From Nocardioides sp. cx-173 (GTDB taxonomy: Bacteria > Actinomycetota > Actinomycetes > Propionibacteriales > Nocardioidaceae): 64,000 bases of DNA. A model generated the notes under the pieces. That model did not search any database. It was not told where the DNA came from and was given only the letters and a program-made list of their open reading frames with translations. The DNA lies in NCBI RefSeq assembly GCF_021117365.1, contig NZ_CP088262.1, positions 3,350,501 to 3,414,500 of the forward strand, in the 5' to 3' direction. The stretch's first letter is position 1. Each line of letters begins with the position of its first letter. This document shows, piece after piece, positions 1-64,000 of the stretch. The position numbers and the translations under genes were made by a program.

Positions 1-1379
1 TCCTGCCTCCGCTGATCGCGCTGTTCGTGGCCGGCGTGGCCTCGGGAGGCGGCCGGCCGTGGCAGCTGGTCGGGATCCTGGTGCCCGTGGCCCTCGGCCT
101 GTACCGCTACTTCACCACCAGCTACCGCATCGCCGGTGGCCGGGTGGAGCTCAAGCGCGGCCTGGTCGGGCGGCACGTGACCTCCACCCAGCTCGACCGG
201 GTGCGCACCGTCGACCTCACCGCGACGGCGATCCATCGGGTCCTGGGGCTGACCACGCTGCGCATCGGCACCGGGACCGGAGCGAGCGGCGAGGACAGCG
301 ATCTGGAGCTCGACGGCCTGCCGACCGCCCGCGCCGAGGAGCTGCGCAAGGAGCTGCTGCGCCGCTCCACCGTCCTGGAGGAGCCCGTCCCGGGCGAGGC
401 CGCCGCGCCCCCGCCGCCGGTCGTCGAGCTCGATCCTGCCTGGGTCCGCTACGCCCCGCTGACCACCAGCGGCCTGGTCGCCACTGCGGGCATCCTCGGC
501 GTCGCGGGACAGATCCTGGGCAACGCCGACCTCTCCGTCGAGCTCGACCGGGCCCCCTGGCCGGGCCTGCCCGGCTGGACCGCCGTCCTGCTCGGGCTGG
601 TGGTGCTCCTGGCCCTGGTGGGGACGCTCTCGGTGGCGGGCTACCTGGTGACCAACTGGGGCTTCGCGCTCACCCGCTCCAGCGGCGCCTGGCACCTGCG
701 CCGCGGTCTACTCACCACCCGCGAGACCAGCCTCGACGAGGAGCGCGTGGCGGGCGTCAGCATGGGTGAGCCGCTCGGGTTGCGGCTGGCCGGCGGGGCG
801 CGGCTCACCGCGATCGTCACCGGCCTCGACTCCGACCATCCCGGCAGCTCGGTCCTCGTCCCGCCCGCGCCCGTGCCGGTCGTGACGCGCGTGGCCGGCA
901 CCGTGCTCGGCACGAGCGCGCCGCCTACCGCCGCGCTGACCGGCCACGGCCCGGCGGCGACGCGACGCCGCTACACCCGCGCCCTCGGTACGGCGCTCGC
1001 GCTCGGCGCCGCGGTCGCGGCCGGCCTGGTGGCGCTCGGCGCCCCGTGGTGGGCCTTCGTGCCGCTGCTTGTGCTCCCCCTGGCGGCGGTGCTCCTGGCC
1101 GCCGACCGGGCCCGCGCCCTCGGGCACGCCCTGGTCGAGGGCCACGTCGTCGCCCGGTCGGGCTCCCTCGCTCGCCGCCGCGACCACCTTCAGGCCGCAC
1201 ACGTCATCGGCTGGAACCTGCGCGCCACCTGGTTCCAGCGCCGGGTCGGCCTGACCTCGCTGATCGCGACCACCGCCGGGGGCCGCCAGTCGGTCACGCT
1301 GCCCGACGTACCCGAGCCGCTGGCCGTGGGTCTCGCCGACGAGACGCTGCCGCACGTGGTCCGGCAGTTCCTGGTCTGA
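1..1379 (+). CDS. bPH (YdbT-type) domain membrane protein, 5' end outside window
   Basis: Membrane protein with bacterial pleckstrin-homology (bPH_2/DUF304, YdbT-like) domains. The frame is open from base 3 without a start codon, and the first codons encode a hydrophobic segment (PPLIALFVAG), so the true start lies upstream; the GTG at 27 is probably internal. The pattern YRYFTTSYRIAGGRVELKRG followed by DRVRTVDL is the typical bPH repeat entry; a second copy starts near GYLVTNWGFALTRS and a third-like stretch near EGHVVARSGSLARRRDHLQ, separated by hydrophobic helices. YdbT-type proteins in actinobacteria are membrane proteins of unknown biochemical role, often next to a small partner bPH gene that may lie just outside the window. 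The next gene begins 54 bp downstream. Family assignment is good; function unknown. Confidence 0.75.
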   Translation, partial: LPPLIALFVAGVASGGGRPWQLVGILVPVALGLYRYFTTSYRIAGGRVELKRGLVGRHVTSTQLDRVRTVDLTATAIHRVLGLTTLRIGTGTGASGEDSDLELDGLPTARAEELRKELLRRSTVLEEPVPGEAAAPPPPVVELDPAWVRYAPLTTSGLVATAGILGVAGQILGNADLSVELDRAPWPGLPGWTAVLLGLVVLLALVGTLSVAGYLVTNWGFALTRSSGAWHLRRGLLTTRETSLDEERVAGVSMGEPLGLRLAGGARLTAIVTGLDSDHPGSSVLVPPAPVPVVTRVAGTVLGTSAPPTAALTGHGPAATRRRYTRALGTALALGAAVAAGLVALGAPWWAFVPLLVLPLAAVLLAADRARALGHALVEGHVVARSGSLARRRDHLQAAHVIGWNLRATWFQRRVGLTSLIATTAGGRQSVTLPDVPEPLAVGLADETLPHVVRQFLV

Positions 1380-1433
1380 CCCGCCGGGCGGGTCCGTGAT
1401 TGAGGTTCGCATTTCCTGGGTAGGCGACCTGGC

Positions 1434-1733
1434 ATGACCGCCACGAACCTCGAGGTCGACCCCGCCGACCTCCAGCAGATCGCCGGCGTACTCGACGGCG
1501 CCGGCAGCGCCCTCTTCGGCCATGCGGCCGATCTCGATGCCTCCCCCGACGCCGGCGCCTCGTCCGGCGAGGTGGGCAAGGCCCTGGTCAGCCTCTCCAG
1601 CAGCGTCGCGGCCCTCGCCCAGCACATCGGCAGCCTGGCCGAGTCGACCGGCGCCGTCGGCTCCGACTTCGCCGGCACCGATGGCGCCGTGGCCGGCGCC
1701 ATGAGCCAGCAGCAGGCGGTGATCGGGCCATGA
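1434..1733 (+). CDS. EspC-like type VII secretion target protein
   Basis: Small 99-residue protein, alanine/serine-rich and predicted almost wholly helical, opening with LEVDPADLQQIAGVLDGAG and containing a second helix (VGKALVSLSSSVAALAQHIGSLA). This layout matches the EspC/ESX-1 secretion-associated family (Pfam PF10824), small helical-hairpin proteins exported by type VII secretion as partners of WXG-type proteins. Its stop codon overlaps the start of the next gene by 4 bp (ATGA), so the two are probably co-translated and may form a heterodimer. No ESX core ATPase (EccC) is present in the window, so the secretion machine must be elsewhere. The family call rests on pattern and context, not a database search. 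Confidence 0.65.
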   Translation: MTATNLEVDPADLQQIAGVLDGAGSALFGHAADLDASPDAGASSGEVGKALVSLSSSVAALAQHIGSLAESTGAVGSDFAGTDGAVAGAMSQQQAVIGP

Positions 1734-2932
1734 GCGTCTGCGAGACCGAGGTCTTCGGCGACCCCGGCACCTGCACCACCGCCGCCAGCCAGGCCGCGAC
1801 CGCGCGCGCCGCCATCACCGAGGCCGAGAGCCAGCTCGGCACCGCCCGCTCCAAGGCCGGGACCTGGCAGGGCCAGGCGGGAGCCGCGTTCGAGGCGCGG
1901 GTGGAGTCGGCCTCGCGCGACCTCGGCGATCTCGGCACCCGGATCGAGTCCATCCAGACCGCCCTGACCGACTTCGCCGGCGAGCTGACCGTGGTGAAGG
2001 AGCGCATGGGCCAGGCCCGCCAGGTCGCCGCCGCGGGCGGCGTGACCGTCAACGGCACCACGATCGTGCAGCCCACCGAGCCCGGCGGCGAGCTGAGCCA
2101 GGGACAGGCCGACGCGTTCAACGCCAAGGTGGAGGCCTGGAACGAGGCCGTCGACATCGCCGACGGCGCCCGCACCAAGGAGAGCGAGGCCCACCAGCAC
2201 CTCAGCGAGGGCGTCGCGGCCTCCACCGGCGACGGCTTCGTGGAGGATCTCTTCGAGCGGCTCGGCTTCCTGCCCCCCGACTTCGCCGACGCCGACGACA
2301 TCGGCGGCTGGCTGTTCGGCCTCGGCGGCCTCGGGTTCGGCGCCGGGGTGAGCTACATGGTCAGCGGCCGGTACGGCGTCTTCCAGCCGCGCGTCAACGG
2401 CCGCTTCGGCAGCGCCAACGGCATGAACTTCTGGCAGCGCGCGGCGGCTGCCGGCCGCTCGGACAGCTGGCACGCCCGCCCCTACCAGGCCGCCAGCCGC
2501 AACGCCTGGGGCACCGCGGGCAAGTGGGCCGGCCGGGCCGGCACCGTGGTCACCGCGGTCACCGCGGGCTGGAACCAGTGGCAGGCCGACGCCGACGACC
2601 CCTCCCTCAACGACACCGAGCGGGTCGCCCGCTCGGCCACCATGGGCGGCACCACCGCCGCCGGCGCCTGGGCCGGCGCCCAGGGCGGTGCCTGGGCCGG
2701 CGGCGCCATCGGCACGGCGATCTGCCCCGGCGTGGGCACGGTGGTCGGCGGCGTGGTCGGTGGCGTGGTCGGCGGCGCGATCGGCGGCTTCGTCGGTAGC
2801 GAGGTCGGCCAGGCGATCATGGACCCGGTGGCCGACGCCGCGGACGCGGCGGTCGAGTGGGCCGGCGACGCCGCGGACACCGTCGGCGACGTGGCCTCCG
2901 ACGTCGGCGACGCCGTGACGTTCTGGGACTGA
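1730..2932 (+). CDS. WXG-type secreted protein with glycine-zipper C-terminal half
   Basis: 400-residue protein. The first ~110 residues form a helical WXG100-like region, with the turn motif WQG followed by AGAAFEARV. The middle is hydrophilic. From about residue 300 there is a long Gly/Ala/Val run (GGVVGGVVGGAIGGFVG), a glycine-zipper able to insert in membranes, followed by an acidic tail. N-terminal WXG/LXG-like helices plus a glycine-zipper resemble type VII effectors or pore-forming secreted proteins. It is translationally coupled to the EspC-like gene (4-bp overlap) and followed 1 bp later by a small membrane protein that could be an immunity or assembly partner. Effector function is an inference; no catalytic motif is visible. 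Confidence 0.6.
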   Translation: MSVCETEVFGDPGTCTTAASQAATARAAITEAESQLGTARSKAGTWQGQAGAAFEARVESASRDLGDLGTRIESIQTALTDFAGELTVVKERMGQARQVAAAGGVTVNGTTIVQPTEPGGELSQGQADAFNAKVEAWNEAVDIADGARTKESEAHQHLSEGVAASTGDGFVEDLFERLGFLPPDFADADDIGGWLFGLGGLGFGAGVSYMVSGRYGVFQPRVNGRFGSANGMNFWQRAAAAGRSDSWHARPYQAASRNAWGTAGKWAGRAGTVVTAVTAGWNQWQADADDPSLNDTERVARSATMGGTTAAGAWAGAQGGAWAGGAIGTAICPGVGTVVGGVVGGVVGGAIGGFVGSEVGQAIMDPVADAADAAVEWAGDAADTVGDVASDVGDAVTFWD

Positions 2933-2933
2933 C

Positions 2934-3263
2934 ATGGACCTGATCCACGCGCTGATGCTCGTCGGGGGGCTGGCCCTCGCGGCCCACACGACCTGGCAGC
3001 ACCTCGGCCGGAGTCCGGCCGCCCGGCGCTGGACGCGGACGGTCCAGGGCGACCTGACCCGCCGCAGCGTGCTCGTCGTACGGCCCCTGCTCTCGGTGGT
3101 GCTGGTGCTCGGTGCGCTGACCGCGTTCACCGAAGGGTCGACCGGCGCCAACGTCGCGGTCGCCGGGCCGATCGCGATCGCGCTCGTCGTGCTCCTGGCC
3201 TACCTGGTGCTGCCGCTGCCGGTGCCACGGGTCGTGCAACCGCGGTGGTACCGGCATGCCTGA
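2934..3263 (+). CDS. small membrane protein of the T7SS-like cluster
   Basis: 109 residues with an N-terminal hydrophobic segment (IHALMLVGGLALAA), a basic patch, and two further hydrophobic stretches (VVRPLLSVVLVLGALTAF and IAIALVVLLAYLVLPLPV). No family recognised. It starts 1 bp after the stop of the glycine-zipper protein gene and overlaps the next start by 8 bp, so it belongs to the same transcript. By position it could protect the membrane from, or help export, the upstream glycine-zipper protein; that is speculation from gene order alone. Confidence 0.6.
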   Translation: MDLIHALMLVGGLALAAHTTWQHLGRSPAARRWTRTVQGDLTRRSVLVVRPLLSVVLVLGALTAFTEGSTGANVAVAGPIAIALVVLLAYLVLPLPVPRVVQPRWYRHA

Positions 3264-3711
3264 GACCACCGAGCCCCCCCTGACGGTGCCGGTGGGGTGG
3301 GAGATCCTCCCCGACCCGCCCGAGGCCACCGTGCTCGTGGCGCGCGGCCCCGCCCTCCCACCCGAGGGGTTCCGGCCCAACCTGGTCGTGACGGCGCAGG
3401 ACACCGGCGGGATGGGCTTCCGAGACTGGCAGGCCGGGACCGACGAGCTGCTGCCGCGGATCCTGGACGGCTACCTGATCGTCGACCTCGAGCGGCTCGA
3501 GATCGCCGGGCGGCCGGGCGGGCGCCGGCTCGCCCACCACACCGGGCCCGGCGGCGAGGCGCTCACCATGGAGCAGTGGTTCACCCTGGTCGACGGCGTC
3601 GGGCACACGCTGACCGCGACCGTCGAGACCTGGCGCTACGACGAGCTGGCCGACGCGCTGGCGGCGGCCGCGTCGAGCTGGCGACCGGAGGGGGAAGCCC
3701 ATGCTGGTTGA
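3256..3711 (+). CDS. conserved hypothetical protein, LpqN/DcrB-like fold possible
   Basis: 151-residue soluble protein. The pattern (VPVGWEILPDPPEATVLVARGP, then NLVVTAQDTG, then GRRLAHHTGPGGEALTMEQW, then a final helix) resembles the strand-helix layout of the LpqN/DcrB-like (DUF1795) families common beside type VII genes in actinobacteria. There is no signal peptide, so it would act in the cytoplasm or be carried by T7SS. It overlaps the preceding membrane-protein gene by 8 bp and the following gene by 11 bp. Function unknown; the fold suggestion is tentative. Confidence 0.55.
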   Translation: MPETTEPPLTVPVGWEILPDPPEATVLVARGPALPPEGFRPNLVVTAQDTGGMGFRDWQAGTDELLPRILDGYLIVDLERLEIAGRPGGRRLAHHTGPGGEALTMEQWFTLVDGVGHTLTATVETWRYDELADALAAAASSWRPEGEAHAG

Positions 3712-4276
3712 GACCGACGCCGCCTCCGGCGCCGTCCGGCTCGACGACGAGGGGCTGGCGGCGCTGTTGGCCGGCGAGCAACCTGGCCCGGAGCCGCTCC
3801 TGGCCGTGATCGCCGAGCCCACCGTCACGCTGGGTCTCGCGGTCGCCGGCGTGGAGACCCGGCTCGAGCATCGCGCCTGGGTGACCCGGGAGAGCGCCGC
3901 CCTGCTGCTCGGCGTGCGGCCTGGCCTCTTCCAGCTGATGGCCCACGACCCCGCCTTCCTGACCGCGGCGCTGGTGCGGCTGACCCGGATGCGCCCCCGC
4001 CGGGTCGAGGACCGCGAGCCGGTCGACCTGCCGGCCGAGCGGCTCCCGGACCTGGTCGCCGCCGACGAGACGGTACGACGCGCCGCGCTCGCCGCGGCGG
4101 GCGCCGACTTCGCCTGGCACCTGTCGCTGCGGTGGCAGGGCGGTCAGCGCGACCTGGTCGCCGTCGACGGCCCGCGCGGCCTGCACCTGGGCGACCCCGC
4201 CGCACCTCGCCTGGTGCCGGTCAGCAACACCACGGCGTACCGCATTCTCTCGACGGCCCTGCCCACCGACGTCTGA
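3701..4276 (+). CDS. hypothetical protein, possible ESX-associated EspG-like
   Basis: 191 residues, soluble, Leu/Ala/Arg-rich, with an N-terminal DEGLAALLAGEQPGPEPLLAV stretch and a C-terminal strand-rich part ending VPVSNTTAYRILSTALP. The last gene of the rightward cluster. EspG proteins are cytosolic chaperones of PE/PPE-type T7SS substrates, and this gene has the right place and general character, but it is shorter than typical EspG (about 270 aa), so the link is weak. It overlaps the previous gene by 11 bp and converges on the next gene, with only 4 bp between the stop codons. Confidence 0.5.
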   Translation: MLVETDAASGAVRLDDEGLAALLAGEQPGPEPLLAVIAEPTVTLGLAVAGVETRLEHRAWVTRESAALLLGVRPGLFQLMAHDPAFLTAALVRLTRMRPRRVEDREPVDLPAERLPDLVAADETVRRAALAAAGADFAWHLSLRWQGGQRDLVAVDGPRGLHLGDPAAPRLVPVSNTTAYRILSTALPTDV

Positions 4277-4280
4277 GGCT

Positions 4281-4727
4281 TCAGCGGGTCTGGTGCTCCC
4301 AGTCGAGCGCGCCCGGGTCGACTCCCAGCACCTGCAGCGCCCCGATGCCGCGCGCGGCCAGCTCGGCGGCGTTCTCGCGCGGCACCGTGCACCAGTAGTG
4401 CGCCACCGCAGGCTGGGTGCCGGAGGGGTCCGGGTCGCCCGGCGCCAGCCAGCCCAGCGCGCGCACCCGCTGGTGGTCGGCCTCGCCGAGCTCCCACTCC
4501 CCACCGAACAGCGTGGCCCCCACGCACTCGCCGTACAGCTCCTCGCCGTCGCGCAGGAACTGCACGAACCGGTGCGGCGGCGGCGCCGCTCGCCGGCGCA
4601 GCAGCCCCTGCGGCTCCCCCGCCGGTGGCGCCGGCTCGCCCAGCACGACGTACTCGTCCCCGGTCATCGTCGTCAGCAGCTCGGCCAGCCGGGCCTGCGC
4701 CTCTGCCCACCTGCTCTGTGCGTCCAT
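4281..4727 (-). CDS. TY-Chap/YbjN-like hypothetical protein
   Basis: 148 residues, soluble. Begins with an amphipathic helix (QSRWAEAQARLAELLTTM), followed by strands (DEYVVLGEP, HRFVQFLRDGEELYGECVG), then WELGEADHQRVRALGW and a C-terminal HYWCTVPRENAAELAARGIGALQVLGV. This organisation fits the type III chaperone-like (TY-Chap/YbjN) domains seen next to T7SS genes in actinobacteria. It is convergent with the upstream cluster and divergent from the AEC transporter, whose start is 43 bp away. No catalytic residues are evident. Confidence 0.5.
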   Translation of the reverse strand: MDAQSRWAEAQARLAELLTTMTGDEYVVLGEPAPPAGEPQGLLRRRAAPPPHRFVQFLRDGEELYGECVGATLFGGEWELGEADHQRVRALGWLAPGDPDPSGTQPAVAHYWCTVPRENAAELAARGIGALQVLGVDPGALDWEHQTR

Positions 4728-4770
4728 ACCTGCGAACCTAGCGCTCGGCGACGCCCCCTAGGCTCCTGCT

Positions 4771-5688
4771 GTGTCTGGGGTCTTCGCCGGGTTCGCCACG
4801 ATCACGGTGATCATCGCGTTCGGGGTGCTGCTCGGGCACCTGCGCGTGGTCGACGAGCGCGGCCACCGGACGCTCAGCACGGTCGCGTTCTTCCTGGCCA
4901 GCCCCGCGCTGCTCTTCAGCGTGCTGCAGGACAGCGACCTGTCGCGGGTCTTCTCCGGCAACCTGGTGGCGATCTCCGCCGCCGTGGCGGCCACCGCGCT
5001 CGTCACCCTCGCCGCCGCTCGCTGGCGACGCGACGACGTCGGCCGCACCGTCATCGCGATGATGTGCTCGTCGTACTGCAACGCGGGCAACCTGGGGCTG
5101 CCGATCGCCGCCTACGTGCTCGGTGACACCGCCCTGATCGCGCCCGTGCTGCTGTTGCAGCTGCTCGTGCTCCAGCCGCTGGCCCTCACGGCGCTCGACG
5201 TGGCGGCGGCGCCCGGTCGCGTGTCGCTCAGACAGGTCCTGACCCGCCCCCTGCGCAACCCGATCACCGTGGCGAGCATGGCCGGCATCGCGGTCGCGGT
5301 CGCCGGAGTGGAGGTGCCGGCCGCGGTCAACGACCCGATCGCGCTGCTCGGCGGAATGGCCGTCCCCGCCATGCTCCTGGCGTACGGCGTGAGCCTGCGG
5401 CTGGGCCCGCTGCCGGGACGCGGCGTGGCGCCCGGCGAGCTGGGGCTCAGCGTCGGGCTCAAGCTGCTGGCCCAGCCAACCGTGGCGTACCTGGTCGGGC
5501 TGATGCTCGGCCTGGACCAGGACGCGCTGCTCGCGGTGACCGTCATCTCGGCCCTGCCGACCGCACAGAACGTCTTCGTCATCGCGAGCCGCTACGGCCG
5601 CGCCGAGCTCCTGGCCCGGGACGCGATCTTCGTCAGTACGCTGGGGTGCGTCCCGGTGGTGGTGGCGATCGTCGCGCTCGTCGCCTGA
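4771..5688 (+). CDS. AEC (auxin efflux carrier) family transporter
   Basis: 305-residue integral membrane protein with about ten hydrophobic segments in two halves. AEC family members carry organic anions, including malate, malonate and other carboxylates, in bacteria. Hallmarks seen: the N-terminal FGVLLGHLRVVDERGHRTLS, the conserved SSYCNAGNLGLPIAAYVLG motif in the middle, and the C-terminal PTAQNVFVIASRYG. GTG start, 43 bp from the divergent TY-Chap gene. It lies beside a gene block for carboxylate catabolism (prpF/prpD-like) transcribed the other way, so a carboxylate substrate is plausible. Length fits the family. Confidence 0.85.
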   Translation: MSGVFAGFATITVIIAFGVLLGHLRVVDERGHRTLSTVAFFLASPALLFSVLQDSDLSRVFSGNLVAISAAVAATALVTLAAARWRRDDVGRTVIAMMCSSYCNAGNLGLPIAAYVLGDTALIAPVLLLQLLVLQPLALTALDVAAAPGRVSLRQVLTRPLRNPITVASMAGIAVAVAGVEVPAAVNDPIALLGGMAVPAMLLAYGVSLRLGPLPGRGVAPGELGLSVGLKLLAQPTVAYLVGLMLGLDQDALLAVTVISALPTAQNVFVIASRYGRAELLARDAIFVSTLGCVPVVVAIVALVA

Positions 5689-5709
5689 GCCCTCCGGCGC
5701 CTTCGTCCG

Positions 5710-6861
5710 TCAGCCCGGTGGCCACACCGTGGCCGGGACCAGGACGTTGCCGTCCATGAGCGCCCGGGCCGTGCGCACCAGCGAGGCCTCCAGGACGCGC
5801 GGCTCGTCGCCGCCGAGGTCGACCTCGACCCGGGCCGAGATCACCCCGCCGGGGTGGCCGATGTGGAACCGTCCGTCGCGGGGGCGGGCGACCTCGTTGA
5901 CCACGGTCCCCGGCAGCGCGCCCGCCACGGCGGTGCACAGCGTCCCAGTGACCGCATAGGTCTTGTGCGGACGCTGCATGGCCATCTGGCGGGCGGTGAC
6001 GGTCTGCTCCTCGGCGGGCACCCACGTGCCGTCCGCCAAGGCGTACCCCACGGGCTCCGACACGGCGACCACGCGCGGGATCGAGGGTGAGACGTCGCGC
6101 GCGACCTCCCCGTCGGCCACCAGGCCCAGGGCCCGCGCCGCGAAGGCGCGCACCTCCTCCAGCCGCTCGAGCAGCGCGGGGTCGGCGTCGACCTCGGCGG
6201 GCAGCTCGGTGCCGGTCATACCGACGTCGGCCGCGGGCACGAAGACGAACGGCGTCGCGGCGTCGACGATGGACAGCCGGACCCGCCGACCACTCGGGAG
6301 CACCTCCACCTGCTGCGCCTGTCCGGTGGGCAGGAGGCGCCCGGTGACCGCGCCACCGCAGTCGCCGAAGTCCAGCAGGATCGGTGCCCCGGTGCCGGGG
6401 ACGCCGGCGATCCGGACGTCGCCCTCCTCCACGACCTGGCCGCCCTCGACCGCGACCTCGGCGGTCAGGACCTTGCCGGTGTTGGTGTTGAGGATCCGCA
6501 CGCGTGTGGTGGGCGACTGCGCCGCGACGAGCCCGCGTCGGACCGCGAACGGTCCGACGCCGGAGGCCATGTTGCCGCAGTTGCCCACCCAGAAGACGCG
6601 GGCCACGTCCACGCCGACCTGCCCGAAGGTGTACTCGACATCCGCGTCATCGCGGGCCGACGGGGCGACCACGGCCACCTTGCTGGTGAGCGTGTCGCCT
6701 CCCCCGAGACCGTCGATCTGACGCGGGTCCGGACTGCCGTAGATCGACAGCACCACCCGGTCACGCAGGTCGGGGTCCTCCGGCAGGTCCGCCGCCAGCA
6801 GGAAGGCACCGCGACTGGTGCCTGCTCGCTGGAAGAGGCACGGAATGGCCCGCGCGGTCAC
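5710..6861 (-). CDS. prpF: PrpF-family isomerase (methylaconitate/oxalomesaconate type)
   Basis: 383-residue protein of the PrpF family (diaminopimelate epimerase-like fold), which moves a double bond or flips cis/trans geometry in aconitate-type acids. Diagnostic stretches: N-terminal IPCLFQRAGTSRGAFL, the GNCGNMASGVGPFAV motif around the usual active-site cysteine, and C-terminal HPGGVISARVEVD. GTG start inside a GTGA overlap with the stop of the PrpD-like gene, so the two are coupled. Together they suggest catabolism of 2-methylcitrate, aconitate or a related tricarboxylate. The exact substrate cannot be read from the sequence; the symbol indicates family only. Confidence 0.85.
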   Translation of the reverse strand: MTARAIPCLFQRAGTSRGAFLLAADLPEDPDLRDRVVLSIYGSPDPRQIDGLGGGDTLTSKVAVVAPSARDDADVEYTFGQVGVDVARVFWVGNCGNMASGVGPFAVRRGLVAAQSPTTRVRILNTNTGKVLTAEVAVEGGQVVEEGDVRIAGVPGTGAPILLDFGDCGGAVTGRLLPTGQAQQVEVLPSGRRVRLSIVDAATPFVFVPAADVGMTGTELPAEVDADPALLERLEEVRAFAARALGLVADGEVARDVSPSIPRVVAVSEPVGYALADGTWVPAEEQTVTARQMAMQRPHKTYAVTGTLCTAVAGALPGTVVNEVARPRDGRFHIGHPGGVISARVEVDLGGDEPRVLEASLVRTARALMDGNVLVPATVWPPG

Positions 6862-8270
6862 GCCCGGACCAGGGTCGAGGCCAGGTCGGCGACGTTGTCC
6901 AGCTGCTCGAAGGCCATGACCTGCTCGCTGACCTCGCGCGCCCGGGCCTCCCCGAGGGCGAGCTGGGCGAGCCCGACGAACTTGGTCTCCAGCTCCTCCT
7001 CGGTCAGCGGCAGCTCGGGCTCGCCCTTGGGGCCCTCCACCGCGTGCCGCAGGACGCTACCGTCGCGCAGGGTCACCTCGACCACGGCCTGACGGCCCAT
7101 CAGGCCGTACGCCGGCTCGGCGACCAGCTCGACCTCCGCGGCCACCTCGTGGGCGCGCTGGTCGGCGAAGCCGAGCTCGTAGTCCGCGAGGCCGTTGGCG
7201 CCACGCAGCAGGGCCAGCGCGACGCTGAACGGCGTGCTGCCCATCGCGGCGTTGAGGTTGGGGACGACGGTCCGCCCGGACTGGCGGATGGCCAGCTCAC
7301 ACATGAACACCTTGACGTGGGCGACGTCGTCCAGCTCGAAGGAGGCCTGGCCGCGGATCGCCTGGGCGGCGTCGATCGGGCCGTGGGAGTAGCGGCACGC
7401 GGCGTGCGGCTTGAAGCCCACCTCCATGACCTTGAAGTCACTGCCGAGGCCGACGAAGATCTCGTCGAGGTTCACGCCGTCGCCGTAGGCGTTGAAGAAG
7501 CCCTCGGGCGACTCCAGGCCCCGCTTCGGACCGGTGAAGCCGCGGTTGACCAGCATCGTGGCCAGGGTGCCGTTGAAGGCGGCTTTGCCGGGGCTGAGCG
7601 GCTTGGCCATGCACGGGGAGTCGAGATAGGCCTGGATGCCCGCCGCCTGCATGGCGCCGAGGCCGAGGGCGTCGGCGGTGCGCTCCGCGTCGAATCCGTA
7701 CTGACGGGCACTCGCGGCTGCCGACGCGATGGTCCCGACCACGCCGGTGGTGTGGTACCCGCGCTTGCGGTGCCCGGGGTTGATCGCCAGCGCGGTCCGG
7801 ATGATCACGTCGTAACCGGCGACGAGCGCGGCGAGGGTGTCCCGGCCGCTGCGGCCGAGGTGCTCCCCCGTGGTCATGACGGTGGGGACGAGCAGCGACC
7901 CCGACTTGGTCAGCGCGTTGCCGTGCGCGTCGTCGAGCTCCACGCCGTGTCCGAGCATCGCGTTGATCATCGCGGCCTGGGGCACGGGGACCCGGGTGCC
8001 GTAGCCGGTGATCGTGGCCTGTGGAGTGCCGCCGAGCTCCTCGATCAGGCCGTGCGCCACGCGGGCGGGCTCGGCCATGGTGGAGGCGGCGAGCTGGTTG
8101 CCCAGGCCGTCGCGCAGGAGCAGCTTGGCCTTGTGGACCACCTCCGCGGGCAGGTCCTCGAACCGGAGGCCGCTGACGAACTGGGCGAGCGCCTGCGTGG
8201 CACCGAGGCCGCGCAGGCCGTCCTCCGAGGCGGTCTCGCGGGTGGTCTCGTGCGGCACGGTCTGGGTCAT
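6858..8270 (-). CDS. MmgE/PrpD family dehydratase/decarboxylase
   Basis: 470-residue MmgE/PrpD protein. Family members dehydrate 2-methylcitrate (PrpD), isomerise iminodisuccinate, or decarboxylate cis-aconitate (Cad). Typical features: helical N-terminal domain with LRFEDLPAEVVHKAKLLLRD, HGVELDDAHGNALTKSGSLL near residue 110, FKPHAACRYSHGPIDAA, and an alpha/beta lid domain. Length matches the family (450-480). It precedes prpF with a 4-bp overlap and is divergent from a GntR regulator across 126 bp. With the flavoprotein and ABC importer downstream of that regulator this suggests a carboxylate pathway; whether it acts on methylcitrate or aconitate is undecided. Confidence 0.85.
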   Translation of the reverse strand: MTQTVPHETTRETASEDGLRGLGATQALAQFVSGLRFEDLPAEVVHKAKLLLRDGLGNQLAASTMAEPARVAHGLIEELGGTPQATITGYGTRVPVPQAAMINAMLGHGVELDDAHGNALTKSGSLLVPTVMTTGEHLGRSGRDTLAALVAGYDVIIRTALAINPGHRKRGYHTTGVVGTIASAAASARQYGFDAERTADALGLGAMQAAGIQAYLDSPCMAKPLSPGKAAFNGTLATMLVNRGFTGPKRGLESPEGFFNAYGDGVNLDEIFVGLGSDFKVMEVGFKPHAACRYSHGPIDAAQAIRGQASFELDDVAHVKVFMCELAIRQSGRTVVPNLNAAMGSTPFSVALALLRGANGLADYELGFADQRAHEVAAEVELVAEPAYGLMGRQAVVEVTLRDGSVLRHAVEGPKGEPELPLTEEELETKFVGLAQLALGEARAREVSEQVMAFEQLDNVADLASTLVRA

Positions 8271-8396
8271 GTCTCTCCTCGATGGGGCGCGACTGGCGCA
8301 CCGAACTCTAGTTACTGACTAGACATTTTGATATGTGATGTTTCAGATGTCAAGCATCAGACGATTCATTTGACAGCCCTTCTCCGGCGGCGAAGC
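8271..8396. promoter_or_regulatory. prpD/gntR divergent control region with inverted repeats
   Basis: Intergenic region between the leftward MmgE/PrpD gene and the rightward GntR gene, clearly AT-richer than its surroundings. It holds two inverted repeats: CTAG-N7-CTAG at 8308-8322, and TGATG-N14-CATCA at 8336-8359. These are candidate operators for the adjacent GntR-family regulator and for divergent promoters. Seen directly; the binding role is inferred from the usual autoregulation of GntR proteins. Confidence 0.5.
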
Positions 8397-9086
8397 ATGA
8401 GCGTCATGGTGGACTTCCCGGACTCGGCTCCCACTCGCGTGCGGTCGGCCACCGAGGTGGCCGGCGAGATGCTCCGCGAGCTCATCGGCTCCGGCGCCCT
8501 CGGCCCCGGCGACCGGCTCAACGTCGACGAGCTCGGCCACCAGTTGGGGGTGAGCCGCACCCCCGTGCGCGACGCGCTGCACCAGCTGCGCACCGAGGGC
8601 CTGGTCGACATCCAGCCCCGCAAGGGCGTCTTCGTCCGCAGGATCACCGCTCAGGAGGTGGCCGAGATCTACGCCATCAAGGAGGCCGTGGAGCCGCTCG
8701 CCGCCGACTGGGCCGCCCGGCGGGCGACAGCGGACCAGAAGGCGCGGCTCGAGGGGCTGCTCGCCGCCTTGCGGGCCGCGGGCGACGCGAACGACGTACC
8801 GGCGGCGGCAGCGAGCGTCGAGCAGATCCACGTGGCGCTGTTCGAGTGTGCCGGAAGCTCGGTGCTCAGCGACGTCTACCAGGTGTTCAGCGGGCGAGCT
8901 CGCACTCTGCGCCAGCTCAACATGGCCCAGGAGGGGCGCCTGACCACCTCGGTGCGCCAGCACGAGGAGATCGTCGGGCTGGTGCTCGCCGGCGAGGCCG
9001 AGGCGGCGCGGTCGGCGATGGCCGGGCACATGGCCGACGCCGCGCAGTCGGCCATGCGGGTGGCGGCCGAGGGCGACGCCGGCTGA
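8397..9086 (+). CDS. GntR-family regulator (FadR/FCD subgroup)
   Basis: Transcription factor with an N-terminal winged helix (RSATEVAGEMLRELIGSGALG, then QLGVSRTPVRDALHQLRTEG and the wing VDIQPRKGVFVRRIT) and a C-terminal all-helical FCD ligand-binding domain. FCD-type GntR proteins bind small carboxylates, which suits the neighbouring pathway. I chose the ATG at 8397 (MSVMVDF); an in-frame start at 8328 would add residues in the AT-rich control region and lacks family support. About 229 aa, the usual size. Divergent from the PrpD/PrpF operon and convergent with the flavoprotein gene (5 bp between stops). Probably represses both flanking carboxylate operons. Confidence 0.85.
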   Translation: MSVMVDFPDSAPTRVRSATEVAGEMLRELIGSGALGPGDRLNVDELGHQLGVSRTPVRDALHQLRTEGLVDIQPRKGVFVRRITAQEVAEIYAIKEAVEPLAADWAARRATADQKARLEGLLAALRAAGDANDVPAAAASVEQIHVALFECAGSSVLSDVYQVFSGRARTLRQLNMAQEGRLTTSVRQHEEIVGLVLAGEAEAARSAMAGHMADAAQSAMRVAAEGDAG

Positions 9087-9091
9087 CGCAC

Positions 9092-10771
9092 TCACGCGAC
9101 GGCGCCGGCGCCGATGGAGGCGCGCACCAGATCCGAGGTGCTGCCACCGGGGACGTCCTCGACAAGCAGCTCGCCGCCCGCGAGGCGGACGCGATGGTGC
9201 ATCGCGGCGGGGACCGGTGCGGGATGGTCGGCGCGGAAGTGCGAGCCGCGGCTCTCCGTGCGGCGATGCGCCGCGGTGAGCAGGACCCGGCCCACGAGGC
9301 ACATCTGGACGAGCTCGGTACGGCGCAGGTCGTCGCGCCAGGAGCTGGCGTGCCCCTCCACCCGTCGCTCGACCTCCTCCAGTCGGCGCAGCCCCTCCCG
9401 GAGCCCGGCGTCGTCGCGCACGACCCCGCCGTGGATCTGAACGACCTCGCGCAGCTCCGCGCGCAGATCGTCCCACCGGGGGTCCGCCGCGGCGTCTGTG
9501 AGCCCGACGGCGGCGGGGAGGCCGGCCTCGTCGTGCGGCAGCCGGGTGCGCGCTCGGTCCGCTGCGGCGAGCCCGGCCCGGCGACCGGTCACGCCGGCCT
9601 CCGTGAGCGCGTTGCTGTTGAGCCGGTTGGCGCCGTGCAGCCCGACCGCCACCTCACCCGCGGCGTACAGCCCCGGCACCTCGGTGAGCCCGTCGGCGGT
9701 CACCGGCACCCCACCCATGCAGAAGTGGGCCTCCGGGGCCACCTCGACACTCGCGGCGAAGGGATCCCACCCGCCGTCGTCCATGGCCCGCAGGAAGCGG
9801 CCCGAGATGTCGGCGATGTGGTCGCGCGTCGTCCCCGAGAGGTCGAGGAAGGCGCCGCCGTGCGGGGTCCCCCGCCCCTCCTGAACCTCCTGGTGGATGG
9901 CCCGTGCCAGCACGTCGCGCGTGGTGTTCTCGGCGTTGACGGGGTCGTAGCGCGGCATGAACCGCTCGCCCAGGCCGTTGCGCAGCACCACTCCCGGCTG
10001 GGCCATCAGGGCGCCACCGGGGCTCATCCCGGCCGCAAACTGCGGGGCGACCAGTGCGGTGGGGGTGAACTGAACGAACTCCAGGTCGACCAGCGAGCAA
10101 CCGGCCTCAAGCGCCAGGGCATAGCCGCTGCCGAAGACGTCAGGGCTGTTGCTCGTATGGGCGAAGACCTGGCCGAGCCCCCCCGCCGCGAGCACGACCG
10201 CCCCGGCCCGGGCGATGCTCCGCGTGCCGGCGCGCTGGTCCACCACCCGGGCACCTCGTACGCCGGTCGTGTCGCGCAGGAGCGCGGTGACGAAGGCGTG
10301 CTCGGCGACCCGGACGCCCGAGCGCCGCACGGCCGCGACGAGCGGGGTCATTAGCGCCGACGTGCCGCCGCCGCGACACCGCACCGAGCGGGGGAAGGAG
10401 TGGCCCGGGATCGGCGCGAAGGCGATCTCGCCGTCCTCCCCCACGGCGACCTCGACGCCGAGGCCGCGCAGGCGCCCGAGCAGGTCCGGCGCGTCCGTGG
10501 TGACGGCGTCCACCACCTCCGGCGAGGCCAGCCCGTGAGCGCTGCGCAGCGTGTCAGCCCGATGCGCCGCGACGCTGTCGCCGGTCCGCGCGTCGGCGAC
10601 GGCGAAGCCGCCGCTCGCGATGGCCGAGTCGCCGCCCGTCCCGAGGACGCCCGCACAGGCGAGCACCGCGTCGGCCCCGGCCTCCCGGGCGGCGAGCGCG
10701 GCGGTCAGCCCGGCCAGACCGCCGCCGACCACGAGCACGTCGCAGGTCAGGTCGTGGTCCACGCCGCTCAC
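9092..10771 (-). CDS. FAD-dependent dehydrogenase, fumarate reductase/NadB-like flavoprotein
   Basis: About 559 residues. N-terminal FAD-binding motif VVGGGLAGLTAALAAREAG; SFPRSVRCRGGGTSALM; a GYALALEAGCSLVDLEFVQF segment typical of the FrdA/SdhA/NadB superfamily; capping-domain RFMPRYDPVNAEN; second FAD motif GLYAAGEVAVGLHGANRLN; and the C-terminal helical part with TESRGSHFRADHP. Family members oxidise succinate-like acids or reduce fumarate. The GTG start at 10771 overlaps the stop of the substrate-binding protein gene (GTGA), so it is the last gene of the importer operon. With PrpF and PrpD homologues nearby, a tricarballylate/aconitate-type route is a reasonable guess, not proven. Confidence 0.8.
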   Translation of the reverse strand: MSGVDHDLTCDVLVVGGGLAGLTAALAAREAGADAVLACAGVLGTGGDSAIASGGFAVADARTGDSVAAHRADTLRSAHGLASPEVVDAVTTDAPDLLGRLRGLGVEVAVGEDGEIAFAPIPGHSFPRSVRCRGGGTSALMTPLVAAVRRSGVRVAEHAFVTALLRDTTGVRGARVVDQRAGTRSIARAGAVVLAAGGLGQVFAHTSNSPDVFGSGYALALEAGCSLVDLEFVQFTPTALVAPQFAAGMSPGGALMAQPGVVLRNGLGERFMPRYDPVNAENTTRDVLARAIHQEVQEGRGTPHGGAFLDLSGTTRDHIADISGRFLRAMDDGGWDPFAASVEVAPEAHFCMGGVPVTADGLTEVPGLYAAGEVAVGLHGANRLNSNALTEAGVTGRRAGLAAADRARTRLPHDEAGLPAAVGLTDAAADPRWDDLRAELREVVQIHGGVVRDDAGLREGLRRLEEVERRVEGHASSWRDDLRRTELVQMCLVGRVLLTAAHRRTESRGSHFRADHPAPVPAAMHHRVRLAGGELLVEDVPGGSTSDLVRASIGAGAVA

Positions 10772-11877
10772 TCCTCGGGAGCGGTGTAGCTGAAGATGTC
10801 CTGCCACAGCTCCGCGTCCGGCGCGGTGTTCTTCAGCGCGTCGGCCTGCTCGTAGCGGACCAGGTTCGCCTCCTCGCGCGAGGGCAGCTCGATGTCCCCG
10901 ATCGAGGGCGCCTCGACGCCCTCGCAGGCCGGGTAGTCGCCCTGCTGCGCGGTCGCCTCCTGGCCGCGCTGCGAGAGCGTCCAGTTCAGGAACACCCGCG
11001 CCGCCGCTTCGTGGTCGGCTCCGGCGGCCACGCCCATGAAGAACTCGTAGGACGGCATCCCCTCCTCGGGGAAGACCAGGGTGATCGGCGCCCCTTCGGC
11101 GATCGCGCCGGCGGCATTGCCGACGGTCATCGGCGCCACCTCGATCTCGCCGCGCGCCGCCGCGTCGATGGCGGTGGAGGCGGAGTCGAAGATCCGCGGC
11201 TCCAGCGCGGCGAAGCTGCGCAGGTGCTCCTCGCCGAACTGCGAGATCTGGAAGCGGGTCAGGGAGGCAGTGCTGCCGCCGGCCCCGACCTGGACGATGC
11301 CGGCCTTGCCCTTCCACGCCGGGTCGACCAGGTCCTCCCACGCGGCCGGAGCGTCGCCCTCGTCGACGAGCTGGTTGTTGTAGCCGATCGCGTAGACCCG
11401 CTCCCAGACCCGGACGTAGGCACCGTCCTGCTGCACGGCGTCGGCCGGGGCGCAGCTGGTGTCGAGCAGCTCATGGGTGTCGAAGGCCCCGGAGTCCGCG
11501 ACCGCCTTGACCATCTGCGCATCGGAGATCCTGATCGCGTCGGCGCCGAGCTTGTCGACGGCCTGCTCGCTGAGGATCCGCTCGGTCAGCTTGTTCGGCA
11601 CCAGGCGCAGCATCTCCCCCTCGATGCCGGTGTCCTTCTCGAACTGGTCCAGCAGGGCTCGCTCGGACTCCTCGCCGCCACCGGTGTAGAGCATGAAGCT
11701 GCCCTCATCCTTGGCCGCGGCGTAGAGCTCCTTGTCCGCGATGACCTCGCCGTCGACGACCAGCTCGCCGGCCTCGTTGGTCTCGACGTCGGCCGCCTCC
11801 GAGTCACCGCCGCAGGCCGTGAGCAGGCTCGCGGCGACTCCGGCCGCCAGGGCCAGGGACCACTTGTTTCGACGCAT
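10768..11877 (-). CDS. ABC transporter solute-binding lipoprotein (AfuA/iron-carboxylate type)
   Basis: 369-residue extracellular solute-binding protein with a lipoprotein signal peptide (MRRNKWSLALAAGVAASLLT followed by the lipobox Cys). The mature part carries the periplasmic-binding fold of the Fe3+/polyamine-type family (FMLYTGGGEESERALLDQFE; VYAIGYNNQLVDEGDAPAAW; a C-terminal AARVFLNWTLSQRGQE). This family binds ferric ions, phosphonates, thiamine or carboxylate complexes. First in line after the permease, 45 bp downstream, with a GTGA overlap into the flavoprotein gene. The catabolic partners favour an organic-acid ligand (perhaps a metal-carboxylate chelate) over free iron; this is inference. 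Confidence 0.85.
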   Translation of the reverse strand: MRRNKWSLALAAGVAASLLTACGGDSEAADVETNEAGELVVDGEVIADKELYAAAKDEGSFMLYTGGGEESERALLDQFEKDTGIEGEMLRLVPNKLTERILSEQAVDKLGADAIRISDAQMVKAVADSGAFDTHELLDTSCAPADAVQQDGAYVRVWERVYAIGYNNQLVDEGDAPAAWEDLVDPAWKGKAGIVQVGAGGSTASLTRFQISQFGEEHLRSFAALEPRIFDSASTAIDAAARGEIEVAPMTVGNAAGAIAEGAPITLVFPEEGMPSYEFFMGVAAGADHEAAARVFLNWTLSQRGQEATAQQGDYPACEGVEAPSIGDIELPSREEANLVRYEQADALKNTAPDAELWQDIFSYTAPEE

Positions 11878-11922
11878 GGACGTTCTCCTCTGATGCAGGG
11901 TGGGTGAGAGGTGGGTGATGGG

Positions 11923-13629
11923 TCAGAAGTTCCTGGCGCCGAGTCGCCGGGCGAGCGTGGAGAGCACGAACAGGACGCCGCAGTAGACGAGGCACAGCGC
12001 GGCGGCACGCTGGAAGGCGCCGTTCTCGAAGTCGTCGAAGATCACGATCGAGACCAGGCGGGTGTCGGTGGTGAAGAGGAAGAGCGGCACGGTCAGCTCT
12101 CGCATCGACAGCATGAGCAGGAGCAGGAACGTCGACGTCAGGCCGTCGCGCATCAGCGGCACCGTGACGCGGCGGATCGCTCCGAGCCGGGTCGCGCCGT
12201 GCATGACGGCGCTGTCCTCGAGCTCGCGGTCCACCTGGAGGATCGAGGAGCCGACCCCGCGCAGACCCTGCGGCATCTGGGCGGCCACGAAGGCGATCAC
12301 CAGCACGGCGAGCGTGCCGTAGACCGGGATCGGCACCAGCAGCCAGGTCCACAGCAGGCCCAAGCCGAGCACGATGTGGGGCACCGCGAGCGGGATCATG
12401 CCGACGTACTCGAGCAACTGCCGGCCGGTGGCGGTGGTCCGGTAGGAGACGTAGGAGACGGCGAAGGCGAGCACCAGCCCGATCGCTGCGGCCGAGACGC
12501 CGACGACCACGCTGTTGATCGTGGCCTGCCGCACCACCTCGGAGTCGGCGACCTCGCGGAACGCCTCCGCGGTCAGCGCACCGGCGTCGCCGAGCTGCGC
12601 GAACGACGACATGTAGGGCGAGGAGCGCACCGCCACCAGCAGCAGCGCGAGCAGCGGCAGCACCACGGAGACCAGCAGGTAGACGAGTCCGAAGCCGAGC
12701 GCCGGGTAGCGCCACAGCCCGAGCGACACGCGGCGGGGACGGATCCCCTTGCCGGAGACTGTCGTGTAGGTGCTGCGGGAGAGGTAGATCCTCTGCGCCG
12801 CGGTCAGCGCGAGGACGCCGAGCACCACCAGCAGCGCCAGCGCCGAGGCCTCGTTGCCGCGCGAGGGCTGACTGTTCATGAGCCGGTAGATCATCGCCGG
12901 GAGGCTGTCCACGCGCCCGGCGTTGCCGATCAGCGCCGCCACCGGGAAGTTCTCCAGCGCGAGGACGAACACGAGGACCGCCGAGCCGAGCGTGGCCGGC
13001 AGCGTCAGCGGCAGCGTGACGGTCCGGAGCATCCGGCGGAAGGAGGCGCCGTGCATGCTCGCCGCGTCCTCGAGGTCGGGATTCATCAGGCTCAGCGAGC
13101 CGTGGATGAGCAGGAACGGGTACGGCGCGTAGTAGATGCCGAGCACGAAGATCAGCCCGGGCATGTTGTAGATGCTCACGTCCATCGAGACCCCGAGGTC
13201 GCGCAGGCCCACGTTGATCAGCCCCGCGGCCGGGCTGGCCAGGACCGCCCAGGCGAGCGCGCCGACGTACGACGGCAGGAAGAGCGGCACCAGGCCGGCG
13301 AGGTACATGCCGCGCCGGAAGGGCACGTCGGTGCGGGCGACGAGGAAGGCCAGGACGAACCCGATGACGACGGCGATCACCGCAGCGCCGAGGCCGATCA
13401 CCAGCGAGTTCCAGGCTGCGTGACGGGCGGTGCCGCCGACGGCGGTCTCGAAGTTGTCGAGGCTCAGGCCGTCGAGGCTGATGTTGCCGGGGCGCGGCAC
13501 GCGGTCGGTGAACGCCGAGAGCACCACGAACCCGACCGGCAGGACGATCAGCACCGAGAGCAACGCGAGCAGCGACCCCGACAGCCCGAGCCGGGCCCTG
13601 CGGACCGCCTCCCAAGGGTGGACCGTCAC
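11923..13629 (-). CDS. ABC transporter permease, fused two-domain (AfuB/FbpB type)
   Basis: 568-residue membrane protein with two binding-protein-dependent permease domains in tandem. The first contains the EAA-type loop EDAASMHGASFRRMLRTVTL, the second EDSAVMHGATRLGAIRRVTV, each preceded by about five transmembrane helices. Fused permeases of this size are typical of FbpB/AfuB importers. GTG start at 13629 within a GTGA overlap with the ATPase stop codon. Follows the ATPase and precedes the binding lipoprotein by 45 bp, completing an ATPase-permease-SBP import operon. Confidence 0.9.
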   Translation of the reverse strand: MTVHPWEAVRRARLGLSGSLLALLSVLIVLPVGFVVLSAFTDRVPRPGNISLDGLSLDNFETAVGGTARHAAWNSLVIGLGAAVIAVVIGFVLAFLVARTDVPFRRGMYLAGLVPLFLPSYVGALAWAVLASPAAGLINVGLRDLGVSMDVSIYNMPGLIFVLGIYYAPYPFLLIHGSLSLMNPDLEDAASMHGASFRRMLRTVTLPLTLPATLGSAVLVFVLALENFPVAALIGNAGRVDSLPAMIYRLMNSQPSRGNEASALALLVVLGVLALTAAQRIYLSRSTYTTVSGKGIRPRRVSLGLWRYPALGFGLVYLLVSVVLPLLALLLVAVRSSPYMSSFAQLGDAGALTAEAFREVADSEVVRQATINSVVVGVSAAAIGLVLAFAVSYVSYRTTATGRQLLEYVGMIPLAVPHIVLGLGLLWTWLLVPIPVYGTLAVLVIAFVAAQMPQGLRGVGSSILQVDRELEDSAVMHGATRLGAIRRVTVPLMRDGLTSTFLLLLMLSMRELTVPLFLFTTDTRLVSIVIFDDFENGAFQRAAALCLVYCGVLFVLSTLARRLGARNF

Positions 13630-14708
13630 TCCTGGTCCTCGGCCGGGAGCACCAGGACCGACTCGCGCGGCACGGAGACCGCCACGGTCGAGCCGCGGGT
13701 GAGCGTGCGGAGCTGGGCCTTGGGGGCGGTGACGTCGAGGGTCGCTCCCCCATCGAGCGTGACCCGGAACCGGGCACTGTCGCCCTGGAACACCGCGACC
13801 TCCACACGGGCGAGGAGCGTGTCGGCGGCGGAGTCGGCGTCCGTGGCCGTGCGCAGCTGGATGTCCTCGGGGCGCACGCAGAGCTTGAGGGCACCGGCCG
13901 GGGGGACCCGCTCGGCCGCCAGCGCGACCGTCGTACCCGGCAGCGTGACCGCGCCGTCGTCGACGCGGTGGCAGTCCAAGATGTTGCTGACGCCGATGAA
14001 GTCGGCGATTTCGGCGGTGGCCGGACGGTCGTAGATCTCCTCGGGCGAGCCGAGCTGGACCACCCGTCCGTGGCGCATGATGGCGATCCGGTCCGCGAGC
14101 GCGATCGCCTCGGACTGGTCGTGGGTGACGTAGATGCAGGTCAGGCCGAGCTGCTGCTGCAGCGCTCGGAGCTCGAGGCGCAGGCGGTCGCGCAGCCGGG
14201 CGTCGAGGTTGGAGAGCGGCTCGTCGAGCAGCAGCAGCGAGGGACGCATCGCGAGGCTGCGCGCGAGCGCCACACGCTGCATCTGGCCACCGGAGAGCTG
14301 GCTGGCGTTCTGGTCGACCAGATCGGCCAGTCCCACGAGCTCGAGGACCTCCGCGACGGCCGCCCGGATCTCCGGACGCGACTTGCGCTGCATCGTGAGC
14401 GGGAAGGCGACGTTCTGCCCGACCGTGCGGTGCGGCCACACGGCGTAGGACTGGAAGACCATCCCGATGTTGCGCTTGTGCGGGGGCACCGGGCGCCGGC
14501 CCGTCTCGTAGACCGTCGTGCCGCCGATCGTGATCCGTCCCGCAGTGGGCTCCTCGAGCCCCGCGACGCACCGCATGGTGCTGGTCTTGCCGCAGCCCGA
14601 CGGCCCGAGGAGCACGAGGGACTCGCCCGCCCCCACCTTGAGCGTCAGGTCACGTACCGCGGCGTTGTCGCCGTAGTGCAGCGTCAGGTCCTCGACGATC
14701 ACGTCCAC
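13626..14708 (-). CDS. ABC transporter ATP-binding protein (FbpC/PotA type)
   Basis: 360-residue ATPase. Walker A GPSGCGKTS (residues about 35-43), Q-loop in MVFQSYAVWPHRTV, signature LSGGQMQRVALARSLA, Walker B LLLLDEPLSNLDAR, switch His in YVTHDQ, and a C-terminal TOBE domain (about residues 240-355). This is the CUT1/FbpC/PotA subgroup that energises importers. First gene of the ATPase-permease-SBP-flavoprotein operon, with 80 bp to the upstream MarR gene; that gap contains the promoter. Confidence 0.9.
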   Translation of the reverse strand: MDVIVEDLTLHYGDNAAVRDLTLKVGAGESLVLLGPSGCGKTSTMRCVAGLEEPTAGRITIGGTTVYETGRRPVPPHKRNIGMVFQSYAVWPHRTVGQNVAFPLTMQRKSRPEIRAAVAEVLELVGLADLVDQNASQLSGGQMQRVALARSLAMRPSLLLLDEPLSNLDARLRDRLRLELRALQQQLGLTCIYVTHDQSEAIALADRIAIMRHGRVVQLGSPEEIYDRPATAEIADFIGVSNILDCHRVDDGAVTLPGTTVALAAERVPPAGALKLCVRPEDIQLRTATDADSAADTLLARVEVAVFQGDSARFRVTLDGGATLDVTAPKAQLRTLTRGSTVAVSVPRESVLVLPAEDQE

Positions 14709-14788
14709 GCAGGTGCACCCCTCTACAGTCTTCGTCGAGCGACCATCTTAAGTCGCCTTGAATACTATAGAATCTGGTATATCTCATG
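14709..14788 (-). promoter_or_regulatory. promoter region of the ABC importer operon
   Basis: AT-rich gap upstream of the ATPase gene. It contains the imperfect palindrome ATAC-N11-GTAT (14763-14781, in the stretch AATACTATAGAATCTGGTAT), resembling GntR-type operators. The same gap sits immediately downstream of the MarR gene. It probably carries the importer promoter and a site for the GntR regulator at 8.4 kb. Palindrome seen; regulator assignment inferred. Confidence 0.4.
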
Positions 14789-15307
14789 TCAAGGCGTTCG
14801 TCGCGCTCCCGTCGCCGGGCCCGGCCCCTCGGTGGCGAGCATGAAGAGCCGCAGGTCCCCGGCCAACCGCTGCATGAGCGCGGGATCGACATCGGCGAAC
14901 AGCTCCTCCTCGACCTGGCCGACCGCGGCGAGCAGCAGCTCGAAGCGCGCGCGGCCCGCGTCGGTGATCTCGACGTTGACCTGACGCCGGTCGCGGGCGT
15001 CGAAGCTGCGGCGAACCGCGCCGGCCTCCTCGAGCTTGGCGATGCGGTGCGTGATCGCGCCCGGAGTCACCTGGGCGAGGTCCTGGAGGGCTCCCACGCT
15101 GAGCGGTTCGGGCGAGCGTACGAGGCTCGAGAGCAGGGAGAGCTCCCAGAACTCCATGCCCTGCGGGGCGAGACGACGGCGTGCCTCGGTGTCGAGGTAG
15201 TGGGCGAGGCGGCGCAGCCGGATGTGCACCTCCTTGGTGGCGACATCGACGTCCGGGCCGCGGACATGGTCGAGGATCGAGTCGACGCGATCTCGGTGAG
15301 CAGCCAC
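14789..15307 (-). CDS. MarR-family transcriptional regulator
   Basis: 172 residues with the MarR winged-helix layout: helical start (VHIRLRRLAHYLDTEARRRL), then LSLLSSLVRSPEPLSVGALQDLAQVTPGAITHRIAKLEEAGAVRR with recognition helix, the wing SFDARDRRQVNVEITDAGRA, and a C-terminal dimerisation helix. It is divergent from a 14-TMS drug exporter across 77 bp holding a palindrome, the classic arrangement for a repressor relieved by a small aromatic or drug ligand. It lies upstream of the ABC importer in the same direction but the 80-bp AT-rich gap suggests separate promoters. Confidence 0.85.
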   Translation of the reverse strand: MAAHRDRVDSILDHVRGPDVDVATKEVHIRLRRLAHYLDTEARRRLAPQGMEFWELSLLSSLVRSPEPLSVGALQDLAQVTPGAITHRIAKLEEAGAVRRSFDARDRRQVNVEITDAGRARFELLLAAVGQVEEELFADVDPALMQRLAGDLRLFMLATEGPGPATGARRTP

Positions 15308-15319
15308 GTGGGTCCTCCA

Positions 15320-15335
15320 TTGGAAGTTCTTTCAA
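15320..15335. promoter_or_regulatory. putative MarR operator
   Basis: Imperfect palindrome TTGGAAGTTCTTTCAA (12 of 16 positions symmetric) in the 77-bp gap between the divergent MarR and MFS genes, 13 bp upstream of the marR start. A second half-site-like CTTCAACC follows at about 15354. Position and shape fit a MarR-dimer site controlling both genes. Confidence 0.5.
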
Positions 15336-15384
15336 CGGTGTGACTACTCTAGCCTTCAACCAAATCCGAAGGGCCAGATCACCG

Positions 15385-16827
15385 ATGTCGTTCACCACCG
15401 CCTCCCCCCAGCGTGGCGCCACCCCCGCCGGACACCCGGACCACGCCAGGGCCACGATCGCCCTGGCGATCCTGGGCATCTTCGTGACCTACGTGCCGAT
15501 CACGGCCGTCAGCGTCGCGCTCACCACCATCGGCACCGACACCGGCGCCTCGACGTCCGGGCTGCAGTGGGTCTCCGACGCGTACGTGATCCCGATGGCG
15601 GCGGCAGTGCTGTCGGCCGGCGTGTTCGGCGACATCCACGGGCGGCGCCGGGTCTACCTGGTCGGCATGGCGCTGACCATCCTGGGTGGGGTCACCGCCG
15701 GGCTCGGCTCCGCGATCCTCGACGACCGCGCGCTCACCGTGCTGTGGGTCGGCCAAGCCATCGCCGGGCTCGGTGCGGGCCTGCTGATCCCGACCACGCT
15801 GGCCCTCATCGCCCAGGCGGTGCCGGACTTCCGCTCCCGCGGCAAGTTCATCGGCTTCTGGTCCATGGGCCTGATGGCCGGCCTCGCCCTCGGCCCGATC
15901 TTCTCCGGCAGCGTGCTGGAGATCGGGGAATGGCACTGGATCTACGCCCCCTCGACCGCGCTCGCCGTCATCGCCGCCGTGGTCGCCCTGCGGCTGCTCC
16001 CCGAGTCGCCGGTCGTGGAGGGCCGCCGCCTCGACTGGTCGGGCCAGCTCACCGCCACCGTCGCGATCGCCTTCTCCATCTTCGGGATCATCGAGGGCGG
16101 AGAGCAGGGCTGGACCTCCTGGCAGGCGCTTCTCGGACTGATCGTGGGTGCCGTCGCGCTCGCGGCGTTCCTGGTCATCGAGCGCCGCAGCGAGGCGCCC
16201 CTCATGGATCTGGAGATCTTCCGCTCGACCTCCTTCTCGGCCGCGGGCTTCGCCGGCGTCATCGCGATGTTCTCCATCGTCGGCGGCATGTTCCTGCTCA
16301 GCCTGTTCCTCGGCTTCGTGCAGCACCTCGACGCCCTCGAGATCGCCCTGCGGCTCCTCTTCGCCACCGGCCTCGGCGTCGCGGTCGGGCCGCTGGCGGC
16401 CAAGCTCATGCAGCGGTTCAAGTCGATGCACGTCCTGACCCTCGGCCTGGTCATCGGCGCGACCGGCCTGTACTCGCTCACCTCCATCACCGCCGACACC
16501 GGCGTGTGGGACCTCGGCTGGCGGCTCGCGATCTTCGGCCTGGGCAACACCACGATGATGACCGCGGTCACCACCGCGGCGATCAACTCCGTCCCGATCC
16601 GGAAGGCCGGCATGGCCGCCGCCACCAACACCGTGCTGCGCCAGTACGGCGGCGCGCTGGGCCCGGCCATCCTCGGCGTGGTCTTCAGCCACCAGCTCGC
16701 CGGGGGCGCCACCCCCGAGGACTCCTTCGCGGCCGCGCTCATCACCAACGTCGCCCTGCTCCTGGTGGCGGCCGTGGTGTGCGTCCTCGCGGCCCGCAGG
16801 GAGACCCACCCGGGCGGCACGCGGTAG
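15385..16827 (+). CDS. MFS transporter, DHA2 (EmrB/QacA) type exporter
   Basis: 480-residue membrane protein with about 14 predicted transmembrane segments. It has the N-terminal motif with TAVSVALTTIGTDTGASTSGLQWVSDAYVIPMAA, motif A-like GDIHGRRRVYLVG after TM2, and the family motif C region in TM5 (LMAGLALGPIFSG). DHA2 proteins export drugs or toxic metabolites with proton antiport. Start ATG at 15385; a longer upstream frame runs through the operator region and lacks family support. Divergent from the MarR gene, its probable repressor. Confidence 0.9.
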   Translation: MSFTTASPQRGATPAGHPDHARATIALAILGIFVTYVPITAVSVALTTIGTDTGASTSGLQWVSDAYVIPMAAAVLSAGVFGDIHGRRRVYLVGMALTILGGVTAGLGSAILDDRALTVLWVGQAIAGLGAGLLIPTTLALIAQAVPDFRSRGKFIGFWSMGLMAGLALGPIFSGSVLEIGEWHWIYAPSTALAVIAAVVALRLLPESPVVEGRRLDWSGQLTATVAIAFSIFGIIEGGEQGWTSWQALLGLIVGAVALAAFLVIERRSEAPLMDLEIFRSTSFSAAGFAGVIAMFSIVGGMFLLSLFLGFVQHLDALEIALRLLFATGLGVAVGPLAAKLMQRFKSMHVLTLGLVIGATGLYSLTSITADTGVWDLGWRLAIFGLGNTTMMTAVTTAAINSVPIRKAGMAAATNTVLRQYGGALGPAILGVVFSHQLAGGATPEDSFAAALITNVALLLVAAVVCVLAARRETHPGGTR

Positions 16828-16963
16828 CCGGTAGCCCCGTCCGGCCCGCGTCTCCGGCGGCGCCCGGGAGGAGGTGGGGCTCCTTTGCGCGGTCTTTGCG
16901 GGTCCGGGGTGTGGTGCTGCCACGCCCTCCCGCACGAGGAGGGGACTCACACGGAGGTAAGCC

Positions 16964-17368
16964 ATGACCACCACCCGCCGCATCCGCGGGGCGCTCGCCG
17001 CCCTGACCCTGGCCGGCACCGCCGTCCTCGGCACCACCGGCACCACCGGAGTCGCCCACGCGGCGGCGCCGACCCTCGAGGACTCGCACGCGAACCGGAC
17101 CAGCCTCTACGCGGTCTCGTTCTCCACGACCGTCAACGACACCCCGGGGGACGCCTACTGCACGCAGCTGACCGCTCGGATCTACGACGCCAACCAGAAC
17201 CAGATCGGCTCCGAGGTGAGCTACGGCTCGGTGTGCAGCGGCAGGAGCTTCCGCTTCTCGAGCCAGTCGATCTCGACGGCGCAGAACCGCCCCATCACCT
17301 TCGTGATGCTCACCGCCCGCCAAGGGGCGGGGGGCGAGCCGGTCTACGTATGGGCCCGGAACTTCTGA
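16964..17368 (+). CDS. small secreted protein, Sec signal peptide
   Basis: 134 residues. Clear Sec signal: TTTRRIRG basic start, hydrophobic ALAALTLAGTAVLG core, and cleavage near GVAHA-AA. The mature ~95 residues contain two cysteines (DAYCTQLTARIYD and YGSVCSGRSF) likely to form one disulfide, and look like a small beta-sandwich. No family recognised. A good Shine-Dalgarno (GGAGG) precedes the ATG. It stands alone between the MFS gene and the next reading frame, with about 135 bp upstream. Confidence 0.65.
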   Translation: MTTTRRIRGALAALTLAGTAVLGTTGTTGVAHAAAPTLEDSHANRTSLYAVSFSTTVNDTPGDAYCTQLTARIYDANQNQIGSEVSYGSVCSGRSFRFSSQSISTAQNRPITFVMLTARQGAGGEPVYVWARNF

Positions 17369-17429
17369 CGGCGCCACCCGTGTCCGCCGTACCCCTGCGT
17401 GCCCGACTCTCATTGACCGCACCGAGCGG

Positions 17430-18494
17430 GTGACCCAGAGTTCTGTTAGCAGGGCTGCCACCTGGCGCCCGGGACGGTCGGTCGTGTTGGACTCCGAAGG
17501 CGTCGAGAGCCCCTCCTCCGAGCCGAGCGCGCTTCTGGTGGACGCCGACTCGCACGGCGCGATCGTCCTCGCCGGAGAGGAGCTCCTCGGCTACCGGCGC
17601 TCCGGCGGCCGTACGGACGTGGCGTGGCGGAAGCCTCTGGGCGACCTGGAGAGCTACGCGCAGCTCGTCTGTGGTGCGACGGCCCCCAGCCTCATCGCCA
17701 GTGGCGGCCTGCCAGGCGGTCCTGCGCCGAGCCCGTACGCGATCGGCGAGACCGGTGCGCCCGGCGCGTGGCTGTACGAGACCGGCGGGCTGAACTCGAT
17801 CTTCGCCGCCGACGCCGAGGGCGCGGTCCGGCTGGTCTCGCACGCTGGGTCGGCGGACACGTGGTGGGAGCTGTCGTCGCGCCACTCCCCGGCTCATCGG
17901 ATCCCCGACGCCGGCTCGGGCGGTGTGCTGTTTCCCAGGTCGACCGATCGCAGGGTCCTGACCGTGCGCACGAGGACCCGCGATGACGACGCGACCACCT
18001 TCGTCTTCCGGCGCCGGACCACTGGATGGCAGCTCGCCCTACGAGCGCCGGGCCGGGTCGCTGCCGGCGTCAGCGCAGACGGCGAGACGCTGGTCAGTGG
18101 CGCGACCCTGGTCCACCAGGGCCACACCTTCTCGATCCGGACCCGGATCGAGTACTCCGCATGCTCGCTCACCCGGACCGGTGTCGTCCTGACCCGGAAC
18201 CTCAGCACACCAACCGGCCCCGCCACCGACCTCGCCGTACTCGATCACACCGGCCATGAGGTGGCGGCGCTCGCCCTGGCCGACGAGGCGACGGTCACGA
18301 CCAGTTGGCTGTCCGACGCCTTCGCCGTGTCCCTGACCGCCGGCCGCGAGGTCCGGCTGTTCGACGGCGCCGGGCATGAGCTCGCGCGTCTGCCAGACCA
18401 CGGGGCGTCGCAGTTCGACGAGCGAGGACACCTCTGCGCCCTCGACCGGCAGGGAGTGCCCACGTGGCACGACCCGGCGCAGCTGTCTGTGTAA
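17430..18494 (+). CDS. hypothetical protein, beta-propeller-like
   Basis: 354 residues with repeated short strand patterns (SHGAIVLAGEELLGYRRSG; GGVLFPRSTDRRVLTVRTR; GVSADGETLVSGATLVHQG; EVRLFDGAGHELARLPDHG) suggestive of a WD/kelch-like propeller. There is no signal peptide, so cytoplasmic. GTG start at 17430 chosen because the frame opens there; a GTG about 54 bp further (before LDSEGVE) is an alternative. Convergent with the tad operon, 7 bp from the TadG-like stop. Function unknown. Confidence 0.55.
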   Translation: MTQSSVSRAATWRPGRSVVLDSEGVESPSSEPSALLVDADSHGAIVLAGEELLGYRRSGGRTDVAWRKPLGDLESYAQLVCGATAPSLIASGGLPGGPAPSPYAIGETGAPGAWLYETGGLNSIFAADAEGAVRLVSHAGSADTWWELSSRHSPAHRIPDAGSGGVLFPRSTDRRVLTVRTRTRDDDATTFVFRRRTTGWQLALRAPGRVAAGVSADGETLVSGATLVHQGHTFSIRTRIEYSACSLTRTGVVLTRNLSTPTGPATDLAVLDHTGHEVAALALADEATVTTSWLSDAFAVSLTAGREVRLFDGAGHELARLPDHGASQFDERGHLCALDRQGVPTWHDPAQLSV

Positions 18495-18501
18495 CCCGCA
18501 C

Positions 18502-18942
18502 TCACTCCGGCTCGACGACCGCCGACCCGGCAGCCCCGACGACAGGCCGGTCGGGCGAGCCGGGGACGCTGAGGGGCAGGTCGACCGGGGCGTGCAGCTC
18601 GACGGTGATGCGGGTGTCGTCGACGTCGACGTCGTAGGTCAGGCCGGGGTACGTGCGGTGGGCGCCGACGTCGCGCAGGTAGGACCGCACGGCAGCGCGG
18701 GCCTGGGCCTCGGTGAGCTCGAGCCGGCGGTCGGGGACACCGCCCTCGTAGACGTCGCGGCCGGTGGCGCCCTGGTCGGCGCCGTGCAGCGCGGCGCCGT
18801 CGGCGAGGGTGTCGAGGCCCTGGCGCTGCAGGTACGCCGCCGACGCGTCGACCACGACGGCCACCGCCAGCGCGAGCACCGCGGCGAAGCCGATGATGAG
18901 CACCATCGAGGACCCGCGCTCGTCGCGGGCCCGGCGGCTCAC
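18502..18942 (-). CDS. TadG/Rv3654c-like pilus-associated membrane protein
   Basis: 146 residues. Begins VSRRARDERGSSMVLIIGFA, a TadE/G-type start (short basic leader, then a single hydrophobic helix AAVLALAVAVVVDASAAYL), followed by an exposed domain with strands (YDVDVDDTRITVELHAPVDL). Such proteins are pseudopilin-like parts of the Flp/Tad pilus. GTG start within a GTGA overlap with the preceding tadE; last gene of the operon, 7 bp from the convergent hypothetical gene. Confidence 0.75.
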   Translation of the reverse strand: MSRRARDERGSSMVLIIGFAAVLALAVAVVVDASAAYLQRQGLDTLADGAALHGADQGATGRDVYEGGVPDRRLELTEAQARAAVRSYLRDVGAHRTYPGLTYDVDVDDTRITVELHAPVDLPLSVPGSPDRPVVGAAGSAVVEPE

Positions 18943-19385
18943 TCGACCTCCTGGTACTGACCGACCGGCACCGTGTGCGTGGCGTCCAGCGCGAAGCTTG
19001 GCGCGTCCCCACCGAGCACGTCGGGCATCAGTGGCAGGTCGACGCGCGAGGAGACGTGCACCGTGATCACCGCTCCCCCGCTGTGGCAGCTCGTCCCGGC
19101 GGACTCGCAGGTGACGGTGACCGTGAGCGGCGCGCCGCTCAGGCCCTGGTCGGCGAGTGCCTGACGGGCGGCGGCCTCGGCGCGCCGCCTGCCCTCGGCG
19201 TCGTCGGGCGCCAGCGCGTAGGCGCGCCCGGCGGCGCGGGCCGCAGCGCTGGTCCCGAAGGCGCCCTTCTGCACCTCGAAGACCGACAGCACGATCCACA
19301 GCATCGGCACCAGCAGCAGGACGCCGAGCCAGGCCAGCTCGACGACGGCGCTGCCCTCCTCTCCCCGCGTACGGCGCGAGCTCAC
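18939..19385 (-). CDS. TadE-like minor pilin
   Basis: 148 residues. N-terminal RGEEGSAVVELAWLGVLLLV is a TadE-type segment: a basic leader, then a Glu five residues into the hydrophobic helix, the pseudopilin processing signature. The exposed part includes two cysteines (VTCESAGTSC) that may pair. Overlaps both neighbours by 4 bp. TadE-type minor pseudopilins help assemble the Flp pilus at the membrane. Confidence 0.75.
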   Translation of the reverse strand: MSSRRTRGEEGSAVVELAWLGVLLLVPMLWIVLSVFEVQKGAFGTSAAARAAGRAYALAPDDAEGRRRAEAAARQALADQGLSGAPLTVTVTCESAGTSCHSGGAVITVHVSSRVDLPLMPDVLGGDAPSFALDATHTVPVGQYQEVE

Positions 19386-19774
19386 GGCGCCTCCTCGACC
19401 GCGTGGCCGCTGACGTCCAGCGCCACCGACGGGCCGCCGATGCCCAGCGCCGGGACCCGCGCGTGGATGGTCACCTCGATGGTGGCTGCGCCGTCGACCA
19501 TGACCCGGCGCACCGTGACGTCCTCGGCGTAGCGCCCAGCGATCGCCGCCTCGACCTGCTCGCGCGTCAGCGCCGCCCCCTCGCCCGGGCCGCGGTCGGC
19601 GGTCGCCGCGAGACGGGCGCCCTCGGACGCGGCGGCGGCGAGGGAGTTGCGCACCAGCAGCACCAGCGCCACCTGCAGGATGCCGAGGAACAGCGGCACC
19701 AGCACCAGCAGCACCAGCACGAAGTCCACGACGGCCGCGCCGCGCTGGGAGCGCTCGCGGAGCCGGGCCAGCAC
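19382..19774 (-). CDS. tadE: TadE-family pseudopilin
   Basis: 130 residues with SQRGAAVVDFVLVLLVLVPLFL at the N terminus (TadE signature: small residues, Asp/Glu near +5, long hydrophobic helix), then RNSLAAAASEGARLAATADRG and a strand-rich exposed part. Overlaps the next tadE-like gene by 4 bp (ATGA) and touches the flp stop by 1 bp. A component of Tad pilus biogenesis. Confidence 0.8.
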   Translation of the reverse strand: MLARLRERSQRGAAVVDFVLVLLVLVPLFLGILQVALVLLVRNSLAAAASEGARLAATADRGPGEGAALTREQVEAAIAGRYAEDVTVRRVMVDGAATIEVTIHARVPALGIGGPSVALDVSGHAVEEAP

Positions 19775-19968
19775 TACTTCACCGAGTTGAGGGCATCGCG
19801 CAACATCTGGGTGAGCGCACCCTGCGCGACGCCCCAGATCGCCATCACGATGCCGGCCGACATCACCGTCACCAGCACCCAGCCGGGCACGTCGCCGCGT
19901 TCATCGCGTGACCGCGGCGCCACCAGGGCGACGTACAGCCCGATCAACATCACTGTGAGCTTCTCCAT
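19774..19968 (-). CDS. flp: Flp-type major pilin subunit candidate
   Basis: 64-residue protein of the short actinobacterial Flp pilin type: a leader (MEKLTVMLIGLYVALVAPRS), then RDERGDVPGWVLVTVMSAGI with a Glu-containing processing region and a single long hydrophobic helix, ending ALTQMLRDALNSVK. It lies between tadC (18 bp upstream) and tadE (1-bp overlap), where the pilin gene usually is. The unusually long pre-region before RDERG may be trimmed by a TadV-type prepilin peptidase, which is not in this window. Confidence 0.75.
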   Translation of the reverse strand: MEKLTVMLIGLYVALVAPRSRDERGDVPGWVLVTVMSAGIVMAIWGVAQGALTQMLRDALNSVK

Positions 19969-19986
19969 GACGAGCCTTTCCGAGAT

Positions 19987-20928
19987 TCAGGGAGTGGTCA
20001 GGTTGAGGCCCACGACGCCGGGCCAGAAGGCGAAGAGGACGGTGACCGGCAGCACCACGAAGACGACCGGCACCATCATGAAGATCTCGCGGCGAGCCGC
20101 GACCTCGATCAGCTCGCGGCGCCCCGCTTCTCGTACGTCGGCGGCCTGCGCGTGCAGCACCTCTGCGAGCGGCGTGCCGCGCTCGACGGCGACCGCGATG
20201 CCCTGCGCGAACCGCGAGACCAGCGACAGCCCGCTGGAGGCAGCCATCTGGTCGAACGCCGTCGACACCGGCTCGCCGGTGCGCACGGCGGCCAGCACCT
20301 TGGCCAGGTCGCGGGACAGCTCGCCGCCGCTGCGCCGTACGACCCGGTCGAGCGCCGCGACCGGGCTCTCCCCCGCCGCCACCGCGAGCGCGAGCAGCTC
20401 CGCGACCGTGGGGAACTCCGCCAGGATCCGGCGCTCGCGGCTCTTGGCCTGGCCGCTCAGGTGGTGGTCGCGCGCCAGGACGCCGACCACGAACCCGACC
20501 AGGCACAGGACGCCGAGCGCCACCGCGCCGCCGGGATCGGTGAGCGTGCGCAGCAGTCCGTACGCCGCCACGATTGCTAGGCCGGCGAGCCCCCAGAGCA
20601 CCTGCTCGATCCGGAACTCGTGCACCGTCTTGTCGATCGCCGCCCGCTCCAGGCGCCGCCGCACGGACGCCGCGCCGCCGAGGACCCGCTCGACGGAGTC
20701 GGCCAGCGAGCGCAGCACCGGGCCGAATACCCCCGCCGCCGCGGTGGTCGGCGAGCCGGACGCCACCCGCAGCGCCGGAGTGCGCCCGACCTGAGGGAGG
20801 TCCCGGACGTACGGCAGCACCCGCGTGGCCAGCTGTGGCCGCCCGATCACCCGCAGCCGCGAGCCGGCGAGCACCAGCCCGGCCCCGGCCAACGCGCCCA
20901 GGAGCGCACCCCACAGCAACAGCGTCAC
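19987..20928 (-). CDS. tadC: TadC-like type II secretion F-domain protein
   Basis: 313 residues. N-terminal helix (VTLLLWGALLGALAGAGLVL), a central GspF/TadC cytoplasmic domain (ILAEFPTVAELLALAVAAGESPVAALDRVV ... FAQGIAVAVERGTPLAEVL), and C-terminal helices (EIFMMVPVVFVVLPVTVLFAFW). TadB and TadC form the inner-membrane platform on which the CpaF ATPase acts. GTG start in a GTGA overlap with the tadB stop. Confidence 0.85.
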   Translation of the reverse strand: MTLLLWGALLGALAGAGLVLAGSRLRVIGRPQLATRVLPYVRDLPQVGRTPALRVASGSPTTAAAGVFGPVLRSLADSVERVLGGAASVRRRLERAAIDKTVHEFRIEQVLWGLAGLAIVAAYGLLRTLTDPGGAVALGVLCLVGFVVGVLARDHHLSGQAKSRERRILAEFPTVAELLALAVAAGESPVAALDRVVRRSGGELSRDLAKVLAAVRTGEPVSTAFDQMAASSGLSLVSRFAQGIAVAVERGTPLAEVLHAQAADVREAGRRELIEVAARREIFMMVPVVFVVLPVTVLFAFWPGVVGLNLTTP

Positions 20929-21779
20929 GACAGGATCCGCCTCTCCGTGGGCAGCCGGCCGATGCGCATCATCAGCCGGTAGGCGACCACGCACAGCACC
21001 GCGCCCACCCCGAGCACGAACGCACCCGTGGGCGAGGCATAGCGCCGGATCACCTCGGACTGGAACGACATGAACAGCAGCACCAGCCACGGCGCCGCGA
21101 CCGCGAGCCGGGCGCCGTTGACCGTCCAGGCCTGCCGCGACTCGAGCTCCGAGCGAGTCCGCGCGTCGTCGCGCAGGTAGCCCGACAGGTTGCGCAGCAG
21201 CCGGCCGAGCTCACCGCCCCCCACCTCGCGGGCGACGCGCAGCCCTTCGACCACGCGGTCGCCGACCGGGTCGGCCAGCCGCACCTTGAGCCGGTCCAGG
21301 CTCTCCCCGAAGCGGCCGGTCACCTGGTAGTCCAAGGCGAACGCGTTGAAGGCGTCGCGCAGCGGCTCCGGCCCGCGCACCGCCAGCCCCGCCAACGCGT
21401 CCGGCAGCGACATCCCGGCGCGTACGGCGGAGGCCAGGTTGTCCACCGCCTCCGGCCAGACCTCGGCGAACTCCCGCTGTCGGCGCCGGGCGCGGCCCGC
21501 GACCACGGCGACGGGCAGGTAGCCGCCCATCAGGCCGAACGCGACCGACACCGGCGGCGTACGTGACACCACCTGCATCACGAACGCCGCCAGTACGCCG
21601 AAGACCAGGCACAGCAGGGCGAACGCCGTCGGTGACACCTCGCCGAGGCCGGCGCGCGCGAGCAGCTCGACCCCCCGACCGTCGCCACGCGAGGACCGGC
21701 GCGGCTGGCGCGGGAGGAAGAACGCCGACCAGACCAGCATCAGCCCGATGCCGACGCCGAGCCCGACCAGCGCGCCCAT
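20925..21779 (-). CDS. tadB: TadB-like type II secretion F-domain protein
   Basis: 284 residues: N-terminal helix (GALVGLGVGIGLMLVWSAFF), then two helices, the F-domain core (EVWPEAVDNLASAVRAGMSLPDALAGLA ... LDRLKVRLADPVGDRVVEGL) and C-terminal helices. ATG at 21779 shares one base with the cpaF stop (TGATG), so it was translated with cpaF. As cpaF is interrupted upstream, tadB and everything after it has lost its normal transcript unless a promoter inside the inserted element or cpaF' supplies one. Confidence 0.85.
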   Translation of the reverse strand: MGALVGLGVGIGLMLVWSAFFLPRQPRRSSRGDGRGVELLARAGLGEVSPTAFALLCLVFGVLAAFVMQVVSRTPPVSVAFGLMGGYLPVAVVAGRARRRQREFAEVWPEAVDNLASAVRAGMSLPDALAGLAVRGPEPLRDAFNAFALDYQVTGRFGESLDRLKVRLADPVGDRVVEGLRVAREVGGGELGRLLRNLSGYLRDDARTRSELESRQAWTVNGARLAVAAPWLVLLFMSFQSEVIRRYASPTGAFVLGVGAVLCVVAYRLMMRIGRLPTERRILS

Positions 21780-22304
21780 CAGCGGTCCTGGGCCAGGATC
21801 CGGTGGACGTCGAGACCGGCCCGCTCGAAGAGCTCCAGTCGCGGCGGCATCCCGTTGCCCCGAAGCAGCTCCCCGCCGCGGCGCTCGAAGACCGTCTCGG
21901 TCTCGATGATGTCGTTCTCGACCCGGCCGGGCACGCCGACCACCTCGTTGACCCGGCGTATCCCCTGCTCGTCGATCCCGAGGTGGACGACGAGGTCGAC
22001 CGAGGCCGCGACGGTCGGCACGACGAAGCGCGCCGAGATGTTCTCGCCCGCCAGCAGCGGCAGCGTGCACATCTTGACCAGCGCCTCCCTCGCGCTGTTG
22101 GCGTGCAGCGTGCACATGCCCGGCAAGCCCGCGTTGAGAGCCAGCAGCAGGTCCAGGCACTCCTCGGCGCGGACCTCGCCGACGATGATCCGGCTCGGGC
22201 GCATCCGCAGGGCCTCCTTCACCAGATCGCGCAGCCGGATCTCACCGGTGCCCTCGAGCCCCGACTGGCGCGTCTGCATGGGCACCCAGTCGGGGTGCGG
22301 GAAG
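21779..22304 (-). pseudogene. cpaF: cpaF (tadA) 3' fragment, separated by the inserted element
   Basis: C-terminal 174 codons plus stop of the Tad pilus ATPase, starting FPHPDWVPMQTRQSGLEGTG. It holds the Walker B region (MRPSRIIVGEVRAEE) and the His box (GMCTLHANS), both needed for ATP hydrolysis, but no Walker A; that is in the 5' fragment at 40543-41270. The fragment joins the 5' part in frame: 728 + 526 nt = 1254 nt = 418 codons, the usual CpaF length. The open frame continues rightward into element sequence, but those residues are not CpaF-like. No start codon with a ribosome site is seen at the fragment's head, so it is probably silent while the element is integrated. Confidence 0.93.
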
Positions 22305-22310
22305 CGCAGC
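22305..22310. other. attL core of the integrated element
   Basis: CGCAGC, identical to 40543-40548 at the other end. Bases on each side differ (G/A here, T/T at the right end), so the shared core is exactly 6 bp. Left of it the sequence is cpaF coding; right of it, element DNA. A short core is what large serine recombinases leave, and such a gene lies at the other end. The crossover dinucleotide within the core is not determinable from this sequence alone. Confidence 0.9.
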
Positions 22311-22342
22311 ACAAACCTGGCGACACCACCGACAAGAGCAAG

Positions 22343-22378
22343 AGGCCCCGGCCGGAGCTGCAACTCCGATCGAGGCCT
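22343..22378 (+). terminator. GC-rich hairpin in the left-end leader
   Basis: Inverted repeat AGGCCCCGGCCGGAG - CTGCAA - CTCCGATCGAGGCCT: a 15-bp stem with two mismatches and a 6-base loop. It lies 32 bp from attL and 32 bp before a short leader ORF. No T-run follows, so it may be a transcript-stabilising or attenuation structure rather than a simple terminator. Confidence 0.5.
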
Positions 22379-22410
22379 AAGCCCAACGTCCCCGAGGAGG
22401 ACGAAGAACC

Positions 22411-22458
22411 ATGACCACATCATCTCAGACCCCCACCCCATCACTGCGAGGCCGCTGA
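22411..22458 (+). CDS. 15-residue leader peptide candidate
   Basis: ATG at 22411 encodes MTTSSQTPTPSLRGR and stops at 22458 in TGATG, one base shared with the start of the next gene. A strong Shine-Dalgarno (GAGGAGG, 22394-22400) stands ahead of it, whereas the next gene has none of its own. The likely role is to carry ribosomes to the following start by coupled re-initiation, possibly with attenuation together with the upstream hairpin. Its short length and lack of known relatives make it a prediction from signal layout only. Confidence 0.45.
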   Translation: MTTSSQTPTPSLRGR

Positions 22459-23444
22459 TGCCGAGCAACCGGTGGGTACGCATGAACGGGCAAGAGGAGC
22501 TGCGCGCGAATCTGCGCGCGGCGATCAAGGAGGCAGGTCTCACGCAGTCGGGCGCTGCGGCCGCGGCGGGCGTGACGTACACGCACCTGACGGGCGGGCT
22601 GAAGGGAGACAACTGGCTCAAGCGGGAAGCGGTCGAGGCCCTCGCGAAGGTGTTGGGGACGGGATCGGCCGACCTGATGGGCGGCTCGATCTTCAAGGAG
22701 CAACGAGACCGCTACGCCGCTTTCGACCGCGCCCCTGACAGTGTCCTGGCCTGGCGCCAGGAGCAGGAGGCTGCCCAAACCCAGCGACTCGCGGATCTCG
22801 CGGAGGGACGAACGCGCGCCCTGTGCTGCGAGTGCGGGGCTCTGCGCACCTGCACAACTCGGGGCCTCTACCCGACCCCGGAGAACTCCTCGCCGGGTCC
22901 CCACGGGCGCTTCATCCGCACCCTGCACTGCTCGAGCTGCGACGCGCAGACCGTCCACGCGATCCTGCGGGCAGACGAGGACCGCGACTGCGCAGAGAAG
23001 TGGGACGCCGCACCAACCGCAAGCGACCTAGGCCGCAAGGAGCTGGACGAGCTGATCCAGAGGGTGACCAGCTTCGGCGTGGACATCCATCTGCGGCCCC
23101 GCGGGAAGAAGCAGCGCGCTCAGGAGTACGCCTGCCTCTACGAGTACGACGAATCCAAGTCACAGTGGCGCATCGAGGTCGATCCCAACATCCCGGTGCG
23201 GGCGCAGATCGAACTTCTGGACTACGCCTGGCGCAGCATCGCCATGAACGACTTCGGCGACGTCCAGTGGAACCCGAAGCAGGACGGCACCGTCCTGAAG
23301 CCGAGCGACTCCGGCTGGGCCCAAGCCACTGACGATCTCATGAGCGATCTCTCCCGCTTCCTCACACTCGAGCGGCGCCGACTGGTGCAACACGTCCAGG
23401 ACCAAGTGGCCGCAGCCAACTCTGACAGAGACGCGCAGGAATGA
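22458..23444 (+). CDS. element HTH/zinc-finger protein of unknown function
   Basis: 328 residues. N-terminal XRE-like helix-turn-helix (LRAAIKEAGLTQSGAAAAAGVTYTHLTGGLKGDNWLKREAVEAL), a Cys cluster (CCECGALRTC ... LHCSSCDAQT) that can bind zinc, and a C-terminal alpha/beta region (DELIQRVTSFGVDIHLRPRGKK ... DPNIPVRAQIELLDYAWRSIAMNDFGD). The last part is reminiscent of ImmA-type metallopeptidases in general layout, but the HExxH signature is absent. First large gene of the left-end operon, probably a regulator. Start taken at 22458 because of the TGATG junction; ATG at 22482 is an alternative. Overlaps the next gene by 4 bp. Confidence 0.6.
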   Translation: MPSNRWVRMNGQEELRANLRAAIKEAGLTQSGAAAAAGVTYTHLTGGLKGDNWLKREAVEALAKVLGTGSADLMGGSIFKEQRDRYAAFDRAPDSVLAWRQEQEAAQTQRLADLAEGRTRALCCECGALRTCTTRGLYPTPENSSPGPHGRFIRTLHCSSCDAQTVHAILRADEDRDCAEKWDAAPTASDLGRKELDELIQRVTSFGVDIHLRPRGKKQRAQEYACLYEYDESKSQWRIEVDPNIPVRAQIELLDYAWRSIAMNDFGDVQWNPKQDGTVLKPSDSGWAQATDDLMSDLSRFLTLERRRLVQHVQDQVAAANSDRDAQE

Positions 23445-23812
23445 GCACGACGGCCGAGGTCCCCATCGCCATCACCTGCCCGCCGTGGTGCGGCGGCGAC
23501 CACCTGATCGATCGTGACGACGGGACGCATGTCGCTGACCGCGGTGTATGGCACAACTCAGCGATCGTGGACACCTGGACCGGCGTACACGCTGACGGAC
23601 CGGACCCGATCGTTGTCCGTGTCCAGGGCTACCGCCATGACAATCCCGACCACCCCGAGGGCCCCGACCTCAGTCAGTGGCACGACGAAGTCGTAGTCGA
23701 CGGCGACGTGTATCCCGGCTTCATGAGCAGCGTGCAACTTCCTGCAGTGGATGCGCGCCGCCTCGGCAGGGCCCTGATCGCTGCCGCCGACATCTTGGAG
23801 GCTCAGTCATGA
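23441..23812 (+). CDS. DUF6907-like protein, copy 1
   Basis: 123 residues with the N-terminal signature TCPPWCGGDH (Cys-x2-W-Cys, then His) and RGVWHN, followed by strands (DPIVVRVQGYRHDNP) and a final helix VDARRLGRALIAAADILEAQ. This matches DUF6907-type proteins frequent in actinomycete phages and integrative elements; function unknown, possible zinc site. It is an apparent paralogue of the next gene, which it overlaps by 4 bp. Confidence 0.65.
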   Translation: MSTTAEVPIAITCPPWCGGDHLIDRDDGTHVADRGVWHNSAIVDTWTGVHADGPDPIVVRVQGYRHDNPDHPEGPDLSQWHDEVVVDGDVYPGFMSSVQLPAVDARRLGRALIAAADILEAQS

Positions 23813-24291
23813 GCGCGCCGACCTACGACCACGACGACCCCAGCAACGGCTACGAAGAGCCCGAAGAGACCCAGCTGCGGCTCAAGCTCGGCGTCCGTCC
23901 CACCTGGTACCGCGACGGCAAGCACGACCACCCGCACGCCCGCCCGTGCCCGACATGGTGCTGTCATGCCGACCGCCCCGGCGGGCACGACATCGAGAGC
24001 GATCACCCCATGACTCCCGAGCACTCGCTGGGCATTGCAGTCGATACGGTCGCGAGCCACTACGTCGGGGACCGCGAGAAGGTAGGCGACGGGTGGGTGG
24101 TCAACACCGCTCGGCTCTCCGCCGACCTCCAGCAGCTCGGCGATGGTGAGCCGCAGGTACAGGTCGCGCTGCATCACTACGTCGAGGGACGTCATCGCTG
24201 CGAGGAGCGCCTTCGGCTGAGCATCGAGGACGCCCGCGACCTCATGACCGCACTGAGGTACGTCATCGAGCTGGCGGACGACCAGCGATGA
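23809..24291 (+). CDS. DUF6907-like protein, copy 2
   Basis: 160 residues. After an acidic N terminus it has PCPTWCCHADRPGGHD, the same Cys-x2-W-Cys/His pattern as the upstream gene, and a matching C-terminal helix (LSIEDARDLMTALRYVIELAD). Strands between (QVQVALHHYVEGRHRCEERL) also align in order. The two genes look like a tandem duplication that has diverged. ATG start in an ATGA overlap with copy 1. Followed by a 136-bp gap with a GCCCGCC/GGCGGGC hairpin at 24331-24349. Confidence 0.6.
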   Translation: MSAPTYDHDDPSNGYEEPEETQLRLKLGVRPTWYRDGKHDHPHARPCPTWCCHADRPGGHDIESDHPMTPEHSLGIAVDTVASHYVGDREKVGDGWVVNTARLSADLQQLGDGEPQVQVALHHYVEGRHRCEERLRLSIEDARDLMTALRYVIELADDQR

Positions 24292-24427
24292 CCCCCCTCT
24301 ATCCCCCGCCCGGACGAGACCCACCGAGCCGCCCGCCGCGATGGCGGGCACACACGCAACGTCGCGCCGCAGGACCCGACGCGACGTGCTGCCCGTCCGT
24401 ATCCCCCACCTAGAGAGCGCTGCCCAC

Positions 24428-25258
24428 ATGTCCACACGTGAAGATCCCGTAACAGACCCGCCCACCGTCGAGATCCTCGACGTCTCCCCCGCCCTAGCCG
24501 AGACCTGGCTGAGCCGCAACCCGAACAACCGCAACCTACGCAAGGCCGTGGTCGACGGGTACGCCCGCGACATGGAAGCCGGACGCTGGCGCCTCAACGG
24601 CGAGACCGTGAAGTTCTCCACCACCGGCCAGCTCTACGACGGTCAGCACCGCCTCAACGCCATCGTGCAGTCCGGCATGACCGTGCCCATGGTCGTGATC
24701 CGCGGTCTGGCGGACGACGTGATGCCGACCGTGGATGCGGGCGCCAAACGGTCCTACTCCGACGCGCTCAAGCTCTCGGGTGAGGAGAACACCTCCACCC
24801 TGGCCGCGGTCGCCCGACGTGCGGTGATGTGGGAGCGCGGGATGCGCACCAACACCGGAGCCATCCGGCCGACACCGCTCGAGATGGACGACTTCCTCGC
24901 GCGCCACCCAGAGATCCGCGCCTCAGCCGACCTCGCAGCACGCCTAGCGTCCCGAGAGAGGCTGCCGGCCAGCGTCATCGGGCTGTGCCACTACCTGTTC
25001 GCACAGATCGACCCGGACGCGGCGACGTGGTTCTTCCTGCGGGTCGCGGATGGCGACGGGCTAGCGGCCACGGACCCGATCGCTGTCCTACGCAGCCGGG
25101 TGACCAGGCTGCGCGTCAGCGGGGGCCGGATCAACGAGACCGAGGGCCTCGCGCTCACGATCCGGGCGTGGAACGCGCACAGAGACGGGTCAACCAGGAC
25201 GAAACTGCAGATGCCTAAGGGTGGCCTGACGAACGAGAACTTTCCGACCCCGAAGTAG
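24428..25258 (+). CDS. ParB/sulfiredoxin-superfamily-like phage protein
   Basis: 276 residues. The N-terminal half has VEILDVSPALAETWLSRNPN, then VVDGYARDMEAGRWRLNGETVKF, and the signature LYDGQHRLNAIVQSG followed by VPMVVIRGL, a ParB-like nuclease-fold pattern seen in many actinobacterial phages and elements. The C-terminal part is helical (MDDFLARHPEIRASADLAARLAS). Role in the element (partition, replication or DNA modification) is not known. A second, more classical ParB homologue is at 39712-40521. Confidence 0.6.
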   Translation: MSTREDPVTDPPTVEILDVSPALAETWLSRNPNNRNLRKAVVDGYARDMEAGRWRLNGETVKFSTTGQLYDGQHRLNAIVQSGMTVPMVVIRGLADDVMPTVDAGAKRSYSDALKLSGEENTSTLAAVARRAVMWERGMRTNTGAIRPTPLEMDDFLARHPEIRASADLAARLASRERLPASVIGLCHYLFAQIDPDAATWFFLRVADGDGLAATDPIAVLRSRVTRLRVSGGRINETEGLALTIRAWNAHRDGSTRTKLQMPKGGLTNENFPTPK

Positions 25259-25308
25259 CAACGAAGATACGATCCCAACTCCACCCTGCGGATGAGAGAC
25301 TCGGCGGC

Positions 25309-25785
25309 GTGCTCACCCACCTACTGAGCTTTGCGCCGCCTACGGTGACTGCCACGCCGCCCTGGGTGACCCCAGTGGTCGGCCTGGCCGGAGTGCTGTT
25401 CGGCGCTCTAATCGCTGGGGGCTTCCGCCTGCGTGGAGACAAAGTTGCGAGGCGCGCAGAAGCTCAGCGAACAGCACTCAACGACCTGCAAGAGGGTGTG
25501 CTCGATCTACGCACCGCCCTGCGCAACTACGGCAATGATCTTCCCCGGCCCAGCAATAAGCTCACGAAGGCCGTGGACTTAGCCAACGGCAGGGTTGACC
25601 TGCTCGTTCATCGCATCGAGCATCCTGAGCTACGTCACTCGGTGGCGACCTGGAGGACGATCGCACAGCAGTACTGGCTGGATGATCAGTCGGTCAGCAT
25701 CAACGCTGAGGACGTCGCATGGAGGACCGTCCACTACAAAGCGGGAGTTGCGCTCAGCCAGCTCGACCGGCTTCTACTTGAGTGA
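25309..25785 (+). CDS. single-pass membrane protein of unknown function
   Basis: 158 residues: a short N terminus, one membrane helix (VTPVVGLAGVLFGALIAGGF), a basic stop-transfer (RLRGDKVARRAE) and a helical cytoplasmic part of about 115 residues (VLDLRTALRNYGNDL; KAVDLANGRVDLLVHRIEHPEL). GTG start. Small membrane-anchored helical proteins of this design occur beside phage-defence genes, but nothing specific is recognisable. It overlaps the convergent STAS-like gene by 12 bp, marking the boundary between the left operon and the cargo block. Confidence 0.5.
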   Translation: MLTHLLSFAPPTVTATPPWVTPVVGLAGVLFGALIAGGFRLRGDKVARRAEAQRTALNDLQEGVLDLRTALRNYGNDLPRPSNKLTKAVDLANGRVDLLVHRIEHPELRHSVATWRTIAQQYWLDDQSVSINAEDVAWRTVHYKAGVALSQLDRLLLE

Positions 25786-26076
25786 GGGCGTCTTGAGCCG
25801 GTCGCCAAGTCCGTGAGCCCGCGCTGACTCCTCTAGGTCCACGACGAAATCCGGCCCCGAGCCGGTCACCTCAAGACGAGCGGCACCGCCCTCCCGGAGG
25901 AGGGCTCGAACGAACTCGTCGGCAGAGGACGGGCTGGCGGAACGCAGGTCTCGGGCGTTCAGCACGATCACGAGCCCTCGTGTCGGACCAAGCTCGGACA
26001 CGAGCTGACGCACGCTGGAGCGGCCACCGATCAAGCGGGGCAACTTCAACTCAAGCTTCGTTTCCAAGAGGCTCAC
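25774..26076 (-). CDS. STAS-like (DUF4325-type) protein
   Basis: 100 residues, alpha/beta, with SVRQLVSELGPTRGLVIVLN and SADEFVRALLREGGAARLEVT, matching the STAS-like DUF4325 family. These are found next to GHKL-type ATPases and may form a partner-switch pair analogous to anti-sigma/anti-anti-sigma modules. GTG start at 26076. It follows the GHKL ATPase gene, 95 bp away in the same direction. There is no obvious STAS phospho-serine. Confidence 0.55.
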   Translation of the reverse strand: MSLLETKLELKLPRLIGGRSSVRQLVSELGPTRGLVIVLNARDLRSASPSSADEFVRALLREGGAARLEVTGSGPDFVVDLEESARAHGLGDRLKTPSLK

Positions 26077-26171
26077 CGCCTACCATTTCCTTCGTCGTTG
26101 CGTCAAGCATAGTGGCAACACGCTGTGTGACACAGTAGGCCAACGCATGAAATTCCGTCGACATTCCGACG

Positions 26172-26987
26172 TCAGCACGGCATGGCGCCCTGCAGGATCG
26201 TTCCTGGCATCGGGATGCGGCTGGACGCTGGATACAACCCGAACTGGTTGACGCGCACAGCATCCCGGCCGCTGGCCATATGGATCGTGCCCCCCTCGCG
26301 GGTGACGACCTCCTTGGTTCTGTACACACCACGGCCACGGCCCGCCTCGTCGATCCGGGAAAGTCCACCCGCCTCGAATAGGTCCCTCATCACGTCGCCG
26401 GCCCTCTCATACCCGCGCCCGGCAAGAGGCTCGACGAGCCCCACCCCGGCGTCTCCAATGGCGAACGACACGCGAGTGCCGCCGTGGGTGGTAATCGCAG
26501 CAATGTAGCCGTGTTCACGCCCCGAATGGTCTGGGACGTTAGCCCCGATCTCACAGATCCCCTTGTGAATTGCCTCCGCAGACCTTGTCCCTCGCAGTCG
26601 CTCCTCCACAAGCGTTGCCAGCGCCGGTGGGGCATCCTTGCCGTCGAACCGCTGCAGTTCCAGCAGGTATCCCTCACGACTCCACTCGTTGATTGACGGC
26701 AGGTCATGGATGCCGTCAAAGTCTTCGATCAGCGTCCCCAAGTGCATCCGGCTCAGATAGCGGCCTCGCCTAGTATCGGCCGGCCCGATTAACTGCGGGG
26801 TTCGGCCGATCTGCCACTGGCTCTCGACGAAGGTGGCAATCGCCACTAGACCGGCGGGTTCGGTCCAGTCAAGAGCCCGAAGGTTCACGAAAGCCACGTC
26901 GGACTCGGGATCGCCGGGCTGTAGGCATGCCTGGATAGAGCCGGCACCCAATTGATGCGGCGCGACGAAGTCCAACGGAACAGGCAC
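26172..26987 (-). CDS. GHKL/histidine-kinase-like ATPase
   Basis: 271 residues. A STAS-like N terminus (VAFVNLRALDWTEPAGLVAIATF, residues 31-53) is followed by a GHKL ATPase domain: N box ICEIGANVPDHS (N150, D153), G1 box IGDAGVG (D179), and a G2-like GRGRGVYRTKEVV ahead of EGGTIHMASG. There is no phospho-acceptor His domain and no transmembrane segment, so it is a stand-alone ATPase like anti-sigma kinases or MutL/Hsp90-type proteins. Encoded 95 bp upstream of the STAS-like gene and divergent from the Beta-family gene across 170 bp. The pair could be a signalling switch or part of a defence module. Confidence 0.65.
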   Translation of the reverse strand: MPVPLDFVAPHQLGAGSIQACLQPGDPESDVAFVNLRALDWTEPAGLVAIATFVESQWQIGRTPQLIGPADTRRGRYLSRMHLGTLIEDFDGIHDLPSINEWSREGYLLELQRFDGKDAPPALATLVEERLRGTRSAEAIHKGICEIGANVPDHSGREHGYIAAITTHGGTRVSFAIGDAGVGLVEPLAGRGYERAGDVMRDLFEAGGLSRIDEAGRGRGVYRTKEVVTREGGTIHMASGRDAVRVNQFGLYPASSRIPMPGTILQGAMPC

Positions 26988-27157
26988 AGGTCACCACCCA
27001 ACCAGACGACACTATGCGGGCAGTCGGTCCGGTCGGGGCGCGACCCGCCAAGAGCCTTTCCGAACTTGCTGACTCTTTGAGGGCTCCGCCGGCCCTATTC
27101 TCAGGTCGCGAGCGGATGTCGACGAACTGTGAGAGCCTCAAACCCGATTGAAGGGAA

Positions 27158-28246
27158 ATGCTCATGGACAACTTTGGCCCAGATGTCTACGTTCCGACTT
27201 TGTGGACGCGGCGCGGCGAACGCACAGCGCTTGCCAGCCTTCCCGCAGCCGTGCGCTCTGCGATCAGGCCCCTGTTCGTCGTTGCCCCGATTGAGTTCGA
27301 CTTTGACACTGAAGCCCCAAAGAAGACCTTGTCTGAGCACATGGCGAGCCTCCCGAAAGACCTGGTTGCTTGCTGGGGGATCGGGGACGTATTTGCGGAC
27401 TTGAGCTACTTCGACGACGCACCTATGCCTAGTGGTCAGCATCCTCTGGACTGGTTATCCGAGGAGTGCGCCGCACTTGGAATGACCGTAAGCCCCGTAG
27501 TGAGCCATTCCAGCACGCCGGCCTATCGGGCGGCGGCCGGAGCCGCGGCGGCTCGCTCAGATGCTGGCGTTTGCCTTCGACTCACAATTCCTGAGTGGCC
27601 TTCCGCAACCGGGACGAGCGCGATTGATGACCTGTTGGACGACCTAGGGTGTGCACCCGAAGACGCGCATCTGATCCTCGACCTTGAGGAAGATGTCGGC
27701 GCGACAGCACGGATTGCTGCCGCCAGTGAGATACGCACGCTCCCGTACCTGGATGATTGGCGGTCGCTTGTCGTGACTGGCACCGCGATTCCCGAGACCA
27801 TGCCGCAAGGCTCTGGGCTACACGTACTGCCTCGCAGCGAATGGGCTACTTATCTGTCCCTGCGCTCTCTCGTGAATCCCTTGCCACGTCTACCAACGTT
27901 CGGTGACTACGCAGTCGCAAGCACTAGCCCTGGCGCAGACGTCAACCCGCGATTCATGAACATCAGTGCCACTTTGCGCTACACGGCCACTCAAGATTGG
28001 CTCGTGGGCAAGGGGGGCCTGTGGAAGGGAAACGGCGGCAAGAGCCTCGGAGCTGCCGCCGTGCCGCCCGCCGCCGCCTTGATTGCGGGACACGCCGATT
28101 TCCTCGGGTCGGACCATTGCGATTTCGACGAATGGCTCGTCTCGGTCGCGGCCGGCACGGGTGGATCGAACCCCGAAGCCTGGCGGCGATACGGCACGCA
28201 GCATCATCTGCAGTTCGTCACCGAGCAGATCGCCAGCTTGCCCTAG
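27158..28246 (+). CDS. Beta-family (PF14350-type) protein
   Basis: 362 residues, lower GC than the host genes. N-terminal DVYVPTLWTRRGERTALASL followed by PLFVV, then repeated barrel-like strand-helix units (DVFADLSYFDD; VSPVVSHSSTPAYR; GVCLRLTIPEW; AHLILDLEEDVG; RSLVVTGTAIPETM) is the Beta-protein family pattern, a TIM-barrel-like protein known from phages and mobile elements. Members are often adjacent to sce7726-type proteins, and here such a gene follows tail to tail (29-bp overlap). Biochemical function unknown. ATG at 27158 with AAGGGA ribosome site; 27164 is a second possible start. Confidence 0.65.
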   Translation: MLMDNFGPDVYVPTLWTRRGERTALASLPAAVRSAIRPLFVVAPIEFDFDTEAPKKTLSEHMASLPKDLVACWGIGDVFADLSYFDDAPMPSGQHPLDWLSEECAALGMTVSPVVSHSSTPAYRAAAGAAAARSDAGVCLRLTIPEWPSATGTSAIDDLLDDLGCAPEDAHLILDLEEDVGATARIAAASEIRTLPYLDDWRSLVVTGTAIPETMPQGSGLHVLPRSEWATYLSLRSLVNPLPRLPTFGDYAVASTSPGADVNPRFMNISATLRYTATQDWLVGKGGLWKGNGGKSLGAAAVPPAAALIAGHADFLGSDHCDFDEWLVSVAAGTGGSNPEAWRRYGTQHHLQFVTEQIASLP

Positions 28247-28787
28247 CCCTCAGCTTCATTCGAACTGCGGTTCGTAGTTCGTGTAGGGGCACCTCGTCGG
28301 CAAGCCGTGACCAGATGGCCGTCCGAGGCTTACCGCGCACGCCTACATCCAGTCCTCGGACGGCCAACTCGTCGAGCGCCTCATCTCGCCACAGAAGCTG
28401 TACAAGGGAGTGCGCATCGATGCCCGGGTTCGGTTGGGGTTCGAGCCTGTCGACAAGGTCCACCTGTTCGCCGTCCCACCGAGCTTCGATCAACCCCCAC
28501 CACGCCGGGAGTAACGGTTGGGCGTGTCCCACGTGGTTCTGCGCCACTACTAGCGTGGCGTGATCCAGCACACGAGAGTAGACCTCTACTTGCGCAGGCA
28601 GGCGTTTGAGAGTGTCTTGCGCTGACTTCAGCTCGTACCCCGAAAGTGCCCCATTGACCACGGCCACATCCACCCGCACTTGGCCGCAGAGCCCGAGCTC
28701 GTCCACCAGCAACGTACTTGCGCGATCGGCCGCATGTTCCGCCTCAAGCCGGCCGCGGAGGGCTTCTCGAACGTGGGCGTCGCGCAT
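28218..28787 (-). CDS. sce7726-family protein with PD-(D/E)XK nuclease-like motif
   Basis: 189 residues from the start MRDAHVREAL, which is how this family typically begins. The core VRVDVAVVNGALSGYELKSA (D40, E52, K54) fits the PD-(D/E)XK phosphodiesterase motif II/III, followed by LKRLPAQVEVYSRVLDHATLVV, like Mrr/archaeal-resolvase-type nucleases. sce7726 proteins are commonly paired with sce7725/Beta-type partners; here the partner is convergent rather than co-directional. Alternative start at 28814. Probably acts on DNA; a defence or restriction role is a hypothesis. Confidence 0.65.
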   Translation of the reverse strand: MRDAHVREALRGRLEAEHAADRASTLLVDELGLCGQVRVDVAVVNGALSGYELKSAQDTLKRLPAQVEVYSRVLDHATLVVAQNHVGHAQPLLPAWWGLIEARWDGEQVDLVDRLEPQPNPGIDAHSLVQLLWRDEALDELAVRGLDVGVRGKPRTAIWSRLADEVPLHELRTAVRMKLRARASWRSAR

Positions 28788-28937
28788 GTTCGGCAGTCTA
28801 GGCACAGGAGACATGGCGCTCCCCGCGAGTCTCCGCGGGTGAGTCGTTAGACGCCGTGGGACAATCGCGATTCTCACGCGGCCCCAGACCACGGACGCAC
28901 AAGGATGGCACGGCCACCAGCGGCGCCGTTGACTCCC

Positions 28938-29864
28938 TCACGCCTTCACCATCGCCTGCTCGGTCGGGCTGACCATGCAGCAGTCCCGGAAGGGTCTCCC
29001 GGACTCGCAGCGGCAGGGCGTGTCCAAGTGCTCGGCGAGGTGGCAATCGAGGAAGGTCTTGCCGCTGCCGCACTGACAGGGCCCGAGTTGGGACGCTGGA
29101 TGTTCGGAACCCGCGACCATCCTCGCCAGCTCGTCGCCCTCGTCGTCGAAGCTCCAGACCTTCTGGGTAGATGTCCACCCGACACCGAGGCGGGTATGGA
29201 GCAGGTCGCCGGCAACGTAGACCCGGCCGAACGGCCCCTTGAGGGACCTTTCTTCTCGTGCCAGCTCGGCCAGCACGACCCACTCGCCGACACTGTTCGG
29301 GACGGGAGCGAGCGGTTGGGCCAACCAGGCCTGTCGAGCCTCCTTGATCATGTCCGCGTCAACCTGAGGAAAGTTCGGTGCCTGCTGAGTCAGGAAGTCG
29401 GCGGTCTCCTCGTCTGCCCGGTAGGACACCGGCATTGGTTGCAGATGCACGCCCGTGATGGGGGTCGGCGTGAAGTCGCGCCCTGAGGAGTGGAGGTAGG
29501 CGACGAACTCGCCTGCGCGTTCGGAGAAGCCCACCACGATCAGGTGGCAGATCATCGCGATCTCGGCCCGGCCGGCGGCGCTCCGCTGCTCCCCGAGCGT
29601 CTTCCAGACACCCCGCATCTCATCGGCCATCTCGTCGGCCCAGACGTCGAAGGTCATCCCCTCCTCGCTGGAACGCGCCACGGCGAGCATCTTGGCGACC
29701 ACCGTGAACTCACCGTCACCGCTGGCCGTGACTGCCGCCGAGAGGTGCGGGACCGTGATGACCTTCGATGTTCGAGCGAACCGTCGTGCGTTCGGAAGGT
29801 AGCTGGCGGTGTCGCAAACGATCTCGGCCTGGTCGCCTTTGCACGCAACTCCAAGGAACGTCAT
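28938..29864 (-). CDS. SEC-C motif protein coupled to the tape-measure gene
   Basis: 308 residues. The C terminus has two SEC-C-type metal motifs in tandem: QCGSGKTFLDCH and RCESGRPFRDCC. The N-terminal ~200 residues (TFLGVACKGDQAEIVCDTAS, then TSKVITVPHLSAAVTASGDGEF) recall the entry strands of proteasome/HslV-like Ntn hydrolases, an inference only. ATG at 29864 overlaps the tape-measure stop (ATGA), so it is translated from the same mRNA; an ORF start at 29876 is less likely. In tailed phages the gene after the tape measure normally encodes the distal tail protein, so this neighbour is unexpected. Confidence 0.6.
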   Translation of the reverse strand: MTFLGVACKGDQAEIVCDTASYLPNARRFARTSKVITVPHLSAAVTASGDGEFTVVAKMLAVARSSEEGMTFDVWADEMADEMRGVWKTLGEQRSAAGRAEIAMICHLIVVGFSERAGEFVAYLHSSGRDFTPTPITGVHLQPMPVSYRADEETADFLTQQAPNFPQVDADMIKEARQAWLAQPLAPVPNSVGEWVVLAELAREERSLKGPFGRVYVAGDLLHTRLGVGWTSTQKVWSFDDEGDELARMVAGSEHPASQLGPCQCGSGKTFLDCHLAEHLDTPCRCESGRPFRDCCMVSPTEQAMVKA

Positions 29865-32581
29865 GCCACACCGCACAGATGCTCGATGAGGGACGGCATC
29901 TCAGTGGACACGACGTGGTTGTTGCTCGAGGACCCCGCGGCGAGCATGAGCGGGTCTTGACCGAGGCCCGCGTAGCCGCCCCTCTCGAACCACTCAACCC
30001 GGCCGTTGAACATCGACGCCGTGGTCTCGAGGATGCTCTTGGCGCGCGGACGACGGTGGTCGTTGCGCAGCGGGATGTACGCCTCGCCGCCAGTCTCCGG
30101 CTCCGCCCAGACGCGGGTGTGCGCCGGGGCGATCTGCGGCTGGTGGGCGTTGAAGATGTCGCCCATTGCGCTGCCGGTGCGCAGGGGCGCGGGGCCACCG
30201 CCGCGGTTGCCCTCGGTGCGGATGGTGCGGATGTAGGTCGTGGCGGTGTCGCCGTTGAGGTCCAGGAGCATCCGCCTGGTGTCAGCGATGACGGCCTTGG
30301 CTGCGGCGTTCTCGACTCGGATCTTGGGGCGCGGGTTCGCGCGGTCGACGTCCTCGAGGTTAGACATCATCTTGTCGAGGTCGCGCAGCGCCGAGGCCAC
30401 CTCTGCGTCGACCTTGGGCGTGGCGCGCTTCTTGCCGAGAGCGTCAGCCTTGCCCTTGGTGCGGTCGAGTTTGCCGTCAGCGCCCTTGGTGTCGGCGTCG
30501 ACCTTGACCACGGGGTCCATGAGGCCCAGGCGCACAAACTCGTCGATAACGCGGCCCACAGCCTCTTGAGCCCTGGGGCCGGTCTCGGCGAACTTCAACA
30601 GGCTGTCGCGGGCACCGGCCATGAAGTCCCGACGCTTCTCGACGTCCTTGATCTGGGAGGAGACCTTGAGGATGCTGGCCGCGACCTCGTCCAGCGCCTT
30701 CGCATTGCCGGGCTGGAAGCCGTTCTTGAGCACCTGGCCGAACTCGCGCAACTCTGCGTTGTACTCACGGAACGCCGCTCGCTTGTCGAGCCAGCCAGCC
30801 ATCCGTGCGAGCGCCCCGGTGAACGCCTCCGCGTCGCCTGCTGCGACTCGGAACTGCTGCGCCGTCATGCCCAGGCTTTGAGCAAGATTGTCGGCTAGGC
30901 CGCCACCCTGGCGCATGGAGTCAGACAGGCTGTCGAGCGCAAAGGAGCCCTCGGCGCCCGCGTTCGTCAGAACGGCGTTGACGCCCTTAATGGTGCTCTT
31001 GATGTCGCCGCCGATCTGCTGGAACACGTTCTCGCCGGCCTTGTCGCGGCCACTGAACAAGGTGTCGACTGCGGCGTTGGTGTCCTTGACCTGCGCCTCG
31101 AGCTGCGCGTAGGCGTCCTTCTGCTCAGCTTGCGTGCCGTTTCGCGCGGCATCGTTCGCCCGCTCGATGGCTACCGAGAGTTCGTCGTTCGCGGAAACGA
31201 GGTCCATGGTCACGCCGACCGCGGCGCCCGCCGCTGCACCCCAGAGGCCAGTGCCGGACATGATCCCGGCCATCGTCATCATCGACGTGTTCGAGAGCCC
31301 GACTTTGTCGTCCAGGTCCGTCGAGGCCAGGGCGACCATGCCAAGCCCGGCTGCCACCTGGGGCGCATTCGCTCGCAGGGTGGCAAGGCCGGCGTTGAAC
31401 CGGCCTCCCGCGCCGACAGCCGACTTCTGCGCCGCAGCCAGTCGGGTCGTCGCGCCAGTTGCCAGTGCGGCGGCGCGGCTGTAGACGCTCAGGCCGGCGG
31501 CGGCGGTGAAGAACAGGGTGCCCAGTGGGCTGGCGGCGAGGTTGCCGATCAGGTCCAGCATCTGCGTCAGGATCGGCAGGATGACGTCCCCGACTGGGGC
31601 GGCGGCGGCAAGGATCTCCGCGAACGTGACTGCGATCTGCCCCAAGAGATCTACGGCGCCGGGACCCGACTGCTGGACGTAGTCGAGGAGTTTCTGGAAA
31701 CCGTCGTTGCTGGAGAGTCCCGCGGACCATTCCGCGAAGGCCTCGGACACCCCGAGCAGGCCATTCGAGAAGTCGGAGGTCAGTGGGCCGAGACCGACGA
31801 GCAGGTTGGCGAAGCCGTTGGCGAAGTTGCCCATGGTCTGGCCGAACTCGGTGAGCAGCGGCCCGGCTTCGTCGTCGAGATAGGTGAAGAACGCTTCCCA
31901 GTCGCTACCCGCGAGATCCGCGCCGGCATCCGAGGCCAGTCCCCCGGCCGCCGCGGCGATCTCGGAGATGATGCCGCGCACCTGCGGGAGCATCGTCATC
32001 AGGCTCTCGATGCCCTCCTGGGCGCCCGGCAGGAGCCCCTCACGGGCGGCCGTCTGGAGCGTGGAGAGTTCGGCCCCCAGGGAGTCGATGTAGGTCAGGA
32101 ACTCCGCACCGGCAGGACCAAGCTTCTCCAGCTCCACCCGCATCGCTTGCAGGTTGTCCGAGGTCGGCTCGAGCTGGTAGGCGTTCACAGCCTTCAGGGC
32201 GTCAGACATCCCACTGAAAGCCAGCACCGTGACGCCCACACCACCCGCTACGGCACCGAGGTGAGCCGTCAGCCCAGCCATCACACCGATCAACGGAGCG
32301 CCGAGCGGAACCAGCGCCGGACCAAGGATGGAGGCCGCTTGAGCCAGGTAGGCGAGCCGGCCAGAGAGGCGGTCGATCTGCCTGCCGCTGCGCTCGGAGG
32401 AGTCGCCGACACCGCGGATCGTCTTGTCGGTCCGCGCCATCTCGCGGTCGCTCTGAACCGCAGACCTGGAAAGGCTGTTGAGGTTCTTGTCGAGCAAGGC
32501 CGCCGCAGCAGCGGCGCGCGCCATCTTCGATGTGAAGTGGTCCTCAAGCTCGAGTAGGACGCGTTCGCGGCGAGTCGCCAC
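29861..32581 (-). CDS. phage tail tape-measure protein
   Basis: 906 residues. N-terminal helical stretch (VLLELEDHFTSKMARAAAAA), then hydrophobic segments (APLIGVMAGLTAHLGAVAGG; LGTLFFTAAAGLSVYSRAA; GLWGAAAGAAVGVTMDLV) in a long helical protein, and the C-terminal actinophage tape-measure signature VWAEPETGGEAYIPL followed by Arg-rich residues. Tape-measure proteins set tail length and are ejected through the tail. GTG start directly after the stop of the 83-aa gene. Its presence without tail tube, portal or capsid genes is the oddest feature of the element. Confidence 0.88.
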   Translation of the reverse strand: MATRRERVLLELEDHFTSKMARAAAAAALLDKNLNSLSRSAVQSDREMARTDKTIRGVGDSSERSGRQIDRLSGRLAYLAQAASILGPALVPLGAPLIGVMAGLTAHLGAVAGGVGVTVLAFSGMSDALKAVNAYQLEPTSDNLQAMRVELEKLGPAGAEFLTYIDSLGAELSTLQTAAREGLLPGAQEGIESLMTMLPQVRGIISEIAAAAGGLASDAGADLAGSDWEAFFTYLDDEAGPLLTEFGQTMGNFANGFANLLVGLGPLTSDFSNGLLGVSEAFAEWSAGLSSNDGFQKLLDYVQQSGPGAVDLLGQIAVTFAEILAAAAPVGDVILPILTQMLDLIGNLAASPLGTLFFTAAAGLSVYSRAAALATGATTRLAAAQKSAVGAGGRFNAGLATLRANAPQVAAGLGMVALASTDLDDKVGLSNTSMMTMAGIMSGTGLWGAAAGAAVGVTMDLVSANDELSVAIERANDAARNGTQAEQKDAYAQLEAQVKDTNAAVDTLFSGRDKAGENVFQQIGGDIKSTIKGVNAVLTNAGAEGSFALDSLSDSMRQGGGLADNLAQSLGMTAQQFRVAAGDAEAFTGALARMAGWLDKRAAFREYNAELREFGQVLKNGFQPGNAKALDEVAASILKVSSQIKDVEKRRDFMAGARDSLLKFAETGPRAQEAVGRVIDEFVRLGLMDPVVKVDADTKGADGKLDRTKGKADALGKKRATPKVDAEVASALRDLDKMMSNLEDVDRANPRPKIRVENAAAKAVIADTRRMLLDLNGDTATTYIRTIRTEGNRGGGPAPLRTGSAMGDIFNAHQPQIAPAHTRVWAEPETGGEAYIPLRNDHRRPRAKSILETTASMFNGRVEWFERGGYAGLGQDPLMLAAGSSSNNHVVSTEMPSLIEHLCGVA

Positions 32582-32833
32582 TCAGATCACCTCCGCCGAC
32601 TCGGTGGCCTCCTGGTTGGCGGCCTTGAGCAACACTGCGAGAGCGCTGACCATCAGCGCGCCAGGGATCTGCTCATCCGAGCCCTTGATCGCGAAGTGCT
32701 GGGCCACGGTCGCGAACATCGCGGCGGCGTGGCCCTTCTCGCCGGCAGACATCCCGAGCGCCTCCCGCACGATCGCGAGGAGCTGCACCTGGATCGGCTC
32801 AGGCAAGTTGTAGAGCTGCTGTGCGGGGGTCAT
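32582..32833 (-). CDS. small helical protein upstream of the tape measure
   Basis: 83 residues, all helical (AQQLYNLPEPIQVQLLAIVREAL ... GALMVSALAVLLKAANQEA). Directly upstream of the tape-measure gene and overlapping the preceding gene by 4 bp. The position is where siphophages encode tape-measure chaperones (G/GT type), so that is a candidate role. No programmed-frameshift signal was seen and no homology recognised. Confidence 0.55.
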   Translation of the reverse strand: MTPAQQLYNLPEPIQVQLLAIVREALGMSAGEKGHAAAMFATVAQHFAIKGSDEQIPGALMVSALAVLLKAANQEATESAEVI

Positions 32834-33210
32834 GGACGCCGCCCCTTCATGGGTGTCGGTAGTAGTGCCGTCGGTTCGGCTTGCAGTGCTGGGATGTCAG
32901 CGGTCGTGCAGCCCGCGCGAGCAAGCCGTTCATCCACCACGGCGGACCTGCCTTCGCTGATGAGAAAGGCAACGCTCCAGGGGGCACCGTGGGGCACCGC
33001 AGCTCGCAGGTCCGCCGGGTCAAGGTCGGCCTCCGCGCCCCAAGAGTCGCGGGCCGTGGAAAACCGCCGCATGGCAGACGAAAGCGGGCTTTCAGCGGCG
33101 CGATCCGCCCAGATCTCGACACAGCGTCCGACCAGCAACGCTCGAGGAATATTGCCAGCGGTCCGCTCCTCCACGGAGCGGCGCGCCCTGGCCTGTCGCC
33201 GGGCGCTCAT
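32830..33210 (-). CDS. hypothetical phage protein
   Basis: 126 residues from the ATG at 33210 (MSARRQARARRSVEERTAGN), which overlaps the small-terminase stop in ATGA; ATG at 33225 is an alternative. Basic N terminus, then IPRALLVGRCVEIWADRAAE and a helical region ending PALQAEPTALLPTPMKGRRP. No family recognised. Sits between terS and the tape-measure block in one tight transcript, so it is likely part of the DNA-packaging or tail functions. Confidence 0.5.
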   Translation of the reverse strand: MSARRQARARRSVEERTAGNIPRALLVGRCVEIWADRAAESPLSSAMRRFSTARDSWGAEADLDPADLRAAVPHGAPWSVAFLISEGRSAVVDERLARAGCTTADIPALQAEPTALLPTPMKGRRP

Positions 33211-33569
33211 TCGGCGATCCGCCATCCTAGAGAGGTCATCGCGCGGGGGGTCAGCCCAAGCGACTCTGCGGCGTAGCGGGCCTCTTGGGCCTGCCACGCC
33301 GATGCCGAGTCGGTGAAGATCGCCGTCTCGTAGATGACCAGGGCGGCCACCGTTCCGCGTGCGGTCTCATCCCACTGGGACGCCTGGGGGCTCCCCCACA
33401 GCTCAGCCCAACGCTCAAGTTCCTGGTCACTCCACTCGCGACCCCGCGGCGGGGCCGGAGTGGGGAGCGCGCAGCCTGAGGCAGGGAGGTCGATGAGCGC
33501 CTGACGAGACCCGACGTTGCCGCGGTGGGCGCGGCTGTAGGGCTTCGCGGGGTTCTTCTTGGGCGGCAT
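33207..33569 (-). CDS. terS: phage terminase small subunit
   Basis: 120 residues. After a basic tail (MPPKKNPAKPYSRAHRGN), the sequence PTPAPPRGREWSDQELERWAELWGSPQASQW, a Thr/Ala helix, and EARYAAESLGLTPRAMTSLGWRI follow the pattern of actinophage small terminases (Pro-rich lead, W..LW.SP.A..W, then E.R...LGL.P..). Small terminase recognises packaging sites and recruits the large ATPase/nuclease. No large terminase gene is in the element, as in many phage satellites that redirect helper-phage packaging. Confidence 0.7.
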   Translation of the reverse strand: MPPKKNPAKPYSRAHRGNVGSRQALIDLPASGCALPTPAPPRGREWSDQELERWAELWGSPQASQWDETARGTVAALVIYETAIFTDSASAWQAQEARYAAESLGLTPRAMTSLGWRIAE

Positions 33570-33679
33570 CTGTCAGGGCCCCGTTGGGGCTGATTGGTCG
33601 ACCGAACAAGGAATGCCCTCCCCCGCGGTCCTCCTCGGCGCCCCCGGGAGGGAGGGCGAACGGGATAGGGTCGGCGCCC
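33570..33679. other. hairpin-rich gap beside terS
   Basis: 110-bp gap between terS and the next upstream gene. It holds GCCCC-GTT-GGGGC (33578-33590) and GCCCTCCC ... GGGAGGGC (33615-33622 / 33650-33657, 8-bp perfect stem). It is the only sizeable gap in this part of the leftward operon. It could be a terminator, a processing site, or the packaging (pac/cos) region recognised by the small terminase. Nothing proves which. Confidence 0.4.
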
Positions 33680-34291
33680 TCACGACGCACCACCGCGCAG
33701 GAGCTGGGCCAGGAGTGCCAGGTCTTCGTCGGAGTAGCCCGGCGGACGAGCACGTGCCTGAGTGACCTCGGTAGGCATGTTGGCCTGCCAGGACTTGCGC
33801 CCCTGGATGGTGTTGAAGTCCTCGAGGGGCTGCTCCCCCGCCTCAGCGCGTCGGCGCTGCTCGTTGGCGTGGGCAACGCGGTCGTTCTCGGGGTTGTAGT
33901 AGGACTGGTACTCCGCCTCGTCATCGGCGGCGCGCTGCTCGGGCGTGCGGGTGTCGAGGTCGGTGTTGTTGAGCCAGTCCTCCACGCGTGCCTGAGCGTC
34001 GCGCCAACCTTGGTGATCCACTACCGCCTCCGAGATCCCGGCGAACTCCTCGAACCACCGGTGCACGACACGGATGTCAGGCTCTGCCGCAGCGGCATGG
34101 CGTACCCCAGCCGGCAGCCTCAGTAGCAACTCAGGGTCAATGCCCGAGGCGGTGAAGGCGGGCGTGTCAGAGGTTCCCCCGGCGAACATCTTGGGCGGCT
34201 CCTTGACGGCGGATACCTGCTCGAATCGCACCGGGTCGATCAGCTTCGCGCGGTCAGCGAACGGGTTGGGCGCATAGGGGTCGATAGGCAC
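33680..34291 (-). CDS. element protein, large paralogue A
   Basis: 203 residues. MPIDPYAPNPFADRAKLIDP, then KMFAGGTSDTPAFTASGIDPELL, RHAAAAEPDIRVVHRWFEEF, VVDHQGWRDAQARVEDWLNN, and a hydrophilic tail ending YSDEDLALLAQLLRGG. It is clearly related to the gene at 34641-35147 (shared PNP, FAGG..PxFTASG, RHAAA, VxDHxG, W.N order). GTG start directly after the stop of the small paralogue A. Probably phage-structural or packaging, but unrecognised. Confidence 0.55.
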   Translation of the reverse strand: MPIDPYAPNPFADRAKLIDPVRFEQVSAVKEPPKMFAGGTSDTPAFTASGIDPELLLRLPAGVRHAAAAEPDIRVVHRWFEEFAGISEAVVDHQGWRDAQARVEDWLNNTDLDTRTPEQRAADDEAEYQSYYNPENDRVAHANEQRRRAEAGEQPLEDFNTIQGRKSWQANMPTEVTQARARPPGYSDEDLALLAQLLRGGAS

Positions 34292-34468
34292 TCAGATCAC
34301 TCCAAACTTCGTGACTACGCCGCGCTCAAGGAGCGCGGCGGCTTCCTGTGGGTCCACCCAGTCCGGCAGGGTTTCGCCCTGCGTGAAGATCCAGGCACGT
34401 CCGCTCGGGTCCTTGAGTGCGCAGTCCTTGTCCACCTCGTAGTGGACGGCGCCTCGCTGCAGGATCAT
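34292..34468 (-). CDS. element protein, small paralogue A
   Basis: 58 residues: VHYEVDKDCALKDPSG, then IFTQGETLPDWVDPQEAA, then LLERGVVTKFGVI. It shares the F-x2-GE-x-LP-x-W ... A..LL..G.V pattern with its neighbour at 34465-34644. ATG in a 4-bp overlap with that gene. Small proteins of this layout occur in phage structural regions, but no function can be stated. Confidence 0.55.
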   Translation of the reverse strand: MILQRGAVHYEVDKDCALKDPSGRAWIFTQGETLPDWVDPQEAAALLERGVVTKFGVI

Positions 34469-34644
34469 GCGCCGACCTCCACGATCAGCCCCTCCGAGAG
34501 CAACCGCTGCGCGTTCTCGGAGGTGATCCACCACGGCAGGACCTCGCCGCGGCGAAAGACCGTCACGTTGGCGCCTCCGATGTCACGCGGCGCGGTGAGC
34601 TGGATCGTGGGGCTCGCGCACCGGTAGGTCTTCGTCTCGGTCAT
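34465..34644 (-). CDS. element protein, small paralogue B
   Basis: 59 residues: MTETKTYRCASPTIQLTAPR, then VFRRGEVLPWWITSENAQ, then LLSEGLIVEVGA. Paralogue of the 58-aa protein next door. ATG in an ATGA overlap with the stop of large paralogue B; its own stop overlaps the next start. Function unknown. Confidence 0.55.
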   Translation of the reverse strand: MTETKTYRCASPTIQLTAPRDIGGANVTVFRRGEVLPWWITSENAQRLLSEGLIVEVGA

Positions 34645-35147
34645 GCGTGGCCCCCAGCGAGTGCTGCGGCACGCATGCGGGGTGACTGGAAGGACTGCGG
34701 GTAGACGGCCTCGCCAGGCTGGGAGCGCCGCAGCTCGTCCGGGTTCAGTCCGTTGACCCACGCGTTGACGCGATCCCGATAGGCCGCAAGTCCGGGGTGA
34801 TCGAGCACCGCGTACTTCACCCGCTCGTGCTCGGCCACGGCGCGCTCGATCCAGTCCAGCAGCTTCGCCGTGTCGCGTTCAGATGCCGCCGCGTGCCGCA
34901 TCGTGAACGGCAACTCCTTCAGCATCTCGGGGCTGAGACCGCTAGCTGTGAACGGAGGCAGATCGCCGCCTGCAAACAAAGTCGGGGCGGCCTGGCGCTC
35001 CGTGGCGGCCCCAAACACACCGGGATAGCTTGCCGAGAGGTCGGTGACATACGGGTTGGGGCCGTATGTGTCGACTCCTAGGAGGGCGCCGTTCCATCCT
35101 GCGGAGTAGGCGCCGGCGAGCTCGAGGCTCATGAACATCTGACCCAT
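34641..35147 (-). CDS. element protein, large paralogue B
   Basis: 168 residues from ATG at 35147: MGQMFMSLELAGAYSAGWNG, then VDTYGPNPYVTDL, TLFAGGDLPPFTASGLSPEML, RHAAASERDTAKLLDWIERA, VLDHPGLAAYRDRVNAWVNG, and a short tail. Paralogue of 33680-34291 but without its long acidic C terminus. The order large B - small B - small A - large A shows two related pairs in mirror order. Unknown function. Confidence 0.55.
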   Translation of the reverse strand: MGQMFMSLELAGAYSAGWNGALLGVDTYGPNPYVTDLSASYPGVFGAATERQAAPTLFAGGDLPPFTASGLSPEMLKELPFTMRHAAASERDTAKLLDWIERAVAEHERVKYAVLDHPGLAAYRDRVNAWVNGLNPDELRRSQPGEAVYPQSFQSPRMRAAALAGGHA

Positions 35148-35148
35148 G

Positions 35149-35592
35149 TCAGTTCTCCTTGCTGGATTGCGTCGCCGCAGCGAGCACGAGGTTCTTGTCG
35201 TATGTCCACCGACCAGCGAGCTTCCGGCCACCCAGTTCGTCAGCTCGAGTGCGAACCCAGCGGGTAGAGATCTTCATGAGCTGAGACGCCTCCTCGGTGT
35301 CGATCCGTTCGGACACTTCTGACTGTGCCGAAGTGGGACCACCGCGGAACTCCGTTACCGGAACTGCGGAAGCCTCCACCGCCCGGCGCATCACATCGAG
35401 CAGGGAGGACAGCCGACGACTAGGGGAGATGCCGTCCCGAACTTCGGCGGCTTGGACACCCCGCAGAGTCACCCGATAGACATCGCGCAGTGCTTGGCCT
35501 CGAAGCACCAACGCGTCACCAAACACCTGGACCTCCGGAGCATCAACCAGGACGCCGGCAGACGCGAGCGCCTTGGCATTGCGCCCACTCAC
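35149..35592 (-). CDS. MerR/excisionase-like HTH protein
   Basis: 147 residues from GTG at 35592 (overlapping the previous stop, GTGA). The C-terminal ~50 residues form an excisionase-type winged helix: ERIDTEEASQLMKISTRWVR followed by ADELGGRKLAGRWTYDKNLV. The N-terminal part (APEVQVFGDALVLRGQAL) is unassigned. In serine-recombinase elements a small DNA-binding protein often works as the recombination directionality factor; this is one candidate. A regulator of the structural genes that follow is the alternative. Confidence 0.6.
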   Translation of the reverse strand: MSGRNAKALASAGVLVDAPEVQVFGDALVLRGQALRDVYRVTLRGVQAAEVRDGISPSRRLSSLLDVMRRAVEASAVPVTEFRGGPTSAQSEVSERIDTEEASQLMKISTRWVRTRADELGGRKLAGRWTYDKNLVLAAATQSSKEN

Positions 35593-35726
35593 GACGCGGG
35601 CCCTTCGTGGTCTGGGCAGTACCAGTCCCCGCCGTCGAAGGTGCGGACGTGCCTGGCATCGATCATCAGACCCGCCGAGCACCCCGGCTGACTGCAGTCG
35701 GCCCACGCGATTCCCAAGTCCCTCAC
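35589..35726 (-). CDS. 45-residue Cys/His-rich protein
   Basis: Small ORF with GTG at 35726 overlapping the upstream stop (GTGA) and its own stop overlapping the next start (GTGA). Sequence VRDLGIAWADCSQPGCSAGL continues MIDARHVRTFDGGDWYCPDH and ends EGPAS. The C-x4-C ... C-x2-H spacing suggests a zinc ribbon. Double 4-bp overlaps make it convincing despite its size. Function unknown; probably nucleic-acid binding. Confidence 0.6.
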   Translation of the reverse strand: MRDLGIAWADCSQPGCSAGLMIDARHVRTFDGGDWYCPDHEGPAS

Positions 35727-36001
35727 CGGGTCCCCCGCTCGTCGGGGCGCAGGCACTCGTCAGTGATGGTCTCGAGCACGTGGAGGACGTCAGTGAGGCG
35801 ATCGGCCAACGTTTCGCGGTCGATGAGCAGTTCACCCTGGGTCGAGAGCAGGTCGTAGCGCACGCGGTCTGCGAGGCTGTCGAGCCGGTGCGGATAGCAC
35901 TCGAGGATGCTCCCGTCCGTGCCACGTCGGCAGGTACGGCACGTCTCGCGCGTGCGTGGCTGAGCGCGTCGGCTGGCTAGATCGATGACGGTCGCGCTCA
36001 T
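35723..36001 (-). CDS. small phage-type protein with CxxC motif
   Basis: 92 residues from ATG at 36001 (MSATVIDLASRRAQPRTRET). CRTCRRGTDGSILEC may bind a metal, followed by a long helix with acidic/leucine heptads (LADRVRYDLLSTQGELLIDR, then LADRLTDVLHVLETITDECL). The 4-bp overlap with the wHTH gene upstream and the zinc-ribbon gene downstream places it in the same early operon. Unknown function. Confidence 0.55.
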   Translation of the reverse strand: MSATVIDLASRRAQPRTRETCRTCRRGTDGSILECYPHRLDSLADRVRYDLLSTQGELLIDRETLADRLTDVLHVLETITDECLRPDERGTR

Positions 36002-36615
36002 GCGGTCCTCCTGCGGGAGGTCGGGTGGTTGGCGCAGTCCTCGGGGCACGGGCTCGCTTCGTCATGCCACTGGCAGCCGCGAGACGAGGCGGCGACCGGG
36101 TGCTCTGCGATCTCCTCGTAGCTGCCAAGAACCTGACGATCTGCGGCCGGCGAGACGCGTGAGGACGGTGCCGGGTCACTGAGGTCAGGCGTCCTATAGG
36201 TAAGGGGGGACGCCATGTCCCCCCTTGTGGGGGGTACCTCTGACCCGTAAGGGGGGACAAACGCGCGATACGTAATCAGGCACGCTGTGTCCCCCCTTAC
36301 GTTCATCGCCTGGAACGCGGCGGGGCGTCCGAAGGTGCCCGGATTGACCTTGCTGAGATAGCCCTTGGCCACCAGCCGCTGGGTCAACTTCTTCGCGTTC
36401 GTGGGCGAGGTGTGGAGGGCTCGAGCGAGGTAGTCGTAGTGCAGGGCGAAGTGCCCACGCTCGTCCATCCCCCGGCTGCCCGGGCGCCGCTCTCCGTCGA
36501 CGTACTCGGTGGCCAGGTGCACGACGGTCAGCAGGAACAGCCTCTCGACAGCGCCGAGATCGTCGTTGGCGAAGGCATTGCGGACGATGACAGGACGCCG
36601 GTCAGCTCGGCTCAT
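35998..36615 (-). CDS. winged-helix protein containing inverted G6-box repeats
   Basis: 205 residues. The N-terminal half is a winged helix: AVERLFLLTVVHLATEYVDG, then ERGHFALHYDYLARALHTSP and NAKKLTQRLVAKGYLSKVNP, followed by a low-complexity hydrophilic C-terminal half with WHDEASPCPEDCANHP. The architecture recalls phage replication initiators or O-like proteins. Inside its own coding sequence (36200-36300) are four copies of an AAGGGGGGAC box in inverted pairs, as in initiator genes that contain the origin. ATG in an ATGA overlap with the DUF2742-like gene. Confidence 0.55.
   Translation of the reverse strand: MSRADRRPVIVRNAFANDDLGAVERLFLLTVVHLATEYVDGERRPGSRGMDERGHFALHYDYLARALHTSPTNAKKLTQRLVAKGYLSKVNPGTFGRPAAFQAMNVRGDTACLITYRAFVPPYGSEVPPTRGDMASPLTYRTPDLSDPAPSSRVSPAADRQVLGSYEEIAEHPVAASSRGCQWHDEASPCPEDCANHPTSRRRTA
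36200..36300. repeat. four G6-box inverted repeats (origin or operator candidate)
   Basis: Two inverted pairs of the same box. Pair 1: GTAAGGGGGGAC (36200-36211) and TGTCCCCCCTT (36216-36226). Pair 2: GTAAGGGGGGACA (36247-36259) and TGTCCCCCCTTAC (36288-36300), a perfect 13-bp inverted repeat with a 28-base loop. A weaker copy, GTGGGGGGTAC, lies at 36227-36237. Spacing between box starts is about 40-47 bp. Such an array fits binding by the winged-helix protein whose gene contains it. Confidence 0.7.
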
Positions 36616-36974
36616 GCGACATCACCCCGAGACCACTCGGCCCACTCGCGCTCGATCTCGTCAGCGAGTCGCGGATCTGGTCGGAAGCCGGCACCCGTCC
36701 AGGACTCACGATGTGCTGCGGCGCGTGCGAGGTACTCGGTATCTTCGGTCGCCTTGAACGCCTCACGCTCGAAGCGGATCTCGGCTTCCAGGCGCTCGAT
36801 GAGGTTGTCCCCGTCGATCGCCCAGCTTTCGGCCGCGCGGACCACCGATGCCCACTTCTCCGGCCCCTCAGGCAGTGCCAGCCACTCGGGGGTGCCGTAG
36901 GCCGGTCCGGGCTTGGGGATGCGTGAGAAGTAGCCGTAGGCCCACGCTCGCCGGGCCTCCGCCGGGCTCACCAC
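36612..36974 (-). CDS. DUF2742-like phage protein
   Basis: 120 residues: VSPAEARRAWAYGYFSRIPK, then YGTPEWLALPEGPEKWASVVRAAESWA, matching the DUF2742-type pattern (GTPEWLAL...W...V.AAE) known from mycobacteriophages, and an acidic C-terminal helix. GTG start at 36974 (36971 equally possible); overlaps its upstream neighbour by 7 bp and the winged-helix gene by 4 bp. Unknown function. Confidence 0.6.
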   Translation of the reverse strand: MVSPAEARRAWAYGYFSRIPKPGPAYGTPEWLALPEGPEKWASVVRAAESWAIDGDNLIERLEAEIRFEREAFKATEDTEYLARAAAHRESWTGAGFRPDPRLADEIEREWAEWSRGDVA

Positions 36975-37273
36975 AGTCCCCGGCCGGGGTCAGGCTGATC
37001 GTCGTTCAACCCGACTGGTGGGTTGAACGCGACGTCCACCCGCGGCGCACTGGAAGACCGGGAAGCCGGTGCCCCAGTGATCTCGACGGCATACCCACGC
37101 CGCTCGGCCAACGCCACCAGATCGTCGAGCCGCCGGGGCGAGGTGACCCATCGGCGGGTCCGCGTGTTCCAGACAGGTGGTCGGCCGGCGCTCTGCGTGT
37201 GCAGCTCGCGTACCGAGTACCCGCCGAACTCCACACAGTTCTGGTTGATGTGAACAATCTCGAGGCGCTTCAT
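36968..37273 (-). CDS. hypothetical element protein
   Basis: 101 residues: MKRLEIVHINQNCVEFGGYS, then a tryptophan pair (PPVWNTRTRRWVTS) and RRLDDLVALAERRGYAVEIT, ending in a Pro-rich tail. Small alpha/beta protein; no family recognised. ATGA overlap with the upstream gene places it in the same operon. Confidence 0.5.
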   Translation of the reverse strand: MKRLEIVHINQNCVEFGGYSVRELHTQSAGRPPVWNTRTRRWVTSPRRLDDLVALAERRGYAVEITGAPASRSSSAPRVDVAFNPPVGLNDDQPDPGRGLW

Positions 37274-37470
37274 GCGGCCACCTCCCGGCAGACCGGGCTC
37301 ATCTCAAGCGCGACGGACCTCCGCGCCGTGAGTCGATGAGAGCAGCGCGTGCAGCGGACGATGTCCGAGTCGGGGACTACACTGAGATCGTTCTTGATCG
37401 CCGTCGAGACGCTTGCCGCTTCCACCTCTGCCGGGGTGGGGCGGCTTTCTCGTTCCCTACGCGGCTGCAT
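37270..37470 (-). CDS. DUF6011-like zinc-ribbon protein
   Basis: 66 residues: an N-terminal basic/Pro-rich tail, then IVRCTRCSHRLTARRSVALE and SPVCREVAA. The C-x2-C ... C pattern with HRLTA and SVA matches DUF6011-type small proteins widespread in actinobacterial phages. Start ATG at 37470 overlaps the previous gene by 14 bp. Function unknown. Confidence 0.55.
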   Translation of the reverse strand: MQPRRERESRPTPAEVEAASVSTAIKNDLSVVPDSDIVRCTRCSHRLTARRSVALEMSPVCREVAA

Positions 37471-37690
37471 CTGGCCCCCCGAGCCGCATCGGGAGAGGCC
37501 GAAGCAGTGACGCGATGCGATCGCATTGTGCCGCGGTCAACGGCGGGGCTTCGGCCACCGTCTTCCGCACGTAGTCAGCAAGACGCTCGGCAGCGAGGGA
37601 TCGTCGAGCATCTACCAGTTCTGGATCGCGCTCATCGCGGGATCGGGAGAGGGCGGCAACGCGGCCTCGGTGGTGGAGTGTCTGAGACAC
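37457..37690 (-). CDS. hypothetical element protein (RIxxLLRP type)
   Basis: 77 residues: RGRVAALSRSRDERDPELVD, then LADYVRKTVAEAPPLTAAQC and DRIASLLRPLPMRLG. I recognise this pattern (DPELVDARR, VAEAPPLT, RIA.LLRP) from many actinomycete integrated elements, though it has no known role. GTG start with a GGAGGAAG ribosome site, after a 103-bp gap that may hold a promoter for the genes down to 35149. Confidence 0.55.
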   Translation of the reverse strand: MSQTLHHRGRVAALSRSRDERDPELVDARRSLAAERLADYVRKTVAEAPPLTAAQCDRIASLLRPLPMRLGGPDAAA

Positions 37691-37793
37691 TGTCTTCCTC
37701 CATGCATGGCTGTTAAGCCTCTGCTTGGAGGGGATTTATCGCGGCCCGCGAAACGCGCGGCGCCCGATGCAACAAACCTTAGCAGCATCCGAG

Positions 37794-38354
37794 CTAGGCA
37801 GCCCGGTCAACTCGGGCCGCGAAGGTCCGGAGATCCACTTCTCGATGGCCGATCCGCCAGAACGTGGATGCAACCTTCTGCACGGTTTCCGACCGGAAGA
37901 CTCGACGGTAATCGCAGTGGCCGCACAACATCGGTATGCGCTCTCGCGTTTGCGACCTGTCCATCGCAATGCGATCGTTCACGCGCCGTGCCGCCTCAAA
38001 GTCCCCGGCAGCGACGGCCGCTGCTGCGGCCTGCAAGTCGCGACGCTCCGCTTCACGGTCACGAACCTGATCTCCCACTAAGAAGTGACTGTTCTTCTCT
38101 TTCGCCTGAGGAGTAAGGGGGATGAGGAAGCCGTCGCCCGTGAGGTAGTTCAGATCCCAACCCCAGTACTCGGTGCCCCTCTGGTCTTGCACCTCGTCGC
38201 TTACAGCAAAGGACCCGACCAGCCACGGCCAAGGCTCGTGCGCGCAGTAGATCCCGACGCGCGGCCAATCTGGATCTGTGGATCGTCGGGGCAGATGTTC
38301 GTGATCCCAAGGTGATCCGAGCAGCTTTGGCACAACGAACTGGAAGCCGGTCAT
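37794..38354 (-). CDS. hypothetical element protein with CxxC
   Basis: 186 residues: VVPKLLGSPWDHEHLPRRST, then GIYCAHEPWPWLVGSFAVSD and GWDLNYLTGDGFLIPLTPQA, a coiled helix (DREAERRDLQAAAAAVAAGD), then IPMLCGHCDYRRVFRSETV near the end. ATG overlaps the recombinase stop by 4 bp, so it is coupled to the integrase; this makes it another candidate for a recombination accessory or directionality factor. No homology recognised. Confidence 0.5.
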   Translation of the reverse strand: MTGFQFVVPKLLGSPWDHEHLPRRSTDPDWPRVGIYCAHEPWPWLVGSFAVSDEVQDQRGTEYWGWDLNYLTGDGFLIPLTPQAKEKNSHFLVGDQVRDREAERRDLQAAAAAVAAGDFEAARRVNDRIAMDRSQTRERIPMLCGHCDYRRVFRSETVQKVASTFWRIGHREVDLRTFAARVDRAA

Positions 38355-39715
38355 GCCTCAGCCCTCCACTCGATGCGGACACTGTCCGGGTCAAACGGCT
38401 GATGCCCCCGCTCGGGCGGGTGCAGCGTGATGGTCATGAGGGCCGAGATGACGGCCCGTTTCTGCTGGAGATCGCAGGCCGCCCAGGTCTGCGCAACATC
38501 GTCGGCGGTCACGAGCGGCGTCAGCACGTCAGCCTCTACCGCGTTGCGCATCCTCGCTTCCACCTTGTCGAGTTCGACGCGTAGGCGGTCGCTGGACTTC
38601 CTCACGGCACCTAGCGTCAGCAGACCCTCCTCGAGACCGATTGCAAGGTCGTTGATCCGCTCCTTGATCGCCTCGGCCGTTGCGCGGTCGCTCTCCAGGT
38701 CCGGCGTGCTCGGCTCGCTGAGAAGCTCGACGGCGTCCGGTCGCGACAGGCGTGCGACCACCACAGCCTCAACCAGCTCGTCTACCGGGTCGGCCTTCCG
38801 CGAGATGCACTTGCTGGCTCGGCAGATGTAGAGCCGCTTACCGTGACGGCTGTGCCCGGTAGCGACGTCGGAGCCGCACTTCCAACAGTGAGCGATAGCC
38901 GGGAGCAGGTGCTTCCTGGCGGTCGATTGGGTAGTCCGGCGTTCCGGTAGTGAGAGCAGGGCGACGGCAGCCTCATGGGTCTCCTCGTCGACCAGTGCCT
39001 TCCACGTCGCCGGTCCCACGACTTGACCCTTGTAGGCGCGAAGCCCTGCGTAGCGCGGGTTCTTGAGCATCGATCTGACGTTGTCGTGGCGCCAAGGGTT
39101 GCCCGCCGTCGTGGTCACGCCCAACTCGTTCCACTTACGAGCTATCCCCTTGAGCGATGCGCCAGCCAGAAGATCCGAGTACGCGTCGCGGACCAGCGCG
39201 GCCTCGTCGTCGATGATGGTCTCGCCGTCTGAGCCGTACCCGAACGCGCGTCGCCCACCGGCCGGCCGGCCTTGCTCGGCCGCCTGTTGCTGGGCGCGCT
39301 TCTGACGTGCCCCCTTGCGCTCTACTTCTCCGCGAGCGACAGATGCCAGGATGCGGCCGACGAGCCGGCCGGCGTCGTTGGAGAGGTCGATGTCCCCGGT
39401 GACGGTGACGATGCGGAGACCAGTGCGCTGCGTGACCTCGATTAGGTGCTCGAGGTCCGTCAGCTTCCGGGTCAGGCGGTCAACATGCCAGGCCACCAGC
39501 ACCTGCGCATCTCCGCGCTCGATCGCTTCCAGCATGGCCGTGTAGACCGGCCGCGGCTTGCGGGAGGAAGCAGAGGTGTCGTTCTCCTCCCAGACCCGGA
39601 CAATGTCCCAGCCGCGCTCCTCGCAGAGTCGTAGACAGTCCTCGCGTTGGCGAGTGACGGCGGCACCAGCGCCAGTCTTGTCCAGACTCTGGCGAACGTA
39701 GACGAACGTGGTCAA
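38351..39715 (-). CDS. int: large serine recombinase (integrase)
   Basis: 454 residues. Resolvase-type catalytic domain with nucleophile Ser10 in VYVRQSLDKTG, and the conserved AWHVDRLTRKLTDLE; a recombinase domain (AFGYGSDGETIIDDEAALVR ... GNPWRHDNVRSMLKNPRYAG); a zinc ribbon (C277, C280, C298, C303); and a C-terminal coiled-coil region. This is the enzyme expected to have joined the element to the cpaF site through the 6-bp core. TTG start at 39715 in a TTGA overlap with parB. It lies 0.8 kb from attR, normal for such elements. Confidence 0.92.
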   Translation of the reverse strand: MTTFVYVRQSLDKTGAGAAVTRQREDCLRLCEERGWDIVRVWEENDTSASSRKPRPVYTAMLEAIERGDAQVLVAWHVDRLTRKLTDLEHLIEVTQRTGLRIVTVTGDIDLSNDAGRLVGRILASVARGEVERKGARQKRAQQQAAEQGRPAGGRRAFGYGSDGETIIDDEAALVRDAYSDLLAGASLKGIARKWNELGVTTTAGNPWRHDNVRSMLKNPRYAGLRAYKGQVVGPATWKALVDEETHEAAVALLSLPERRTTQSTARKHLLPAIAHCWKCGSDVATGHSRHGKRLYICRASKCISRKADPVDELVEAVVVARLSRPDAVELLSEPSTPDLESDRATAEAIKERINDLAIGLEEGLLTLGAVRKSSDRLRVELDKVEARMRNAVEADVLTPLVTADDVAQTWAACDLQQKRAVISALMTITLHPPERGHQPFDPDSVRIEWRAEA

Positions 39716-40521
39716 CGGGCTTCTGCCTTCACTGGCTCGGCGAACACTCGAGCCAGTGAATCGAGGACCGTAGCCCTCATCTCCGGAGAAGCGTCTATGG
39801 GTGTGACGCCCTGGCTCTCATTTACCGACTCCATCGTCTCGGGCCACATGACCACCGTGGTCAGGTAGTCGAACACCGCCCTCCGGAAGAGCGCCACCGC
39901 CTCCGGAGGGCCCTTGTGTTCGGCCTCGAAGGACATCCGCGCCTGCGTCAGCGCCATGACTACCTCGGGCACGGTGATGCCATAGCTCAGAGCGTTGACG
40001 ATCAAGGCGAAGACAGCAACGCGCACATTCTCGAGTTGCTCCTCCAGCTCCGCAGTCTGCGCTTCCGCCTCTTCGCGGCCCAGAGTTGGCGTGTCCAAGT
40101 TGGACACTTCCTCGCCTCTTACGGCGCCGACCGTCGAAGGTGAGCAGCCGATCCGGCGCGCAATGGCGCGGTCTGAGTCGTCGGGACGCCGAACGATCTC
40201 GGTTCTGATCAGTTCGCGACGCTGTTCCCGCGTCAGGTGCCGGCGCGCACAGTTCAGCCTCAGTGCCAGATCCACTGCCGCGGCGTCGTCCTCGACGTCG
40301 ACCTCGGTACGTGGGCACTCGATGCCCAGCTCGGCCGCGATCGCAGCCCGGTTGTTGCCGTCGATGATGCGCCCGTGCTGATCGACCGTGATCGGTACGA
40401 GCACGCCGTGCGCGGCGATGTCCTCGCGTAGCGCGTCGAGCTGGTCGGCGGTGAGCGGCGGCATGGGCTGGACGATCGTCGGCTCAGACTCACCTTGTGG
40501 GATATGGACAACTGGTCGCAT
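39712..40521 (-). CDS. parB: ParB-like partition/nuclease-fold protein
   Basis: 269 residues. ParB N-terminal domain: MPPLTADQLDALREDIAAHG, VLVPITVDQHGRIIDGNNRA and a following helix, then a helix-turn-helix (DRAIARRIGCSPSTVGAVRG), and a helical C-terminal domain. Starts only 21 bp inside attR and ends in the integrase start, so parB-int would be read from the cpaF promoter outside the element. ParB-type genes next to serine integrases occur in actinomycete integrative elements, where they may aid maintenance or regulate excision. Confidence 0.8.
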   Translation of the reverse strand: MRPVVHIPQGESEPTIVQPMPPLTADQLDALREDIAAHGVLVPITVDQHGRIIDGNNRAAIAAELGIECPRTEVDVEDDAAAVDLALRLNCARRHLTREQRRELIRTEIVRRPDDSDRAIARRIGCSPSTVGAVRGEEVSNLDTPTLGREEAEAQTAELEEQLENVRVAVFALIVNALSYGITVPEVVMALTQARMSFEAEHKGPPEAVALFRRAVFDYLTTVVMWPETMESVNESQGVTPIDASPEMRATVLDSLARVFAEPVKAEAR

Positions 40522-40542
40522 GTCTGTATTCTACTCATGTTT

Positions 40543-40548
40543 CGCAGC
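40543..40548. other. attR core of the integrated element
   Basis: CGCAGC, the right copy of the 6-bp core. To its right begins cpaF coding sequence (TCGAAGACC... on this strand, encoding EEVFEL on the other). Joining cpaF sequence right of this core to cpaF sequence left of 22305 restores an uninterrupted reading frame. The element-side flanks give the deduced attP. Confidence 0.9.
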
Positions 40549-40938
40549 TCGAAGACCTCCTCGGCCGACACCACCCGGTCACCACCGGGGATCGCCGCCG
40601 CCAGGCAGTTCAGCATCGTGGTCTTGCCCGCCTGCGTCCCGCCGGCGACCAGGATGTTGAGCCCCGCGCGCACCGAGGCCTCGAGGAACGCCGCGGCGCG
40701 CGGTGTCATGGAGCCGAGCTCCACCAGGTCCGAGAGCCGCGCCGCACGCAGCACGAACTTGCGGATGTTGACCGCCGAGAACCCACGGCTGATGCCCTCC
40801 AGCACGACGTGCAGCCGGTGCCCCTCGGGCAGCATCGCGTCCACGAACGGCTGGCTGATATCGATGCGGCGACCACTGGACTTGAGCATCCGCTCGACGA
40901 GCTCGTCGACCTGCGCGCGGGTCAGCATCAGGTTGGTC

Positions 40939-41025
40939 AGCTCGTGACGCCCGTGCCGCGCGACGAAGACCCGCGACGGGTCGTTCACCCAGACCTCCTC
41001 GACCGCCGGGTCGTCCAGGAACGGC
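40939..41025. repeat. 87-bp segment duplicated at 43588-43674 (copy in cpaF)
   Basis: Part of the cpaF 5' fragment (codons about 82-111, FLDDPAVEEVWVNDPSRVFV and following residues) that also occurs at 43588-43674 in the same orientation with 85 of 87 bases identical. The two copies bracket the cpaF start and the hipBA pair (2.6 kb). Confidence 0.9.
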
Positions 41026-41409
41026 TGCAGCGGCCCGAACCCCGACACCCGCGCGACCAGCTCGCCGACCACCGCGCCCACGTCGGCCACCGGCGCGACC
41101 TGCCCGGTCAGGCTCCGCTCGTCGTGCTCGCGCACCACGCTCTCCGCGATCCGGCGTACGACGACCGCGTCGCGCTGCGGGTCCACGCCCTCGCGACGCA
41201 CCAGCGCCCGCACGTGCTCATCAAGCTGGTCGACCAGCGCACCGTGCGCGTCGGACTGCGTCATCGCCATGACAGTCCCGCTTCCCGAGTCGGGTTCCTG
41301 ACCAGAACGTAAGCCCCTCCCGCCCCCCTACACCACGGTCAGTCCTCAATCTGTGGATGAACCGGACTCCTGAGACAGATGTGACCTGCGATCCCAGTCG
41401 AGCGCGTGT

Positions 41410-42747
41410 TCACGAGGGTCGCCGCGGGCCCCGCCTGCGGGTGTGCCCCTTCACCGGCTTCCCGCTCTGCTTGGTGTGTGGCCGGACTTGGGTCGGGCCG
41501 GAGTCGGCCGCTCGGTGGGTCCGTTCGCGCACGAGGCTCCAGGCCTCCTCGCTCACTCCCCCGTAGCGCGAGGGATCGGTGTCGTCGAGTGCCTCGGCGA
41601 GCTCCCGGGCCGCGCCGGTCACGAGGGCGCGGGCTCGCCGCTCCGTCAGGCCCCACCGGACTCCTTCGGCGACCAGGTCGGAGACGTCGATGTCAGCCAT
41701 GAAGTGCTTGCCGTTCACGTCCAGTGCCGAGCGCTGATTCTCTCGTGCGTGATGCAGGTGCATGGCGATGTCGTAGGCGGGGCTCAGTGCCACTCGGCCG
41801 TCCGGGTGCCGGATGAACGAGATGTTCTTGGCGTGCATGTCGGTGTTCCCGACCAGGTGCGAGAAGGTCACGAGGCGCAGCAGGGGGTCTGGGTCACCTC
41901 CGTCCATCGCGAGGACATCGTGGGCGTGCTTCAGCGAAGGCATTGCCGAGCCCCACTGGAACTTCCGGTTCGGATCGAGGGTGTTCAACCCGATTGCCTG
42001 CGCCAGGTCTTCCTGGTGGACGCGCAGGTGCGGGCTGTCGAAGTCGCGGTCGTAGCGCGGGACCGCGATGGCTCTCGTGTCACCGAAGTCGAGGACCTCA
42101 GCCTGCACGGTCGTGAGCCCCATCTTGCGGGCCAGGTCGAGACTGAGCACCTCGGTGTCGATGGTGTCGCCGATGATGGCCTCGGGCGCCCCAGCCCTTT
42201 TGATGATCCAGGTCGACGCAGCGCCGCCCTTGCACGAGTGCCAGATACCCTCGCCGTCTCGGTGCAGCGTGATCTTGGGGACCATGCCAGGCAGCGTGGA
42301 TGACTCGCCCGTGACTCCGGTCGGGTCTGCGCGCGCGAAGCGGTCAGCGTTGCGGATGCGGTGGGCAACCTCGTCGATCGTGAGCGGCTCGTAGCGCCCG
42401 GCTCGGGTCGGGTCCCCTGCTCCGGAAGGGACGATCTGCGCGGCCCCAGGGGTGTCACGCCCGTAGGCGCGCACGAGGGCGAGGGAGTCATCCGGCGGCA
42501 CTGCCGCTGCGAGCGCGTGGTTGACGCGGGCGTTGCCTTCGGGCAGGAGGCCGTCGATGTAGTTCTTCGTCGCCGCCGGGATGATGCGCTCGCCGATGGG
42601 CAGCTTCGCGGACAGGACCCGCGATCCCCGACCAAACGCCTCCTCGGCGTCAGTGGTCCAGGTCAGTTCGAGGCGCTCGTTGAATGACGCGGTGATCGTG
42701 GCGATGTGGACGCCGTAGAGCCAGATGTCGAGCGGCTCGCGGCTCAC
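41410..42747 (-). CDS. hipA: HipA-family serine/threonine kinase toxin
   Basis: 445 residues. N-terminal HipA domain (DIWLYGVHIATITASFNERL ... LPIGERIIPAATKNYIDGLL) and kinase-like C-terminal domain: catalytic D303 and N308 in GNTDMHAKNIS and metal-binding D326 in SPAYDIAMH. At the place of the regulatory autophosphorylated Ser of E. coli HipA (S-I-A-G-x-Q-x-K) there is T-L-P-G-M-V-P-K (residues 151-158), a possible substitution. GTG start in a GTGA overlap with hipB. HipA kinases phosphorylate aminoacyl-tRNA synthetases and cause growth arrest. Confidence 0.9.
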   Translation of the reverse strand: MSREPLDIWLYGVHIATITASFNERLELTWTTDAEEAFGRGSRVLSAKLPIGERIIPAATKNYIDGLLPEGNARVNHALAAAVPPDDSLALVRAYGRDTPGAAQIVPSGAGDPTRAGRYEPLTIDEVAHRIRNADRFARADPTGVTGESSTLPGMVPKITLHRDGEGIWHSCKGGAASTWIIKRAGAPEAIIGDTIDTEVLSLDLARKMGLTTVQAEVLDFGDTRAIAVPRYDRDFDSPHLRVHQEDLAQAIGLNTLDPNRKFQWGSAMPSLKHAHDVLAMDGGDPDPLLRLVTFSHLVGNTDMHAKNISFIRHPDGRVALSPAYDIAMHLHHARENQRSALDVNGKHFMADIDVSDLVAEGVRWGLTERRARALVTGAARELAEALDDTDPSRYGGVSEEAWSLVRERTHRAADSGPTQVRPHTKQSGKPVKGHTRRRGPRRPS

Positions 42748-42962
42748 TGGTCGTCCTTGACGATCTCTACATGGGCACCAAGATCGCGCAGCACCTCGAA
42801 GAGTCGACTGCCGTAGATCGTGGGTCGCCCCGACTCCAGTTCGGAGATATAGCGGCGGCTCACCCCCAACTTCACGGCGAGTTCCTCTTGGGTGACGTCG
42901 CGCTCGTAGCGCAGGCGCGCCAGGGCCTCACCGAGGGCCTTCTGGGAGCGGATCGCGGTCAT
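42744..42962 (-). CDS. hipB: HipB-type antitoxin, XRE helix-turn-helix
   Basis: 72 residues from ATG at 42962, which has a perfect AGGAGG ribosome site (longer upstream frame lacks one). XRE domain: LGEALARLRYERDVTQEELA, VKLGVSRRYISELESGRPTI, ending LFEVLRDLGAHVEIVKDDQ. Antitoxin and autorepressor of the hipBA operon; its stop overlaps the hipA start. Confidence 0.9.
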   Translation of the reverse strand: MTAIRSQKALGEALARLRYERDVTQEELAVKLGVSRRYISELESGRPTIYGSRLFEVLRDLGAHVEIVKDDQ

Positions 42963-43050
42963 GATGACCTCCTGATGGGCGGTTATACGCGCTTTAACGT
43001 CATGGGCTGATAGTAGCCTGTCGCCCTGATGAGCGATTATCCGCCCGTCA
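42963..43050 (-). promoter_or_regulatory. hipBA promoter with inverted operator half-sites
   Basis: AT-richer gap upstream of hipB. GGGCGGTTAT (42977-42986) and TTATCCGCCC (43037-43046) form an inverted pair with 8 of 10 positions matching, about 50 bp apart, and TTTAACG/GATAGTAG stretches between could hold the promoter. The arrangement fits HipB binding at paired sites. Confidence 0.45.
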
Positions 43051-43248
43051 GGTGCGCGGCCCCGGCTGGCCCACGAAGGCTCTCGACGTCCGGCCTCGCT
43101 CGGAGGCATCATGCAGTGAGAGCTTGACTGTGGAGAAGTACTGGCAAGGCATCGATTTGTCCTCACTGGCTTGCGACGGGACGGTCGCTCGGACGATCAA
43201 TCACTTGCTGACCTATCCGGTCACGTCGCAGGGAGCCGGGTAGATCCG

Positions 43249-43494
43249 ATGGTGTCGGTCACGTATGAGCTCGTGCCTGGCCTGACCCGGGAAGAAGTTC
43301 ATGCGGGACCTTATGTTGACGCTACGGTCGAGCTGCACCCCGGAGTCGTGGTCGCCGAAGCTGCCGGCACTGTCCCGGGGAGCGTGCCAGGGGAGCCGGT
43401 CCAGGTGAAAAGGCACGACGCGGATGGCACACCGCTGAATGCTGGTGCTCAACAGAAATTCGTCACAACCGTCGAGTTGCGGGCCAAGCCGTGA
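43249..43494 (+). CDS. small hypothetical protein
   Basis: 81 residues from ATG at 43249: MVSVTYELVPGLTREEVHAG, then strand-rich VDATVELHPGVVVAEAAGTV and a C-terminal KFVTTVELRAKP. An upstream start at 43171 is possible. There is no ribosome site worth noting, and 43051-43248 holds no convincing gene. It may be a remnant. It lies between hipBA and the stray cpaF copy, a region that looks rearranged. Confidence 0.35.
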   Translation: MVSVTYELVPGLTREEVHAGPYVDATVELHPGVVVAEAAGTVPGSVPGEPVQVKRHDADGTPLNAGAQQKFVTTVELRAKP

Positions 43495-43587
43495 TCGTCC
43501 TCCCAGAGGGGGAGGTTCGCTGGAGCCCCAGCGACGGAAGCTGATTCTCAGCAGATTGTTGCGACGTCATGGTGTCGGCCCTTGGCA

Positions 43588-43674
43588 AGCTCGTGACGCC
43601 CGTGCCGAGCGACGAAGACCCGCGACGGGTCGTTCACCCAGACCTCCTCCACCGCCGGGTCGTCCAGGAACGGC
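43588..43674. repeat. 87-bp stray copy of cpaF
   Basis: Same 87 bp as 40939-41025, with two substitutions (at about 43608 and 43650), same orientation. It encodes, out of context, FLDDPAVEEVWVNDPSRVFV on the minus strand. It begins abruptly after unrelated DNA and ends one base before the stop codon of the SfLAP-like gene. It is a scar of a recombination event rather than a gene. Confidence 0.88.
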
Positions 43675-43675
43675 C

Positions 43676-44401
43676 TCACCCACCGAACACGCGAACGATG
43701 CCGCGGACCACCAGGAAGAGTCCTACTGCGACCAGCAGCAGCACCGTCACCCACCGACCGCGGGCTTCGATGAAGTCGGCCAGCGACTGCAGAGCGCGGT
43801 GCGTGGGGTCGGGCGCCACCAGGGTCATCGCGATAGGCAGCCACGCCGGCAACGCGGTCACGACGGCCACGATGCAGGTCAGGACCAGGCGTGCGGGGAC
43901 GGTGAGATCACTGGCGGCGATCTCCTTCGCCGCGGGGACCATGACCGCCAACGTCGTGAAGTTCGTCGCCATCGAGAACACCCCGAAGCCGAGCGCTTGG
44001 ACCGGGCTGAGCCCGTAGGCGCGCGACTTCGAGGGCTTCGGGGTGCGCGGCCTGCGGTACCGCAGCACGGCAGCGACGAGGAGGAGAAGGGACCCGAGGG
44101 CGATGTCGAGGGAGGCGCTGAGGCTGGGCTCCTCGGGGAGGGCGATGGAACGTCCGAAGAGCACCAGGACGGACAGGATCGCCAGCGACGTTCCGCCGAC
44201 GCCGATGGCGTAGCACCCCGCCACGCGGCGTCCGTCGCGCCCGGCGAGCAGCACGGTCTGCTCCGTGAGCATGACCGGGCTGACAGCGCCCGCGAATGCC
44301 AGCGGGACCACGAGCGCCAGGACACTGAGCATCAAGCCGAAGCGTAACGGCGGCACGGCGTCGGAGCTCGGTTCACCGGTCGTTGGCCGAGCCCGGAGCA
44401 T
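43676..44401 (-). CDS. GAP/SfLAP-family membrane protein (LysE-like)
   Basis: 241 residues with six hydrophobic helices: LMLSVLALVVPLAFAGAVSP ... GVGGTSLAILSVLVLFG ... LDIALGSLLLLVAAVLRYRR ... CIVAVVTALPAWLPIAMTLV ... VTVLLLVAVGLFLVVRGIVR. The motif AGAVSPVMLTEQTVLLAG and the loop of PRTPKPSKSR fit the GAP/Sap (SfLAP, PF11139) family implicated in transporting glycolipids or peptidolipids in mycobacteria. Its stop codon lies 2 bp from the stray cpaF copy. Confidence 0.7.
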   Translation of the reverse strand: MLRARPTTGEPSSDAVPPLRFGLMLSVLALVVPLAFAGAVSPVMLTEQTVLLAGRDGRRVAGCYAIGVGGTSLAILSVLVLFGRSIALPEEPSLSASLDIALGSLLLLVAAVLRYRRPRTPKPSKSRAYGLSPVQALGFGVFSMATNFTTLAVMVPAAKEIAASDLTVPARLVLTCIVAVVTALPAWLPIAMTLVAPDPTHRALQSLADFIEARGRWVTVLLLVAVGLFLVVRGIVRVFGG

Positions 44402-44503
44402 GCGACTGCGCCGTCGGGCCGACCGTCAGCGAGACCACGACGCGCGTGACCCGAGCCAGGTCTCCCACGAGCATGGCCGGTGCTGCCCGGGGTACCAGCC
44501 GCC

Positions 44504-44977
44504 ATGGCGGGGTTCATCCTGGGTCTCTGGATCGTGACGGCGGTGGGTGGCAGCTACCTGTGGAGCTTCACCACGGGTGTCGGGCGGCCCGAGAGCACCG
44601 CGCGCAGCAGCAGCCTGCCGCCGTCGGTGCTGTTCCTGCACCCGTTGGTCGGGCTGACCGGCTTCAGCACCTGGGTGGGCTACCTCTACGTGGGCGGCGA
44701 CGTGCTGCCCTGGGTCGCGTTCGGGCTGCTGGTGACCGGCGCCCTGCTCGGCGACGTGCTGGTGATGCGCACGCTGCGGCCCCGAGCGCCGGCGCTCCTC
44801 GGCGCCGTCCCGGCGGACCAGGACCCCGAGCACAGCCTGGACGAGAACGCCGTGGCGAACGCCCGGCGGGCCGAGGACCTGATCCCCCGCCCGGTGATCG
44901 TCATGCACGGCGTGCTGGCCGCGCTGCTGATGCTGCTGGTGTTCCTCGTCGCGGTGGGAGTCGGTACGTCGGGCTGA
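44504..44977 (+). CDS. four-TM membrane protein of unknown function
   Basis: 157 residues from ATG at 44504 (GTG at 44480 would add 8 residues). Hydrophobic helices: AGFILGLWIVTAVGGSYLWS; LFLHPLVGLTGFSTWVGYLY; VLPWVAFGLLVTGALLGDVL; VIVMHGVLAALLMLLVFLVA, with a hydrophilic acidic loop (PADQDPEHSLDENAVANARR) between. No family recognised. Convergent with the small zinc-finger gene, 13 bp between stops. Confidence 0.6.
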   Translation: MAGFILGLWIVTAVGGSYLWSFTTGVGRPESTARSSSLPPSVLFLHPLVGLTGFSTWVGYLYVGGDVLPWVAFGLLVTGALLGDVLVMRTLRPRAPALLGAVPADQDPEHSLDENAVANARRAEDLIPRPVIVMHGVLAALLMLLVFLVAVGVGTSG

Positions 44978-44990
44978 CCTCAGGCCCTCG

Positions 44991-45152
44991 CTAGCTCCTC
45001 TCCGAGTCCTCGAGGCTCACCTTGACCGCGGTGACGACCTCGTCGACCAGCCGCTCGTGCCAGTCGGAGTGCCGGGCCAGGTCGACCCGCATCACCAGCG
45101 CCGAGCAGATGGGACAGGTCAACGCGGCTTCCTCGTCGGTCGGGGTGCTCAT
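44991..45152 (-). CDS. 53-residue zinc-finger-like protein
   Basis: MSTPTDEEAALTCPICSALV continues MRVDLARHSDWHERLVDEVV and ends VKVSLEDSERS. C-x2-C ... H-x4-H spacing resembles a single C2H2-type finger, followed by an amphipathic helix. ATG at 45152. Short but with a clear motif. Role unknown. Confidence 0.55.
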   Translation of the reverse strand: MSTPTDEEAALTCPICSALVMRVDLARHSDWHERLVDEVVTAVKVSLEDSERS

Positions 45153-45204
45153 GGCCGCTGGTACCCACCTCCGCGGGCGGTATGAGGCGGCCCGCGGACA
45201 CGAC

Positions 45205-45240
45205 GAAGCCCCTCCACCTGGGGGGAACGGGAGGGGCTCC
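45205..45240. terminator. hairpin, putative terminator
   Basis: AGCCCCTCC ... GGAGGGGCT, 9-bp stem with a G-rich loop, between the divergent zinc-finger gene and the membrane protein at 45402. No T-run. The remaining ~160 bp of this gap show nothing else clear. Confidence 0.4.
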
Positions 45241-45401
45241 GAGTCGGCGGCCCGAACCCGTCGGGCGCGTGCCGCCTACTCTTCCACCCCAAGCGGCCTG
45301 GGACGAGCGTCAAACTTATGCACTCCTGGGCCGGGACTGCACACGGGGTCGGCACACGGCCGCGACACTCCCGCCCCCTCGCGCTCCCCTAGACTCCCCG
45401 C

Positions 45402-46709
45402 GTGACGGTGCTCCGCGAGCTTCGCGACTCGGCGGTCGACGCGGCGCTGGTCGTGGTCGATGCCCTGCGCCTGCTGGGCCGCCACTGGCCGGCACTCGTC
45501 AGCGTCTTCCTGCTCGGCCTGGCCGCCCGCAACGCCGCCATGTGGGCGGCGGTGCTGCTCGGGCGCGACCACCCGGTGCTCGCCTCGCTCCTGGTCCCGC
45601 TGGCCCCTCTCTCCATGGTGATCGCCCTGGTCGTGATGCTGCGAGTGGCCGGGTCGTCGGCCCGCTGGACCCTGGGCGGCCCCGAGGACCTGACGGAGAC
45701 GGGATGGGTCGCACGGCGCGAGCGGCTGGCCCTGCTCGCCTCGGCGCTGGTGCCCTTCCTGACGGTCTACGCACTGCAGGGCCACCTGGACGCGGACCGC
45801 AACCAGTTCATCAACGAGAGCTACGCCGACGAGTTCGCCTCCGGAGCCGCCTTCGCGGGAGGCGCGATCGACGACCGGACCCTGGTGACCGTGACCAGCT
45901 GGCAGGTCGGCCTGGTCGTGACCGGGCTGATGCTGCGTGGCGTGATCGACCGTCTCGACCTCGCCCGCCGGCACCCGGCCTGGGCGCTCGTCGCCGCCCT
46001 GGTCGAGGTGACCTGGCTGACCTGGCTGGCGGCGCTGCTGACCGAGCGCTGGCGCGACGCGGGCGGGTGGGTGGGCGATCGGGTGGTGTTCGACGAGACC
46101 GGGGAGGCGTGGCGGCGCGTCACCGGGGCGCTCGGGCCGCTGACCGAACCCGTGCGTGCCGTCGGGGACGTGCTGGTCGGCATCGTCACCGAGATCAGCG
46201 CCATCGTGGTCACGCCGGTGGCCTGGCTCAGCGTGGGTGCGGTCGTGCTGGCCGGCGGCCTGCGCGACAGCCGCCGGGCGCGGCTCGAGGAGCACCGAGT
46301 CGTCCTCCGCGCCCGAGAGCGCCTCGCCCCCCGCTTGGAGCGGCACCGGGGCTGGCGTCCGAAGCGGGTCGGCGACCTGCTCGGTCGTCGCTTCGAGGAG
46401 CTCGTCGCCGGGCTGCGCACGCTCGCCCACGCCGGCGTGGTCCCGGTGCTGACGTTCTGCCTCGTGCTCGGGCTCGCCGCGCTGGCCGAGTGGGGCACGG
46501 CGCTGCTGCTCCGTACGCTCGTCGGGCCGCGGGACCCCGACACGATGCTGGCCTTCTCGCCGTACCTGGAGGTCGCGACGCGCACCGTCTACACCGTGCT
46601 CATCGTCGTCCTCGTCGCCGCTGCCGTGTCTCGGCTCCTGACCCGCCGACTGCATGACGAGGCCGAGGAGGCGGTGCGACCCCAGGCAGTCAGTCCCCCG
46701 ACAGCCTGA
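45402..46709 (+). CDS. large membrane protein of unknown function
   Basis: 435 residues, Arg/Leu/Val-rich, about seven hydrophobic helices (ALVSVFLLGLAARNAAMWAA; LVPLAPLSMVIALVVMLRVA; LLASALVPFLTVYAL; VGLVVTGLMLRGVI; ALVAALVEVTWLTWLAALL; a last pair near VPVLTFCLVLGLAALAEWG and VYTVLIVVLVAAAVS). Basic cytoplasmic stretch (SRRARLEEHRVVLRARERL). GTG start. It is read toward, and overlaps by 20 bp, the end of a leftward three-gene operon of exported proteins, so may be functionally linked with them. No family recognised. Confidence 0.6.
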   Translation: MTVLRELRDSAVDAALVVVDALRLLGRHWPALVSVFLLGLAARNAAMWAAVLLGRDHPVLASLLVPLAPLSMVIALVVMLRVAGSSARWTLGGPEDLTETGWVARRERLALLASALVPFLTVYALQGHLDADRNQFINESYADEFASGAAFAGGAIDDRTLVTVTSWQVGLVVTGLMLRGVIDRLDLARRHPAWALVAALVEVTWLTWLAALLTERWRDAGGWVGDRVVFDETGEAWRRVTGALGPLTEPVRAVGDVLVGIVTEISAIVVTPVAWLSVGAVVLAGGLRDSRRARLEEHRVVLRARERLAPRLERHRGWRPKRVGDLLGRRFEELVAGLRTLAHAGVVPVLTFCLVLGLAALAEWGTALLLRTLVGPRDPDTMLAFSPYLEVATRTVYTVLIVVLVAAAVSRLLTRRLHDEAEEAVRPQAVSPPTA

Positions 46710-47289
46710 GCTCGACCACGTCCGGCGCCTCCCACCACACGCGGACCAGCTCGGGCTGCGCCTGGTCGTCGGTGACCACGAGCACGGAGACCTCGTACGC
46801 CGGGGGGCGGGGGTCCGCGCCCTCGACCCGGCTGCCGTCGTAGCGGGGACCGGGGCGATCCGGTGGCTCGCAGGCGGGCGGCGGCACGGACGTCAGGCCC
46901 AGTCTCATGGCCGCCGCGGTGGCCTCGCGGCCCCGGGTGTCGAGGAGCGACACCTGGCAGCCACCCAGCGGCACGTCCGGATCCACCTCGAAGCGCAGGC
47001 GCACCTCCCACACCGCGCTCCCGGCGACGGGGTCCAGCGGCTCGGGGCCGGAGAAGCCCTCGACCTGGGTCGCCGGCACCACCTCCAGCAGGGTGAGGGT
47101 CAGCTCGCGCCGGTGCTCGGCACCGCCCTCGTCCTCCCATCGGTCGGTGACGGCCAGCGCCTGGCCCTGGGTGCCGGCGGTCACGTCATGGAGCTCGTCG
47201 GGCCACCAGAAGACCTGGAGCCGGGACGCCGTGGCCAGCAGCACCAGCGCGAGCGCGACCGGCAGGACGAGCAGCCACCTCCACCTCAC
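46690..47289 (-). CDS. membrane-anchored exported protein
   Basis: 199 residues with one N-terminal helix (MRWRWLLVLPVALALVLLAT), then an extracytoplasmic domain rich in strands (ELTLTLLEVVPATQVEGFSG; VWEVRLRFEVDPDVPLGGCQ; YEVSVLVVTDDQAQPELVRV). Cys pair about 40 residues apart. Overlaps the preceding gene by 4 bp. Third of three similar exported proteins; the set may be one complex. No homology identified. Confidence 0.55.
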   Translation of the reverse strand: MRWRWLLVLPVALALVLLATASRLQVFWWPDELHDVTAGTQGQALAVTDRWEDEGGAEHRRELTLTLLEVVPATQVEGFSGPEPLDPVAGSAVWEVRLRFEVDPDVPLGGCQVSLLDTRGREATAAAMRLGLTSVPPPACEPPDRPGPRYDGSRVEGADPRPPAYEVSVLVVTDDQAQPELVRVWWEAPDVVELRLSGD

Positions 47290-47876
47290 GACGGTTCCTC
47301 GTCGTCACCCAGCGTAGGCAGCGGGACGGCGTAGGGCGGGGCGCTCGCGAACGACTCGGCGTCGGTAGCCGTCAGCCCCAGGTCGATCTCGGCGAGCGCG
47401 TCGAAGCGGGTGTCCCGCGACAGCCGTGCCAGGCGCAGCCGGAGCGTCGGCAGCGCATCTGGCGGCACCTCCATGAAGACGGTGCAGTGGGCGGTCAGGC
47501 CGGGCGCGCTCTCGACGCACGAGTTGGTGTTGCGTCCGACCGTCCCCCACACCCGCCCCTCGGCGTCGCGGAGCTCGGCGAACGTGATCGACGCGTTCTC
47601 CTCGGTCGGCACGACCGAGTAGTGCACGACGACCCACAGGCCGGGGCTGACCATCGCGGCGCCGTACCTCTCGACCGTCGTGGTCCCGAACACCTCGTCG
47701 ACGGTCACGGTGGCCGTCCGTAGGTCGATCGCCTCGCCTACCGCGCCGGTGCGCACGTGCGGCTCGGCACCTGGGTCGTCCTCGCGGTCGGGCAGCCACC
47801 CTTGAAGGAGGGAGCCCGCGGTGAGCAGGCCCAGGCAGACCACGCCGGTGCCGGCAGCGTGCCGCCAGGTCGTCAT
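47286..47876 (-). CDS. membrane-anchored exported protein, DUF4352-like layout
   Basis: 196 residues, N-terminal helix (AGTGVVCLGLLTAGSLLQGW), then IDLRTATVTVDEVFGTTTVE and GLWVVVHYSVVPTEENASIT, LRDAEGRVWGTVGRNTNSCV: the immunoglobulin-like order of DUF4352/telomeric-repeat-like exported domains (conserved start, WVVVxY middle, RxW). Two cysteines. ATG shares a base with the upstream stop (TGATG). Partner of the flanking genes. Confidence 0.55.
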   Translation of the reverse strand: MTTWRHAAGTGVVCLGLLTAGSLLQGWLPDREDDPGAEPHVRTGAVGEAIDLRTATVTVDEVFGTTTVERYGAAMVSPGLWVVVHYSVVPTEENASITFAELRDAEGRVWGTVGRNTNSCVESAPGLTAHCTVFMEVPPDALPTLRLRLARLSRDTRFDALAEIDLGLTATDAESFASAPPYAVPLPTLGDDEEPS

Positions 47877-48514
47877 CAGAACGACTCCGGCTCGGGACGG
47901 GCTGCCGGCAGCGGAGCCACGTCCAGCGGGACCAGGGCGATGGGCTCGGCGTCGTACCAGCCGAGGTCGCCGTCGAGCGCGCTGGGTCGGAGGCTTTGCT
48001 CGAGCACGGTCACGGTCAGCCGCTCCGGGACGGCCTCCTGGTCGACCACGAACGTGAGCTGGATGTCGTAGCGAAGACCCGGACCGAGTCCCCGCAGGCC
48101 GACGCCGTCCGCGCTGACGCGGACGGTCGGCTCCGGCACCTCGGCCGGCGAGCCGAACTCGTCGTAGGCGCTGCGCAGGTCCGCGGTGAACGCCTGGGTG
48201 ACGACGCTCGCCGAGACCGACTCCGGCACCGTCAGCTCGATCCATCCCTCCACCACGACGAGCGCCCGTCCCTCCTCGGCGGCGTCGCCGTGCAGCTCGA
48301 AGCGCGCCGACGCCTGGTCCAGCCGGACCCGGAACGGCGCTGCCTCGACCTCGGTCCCCGCCTCGACCCGCACTGCGCCTTCGGACCGCGAGCTGGCCCA
48401 GCCCCCCAGCAGCGTGACCAGGAGCAGAGCGAGCGCCAGCACGGCCGCTGTCGTCCACAGACGGGGGTGGTCACGCACCGTCGCCGCGGGAGAGAGGACC
48501 CCCCGCGTCGGCAC
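47876..48514 (-). CDS. membrane-anchored exported protein, first of three
   Basis: 212 residues: cytoplasmic basic start, one helix (TTAAVLALALLLVTLLGGWA), then exported strands (VEAAPFRVRLDQASARFELH; RALVVVEGWIELTVPESVSA; GPGLRYDIQLTFVVDQEAVP). It starts the three-gene operon. Same overall build as the next gene, so an ancient duplication is possible. A strong hairpin 55 bp upstream separates it from the ettA region. Confidence 0.55.
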   Translation of the reverse strand: MPTRGVLSPAATVRDHPRLWTTAAVLALALLLVTLLGGWASSRSEGAVRVEAGTEVEAAPFRVRLDQASARFELHGDAAEEGRALVVVEGWIELTVPESVSASVVTQAFTADLRSAYDEFGSPAEVPEPTVRVSADGVGLRGLGPGLRYDIQLTFVVDQEAVPERLTVTVLEQSLRPSALDGDLGWYDAEPIALVPLDVAPLPAARPEPESF

Positions 48515-48569
48515 GAGGGGAGTCTAGGGCGGGTCCGACGGGCGTAGTCGGCGACTCCAGGAAATGGAA

Positions 48570-48605
48570 AGAACCACCCGCGGTCTCGGGTCCGCGGGTG
48601 GTTCT
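48570..48605. terminator. strong perfect hairpin
   Basis: AGAACCACCCGCGG - TCTCGGGT - CCGCGGGTGGTTCT, a 14-bp perfect stem with an 8-base loop. It lies downstream of the leftward 48693-51009 genes and about 55 bp upstream of the next leftward operon. Most likely a factor-independent terminator for the ettA transcript, though the T-run is short. Confidence 0.7.
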
Positions 48606-48692
48606 GAGGAGAACATTACCCAGCCGCCGGCAACCGGCGCCCCACGCGAGATCCACAGTTCGGGAACAAGCGGGTAACGGGCATCGGGCCGT

Positions 48693-49326
48693 TCAGACCG
48701 AGTGGGAGGCCGTCAGTTGCGGGGCGGTGTCGCGTAGGCGTCCCTGTTGCCACATCAGGTGCACGATGAGCGCCGCCATGACCACGCCGAGGGTGCCCAG
48801 GGCCAGGTCGCCCAGGGTGTCGTCGTAGGCACCGGCGCGCTCGGAGGACTTGCTGACGAACGCGAAGTACTCCGCGATCTCCCAGGCCAGCGCGGCGGTG
48901 ACCCCGAAGGCCAGCGCGCGCTCGATGGTGCGTCCCAGCGTCGCGCTGCGGTGCAGGGTCAGCAGGATGAACGCGGCCGCGAGCAGACCGGTGTTGACGA
49001 AGTGCATCCAGTCGTCGAACCACCAGATCAGGTCGTAGAGGTCCAGCCGGTTGCCCAGCGTGTCGCTGAAGCAGGTGATGGTCACCAGCAGGTCGGCGAC
49101 CCAGGGGAACGACGCCCGGTCGCGCCAGAAGAAGTACCAGACGGCCGGCACGCTGAAGGCCAGCACCGAGTAGCCGACGGTGCGCGCGTTGGCGGCCTTG
49201 CCCTCGAGGTTGCCCCACTCGGGGTTGATCGTGGCCATGACCAGGAGCAGCAGCATCGTGCCCTTGGCGAAGATGTCGAGGCCGCGGGCCAGGCTGGGGG
49301 TGGGGTAGCGCACCTCGTGCGGCGCG

Positions 49327-49334
<8 letters not shown>
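48693..49334 (-). CDS. multi-pass membrane protein (DUF2238/YjdF-like)
   Basis: 213 residues with about five helices: GLDIFAKGTMLLLLVMATIN; TVGYSVLAFSVPAVWYFFW; LLAAAFILLTLHRS; ALAFGVTAALAWEIAEYFAF; LGTLGVVMAALIVHLMW. The motif DDWMHFVNTGLL and EIAEYFAFVSKS ... DTLGDLALGTLG match the DUF2238/YjdF-type family of uncharacterised inner-membrane proteins. Start overlaps the ettA stop by 8 bp. Confidence 0.65.
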
Positions 49335-51009
<1,675 letters not shown>

Positions 51010-51052
51010 GCCACCGAGCCTACGGCTCACCGACCCCAGACACCCAAATGGG

Positions 51053-51318
51053 TCAGGCGGCGGCGCCCTCCCCCGCGTCCGGCCTGGCCGCCCGTGAGAA
51101 CTGGCTCACCCCCTTGCCGAGGTCGTGGCCGCACGACGTCGGCCTCGACCTCGAACGAGGTGACCTCGTGGCCGTACCACTGGGTGCTGCCGTCCACCCA
51201 CTCCTGCGTGCTGCGCCGGAAGCGGCACGGAGTGCACGCCACCCGGAAGCTGGCGACCGCGGAGTCGCCCGCCTGTCGCAGCTGGGGGTCGGAGCCCCCG
51301 CCCGTGGAGACCAGGCGG
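51053..51318 (-). pseudogene. ssb: decayed ssb (single-strand DNA-binding protein) remnant
   Basis: Right after the YfjP-type GTPase gene, one frame reads GSDPQLRQAGDSAVASFRVA then CTPCRFRRSTQEWVDGSTQW, unmistakably the N-terminal OB-fold of an actinobacterial SSB. It lacks a start codon, jumps from TQWY straight to TSFEVEADVV (about 40 residues of the fold missing), and then shifts frame near 51130, where another frame reads CGHDLGKGVSQFSRAARPDA and stops at 51053. So: missing 5' end, internal deletion and frameshift. A working ssb must exist elsewhere. Confidence 0.85.
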
Positions 51319-52974
51319 CTACTTGAGGGCCGTGGCGAGCTGCGTACGCACCTCGGAGTACGCCGCCAGCTCGGCCGCGACCGGCCGGACGACCAGCTCG
51401 TCGGCCACCTCGTGGACGGCCGCCCGCAGCCGGCGGTCGGCCGAGTGGGCCTTGCGCCGGGCGGTGGCGGCGACCAGCCAGCGGCAGACCAGTGCCAGCA
51501 GCAGCCCGAGCGCAACCCCGCCGACCAGCAGCAGGGTCGGCAGCGCCAGCGGGCCGACGTCGGGAGTGGCCGGCTCGGAGAGCTGCAGGTAGCCCATGAC
51601 GGCGAGCGCGGCCAGCCAGATGCCCCCGACCAGCGCGGTGGCGATCAGGGCCCACTGCACGGCACGGACCACGCCGGCCCACCACGGCATGGTCGCGACC
51701 CCCAGGTCGGTGCCGCCCACGGCGCGGTCCAGCCGGTCGTTGAGGTCGGGCAGGCGCGACGTCGAGGCGCGGCGCACGGCCTCCACCCACGGGCGTCCCA
51801 GGCCGGCGGAGGCGTCGTCGGCCAGGGCCCGCACCTCGGTGTCGACGCGCGCCCGCTGCACCGGCGTGGTGGCCGGCAGCGACGTGCGGGAGCGGCCGGT
51901 GAGCTGGGCGGCGGAGTCGCCGAGGTCCAGGTGCAGCCGCTTGAGCGGGTCCGGCTTGAGCCGCGAGAACCACGCGACGACCGGCCAGCCGGTCGCCCGT
52001 CCCGCGCGCAGGCGGGTGGAGCGCTCGACGGCGTCGACCACGGTCGGCACGCCGGCGGCGTCGGCCAGGCTGTCCTCGAGGTCGGCCACGCGCTTGTCGG
52101 AGAGCGAGCGCGGCTTGCCGGAGCCGGAGGCCTCCTGCAGCCGCGCGGCGACGTCGCGCAGGTCGGCCTCGAGCCGCTGGCGGGTGGCCTGCTTGTCGGC
52201 GACGCGACCGGCGATCTCCGCACGCAGCTCGGCCATGCCGATGCCGTGACGGGCGCTGACCGCGATGATCGGGACCTGCTGGAGGCCGTCCTGGTCGAGC
52301 AGCCGTCGCACGTCGGCCACCATCGAGGGGCGCCGGTCCTCGGGGACGGTGTCGATGTGGTTGAGCACGACGACCATCACCGAGGCGTGGCTCTGCAGGG
52401 GCTTGAGGTAGCGGTCGTGGATCGCGGCGTCGGCGTACTTCTGCGGGTCGAGCACCCACACCAGCATGTCGACGAGCTGCACCAGCCGGTCGACCTCGAG
52501 GTGGTGGCTGAGCTCGGTCGAGTCGTGGTCGGGCAGGTCGAGCAGCACGACCCCGTCCAGCTGACTGTCCTCGCGCCGGGTGTCGAGCATCGAGTCGCGG
52601 GTGGTCTGGTGGCGCGGGGGGATGCCGAGCCACTCGAGCAGCTCGTCGGCACCGTCGCTCCCCCACACGCAGGCACTGGCCCACGACGTGGTGGGGCGGC
52701 GTACGCCGACGGCCGAGAGCTCCAGGCCGGTCAGGGCGTTGAAGGTCGAGGACTTGCCCGAGCCCGTGGCGCCGGCGATCCCGACGACGGTGTGCTGGGC
52801 GGACAGCCGCAGCCGGCCGGCGGCACGGCCGGCCGTCGCCTCGGCCTCGTCGACGAGGGCGTCGTCCAGGCGCCCGCGAGCGGTGGTGGCGGCGGCTTCG
52901 AGCGCGGTGATGCGGGCGCCGATGTCGGTGCCCCGCGTGACCAGCTTCTTGGCTCCTTCGAGCAGGGTGGTCAC
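51319..52974 (-). CDS. YfjP/dynamin-like membrane GTPase
   Basis: 551 residues. GTPase domain: P-loop GATGSGKSS (about 67-75), TTS switch (RRPTTSW), DLPDHDST as G3, NHID as G4. A helical stalk region follows, then two C-terminal membrane helices (ALIATALVGGIWLAALAVMG; ALPTLLLVGGVALGLLLALV). Related to the dynamin-like GTPases found in pairs in actinobacteria (compare DynA/DynB of Streptomyces sporulation septation, which these resemble in arrangement). GTG start in GTGA overlap with its neighbour. Confidence 0.8.
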   Translation of the reverse strand: MTTLLEGAKKLVTRGTDIGARITALEAAATTARGRLDDALVDEAEATAGRAAGRLRLSAQHTVVGIAGATGSGKSSTFNALTGLELSAVGVRRPTTSWASACVWGSDGADELLEWLGIPPRHQTTRDSMLDTRREDSQLDGVVLLDLPDHDSTELSHHLEVDRLVQLVDMLVWVLDPQKYADAAIHDRYLKPLQSHASVMVVVLNHIDTVPEDRRPSMVADVRRLLDQDGLQQVPIIAVSARHGIGMAELRAEIAGRVADKQATRQRLEADLRDVAARLQEASGSGKPRSLSDKRVADLEDSLADAAGVPTVVDAVERSTRLRAGRATGWPVVAWFSRLKPDPLKRLHLDLGDSAAQLTGRSRTSLPATTPVQRARVDTEVRALADDASAGLGRPWVEAVRRASTSRLPDLNDRLDRAVGGTDLGVATMPWWAGVVRAVQWALIATALVGGIWLAALAVMGYLQLSEPATPDVGPLALPTLLLVGGVALGLLLALVCRWLVAATARRKAHSADRRLRAAVHEVADELVVRPVAAELAAYSEVRTQLATALK

Positions 52975-54692
52975 TCTGCTCCTCTCTTCGACTCGGCGTA
53001 TCGGACGTCGTCGACACGGCGCGTGGCGTCGCGCAGCCGGTCCGGCGCCCCGGGCTTGAGGTCCAGGGACGCGACGAGCGCAAGGTAGCGCTCGCGCTCG
53101 GCGCGGAACAGCTCGGTGATGCGCTGCTCCAGCGAGCGACGGGCTCGCTCGGCGAGGCTGCGGACCGCCTGGTCGCCGAAGACCGCCTCGAGGAGCTTCT
53201 GTCCGAGCACCGCGGAGCCGCCGGCGATCCCGGCCTCCGCGCCGGTGACCCCGGCGGTGTGGGCGAACACCACGATCATCAGCGCGACCGAGAGCCCGTT
53301 GACCCCGAACGCGAGGAACCGGGCGGTGCTGCGCTTCTCGGCCCCCTCGCTGCGGACCATGTCCAGCACGTCCGACTGCCAGTCACGCACGGCCCGCTCG
53401 GCCTTGCGTCGCAGGTCGCGCGAGGCGCGACCGAGGTCCTGGTCGGCGCGGGCGAGCAGCCCCTGTCCGGCGGCCACCTGCTGCCACGACGCCTCGGCCC
53501 GCTCGGCGGCGGCCTCCGCGTGCTCGAGGATCAGGGTCTCCAGCCCGGACTCGACCGCGACGGTGACCCGCTCTGCCTGCTGGGGCTTGCCCTTGATCGC
53601 GTTGACGACTCGGTCGCGGAACCAGCCGACCTTGTCCTCGAGCGACTTCAGCAGCTCGCCGGTCCCGACGAACTCCTGCCAGCGGGCCAGCACCTCGCCG
53701 CGCAGCAGGGTGCCGTCGGCGGAGGCGACGGAGATGGCGGCGATGGCGTCGTCGTAGGCACGGTCGGCGTCGGCGCGCAGGCGCTCCGCGACGGCCGCCT
53801 GCTCCGCGGCGGCGTCCGCCACCCCGTAGGTACGCCGGGCGATCGTGCGGATGGCCCCGTCCAGGGTCTGCTTGACGACCGCGCCCCGGGCGCCGGTGTC
53901 GGCCGCGAGGGACGCCAGCCAGGCCCGGATCTCGGCCACGTGGTGAGCGGGCAGCAGCCCGTCGTCGTCGACCTTGCCCTCGGTGACCGTGAACAACGGC
54001 GAGTCCTTGAGCCCGCGGCTGGCGAGCATCCGCGCGAGGTGGGTGGACACGGTCTCGATCGCGTCGTCGGGGGTGCGGTCCAGGACGATGGCGACCGCGG
54101 TGGACCGCTCGGCGGCCTGCTTGAGGAAGTCCCACGGCACCTGGTCGGCGTAGCGGGCGGCCGAGGTGACGAACAGCCACAGGTCGGCGGCGGCGAGCAG
54201 CTGGGCGGCGAGCTGGCGGTTGCGCTCCTCGACGGAGTCGACGTCCGGGGCGTCGAGCAGTGCCAGTCCGGCCGGTACGGCGGTCGTCGCCACCAGCTGC
54301 AGGGCCTCGGGGTCGTTGGTGGCGTGCTGCACCCGCACCAGGTCGGGCAGCAGCCGGTCCTGGCCGAACCAGGCGACGTCGTCGGGGTGGTGGACGAGCA
54401 CCGGGGAGCGCGTCGTGGGGCGGAGCACGCCGGGCGTGGTCACCCGGCTGCCGACCAGCGAGTTGACCAGGGTCGACTTGCCGGCACCGGTGGAGCCGCC
54501 GACGACCGCCAGCAGCGGGGCGTCGATGGTCATCAGCCGCGGGATCGCGTAGTCCTCCAGCTGGTCGATCATCTCCCGGCGCGCGGTGCGCTGCTCCTCG
54601 ATGCCGGGCAGGTCCAGCGGGAGATCGGCGTCCTGGAGTGCCCCCCGCAGCCGGACCAGCGCCGTGAGCATCACGCTGTCGGTGTCGCTCAT
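52971..54692 (-). CDS. dynamin-like membrane GTPase, partner of the next gene
   Basis: 573 residues from ATG at 54692. GTPase domain: P-loop GGSTGAGKST (about 64-73), TTRSP switch, LDAPDVDSV as G3, LDRTPDD near G4; long helical region, and a hydrophobic pair (GVNGLSVALMIVVFAHTAGV, then TGAEAGIAGGSAVLGQKLLE). Coupled to both neighbours by 4-bp overlaps (ATGA with PrsW, GTGA with the second GTPase). The two GTPases probably work as a heteromeric membrane-remodelling complex. Confidence 0.8.
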   Translation of the reverse strand: MSDTDSVMLTALVRLRGALQDADLPLDLPGIEEQRTARREMIDQLEDYAIPRLMTIDAPLLAVVGGSTGAGKSTLVNSLVGSRVTTPGVLRPTTRSPVLVHHPDDVAWFGQDRLLPDLVRVQHATNDPEALQLVATTAVPAGLALLDAPDVDSVEERNRQLAAQLLAAADLWLFVTSAARYADQVPWDFLKQAAERSTAVAIVLDRTPDDAIETVSTHLARMLASRGLKDSPLFTVTEGKVDDDGLLPAHHVAEIRAWLASLAADTGARGAVVKQTLDGAIRTIARRTYGVADAAAEQAAVAERLRADADRAYDDAIAAISVASADGTLLRGEVLARWQEFVGTGELLKSLEDKVGWFRDRVVNAIKGKPQQAERVTVAVESGLETLILEHAEAAAERAEASWQQVAAGQGLLARADQDLGRASRDLRRKAERAVRDWQSDVLDMVRSEGAEKRSTARFLAFGVNGLSVALMIVVFAHTAGVTGAEAGIAGGSAVLGQKLLEAVFGDQAVRSLAERARRSLEQRITELFRAERERYLALVASLDLKPGAPDRLRDATRRVDDVRYAESKRGAE

Positions 54693-55810
54693 CGTGTGGG
54701 TACCACCTGTCCGGGGAACGCGATGCGCGGTCGCACGGCGTTGATCCGGGCAAGGTAGTCCTGCCCGCGGAGCCGGTAGTCGGCGGGAGGCGTCCCGCGC
54801 AGCAGCCGGTGATGCAGGAAGCCGAGCTCGATGGCGGCCTGCTGGTAGTCCTTCATCGCCTCGAGCGCTCCGGGGCCGCCGTACTGCCGGGCGAACTGGC
54901 GCGCCGCGCGGCGGGCGCGCAGGTCGACCAGCCAGCCGATGTCGGTGCCGGGGATCAGGCCGCGGCGCGAAGCGTCGTGCAGGGCGGCGGTGAGCATCGT
55001 GCGCTCGGAGCGCCGCATCCAGACGCCGAGCCAGACCAGGCCGATCACGGCCGGGATCATGAGCACGAGGTAGACCCCGGCGAAGCTCGCGAGCCCGAAG
55101 ATCGTGGAGCCGTTCCACAGCCCGTGGGCGAGGACCGCCAGGCAGTAGCCGCCGATGGGCGCGAGCCACCGCACCGCCGGGTTGCGGGTGGTCACCGCAA
55201 GGCCGATGCCGATGCCAATGAACGTCGTGAAGAGCGGATGCGCGAACGGGCTCAGCAGGCACCGCACCACGAAGAGCGCGGTCACGCCGGCGAGACCACC
55301 GGGCGCCTGGCCGTCGGTGCCGTTGTAGGCAGCGGCGAGGTAGAGGATGTTCTCGGTGAACGCGAAGCCGATGCCGACCATGCCGGCGTAGACGATCCCG
55401 TCGAGGATCCCGTCCAGCTCGGCACGGCGCCACCACAGGAGGAGCAGCAGGAAGATCCCCTTGCTGGCCTCCTCTGTCACGGGCGCGACCACGGCGAGGG
55501 ACTGGTTGTCGGTGAAGCCCACCACCATGCCGCCGACGCCGCCGATCAGGATCGCGGCGACGGTGGCGACGAACGCGCCCCACAGCAGGGCGTAGGCCAG
55601 CAGCCGTTTGGGCTCCGGCTCGTAGCGGTCGAGCCAGAGGTACGACGCGACCAGCGGGCCCACCGGCACGGCGGCCAGGAGCGTCGCGAGGAGCATGATC
55701 CCAGGAGCCCCGGACAGGGCCAGAATGACCAGCATCCCCAGCGCCCCGAGCGTCACCAGCACGGTCACCACGACCGTGAAGGCGACGCTGTCGCGACGAG
55801 GTCCGGGCAT
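54689..55810 (-). CDS. PrsW-family membrane protease
   Basis: 373 residues with about nine helices. PrsW glutamic-type intramembrane protease signatures: EEASK at 113-117, FAFTEN ending N154, PFAHPLFTTFIGIGIG, and LAHGLWNGS. Site-1 cleavage of anti-sigma factors is known for PrsW in Bacillus; substrates in actinobacteria are mostly unknown. First gene of the PrsW-GTPase-GTPase operon, 57 bp from the divergent aminopeptidase gene. Confidence 0.85.
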   Translation of the reverse strand: MPGPRRDSVAFTVVVTVLVTLGALGMLVILALSGAPGIMLLATLLAAVPVGPLVASYLWLDRYEPEPKRLLAYALLWGAFVATVAAILIGGVGGMVVGFTDNQSLAVVAPVTEEASKGIFLLLLLWWRRAELDGILDGIVYAGMVGIGFAFTENILYLAAAYNGTDGQAPGGLAGVTALFVVRCLLSPFAHPLFTTFIGIGIGLAVTTRNPAVRWLAPIGGYCLAVLAHGLWNGSTIFGLASFAGVYLVLMIPAVIGLVWLGVWMRRSERTMLTAALHDASRRGLIPGTDIGWLVDLRARRAARQFARQYGGPGALEAMKDYQQAAIELGFLHHRLLRGTPPADYRLRGQDYLARINAVRPRIAFPGQVVPTR

Positions 55811-55867
55811 GGCGAAAGCCTATCGTCAGGGCTCGGGATCCCTGACCTCGCGGCGTACAGTGACCAG

Positions 55868-57289
55868 GTGAGCGAGCTGACCCCTCCCGAGTCCGTTGAC
55901 CCCAAGACCGAGTCGCACGACCCGGCCGTGCCGCCGGCGTACTCCGCCTTCATGCGCCAGGGCTGGGGTGAGCGCGAGCTGGACCTGCCGCGGCATCCGG
56001 TCGCCGACCTCGCGGCGGCGCGACGGGCCCGGCTGGCCGAGGCGTTCCCCGGCGAGCGGCTGGTGCTGCCCGCCGGCACCTTCAAGGTGCGCTCCAACGA
56101 CACCGACTACCGCTTCCGGTCCGACACCGCCCACACCTACTTCTCCGGCAACCAGACCAGCGACGCCGTGCTGGTCGTAGAGGACGGCGACGCAGTCCTC
56201 TACGCGCGTCCGCGCTCCTCGCGCGAGACCGACGAGTTCTTCCGCGACCGGGCCTACGGCGAGCTGTGGGCCGGACGCCGCCCCTCCGCCCACGAGATCT
56301 CCTCCTCGCTCGGCATCGAGGTGCGCCACGTCGACTCGCTCGCCGACACCCTCGCGACCGGCGGCAAGACCCGCGTGCACCGCGGCGTCTCCGCCCTCGT
56401 CGATGCGCTGGTGCCCGGCGACACCGGCCTGGACGCCGACCTGGCTCGGGTGGTGTCCGAGATGCGCCTGATCAAGGACGACTGGGAGATCGGCGAGCTG
56501 CAGGAGGCCTGCGACATCACCGCCCTCGGCTTCGAGGACTCCGTGCGCGAGTGGGACAACGTGCTCAAGTACGGCGAGCGGTGGCTCGAGGGCACGTTCT
56601 TCCGCCGCGCCCGCGCGATGGGCAACGACATCGGCTACGACTCGATCGTCGGGGGCGGCAAGCACGCCACGACGCTGCACTGGATCGACAACTCCGGCCC
56701 CATCACGCCCGGCGAGCTGGTGCTGCTCGACATGGGCGTCGAGGGCCACAACCTCTACACCGCCGACGTGACCCGCACCCTGCCCGTCGACGGCACCTAC
56801 ACCCCGCTGCAGCGTGAGCTCTACGAGCTCGTGCTCGCCGCACAGGACGCCGGCATCGACGCCGTACGGCCCGGGACCGCGTTCGCCGACGTGCATCTCG
56901 CGGCCATGACCGTGCTCGCCCACGGCCTCGAGGGGATGGGGCTGCTGCCGGTCAGCGCCGAGGAGGCCCTCGACCCGGACTCGAAGGTCTACGCACGCTG
57001 GACGCTGCACGGCACCAGCCACATGCTCGGCATGGACGTCCACGACTGCGGACAGGCCGCCCCCGAGGCCTACGCCAAGGGCACGCTGGCCTCCGGGATG
57101 GTGCTGACGGTCGAGCCGGGGCTGTACTTCCAGGAGGACGACCTGCTCGTCCCCGAGGAGCTGCGCGGCATCGGCATCCGCATCGAGGACGACGTCCTGG
57201 TCACCGACGACGGCGCACAGAACCTCTCCGAGTCGCTGCCGCGCACCGCCGCGGACGTCGAGGAGTGGATGGGCTCCCTGCGCGGCTGA
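55868..57289 (+). CDS. pepP: aminopeptidase P family Xaa-Pro metallopeptidase
   Basis: 473 residues from GTG at 55868. N-terminal AMP_N domain (ARRARLAEAFPGERLVLPAG ... YRFRSDTAHTYFSGNQTSDA) and pita-bread M24 domain with di-metal ligands: D in LLDMGVEGHNLYTADVTRT, H in HGTSHMLGMDVHDCG, E in LTVEPGLYF and E in GIGIRIEDDVLV. Releases N-terminal residues preceding proline from peptides. Length matches bacterial PepP-like proteins. Confidence 0.92.
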   Translation: MSELTPPESVDPKTESHDPAVPPAYSAFMRQGWGERELDLPRHPVADLAAARRARLAEAFPGERLVLPAGTFKVRSNDTDYRFRSDTAHTYFSGNQTSDAVLVVEDGDAVLYARPRSSRETDEFFRDRAYGELWAGRRPSAHEISSSLGIEVRHVDSLADTLATGGKTRVHRGVSALVDALVPGDTGLDADLARVVSEMRLIKDDWEIGELQEACDITALGFEDSVREWDNVLKYGERWLEGTFFRRARAMGNDIGYDSIVGGGKHATTLHWIDNSGPITPGELVLLDMGVEGHNLYTADVTRTLPVDGTYTPLQRELYELVLAAQDAGIDAVRPGTAFADVHLAAMTVLAHGLEGMGLLPVSAEEALDPDSKVYARWTLHGTSHMLGMDVHDCGQAAPEAYAKGTLASGMVLTVEPGLYFQEDDLLVPEELRGIGIRIEDDVLVTDDGAQNLSESLPRTAADVEEWMGSLRG

Positions 57290-57319
57290 GGTGAGCGGCA
57301 TCACCACCGCGGTGGGACC

Positions 57320-58096
57320 ATGGGCACCATGTCGACAGCTTCCCGCCACACCGGTCTCGGCGCCGCGGCGCTGACGCTCGCTCTCTGCCTGACCGGTTGC
57401 GGTGGGGACGACGGCGGCGACTCCGACGGCTCCGACGGCGGCCGGTCGGCCAGTGAGTCGGCCAGTGAGTCCGCCAGCGAGTCGGCCAGCGGCACCTCCA
57501 CACCGGGCGGCCCGGCCGTCCTCACCCAGGCGGAGGCGGACCAAGCGGCGCTGACCGCCGCAGACGTGGGCGAGGGCTTCGTCGCAGAGAAGGACGACGA
57601 CACCGACGACGTGGACGACGACCTGGGGTGCCTGAACGCCGTTCAGGTCCTCTCCGACTTCGATGCCGAGACCGAGGCCGAGATCACCATCGAGCCCGAG
57701 AACGACGCCGAGGGCAACTACCGCAGCGTCCTCAGCGTGGTCAGCTCCTACGCCGACACGGCCACCTTCAGGGACGCGTTCGCGACCTTCCGTCGCGACA
57801 TCGACGCCTGCGACGCCGTCGACGTCACCGACGACGACGGCGTCACGATCGCCCTCGAGGTGAGTCACCCCGACACAGCGCCGATCGGCGAGGTCGACGA
57901 GCAGGTCTCCTTCGTCGCCAACGGGGCGGTCTCGAGCGCCGGGGAGTCCTTGCCCTACCGCCTCGCCTTCACCGCCTCGCGCGTCGAGAACAACCTCTCG
58001 GTCGTCGGTCTGATCGACGTCGGCCAGGCGGGCGCGGACATCCTTGCCCGCCTGACCGAGACGGCGGTCGAGCGGCTCAACGCCGTCGTCGGCTGA
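57320..58096 (+). CDS. secreted lipoprotein with Ser/Glu repeat linker
   Basis: 258 residues. Lipoprotein signal (GLGAAALTLALCLTG, then Cys). The mature N terminus is a disordered Asp/Gly/Ser stretch holding four near-perfect 12-bp repeats (Ser-Ala-Ser-Glu, 57455-57491). The following domain (QAALTAADVGEGFVAEKDDD ... DVDDDLGCLNAVQVLSDFDA ... NYRSVLSVVSSYADTATFRD) looks like the sensor-type lipoproteins common in actinobacteria. Exposed at the cell surface; function unknown. Confidence 0.7.
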   Translation: MGTMSTASRHTGLGAAALTLALCLTGCGGDDGGDSDGSDGGRSASESASESASESASGTSTPGGPAVLTQAEADQAALTAADVGEGFVAEKDDDTDDVDDDLGCLNAVQVLSDFDAETEAEITIEPENDAEGNYRSVLSVVSSYADTATFRDAFATFRRDIDACDAVDVTDDDGVTIALEVSHPDTAPIGEVDEQVSFVANGAVSSAGESLPYRLAFTASRVENNLSVVGLIDVGQAGADILARLTETAVERLNAVVG

Positions 58097-58200
58097 CCTG
58101 CCTGCGTCGCGGTCAGCGGCGCTGACGTGGCGCAGCCCACGGAACAGATCCCTGTCACCGCGCGTTTGCTCCCCCGGGTCAGGTCCCTGACTCACCGACC

Positions 58201-59685
58201 ATGCATGGAGCCGCTTTCGTGACCAGCACCGCCGACCTGCCCGCCTCGACGGACGCTCTGCCCCCTACCGGGGACCGGCTGAGCGGCTCAGACCTGCTGG
58301 TCATCGGCCTGCTGCTCGCGTCCACGTTCGTGGTGATCCTCAACGAGACGATCATGAGCGTGGCGCTGCCGGAGCTGACCTCGGACCTCCAGGTCACCAC
58401 GGCGGCTGCGCAGTGGCTGACGACCGGGTTCCTGCTTACGATGGCCGTGCTCATCCCGGTGACCGGGTTCCTGCTGCAGCGCTTCCACCTGCGCCCGCTG
58501 TTCCTGACGGCGATGACGCTGTTCAGTGCGGGCACTCTGGTCGCCGCCACGGCACCCGGCTTCGAGGTCCTGCTCGCCGGGCGCGTGGTGCAGGCCTCGG
58601 GGACCGCCATCATGATCCCGCTGCTCTTCACGACCGTGCTCAACCTGGTCCCGGCGGCCAGGCGGGGTCGGATGATGGGCAACATCTCGATCGTGATCGC
58701 GGTGGCACCGGCCATCGGGCCGACCCTGTCCGGCCTGATCCTGGACGTGCTCGACTGGCGGTGGATGTTCTGGCTGGTGCTGCCCATCTCGCTGCTGTCC
58801 CTCTCCGTCGGGGCGGTCAAGCTGCGCAACGTCACCGAGCCGCGCTCCGTCCCGATCGACCTGGTCTCGGTCGCGCTGTCGGCCCTCGCCTTCGGCGGCC
58901 TGATCTACGGCCTCAGCAGCATCGGCGAGGCGGCGTCCGGAGAGGTGCCCGTCGACCCGTGGATCACCATCACCGTCGGCGCGCTCGCGCTGGCGGCGTT
59001 CGTATCGCGCCAGCTCGTGCTCCAGCGCTCGGACCGCGCCCTGCTGGACCTCCGCACCTTCCGCAGCAGCCACTTCTCCATCGCCGTGCTGCTGGTGGCC
59101 GCGAGCATGATGAGCCTCTTCGGCACCCTGATCCTGATCCCCATCTACCTGCAGGGCGTGCTCGGCCTGGACACCCTTGACACGGGTCTGCTGCTGCTCC
59201 CCGGCGGCCTCCTGATGGGCCTGATGGGACCGATCGTCGGACGCATCTACGACGGCATCGGCCCGCGGGCGCTGGTCATCACCGGCTCCGTCATCGTCAG
59301 CGCCGCCCTCTGGATGCTGGCCCAGGTGGACACGGCCACGCCCTCGTCGTACGTCCTGACGTCCCACGTGATCCTGAGTCTCGGCCTCGCCCTGCTCTTC
59401 ACGCCGCTGTTCAGCTCCGGGCTCGGCGCCCTGGCCCCCGCCCTGTACTCCCACGGCAGCGCCATCGTCAGCACCGTGCAGCAGCTCGCGGGCGCCGCGG
59501 GCACCGCCCTGTTCATCACGATCCTCGCGCGCGCAGCGGCCGACACCGACTCCGTGGCCGCCACGTCGGACGGCGTCCGCGCCGCCTTCGTCGTCGGCGC
59601 GGTCATCTCGACGGTGGCCGTCGCCATCGCCCTCTTCGTACGCCGACCGGCCGAGCAGGCCTCCGCCGGCCCCGTCGAGGGCTGA
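58201..59685 (+). CDS. MFS transporter, DHA2 family drug exporter
   Basis: 494 residues, about 14 helices. LLLASTFVVILNETIMSVAL at TM1, AAQWLTTGFLLTMAVLIPVT, motif C-like GRMMGNISIVIAVAPAIGPTLSG in TM5, LDWRWMFWLVLP; second half has LGLDTLDTGLLLLPGGLLMG. Same class as the exporter at 15385 but not a close copy. Start ATG at 58201 (GTG at 58219 possible). Confidence 0.9.
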   Translation: MHGAAFVTSTADLPASTDALPPTGDRLSGSDLLVIGLLLASTFVVILNETIMSVALPELTSDLQVTTAAAQWLTTGFLLTMAVLIPVTGFLLQRFHLRPLFLTAMTLFSAGTLVAATAPGFEVLLAGRVVQASGTAIMIPLLFTTVLNLVPAARRGRMMGNISIVIAVAPAIGPTLSGLILDVLDWRWMFWLVLPISLLSLSVGAVKLRNVTEPRSVPIDLVSVALSALAFGGLIYGLSSIGEAASGEVPVDPWITITVGALALAAFVSRQLVLQRSDRALLDLRTFRSSHFSIAVLLVAASMMSLFGTLILIPIYLQGVLGLDTLDTGLLLLPGGLLMGLMGPIVGRIYDGIGPRALVITGSVIVSAALWMLAQVDTATPSSYVLTSHVILSLGLALLFTPLFSSGLGALAPALYSHGSAIVSTVQQLAGAAGTALFITILARAAADTDSVAATSDGVRAAFVVGAVISTVAVAIALFVRRPAEQASAGPVEG

Positions 59686-59695
59686 CGGCGGCCGC

Positions 59696-59830
59696 TCAGG
59701 CGGCGTCGGGCATCGTCACCCGATAGCCGTCCGGGTCGGCGAAGGTGAAGCTCCGACCGAACGGACTGTCGTACGGCTCGGTCACGATGGGAACGCCGGC
59801 CGCCGCCGGCTCCGCTGGGACACCACCCAG
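59696..59830 (-). pseudogene. C-terminal fragment of a VOC (glyoxalase-like) protein
   Basis: The minus strand reads VPIVTEPYDSPFGRSFTFAD then PDGYRVTMPDAA and stop. This is the end of a VOC/glyoxalase-bleomycin-resistance protein (FGRSFTFADPDGYRVT). Upstream there is only Ala/Gly-rich sequence with no start codon and no N-terminal VOC half before the tRNA. So it is a truncated relic about 40 codons long. Confidence 0.7.
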
Positions 59831-59921
59831 CCCGCTGGGGCATACTGGCGCCGGGTCGATAGGTGCCGTCGAACTACACCGGGTTTACCCATGTCTTTCC
59901 CGACCGCACTTCCGATCCCCC

Positions 59922-59995
59922 GCCCCCGTAGCTCAGCTGGATAGAGCAGCGGCCTTCTAATCCGCCGGTCGCAGGTTCGAGTCCTGCCGGGGGCG
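59922..59995 (+). tRNA. tRNA-Arg (anticodon TCT)
   Basis: 74 nt. Acceptor GCCCCCG pairs with CGGGGGC, discriminator G; D arm GCTC-AGCTGGATA-GAGC; anticodon arm GCGGC-CTTCTAA-TCCGC with anticodon TCT (one C-T mismatch at the base of the loop); T arm GCAGG-TTCGAGT-CCTGC. CCA is not encoded. TCT reads AGA/AGG arginine codons. tRNA-Arg genes are common integration sites, but no attachment duplicate is visible here. Confidence 0.95.
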
Positions 59996-60004
59996 CCCGT
60001 TCGT

Positions 60005-61360
60005 CTAGCCGGCAAGCGCGAGCCGGAGCTCCGGTGCCGGTCGGTAGATCTCCACGGTGATGACACGTGGCCTGGTCGGTGAGGCCCGGACCGGCAGGGG
60101 TGGCGCGTGAGAGTCATGGGTATGACCGGCCGGAGTCGTGATCTCGACGTGATGGCGCTGCGGCCACTCGCTCGTGGTGCGGTGTCGCCAGCCGGGCGAC
60201 TCCTTCGCGTAGTTGCAGGCCTCGCACAGTCCTTGGCCGCCGTCGAACGTGGTCCGGCCGCCGCGCGCGCGAGCGGTGACGTGGTCGGCGTGGCGCACGG
60301 GGGCGTCGCACCACGGGGTGCGGCAGGTCTCACCGTCGCGCGCGAACAGCAGCCGGCGTAGAGCACGCGGGAACACGATCCCGCGGGAGTCCATCGCCAC
60401 CAGGTGATGCTCGACAGGGTGCGCGAACAGGCGCCGCACCAGGACCCGGCCGTCGGCCTCGGCCAGGATCCGGCGGGCCGTCCCCGCGGGGATCGGGCCG
60501 TAGCCGACCAGGTGGGTCGGCGTGGTGTCGTCCTCGCCCAGCAGCATCTCGGCGTTCATCACGAGCTGGACCTCGACCGGCCGGGCGCCGGCGACCGCAG
60601 GAGCACAGAGACGAGCGACAAGCTCGTCGGCCATCACCTGGTCGCGGCTGCGCTCGTCGCCCATCGCACGACGCAGGTCGGCGTGCTCGCGCAGCGACTC
60701 GATGGCGGCCTGGGCATCCTCGGCGCCGACCTCCGCGGACAACCGGGCCATCGCGTCGGGCAGCCCGCGGGTCGTGACCCGGCGACGGACCCGGGCCCGT
60801 TCGGCGCGCTGCTCCGCGGCGCGCTCGTCGAGCTCCAGGACCATCCGCCGCGTGGCGACGGTGATCTCACGGACGCCCATCCCAGCCAGCTGCGGGCCCA
60901 GCGTCGCGTCCAGGACCGCTCGGTCGGCGCGGCACAGGTCGGCGCTCTCGCGGGCCACGATCTGGGCGCGGTACTCGTCGATGTCGCCTCGCGCCAGGGC
61001 GGCGAGGGTCTCGGGGAGGTCGTGGACCAGCGCCAACGCCAGGACCGTGTGCTCGCGTCCCCGAGCCGGTGACTCGAGCCGGGCGAGGGCCACCTCGTGT
61101 CCCACCCCGCGTCCCCGCCGAGCCGCAGGCCAACCCATCTCGGCCTCACGGCGCACCCGACGCGCGTGCAGCTCCGCCGTCAGCCTCGCCTGAGCGGCCG
61201 CGGCAGCGCGGGCCTGACGCTCCCACGCCTCGAGCTCCTTCACGAGGTCGGCGTCGTCGAGGCCCACGACGTCGATGTCCATGGCATCAATGTCGGGGTC
61301 GACGCCGGGGTCGACCCAAGACGCGGCGGACCGCGTCTCCTGGGTCGACGATACGAACAT
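60005..61360 (-). CDS. 13E12/DUF222-type HNH endonuclease
   Basis: 451 residues from ATG at 61360. A long helical N-terminal domain (DUF222: LVKELEAWERQARAAAAAQA ... VALARLESPARGREHTVLAL ... DEYRAQIVARESADLC), then an HNH nuclease domain at the C terminus (RDGETCRTPWCDAPVRHADHVTARARGGRTTFDG followed by LCEACNYAKES). Family repeated many times in actinobacterial genomes (REP13E12); function unknown, probably a mobile or selfish nuclease. It has its own consensus promoter (below). Confidence 0.85.
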   Translation of the reverse strand: MFVSSTQETRSAASWVDPGVDPDIDAMDIDVVGLDDADLVKELEAWERQARAAAAAQARLTAELHARRVRREAEMGWPAARRGRGVGHEVALARLESPARGREHTVLALALVHDLPETLAALARGDIDEYRAQIVARESADLCRADRAVLDATLGPQLAGMGVREITVATRRMVLELDERAAEQRAERARVRRRVTTRGLPDAMARLSAEVGAEDAQAAIESLREHADLRRAMGDERSRDQVMADELVARLCAPAVAGARPVEVQLVMNAEMLLGEDDTTPTHLVGYGPIPAGTARRILAEADGRVLVRRLFAHPVEHHLVAMDSRGIVFPRALRRLLFARDGETCRTPWCDAPVRHADHVTARARGGRTTFDGGQGLCEACNYAKESPGWRHRTTSEWPQRHHVEITTPAGHTHDSHAPPLPVRASPTRPRVITVEIYRPAPELRLALAG

Positions 61361-61367
61361 GTGTTCG

Positions 61368-61395
61368 ATTATACTCCAACGCTCGAAGGTGTCAA
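61368..61395 (-). promoter_or_regulatory. consensus -35/-10 promoter of a leaderless HNH gene
   Basis: On the minus strand: TTGACA (61395-61390), 16-bp spacer, TATAAT (61373-61368), then 7 bp to the ATG at 61360. Both hexamers are perfect sigma-70/HrdB-type consensus. The expected start of transcription falls at or next to the ATG, so the mRNA should be leaderless, as is common in actinobacteria. IS30 inserted 4 bp upstream of the -35. Confidence 0.85.
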
Positions 61396-61399
61396 GGCT

Positions 61400-62510
61400 G
61401 GCGATCTCAATCGGTTGTTGCACTTCTGCCTGAGTGAGTGGAGGTTGCAGCGCATGCCTGGAGCACGGTTGACAGTGGAGCAGCGTCGGACGATTGAGCG
61501 GTGTTATCGCATTGGGCTGTCGCAGGGTCAGATCGCGTCGATCATCGGGAAGTCGGCCTCGACGGTGAGCAGAGAGCTGGCGCGGAGTTTCTCCTCGCCA
61601 GGTTCTCGCTCACCAAGGGCCCGCACGGCTCCTGATGCGGGTCGTGGCTACCTCCGCTCGTACAACGCTGAGCGGGCTCAGGCCGTTGCGGCCCTGCGTG
61701 CTCGTAGGCCCAAGGCGCGACGGCTGGATCATCCGCCGTTGCGGGAGAAGGTCTGGGAGCTGCTACGCGCTGACTGGTCGCCGGAGCAGATCGCAGCCAT
61801 GCTGCCGGTGTTGTTCCCCCACGACCAGGACATGCGTGTGAGTCACGAGACGATCTACCAGTCCTTGTTCATCCAGACCAAGGGCGAGCTGAAACGTGAG
61901 CTGACCGCGCACCTGCGCAGTCGCCGCACGCGGCGCAAGACTCAGACCGGCGGCGCCAAGCGCGTCACGTTGGGCATCACCGACGACCTCATGATTCGGG
62001 CCCGGCCCGCTGAGGTAGAGGATCGGGCTGTGCCCGGTCACTGGGAGGGTGACCTGCTGCTGGGTGGCACCGGCAAGGGGACGGTCATGACCCTGGTCGA
62101 GCGCTCGAGTCGATTCGTGCTCCTCGCACCGATGCCGGGACGTCACACGGCGGATCTGGCGCGCATGAGTCTGGCCGAGATGATCGCGACCCTGCCCCTG
62201 AGCCTGCGCCGCTCGATCACCTGGGACCGGGGTAGCGAGATGGCCCAGCATGCGAGGTTCAAGGTCGAGACCGGTTTGCCGATCTACTTCTGTGATCCCC
62301 AGTCGCCGTGGCAACGCGGTACGAACGAGAACACCAATGGCCTGCTCCGCCAGTACTGGCCCAAGGGAGCAGACCTGAGTCACCTCACGATGGCTGAGTG
62401 TGACGACGTCGCCTTGCGACTCAACACCCGCCCGCGCAAGACCCTCGACTGGCAGACTCCCGGACAAGCCCTCGATCGAGGACTCATTGCAACAGCCCTT
62501 TGAGATCGCC
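61400..62510 (+). mobile_element. IS30-family insertion sequence, complete
   Basis: About 1,111 bp. Terminal inverted repeats, 23 bp: GGCGATCTCAATCGGTTGTTGCA (left, 61400-61422) and its counterpart GGCGATCTCAAAGGGCTGTTGCA (right, 62488-62510 on the other strand), 20 of 23 identical. Flanked by a 3-bp direct repeat GCT (61397-61399 and 62511-62513), the normal IS30 target duplication. One intact transposase. So the copy looks recently active. Confidence 0.92.
61454..62503 (+). CDS. IS30-family transposase
   Basis: 349 residues. N-terminal HTH (LTVEQRRTIERCYRIGLSQG, QIASIIGKSASTVSRELARS), then a DDE integrase domain: first Asp in VPGHWEGDLLLG, second in SITWDRGSEMAQ, Glu in GTNENTNGLLRQYWPKG. 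ATG at 61454 chosen since sequence upstream is the terminal repeat. Frame intact to the stop inside the right end. Confidence 0.93.
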   Translation: MPGARLTVEQRRTIERCYRIGLSQGQIASIIGKSASTVSRELARSFSSPGSRSPRARTAPDAGRGYLRSYNAERAQAVAALRARRPKARRLDHPPLREKVWELLRADWSPEQIAAMLPVLFPHDQDMRVSHETIYQSLFIQTKGELKRELTAHLRSRRTRRKTQTGGAKRVTLGITDDLMIRARPAEVEDRAVPGHWEGDLLLGGTGKGTVMTLVERSSRFVLLAPMPGRHTADLARMSLAEMIATLPLSLRRSITWDRGSEMAQHARFKVETGLPIYFCDPQSPWQRGTNENTNGLLRQYWPKGADLSHLTMAECDDVALRLNTRPRKTLDWQTPGQALDRGLIATAL

Positions 62511-62512
62511 GC

Positions 62513-62930
62513 TCAGTTCATGAACATCCCGCCGTCCACGTTGAGCGTCTGCCCGGTGATGAAGTCGGCCTCCGGCGAGGCGAGGAAGAGCACGGGCCCG
62601 ACCAGGTCGGCAGCGTGCTGGTCGCGCTTGAGCGCACGACCGCTGCGCTGCGACTCGATCAGCTCGGGGGCGAAGCTCTCGACGACCGGGCCGGTCAACG
62701 TGAGCCCCGGGGTGATCAGGTTGACGGTGATGGCGTCCTCCCCCACCTCCCGGGCCAGGCTCCGGGTGAACCACACGAGACCGGCCTTGGCCGAGACGTA
62801 GTGCACCTGGCCGGGCACTCCGGGGAACATCGACGCCGAGCGAAGCTCACGATCCGGCCCCAGCCCCGCCTCCGGCTCCGGTGACGAGGACCGTCCGGCC
62901 GGTGCTGTGATCGTCGTTCATGGTGGTCAT
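62513..62930 (-). pseudogene. short-chain dehydrogenase/reductase, internal deletion and frameshift
   Basis: Remains of an SDR coupled to the Old Yellow Enzyme gene. The N terminus at 62930 (MTTMNDDHSTGRTVLVTGAG, the TGxxxGxG cofactor motif) stops at 62847. Within one codon's distance the sequence resumes as GRIVSFA, then in another frame MFPGVPGQVHYVSAKAGLVW ... YxxxK catalytic motif ... ITGQTLNVDGGMFMN, ending 62513. About 100 residues between the glycine motif and the catalytic Ser region are missing. The stop overlaps the IS30 target site. Non-functional. Confidence 0.85.
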
Positions 62931-64000
62931 CGGATCCGCGAGAGGGCGGGGTAGTCGGTGTAGCCGCGCTCGTCGCCGCCATAGGCCTTGCTCAGGTCGG
63001 GCTGGGCCAAGGGCGCGCCGCTGGCCAGGCGCTCGGGCAGGTCGGGGTTGGCGATGAAGAGCTGACCGAACGACACCAGGTCGGCCGCGCCCTCGTCGAT
63101 CAGGGCGAGCTGCTCGGGGCCCGTGTGCGAGCCGGGGGTGGCGGGGTTCAGCATCAGCACCCCGTCCCAGGCCGCGCGCAGCACCGGCGTGAGCTCGGGC
63201 GCCTCCGTCTCCAGCAGGTGCAGGTAGGCCAGGCCGAGGCCGTTGAGGGCGTCGACGACGAGCGGGTACGTCGCCTCGTAGTCGTCCTCGACGAGGTCGC
63301 CCAGCGGGTTGGCCGGCGAGATGCGCAGCGCGGTGCGTCCGGCGCCGATCGCATCGGCGACGGCTCGGGTCGCCTCGACCATCAGCCTCACCCGGCGCTC
63401 GGGTGGGCCGCCCCACTCGTCGTCGCGCCGGTTGGCGTTCGTGGAGAGGAACTGGTGCAGCAGGTAGCCGTTGGCTCCATGCAGCTCGACCCCGTCGAAG
63501 CCCGCCTCGACGGCGTTCTCGGCGGCGCGGGCGAAGTCGGCGATGGTCTCGCGCACCTGCTCGCCGGTCAGCGGCTCGGGCACGACGTGGTCCTGAGGCC
63601 CCTCCGCGGTGAAGATCTGTCCCGCAGCCTTCACCGGGGAGGCACCGACGGGCGTCACCGGCTCGGCGTAGTTGCTGGGGTGCCCGATCCGGCCGGTGTG
63701 CATGAGCTGGGCGAAAATCACGCCACCACGCTCGTGCACGGCGTCGGTGACCCGGCGCCAGCCGGCGACCTGCGCGTGTGAGTGCAGACCCGGGGTGTTC
63801 GGGTAGCCCTGGCCGATGGCGCTGGGCTGGATCCCCTCGGTGACGATCAGGCCGGCGCCGGCGCGTTGGGCGTAGTACTCGGCCATGAGCGGGGTCGGAC
63901 TGAACCCCTCGCCGTAGGCGCGGCTGCGGGTCATCGGCGACATCGCGATCCGGTTCTTCGCCTCGACGGCGCCGACCGTGAGTGGGGTGAATGCCGTGGA
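62927..64000 (-). CDS. Old Yellow Enzyme family NADH:flavin oxidoreductase, 5' end outside window
   Basis: At least 357 residues; the frame is open to the window edge (STAFTPLTVGAVEAKNRIAM upstream of the first Met), so the start is just beyond 64000. OYE features: RIAMSPMTRSRA, HGANGYLLHQFLSTNANRRDDEWGG (His/Asn-type FMN pocket and active-site region), FGQLFIANPDLPERL near the C terminus. Reduces activated C=C bonds in enals, enones or nitro compounds. Overlaps the SDR pseudogene start by 4 bp, so both once formed an operon. Confidence 0.9.
   Translation of the reverse strand, partial: STAFTPLTVGAVEAKNRIAMSPMTRSRAYGEGFSPTPLMAEYYAQRAGAGLIVTEGIQPSAIGQGYPNTPGLHSHAQVAGWRRVTDAVHERGGVIFAQLMHTGRIGHPSNYAEPVTPVGASPVKAAGQIFTAEGPQDHVVPEPLTGEQVRETIADFARAAENAVEAGFDGVELHGANGYLLHQFLSTNANRRDDEWGGPPERRVRLMVEATRAVADAIGAGRTALRISPANPLGDLVEDDYEATYPLVVDALNGLGLAYLHLLETEAPELTPVLRAAWDGVLMLNPATPGSHTGPEQLALIDEGAADLVSFGQLFIANPDLPERLASGAPLAQPDLSKAYGGDERGYTDYPALSRIR

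Follow-up and report, generated by a model that had tools for sequence, protein, structure and literature searches.

Mobile elements with diverse integrases repeatedly split the Tad pilus motor gene cpaF in Nocardioides

The window, a stretch of 64,000 nucleotides from Nocardioides sp. cx-173, contains a small phage-related element inserted in cpaF, the motor ATPase gene of the Tad pilus, with the marks of recombination by a large serine integrase (LSR). Similar insertions recur in the genus. They suggest, at slightly less than even confidence, an arms race over Tad-pilus transformation across Nocardioides, in which many separate integrase lineages have settled on the motor gene and the genes beside it and made the Tad operon the principal landing site of serine integrases, the insertions are reversible, and their turnover is faster than speciation.

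Results

The element in the window and the restored cpaF

The element occupies positions 22311-40548 (18,238 bp) of the window and interrupts cpaF at codon 242. It is delimited by two copies of CGCAGC (22305-22310 and 40543-40548), a 6-bp core common to both ends, and its G+C profile lies below that of the adjoining Tad genes. At an LSR crossover the overlap is short and identical, whereas attP and attB are otherwise unlike. Here the crossover dinucleotide is probably the CT of leucine codon 242 (22308-22309 and 40546-40547). The 5' half of cpaF (40543-41270, minus strand) covers codons 1 to about 242 and contains the motif GGTQAGKT. The 3' half (21779-22310, minus strand) covers about codons 242-417 and the stop codon and encodes the C-terminal part. 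GGTQAGKT is the Walker A motif; the initial annotation places Walker B and the His box in the 3' half.

When the flanks are joined in silico across the core, they yield an uninterrupted CpaF of 417 amino acids plus stop, with the start at 41270 and the lowest base of the stop codon at 21779. The joined protein matches solved CpaF chains. This bears out the initial annotation, which described an insertion of about 18.2 kb at a shared CGCAGC and predicted that excision would recreate a 417-residue CpaF. Of its span, 22305-41270, the left coordinate stands as the start of the repeat; the right one is the cpaF start codon, the element ending at 40548. Around the junction, the joined window DNA and the unbroken cpaF of Nocardioides lijunqiniae agree in 59 of 60 bases, and the junction is spanned in all 80 named cpaF loci examined (the best 80 of 371 found, a list that favours whole genes). 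Thus relatives carry an unbroken gene in the expected order, and the different gene order that would have spoken against the initial annotation did not appear.

Downstream of cpaF, all on the minus strand, are tadB (20925-21779, T2SSF), tadC (19987-20928, T2SSF), a small flp-like gene (19774-19968) and tadE (19382-19774; PF07811, 3e-10). The arrangement tadB-tadC-flp-tadE proposed earlier therefore holds, with flp, which has no Pfam family, assigned from position and size only.

LSRs combine Resolvase catalytic and Recombinase domains in some 450-700 amino acids. The window integrase (38351-39715, minus strand) has both in 454 amino acids (PF00239, 8.7e-30; PF07508, 3.7e-18) and matches the integrase family phrog_95 (3.8e-98). 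A ParB-like gene (39712-40521) lies between it and the cpaF 5' half, on the same minus strand as both, so the serine recombinase placed near the right end by the initial annotation is indeed near, not terminal. At the other end, on the plus strand, is an HTH regulator with a DUF6315 domain (22482-23444, start codon assigned by eye from the sequence; PF19836, 1.9e-14; HTH_31, 1.4e-05, just below cut-off; weak phage-repressor matches). It is followed on the same strand by a phage-family protein (24341-25258; phrog_5931, 2.9e-77) and a Beta protein (27158-28246; PF14350, 1.2e-54), a candidate defence gene resembling PD-Lambda-2_C (PADLOC, 9.2e-24). On the minus strand are a protein weakly similar to the terminase large subunit (28938-29876; phrog_13702, 5.6e-05) and a tail tape-measure-like protein of 906 amino acids (29861-32581; phrog_305, 3.6e-11; tape-measure chain 6v8i, 3.1e-04; no Pfam family). 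Excision by LSRs requires a directionality factor, and no candidate for one was identified among the genes of the window element. When IMG/VR was scanned with the window integrase, no relative was confirmed.

Split cpaF genes in the genus

A substantial cpaF is retained in 104 of 118 sampled Nocardioides genomes. The gene is full length in 68, split by elements in 32, frameshifted in two (G060, G080) and cut by a contig end in two (G048, G076); the last four were rejected as element splits and are left out of the 32. The splits fall at about 15 sites, genomes and sites having been tallied by hand from tables. Junctions were placed by codon register; for G063, G079, G091 and G117 this reading covers a single junction. 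The element was deduced from the junctions where the cpaF halves lie on different contigs (G014, G021, G067, G079, G082, G116) or 1.33 Mb apart on opposite strands (G104); in G070 no 5' half was seen, and in G099 no 3' half. An LSR is situated at most 0.9 kb from a junction in 29 of the 32 genomes, a tyrosine integrase was found in two, and no recombinase was found in one. The overlap is CT in G000, G007, G012 and G083 and TT in G049, identical on both sides of each element; the G049 junctions have 12 bp in common.

The aligned halves of the split genes contain no stop codons, and thus restoration appears still possible. The split state is scattered over the cpaF tree, in which the intact rows, the top 80 among 371 named loci, represent a different sample from the split rows. 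LSR orientation was scored in 28 elements, G117 and G091 being outside this set. In 16 elements the LSR follows the cpaF 5' half in the same orientation, where tad transcription may reach it. However, in 12 it is antisense beside the 3' half, and capture of a promoter was therefore rejected as a general rule. Two contigs were found when IMG/VR was scanned with CpaF, L152 and L153. The integrase piece of L153 is identical to that of G107, and only L152 was counted as independent.

Integrase lineages and landing sites

The genus survey yielded 107 PF07508 matches, 42 of them at Tad-type genes. By target, there were 30 at a split cpaF, two at a second split cpaF, three at tadB, four at tadC, two at a cpaF paralogue, one at a cpaF remnant and two at comM. 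LSR loci were located by PF07508 coordinates; 97 of the 107 were fetched, and 84 of these were placed in a tree. On this tree, targeting of cpaF requires 15 label changes, at least 11 of them on well-supported branches, and targeting of all Tad genes and comM requires 19, at least 13 on well-supported branches, a change being either a gain or a loss. Three separate LSR lineages arrived at cpaF site 303. Among the 53 other fetched LSR loci, which include four second recombinases within cpaF or tadC elements, the biggest group with a common LSR-adjacent flank has three members. Integration at cpaF, suggested earlier as a habit of a serine-integrase family, is thus found in several separate lineages. 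With the tyrosine integrases and comM added, independent integrases converge on one pathway.

Control genes and a control genus

In the 118-genome survey, insertions were found three times in tadB and four times in tadC, the one in the G029 tadC being based on one junction. The comM gene is split in two of 116 genomes. No insertion was found in comEC, for which a 270-residue domain was searched (found in 116 of 118 genomes, whole in 113), and none was seen in uvrA (full length in 112 of 118, partial in six). That no hit was seen in the uptake channel gene comEC and that comM is split so rarely both count against a competence reading. In g7, another genus of the same order, there are 60 LSR matches in 38 genomes, yet one split cpaF.

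Discussion

Proposed interference with competence and its rivals

The available portions of PMC4322843 and PMC8467076 describe transformation of Micrococcus luteus as requiring tad genes, including TadA1/CpaF, with Tad/Flp pili taking up the DNA. Mobile elements within comYC, comK, comFA and comM of other bacteria are reported in the accessible part of PMC4774983. By analogy, the Nocardioides DNA-uptake pilus would be the Tad/Flp pilus. An integrated element that splits the motor ATPase would leave its host unable to take up element-free DNA and would thereby escape deletion by homologous recombination; upon excision cpaF would be restored and the cell would again become transformable. The cpaF elements would then be the actinobacterial counterpart of the prophages and islands in comYC, comK and comM. 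As a whole, the best explanation in our opinion is that the elements disable Tad-pilus-dependent transformation to avoid being cured, and we consider it just as apt to prove right as wrong. Among the literature matches listed, none was seen to describe natural transformation of Nocardioides. Genomes with split and full-length cpaF carry the same mean number of other recombinases (0.53 vs 0.53, p 0.67, LSRs only), and in our reading of the model this equality goes against a simple accumulation prediction.

A neutral alternative, unlikely but the strongest of the rivals, is that cpaF is a safe harbour: a long, conserved and dispensable gene in which settled integrases survive, so that loss of the pilus need bring no benefit. 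DNA conservation at the insertion sites is slightly above that at random positions (0.876 vs 0.851, in a test treating positions as independent), and in G025 the LSR that splits a cpaF paralogue, at about the matching place, is the sister of the site-246 LSR. However, such paralogue splits were seen only twice, as incidental sightings. Moreover, cpaF is split in 32 of 104 genomes compared with three insertions in tadB, four in tadC, two in comM and none in comEC or uvrA, controls that are in no case matched on dispensability and DNA conservation together. The comM insertions extend beyond the pilus, and the LSR-rich genus g7 lacks the pattern. The lean towards conserved DNA, being also a prediction of the neutral model, counts against the competence reading.

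Tad pili of Caulobacter are phage receptors, and removal of the pilus could shield the host from competing phages. Phage and defence genes aboard several cpaF elements, such as the PD-Lambda-2_C-like gene in the window, are consistent with superinfection exclusion of this kind. However, we know of no Tad-dependent actinophage, and comM, split in two genomes, encodes no surface structure; we regard this explanation as improbable. The least probable is the regulated switch raised in the initial annotation, which stays a hypothesis, with excision timed to restore pili when host or element needs them: restoration in silico is exact and in frame, as in regulated gene integrity, the aligned halves are stop-free and 16 of 28 LSRs are co-directional with the cpaF 5' half, but 12 are antisense, the window element has no identified excision factor, and the multiplicity of sites and integrases disfavours one evolved switch. 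Recurrent parasitism of the DNA-uptake machine fits the data better than one such switch, because the insertions occupy about 15 sites, affect comM as well as three Tad genes, and come with integrases of two superfamilies.

Implications

Among the literature matches listed, none was seen to connect integration sites with cpaF or other Tad genes. If disabling of competence is the correct explanation, natural transformation would be at work in a large genus of soil bacteria, and a split cpaF would be a genomic marker for it. The chromosomal-curing idea, documented for Firmicutes and Proteobacteria in the portions of the literature at hand, would extend to Actinomycetota, with more integration sites per gene than the available part of PMC4774983 describes. 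About 15 natural integrase/attB pairs within one gene form a resource on how serine integrases change target. Even if the insertions are neutral, a motor gene split in about one third of the sampled species keeping cpaF calls for caution in Tad annotation.

Comparison with known systems

Regulated gene integrity, or active lysogeny, is exemplified by the comK prophage and the skin element in sigK; the work of Mageeney et al. 2020 is reportedly associated with the term. The cpaF element shares with these a serine integrase, an in-frame break and the expected precise restoration. However, regulated gene integrity involves one domesticated element with timed excision, whereas the cpaF insertions are many separate elements known from sequence alone. 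LSRs of actinophages, e.g. gene 96 of Mycobacterium phage Kumao, belong to the same integrase family and match the window integrase over 98% of its length, but the best-ranked match is 41% identical and all 903 matching records are below 60%. Phage satellites and phage-inducible islands are small, with replication or packaging genes of their own type and without the full phage set. Some cpaF elements resemble them in small size and in having Prim-Pol, capsid or terminase genes adjoining the integrase; the window element differs in that its terminase-like and tape-measure-like matches are weak only.

Prophages and islands in competence genes, as presented in the accessible sections of PMC4774983, are likewise integrative elements that break genes of the transformation machinery, with comM a target in common. 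The convergent integrases at different places of comFA described in those sections parallel the situation in Nocardioides cpaF. The words "tad" and "Actinobacteria" are absent from the main text of PMC4774983 (zero occurrences each), and the main target in Nocardioides differs from those cases in being the Tad/Flp operon of an actinobacterium. Finally, cpaF has about 15 integration sites, whereas the genes treated in the available part of PMC4774983 have one or two each.

Results

The genome of Nocardioides sp. cx-173 is a single contig of 4,445,725 bp (window C1:3350501-3414500), in which the Tad pilus ATPase gene cpaF is interrupted at 22305-22310 / 40543-40548 by an insert of 18,238 bp. The initial annotation held that excision would recreate a CpaF of 417 aa; joining the flanks in silico gives exactly this length, and the product resembles solved CpaF chains (8rkd, 2.1e-62). 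Among the best 80 of 371 named cpaF loci the closest are those of N. lijunqiniae (94% of residues) and Nocardioides sp. 503 (93%). The comparison with relatives that had been proposed also upholds the insertion: the joined DNA is identical to N. lijunqiniae in 59 of 60 bases across the junction, and all 80 fetched loci span it uninterrupted, a sample that, as the best 80 of 371, favours whole genes. DNA similarity to the closest relatives among these 80 loci ends near 41385. A HipA-like kinase and an HTH gene are found immediately upstream of cpaF (41410-43166), and beyond this HipBA-like module lies a 93-bp cpaF copy (43582-43674; source 40933-41025; 95.7% identical). The window also contains a 44-bp direct repeat, 93% identical (49576-49619 and 50425-50468).

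The window element carries the integrase, a ParB-like gene and an HTH-DUF6315 regulator. Its other assigned products are a PD-Lambda-2_C/Beta protein, a member of phrog_5931, a protein resembling tail tape measures and one with weak likeness to terminase. The ORFs surveyed in 14 further cpaF elements, selected by codon-position G+C, number 133 and are each 110 aa or longer. Their domains include Resolvase (17 ORFs), HTH_17 (4), capsid (3), terminase large subunit (2) and Prim-Pol (2), with restriction-modification, GmrSD, NACHT and DndB proteins in 1-2 ORFs each. The impression from these domain counts is that the elements resemble phage satellites or defence islands rather than whole phages.

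A CpaF search of 118 genomes of the genus, sampled evenly out of a larger group, gave numerous partial matches; classes were counted from the search tables. A substantial orthologue is present in 104 genomes: 68 full length (among them G106, which has an internal TGA, and G004, which has an additional split copy), 32 element-split, 2 frameshifted and 2 at contig ends. The remaining 14 comprise 4 with remnants or a contig-end piece and 10 without cpaF. The splits fall at residues ~90, 94, 97, 141-152, 166, 172, 214, 217, 242, 246-247, 278, 303, 317, 329 and 337; one genome, G107, is split at two places. A large serine integrase (LSR) lies within 0.9 kb of the junction in 29 of the 32 split genes, which bears out the suggestion that integration here is a family habit; two have a tyrosine integrase (G024, G105), and no integrase was found at the split gene of G096. 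Of 28 LSR-bearing junctions measured, 24 have the LSR within 130 bp, whereas that of the window is 827 bp away because the ParB-like gene sits between. The LSR is co-directional next to the 5' half at 16 of 28 junctions and antisense next to the 3' half at 12.

The cpaF pieces lie much farther apart in G022 (~135 kb), G068 (~228 kb) and G107 (~130 kb) than in other genomes. In G104 (L070, L071) a distance of 1.33 Mb separates the halves, which lie on one contig but on opposite strands, perhaps through an inversion. G114 (L076 2155-2673, 7743-8999) and G172 (L243) have partial 5' copies preceding a full-length cpaF; in G114 ~5 kb with DndB-like and HTH genes lies between the two. These copies could be scars or gene-restoring elements.

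Further genes are split with an adjoining LSR: tadB in three genomes (G023, G025, G080), tadC in four (G029, at one junction only, G043, G075, G082), a cpaF paralogue in G025 and G117, and comM at an identical residue in G051 and G079, whose LSRs pair in the tree (support 94/98). Tad-type genes host 42 of the 107 matches to the LSR domain PF07508 in the genus, or 44 with comM; 4 additional matches lie inside the same elements. Among 53 other fetched LSR loci the biggest set sharing an LSR-side flank has 3 members. No insertion was seen in uvrA among the 118 genomes (full length in 112). In G015 (L247), which lacks the cpaF orthologue, comM is full length and has an LSR ~0.6 kb upstream of it.

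Beyond the genus, few splits were observed among the matches listed for the order sample (147 genomes, 33 of them from the genus) and the class sample (118 genomes), lists from which weak partial matches may have dropped out. With an adjoining LSR, cpaF is split at residues 304/299 in G147, of another genus of the order (g7), at 92/91 in G223, at 91/88 in G317 (5' piece just 39% alike) and at 291 in G251; G337 and G253 possibly carry further splits. Two further genus members, from the order sample, have broken genes: that of G240 is split at 331, with an LSR 96% similar to the one in G116, and that of G227 is decayed. Genus g7 has 37 full-length cpaF genes and 60 LSR matches in 38 genomes, so intact cpaF there is not explained by a lack of LSRs; 30 of 107 LSR matches lie at split cpaF in the genus versus 1 of 60 in g7 (Fisher p 6e-06). 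Residues 7-171 of a cpaF lie at the edge of L152, an IMG/VR provirus with a tyrosine integrase and a portal gene.

The LSR tree, with 84 rows, requires 15 changes of label for cpaF-targeting, of which 11 or more fall on branches with good support; for the Tad and comM targets taken together the numbers are 19 and at least 13. Each change can be either a gain or a loss. Targets are clustered relative to shuffled labels, as expected where each site corresponds to a separate clade; the exception is site 303, which three LSR lineages have reached. On the cpaF tree (112 rows) the split state requires 26 changes, at least 19 on starred branches, similar to shuffled labels (mean 28.0; 100 of 500 shuffles as low). 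No stop codons were found in 66 aligned cpaF pieces, 60 of them from element-split loci. Stop-free halves and the scattered split state make the insertions look young, repeatedly gained, and lost via excision or lineage death.

The codon-242 site is common to five genomes (the window genome, G007, G012, G049, G083), whose integrases form one clade (support 100/100). The overlap dinucleotide is identical on the left and right of each element, CT in four and TT in G049. Element-arm symmetry is best when centred at the overlap in G007 (6/8), G012 (5/8, tied) and G083 (5/8), and this centre ties at 4/8 in the window element. Matching overlaps and arm symmetry, the latter weak evidence by itself, are as predicted for serine integrase recombination.

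Discussion

We favour the reading that the elements would disable Tad-based DNA uptake and thereby avoid being cured. Against it, other LSRs are not in excess in split-cpaF genomes, the comEC domain shows no insertion among the 118 genomes (whole in 113), and the literature matches listed include no report of transformation in Nocardioides. It is possible, if rather unlikely, that integrases settle in cpaF as a neutral safe harbour, a conserved and dispensable gene, with no benefit from pilus loss. The regulated pilus switch initially proposed is compatible with the anatomy of the insertion but seems unlikely. Under another unlikely alternative, the Tad pilus would be a phage receptor whose loss shields the host from other phages; the comM insertions best set curing avoidance apart from this, but there are two of them.

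Transformation of Micrococcus luteus is reported to depend absolutely on the tad genes (PMC4322843), and TadA1/CpaF is counted among its essential proteins for transformation (PMC8467076). A 2025 paper describes pneumococcal prophage sites inhibiting transformation (PMC12637031). Croucher et al. (2016) located mobile elements in comYC, comFA, comK and comM, and argued that such insertions prevent deletion of the elements by transformation (PMC4774983). By analogy, the protection argued for com genes may extend to Tad pili.
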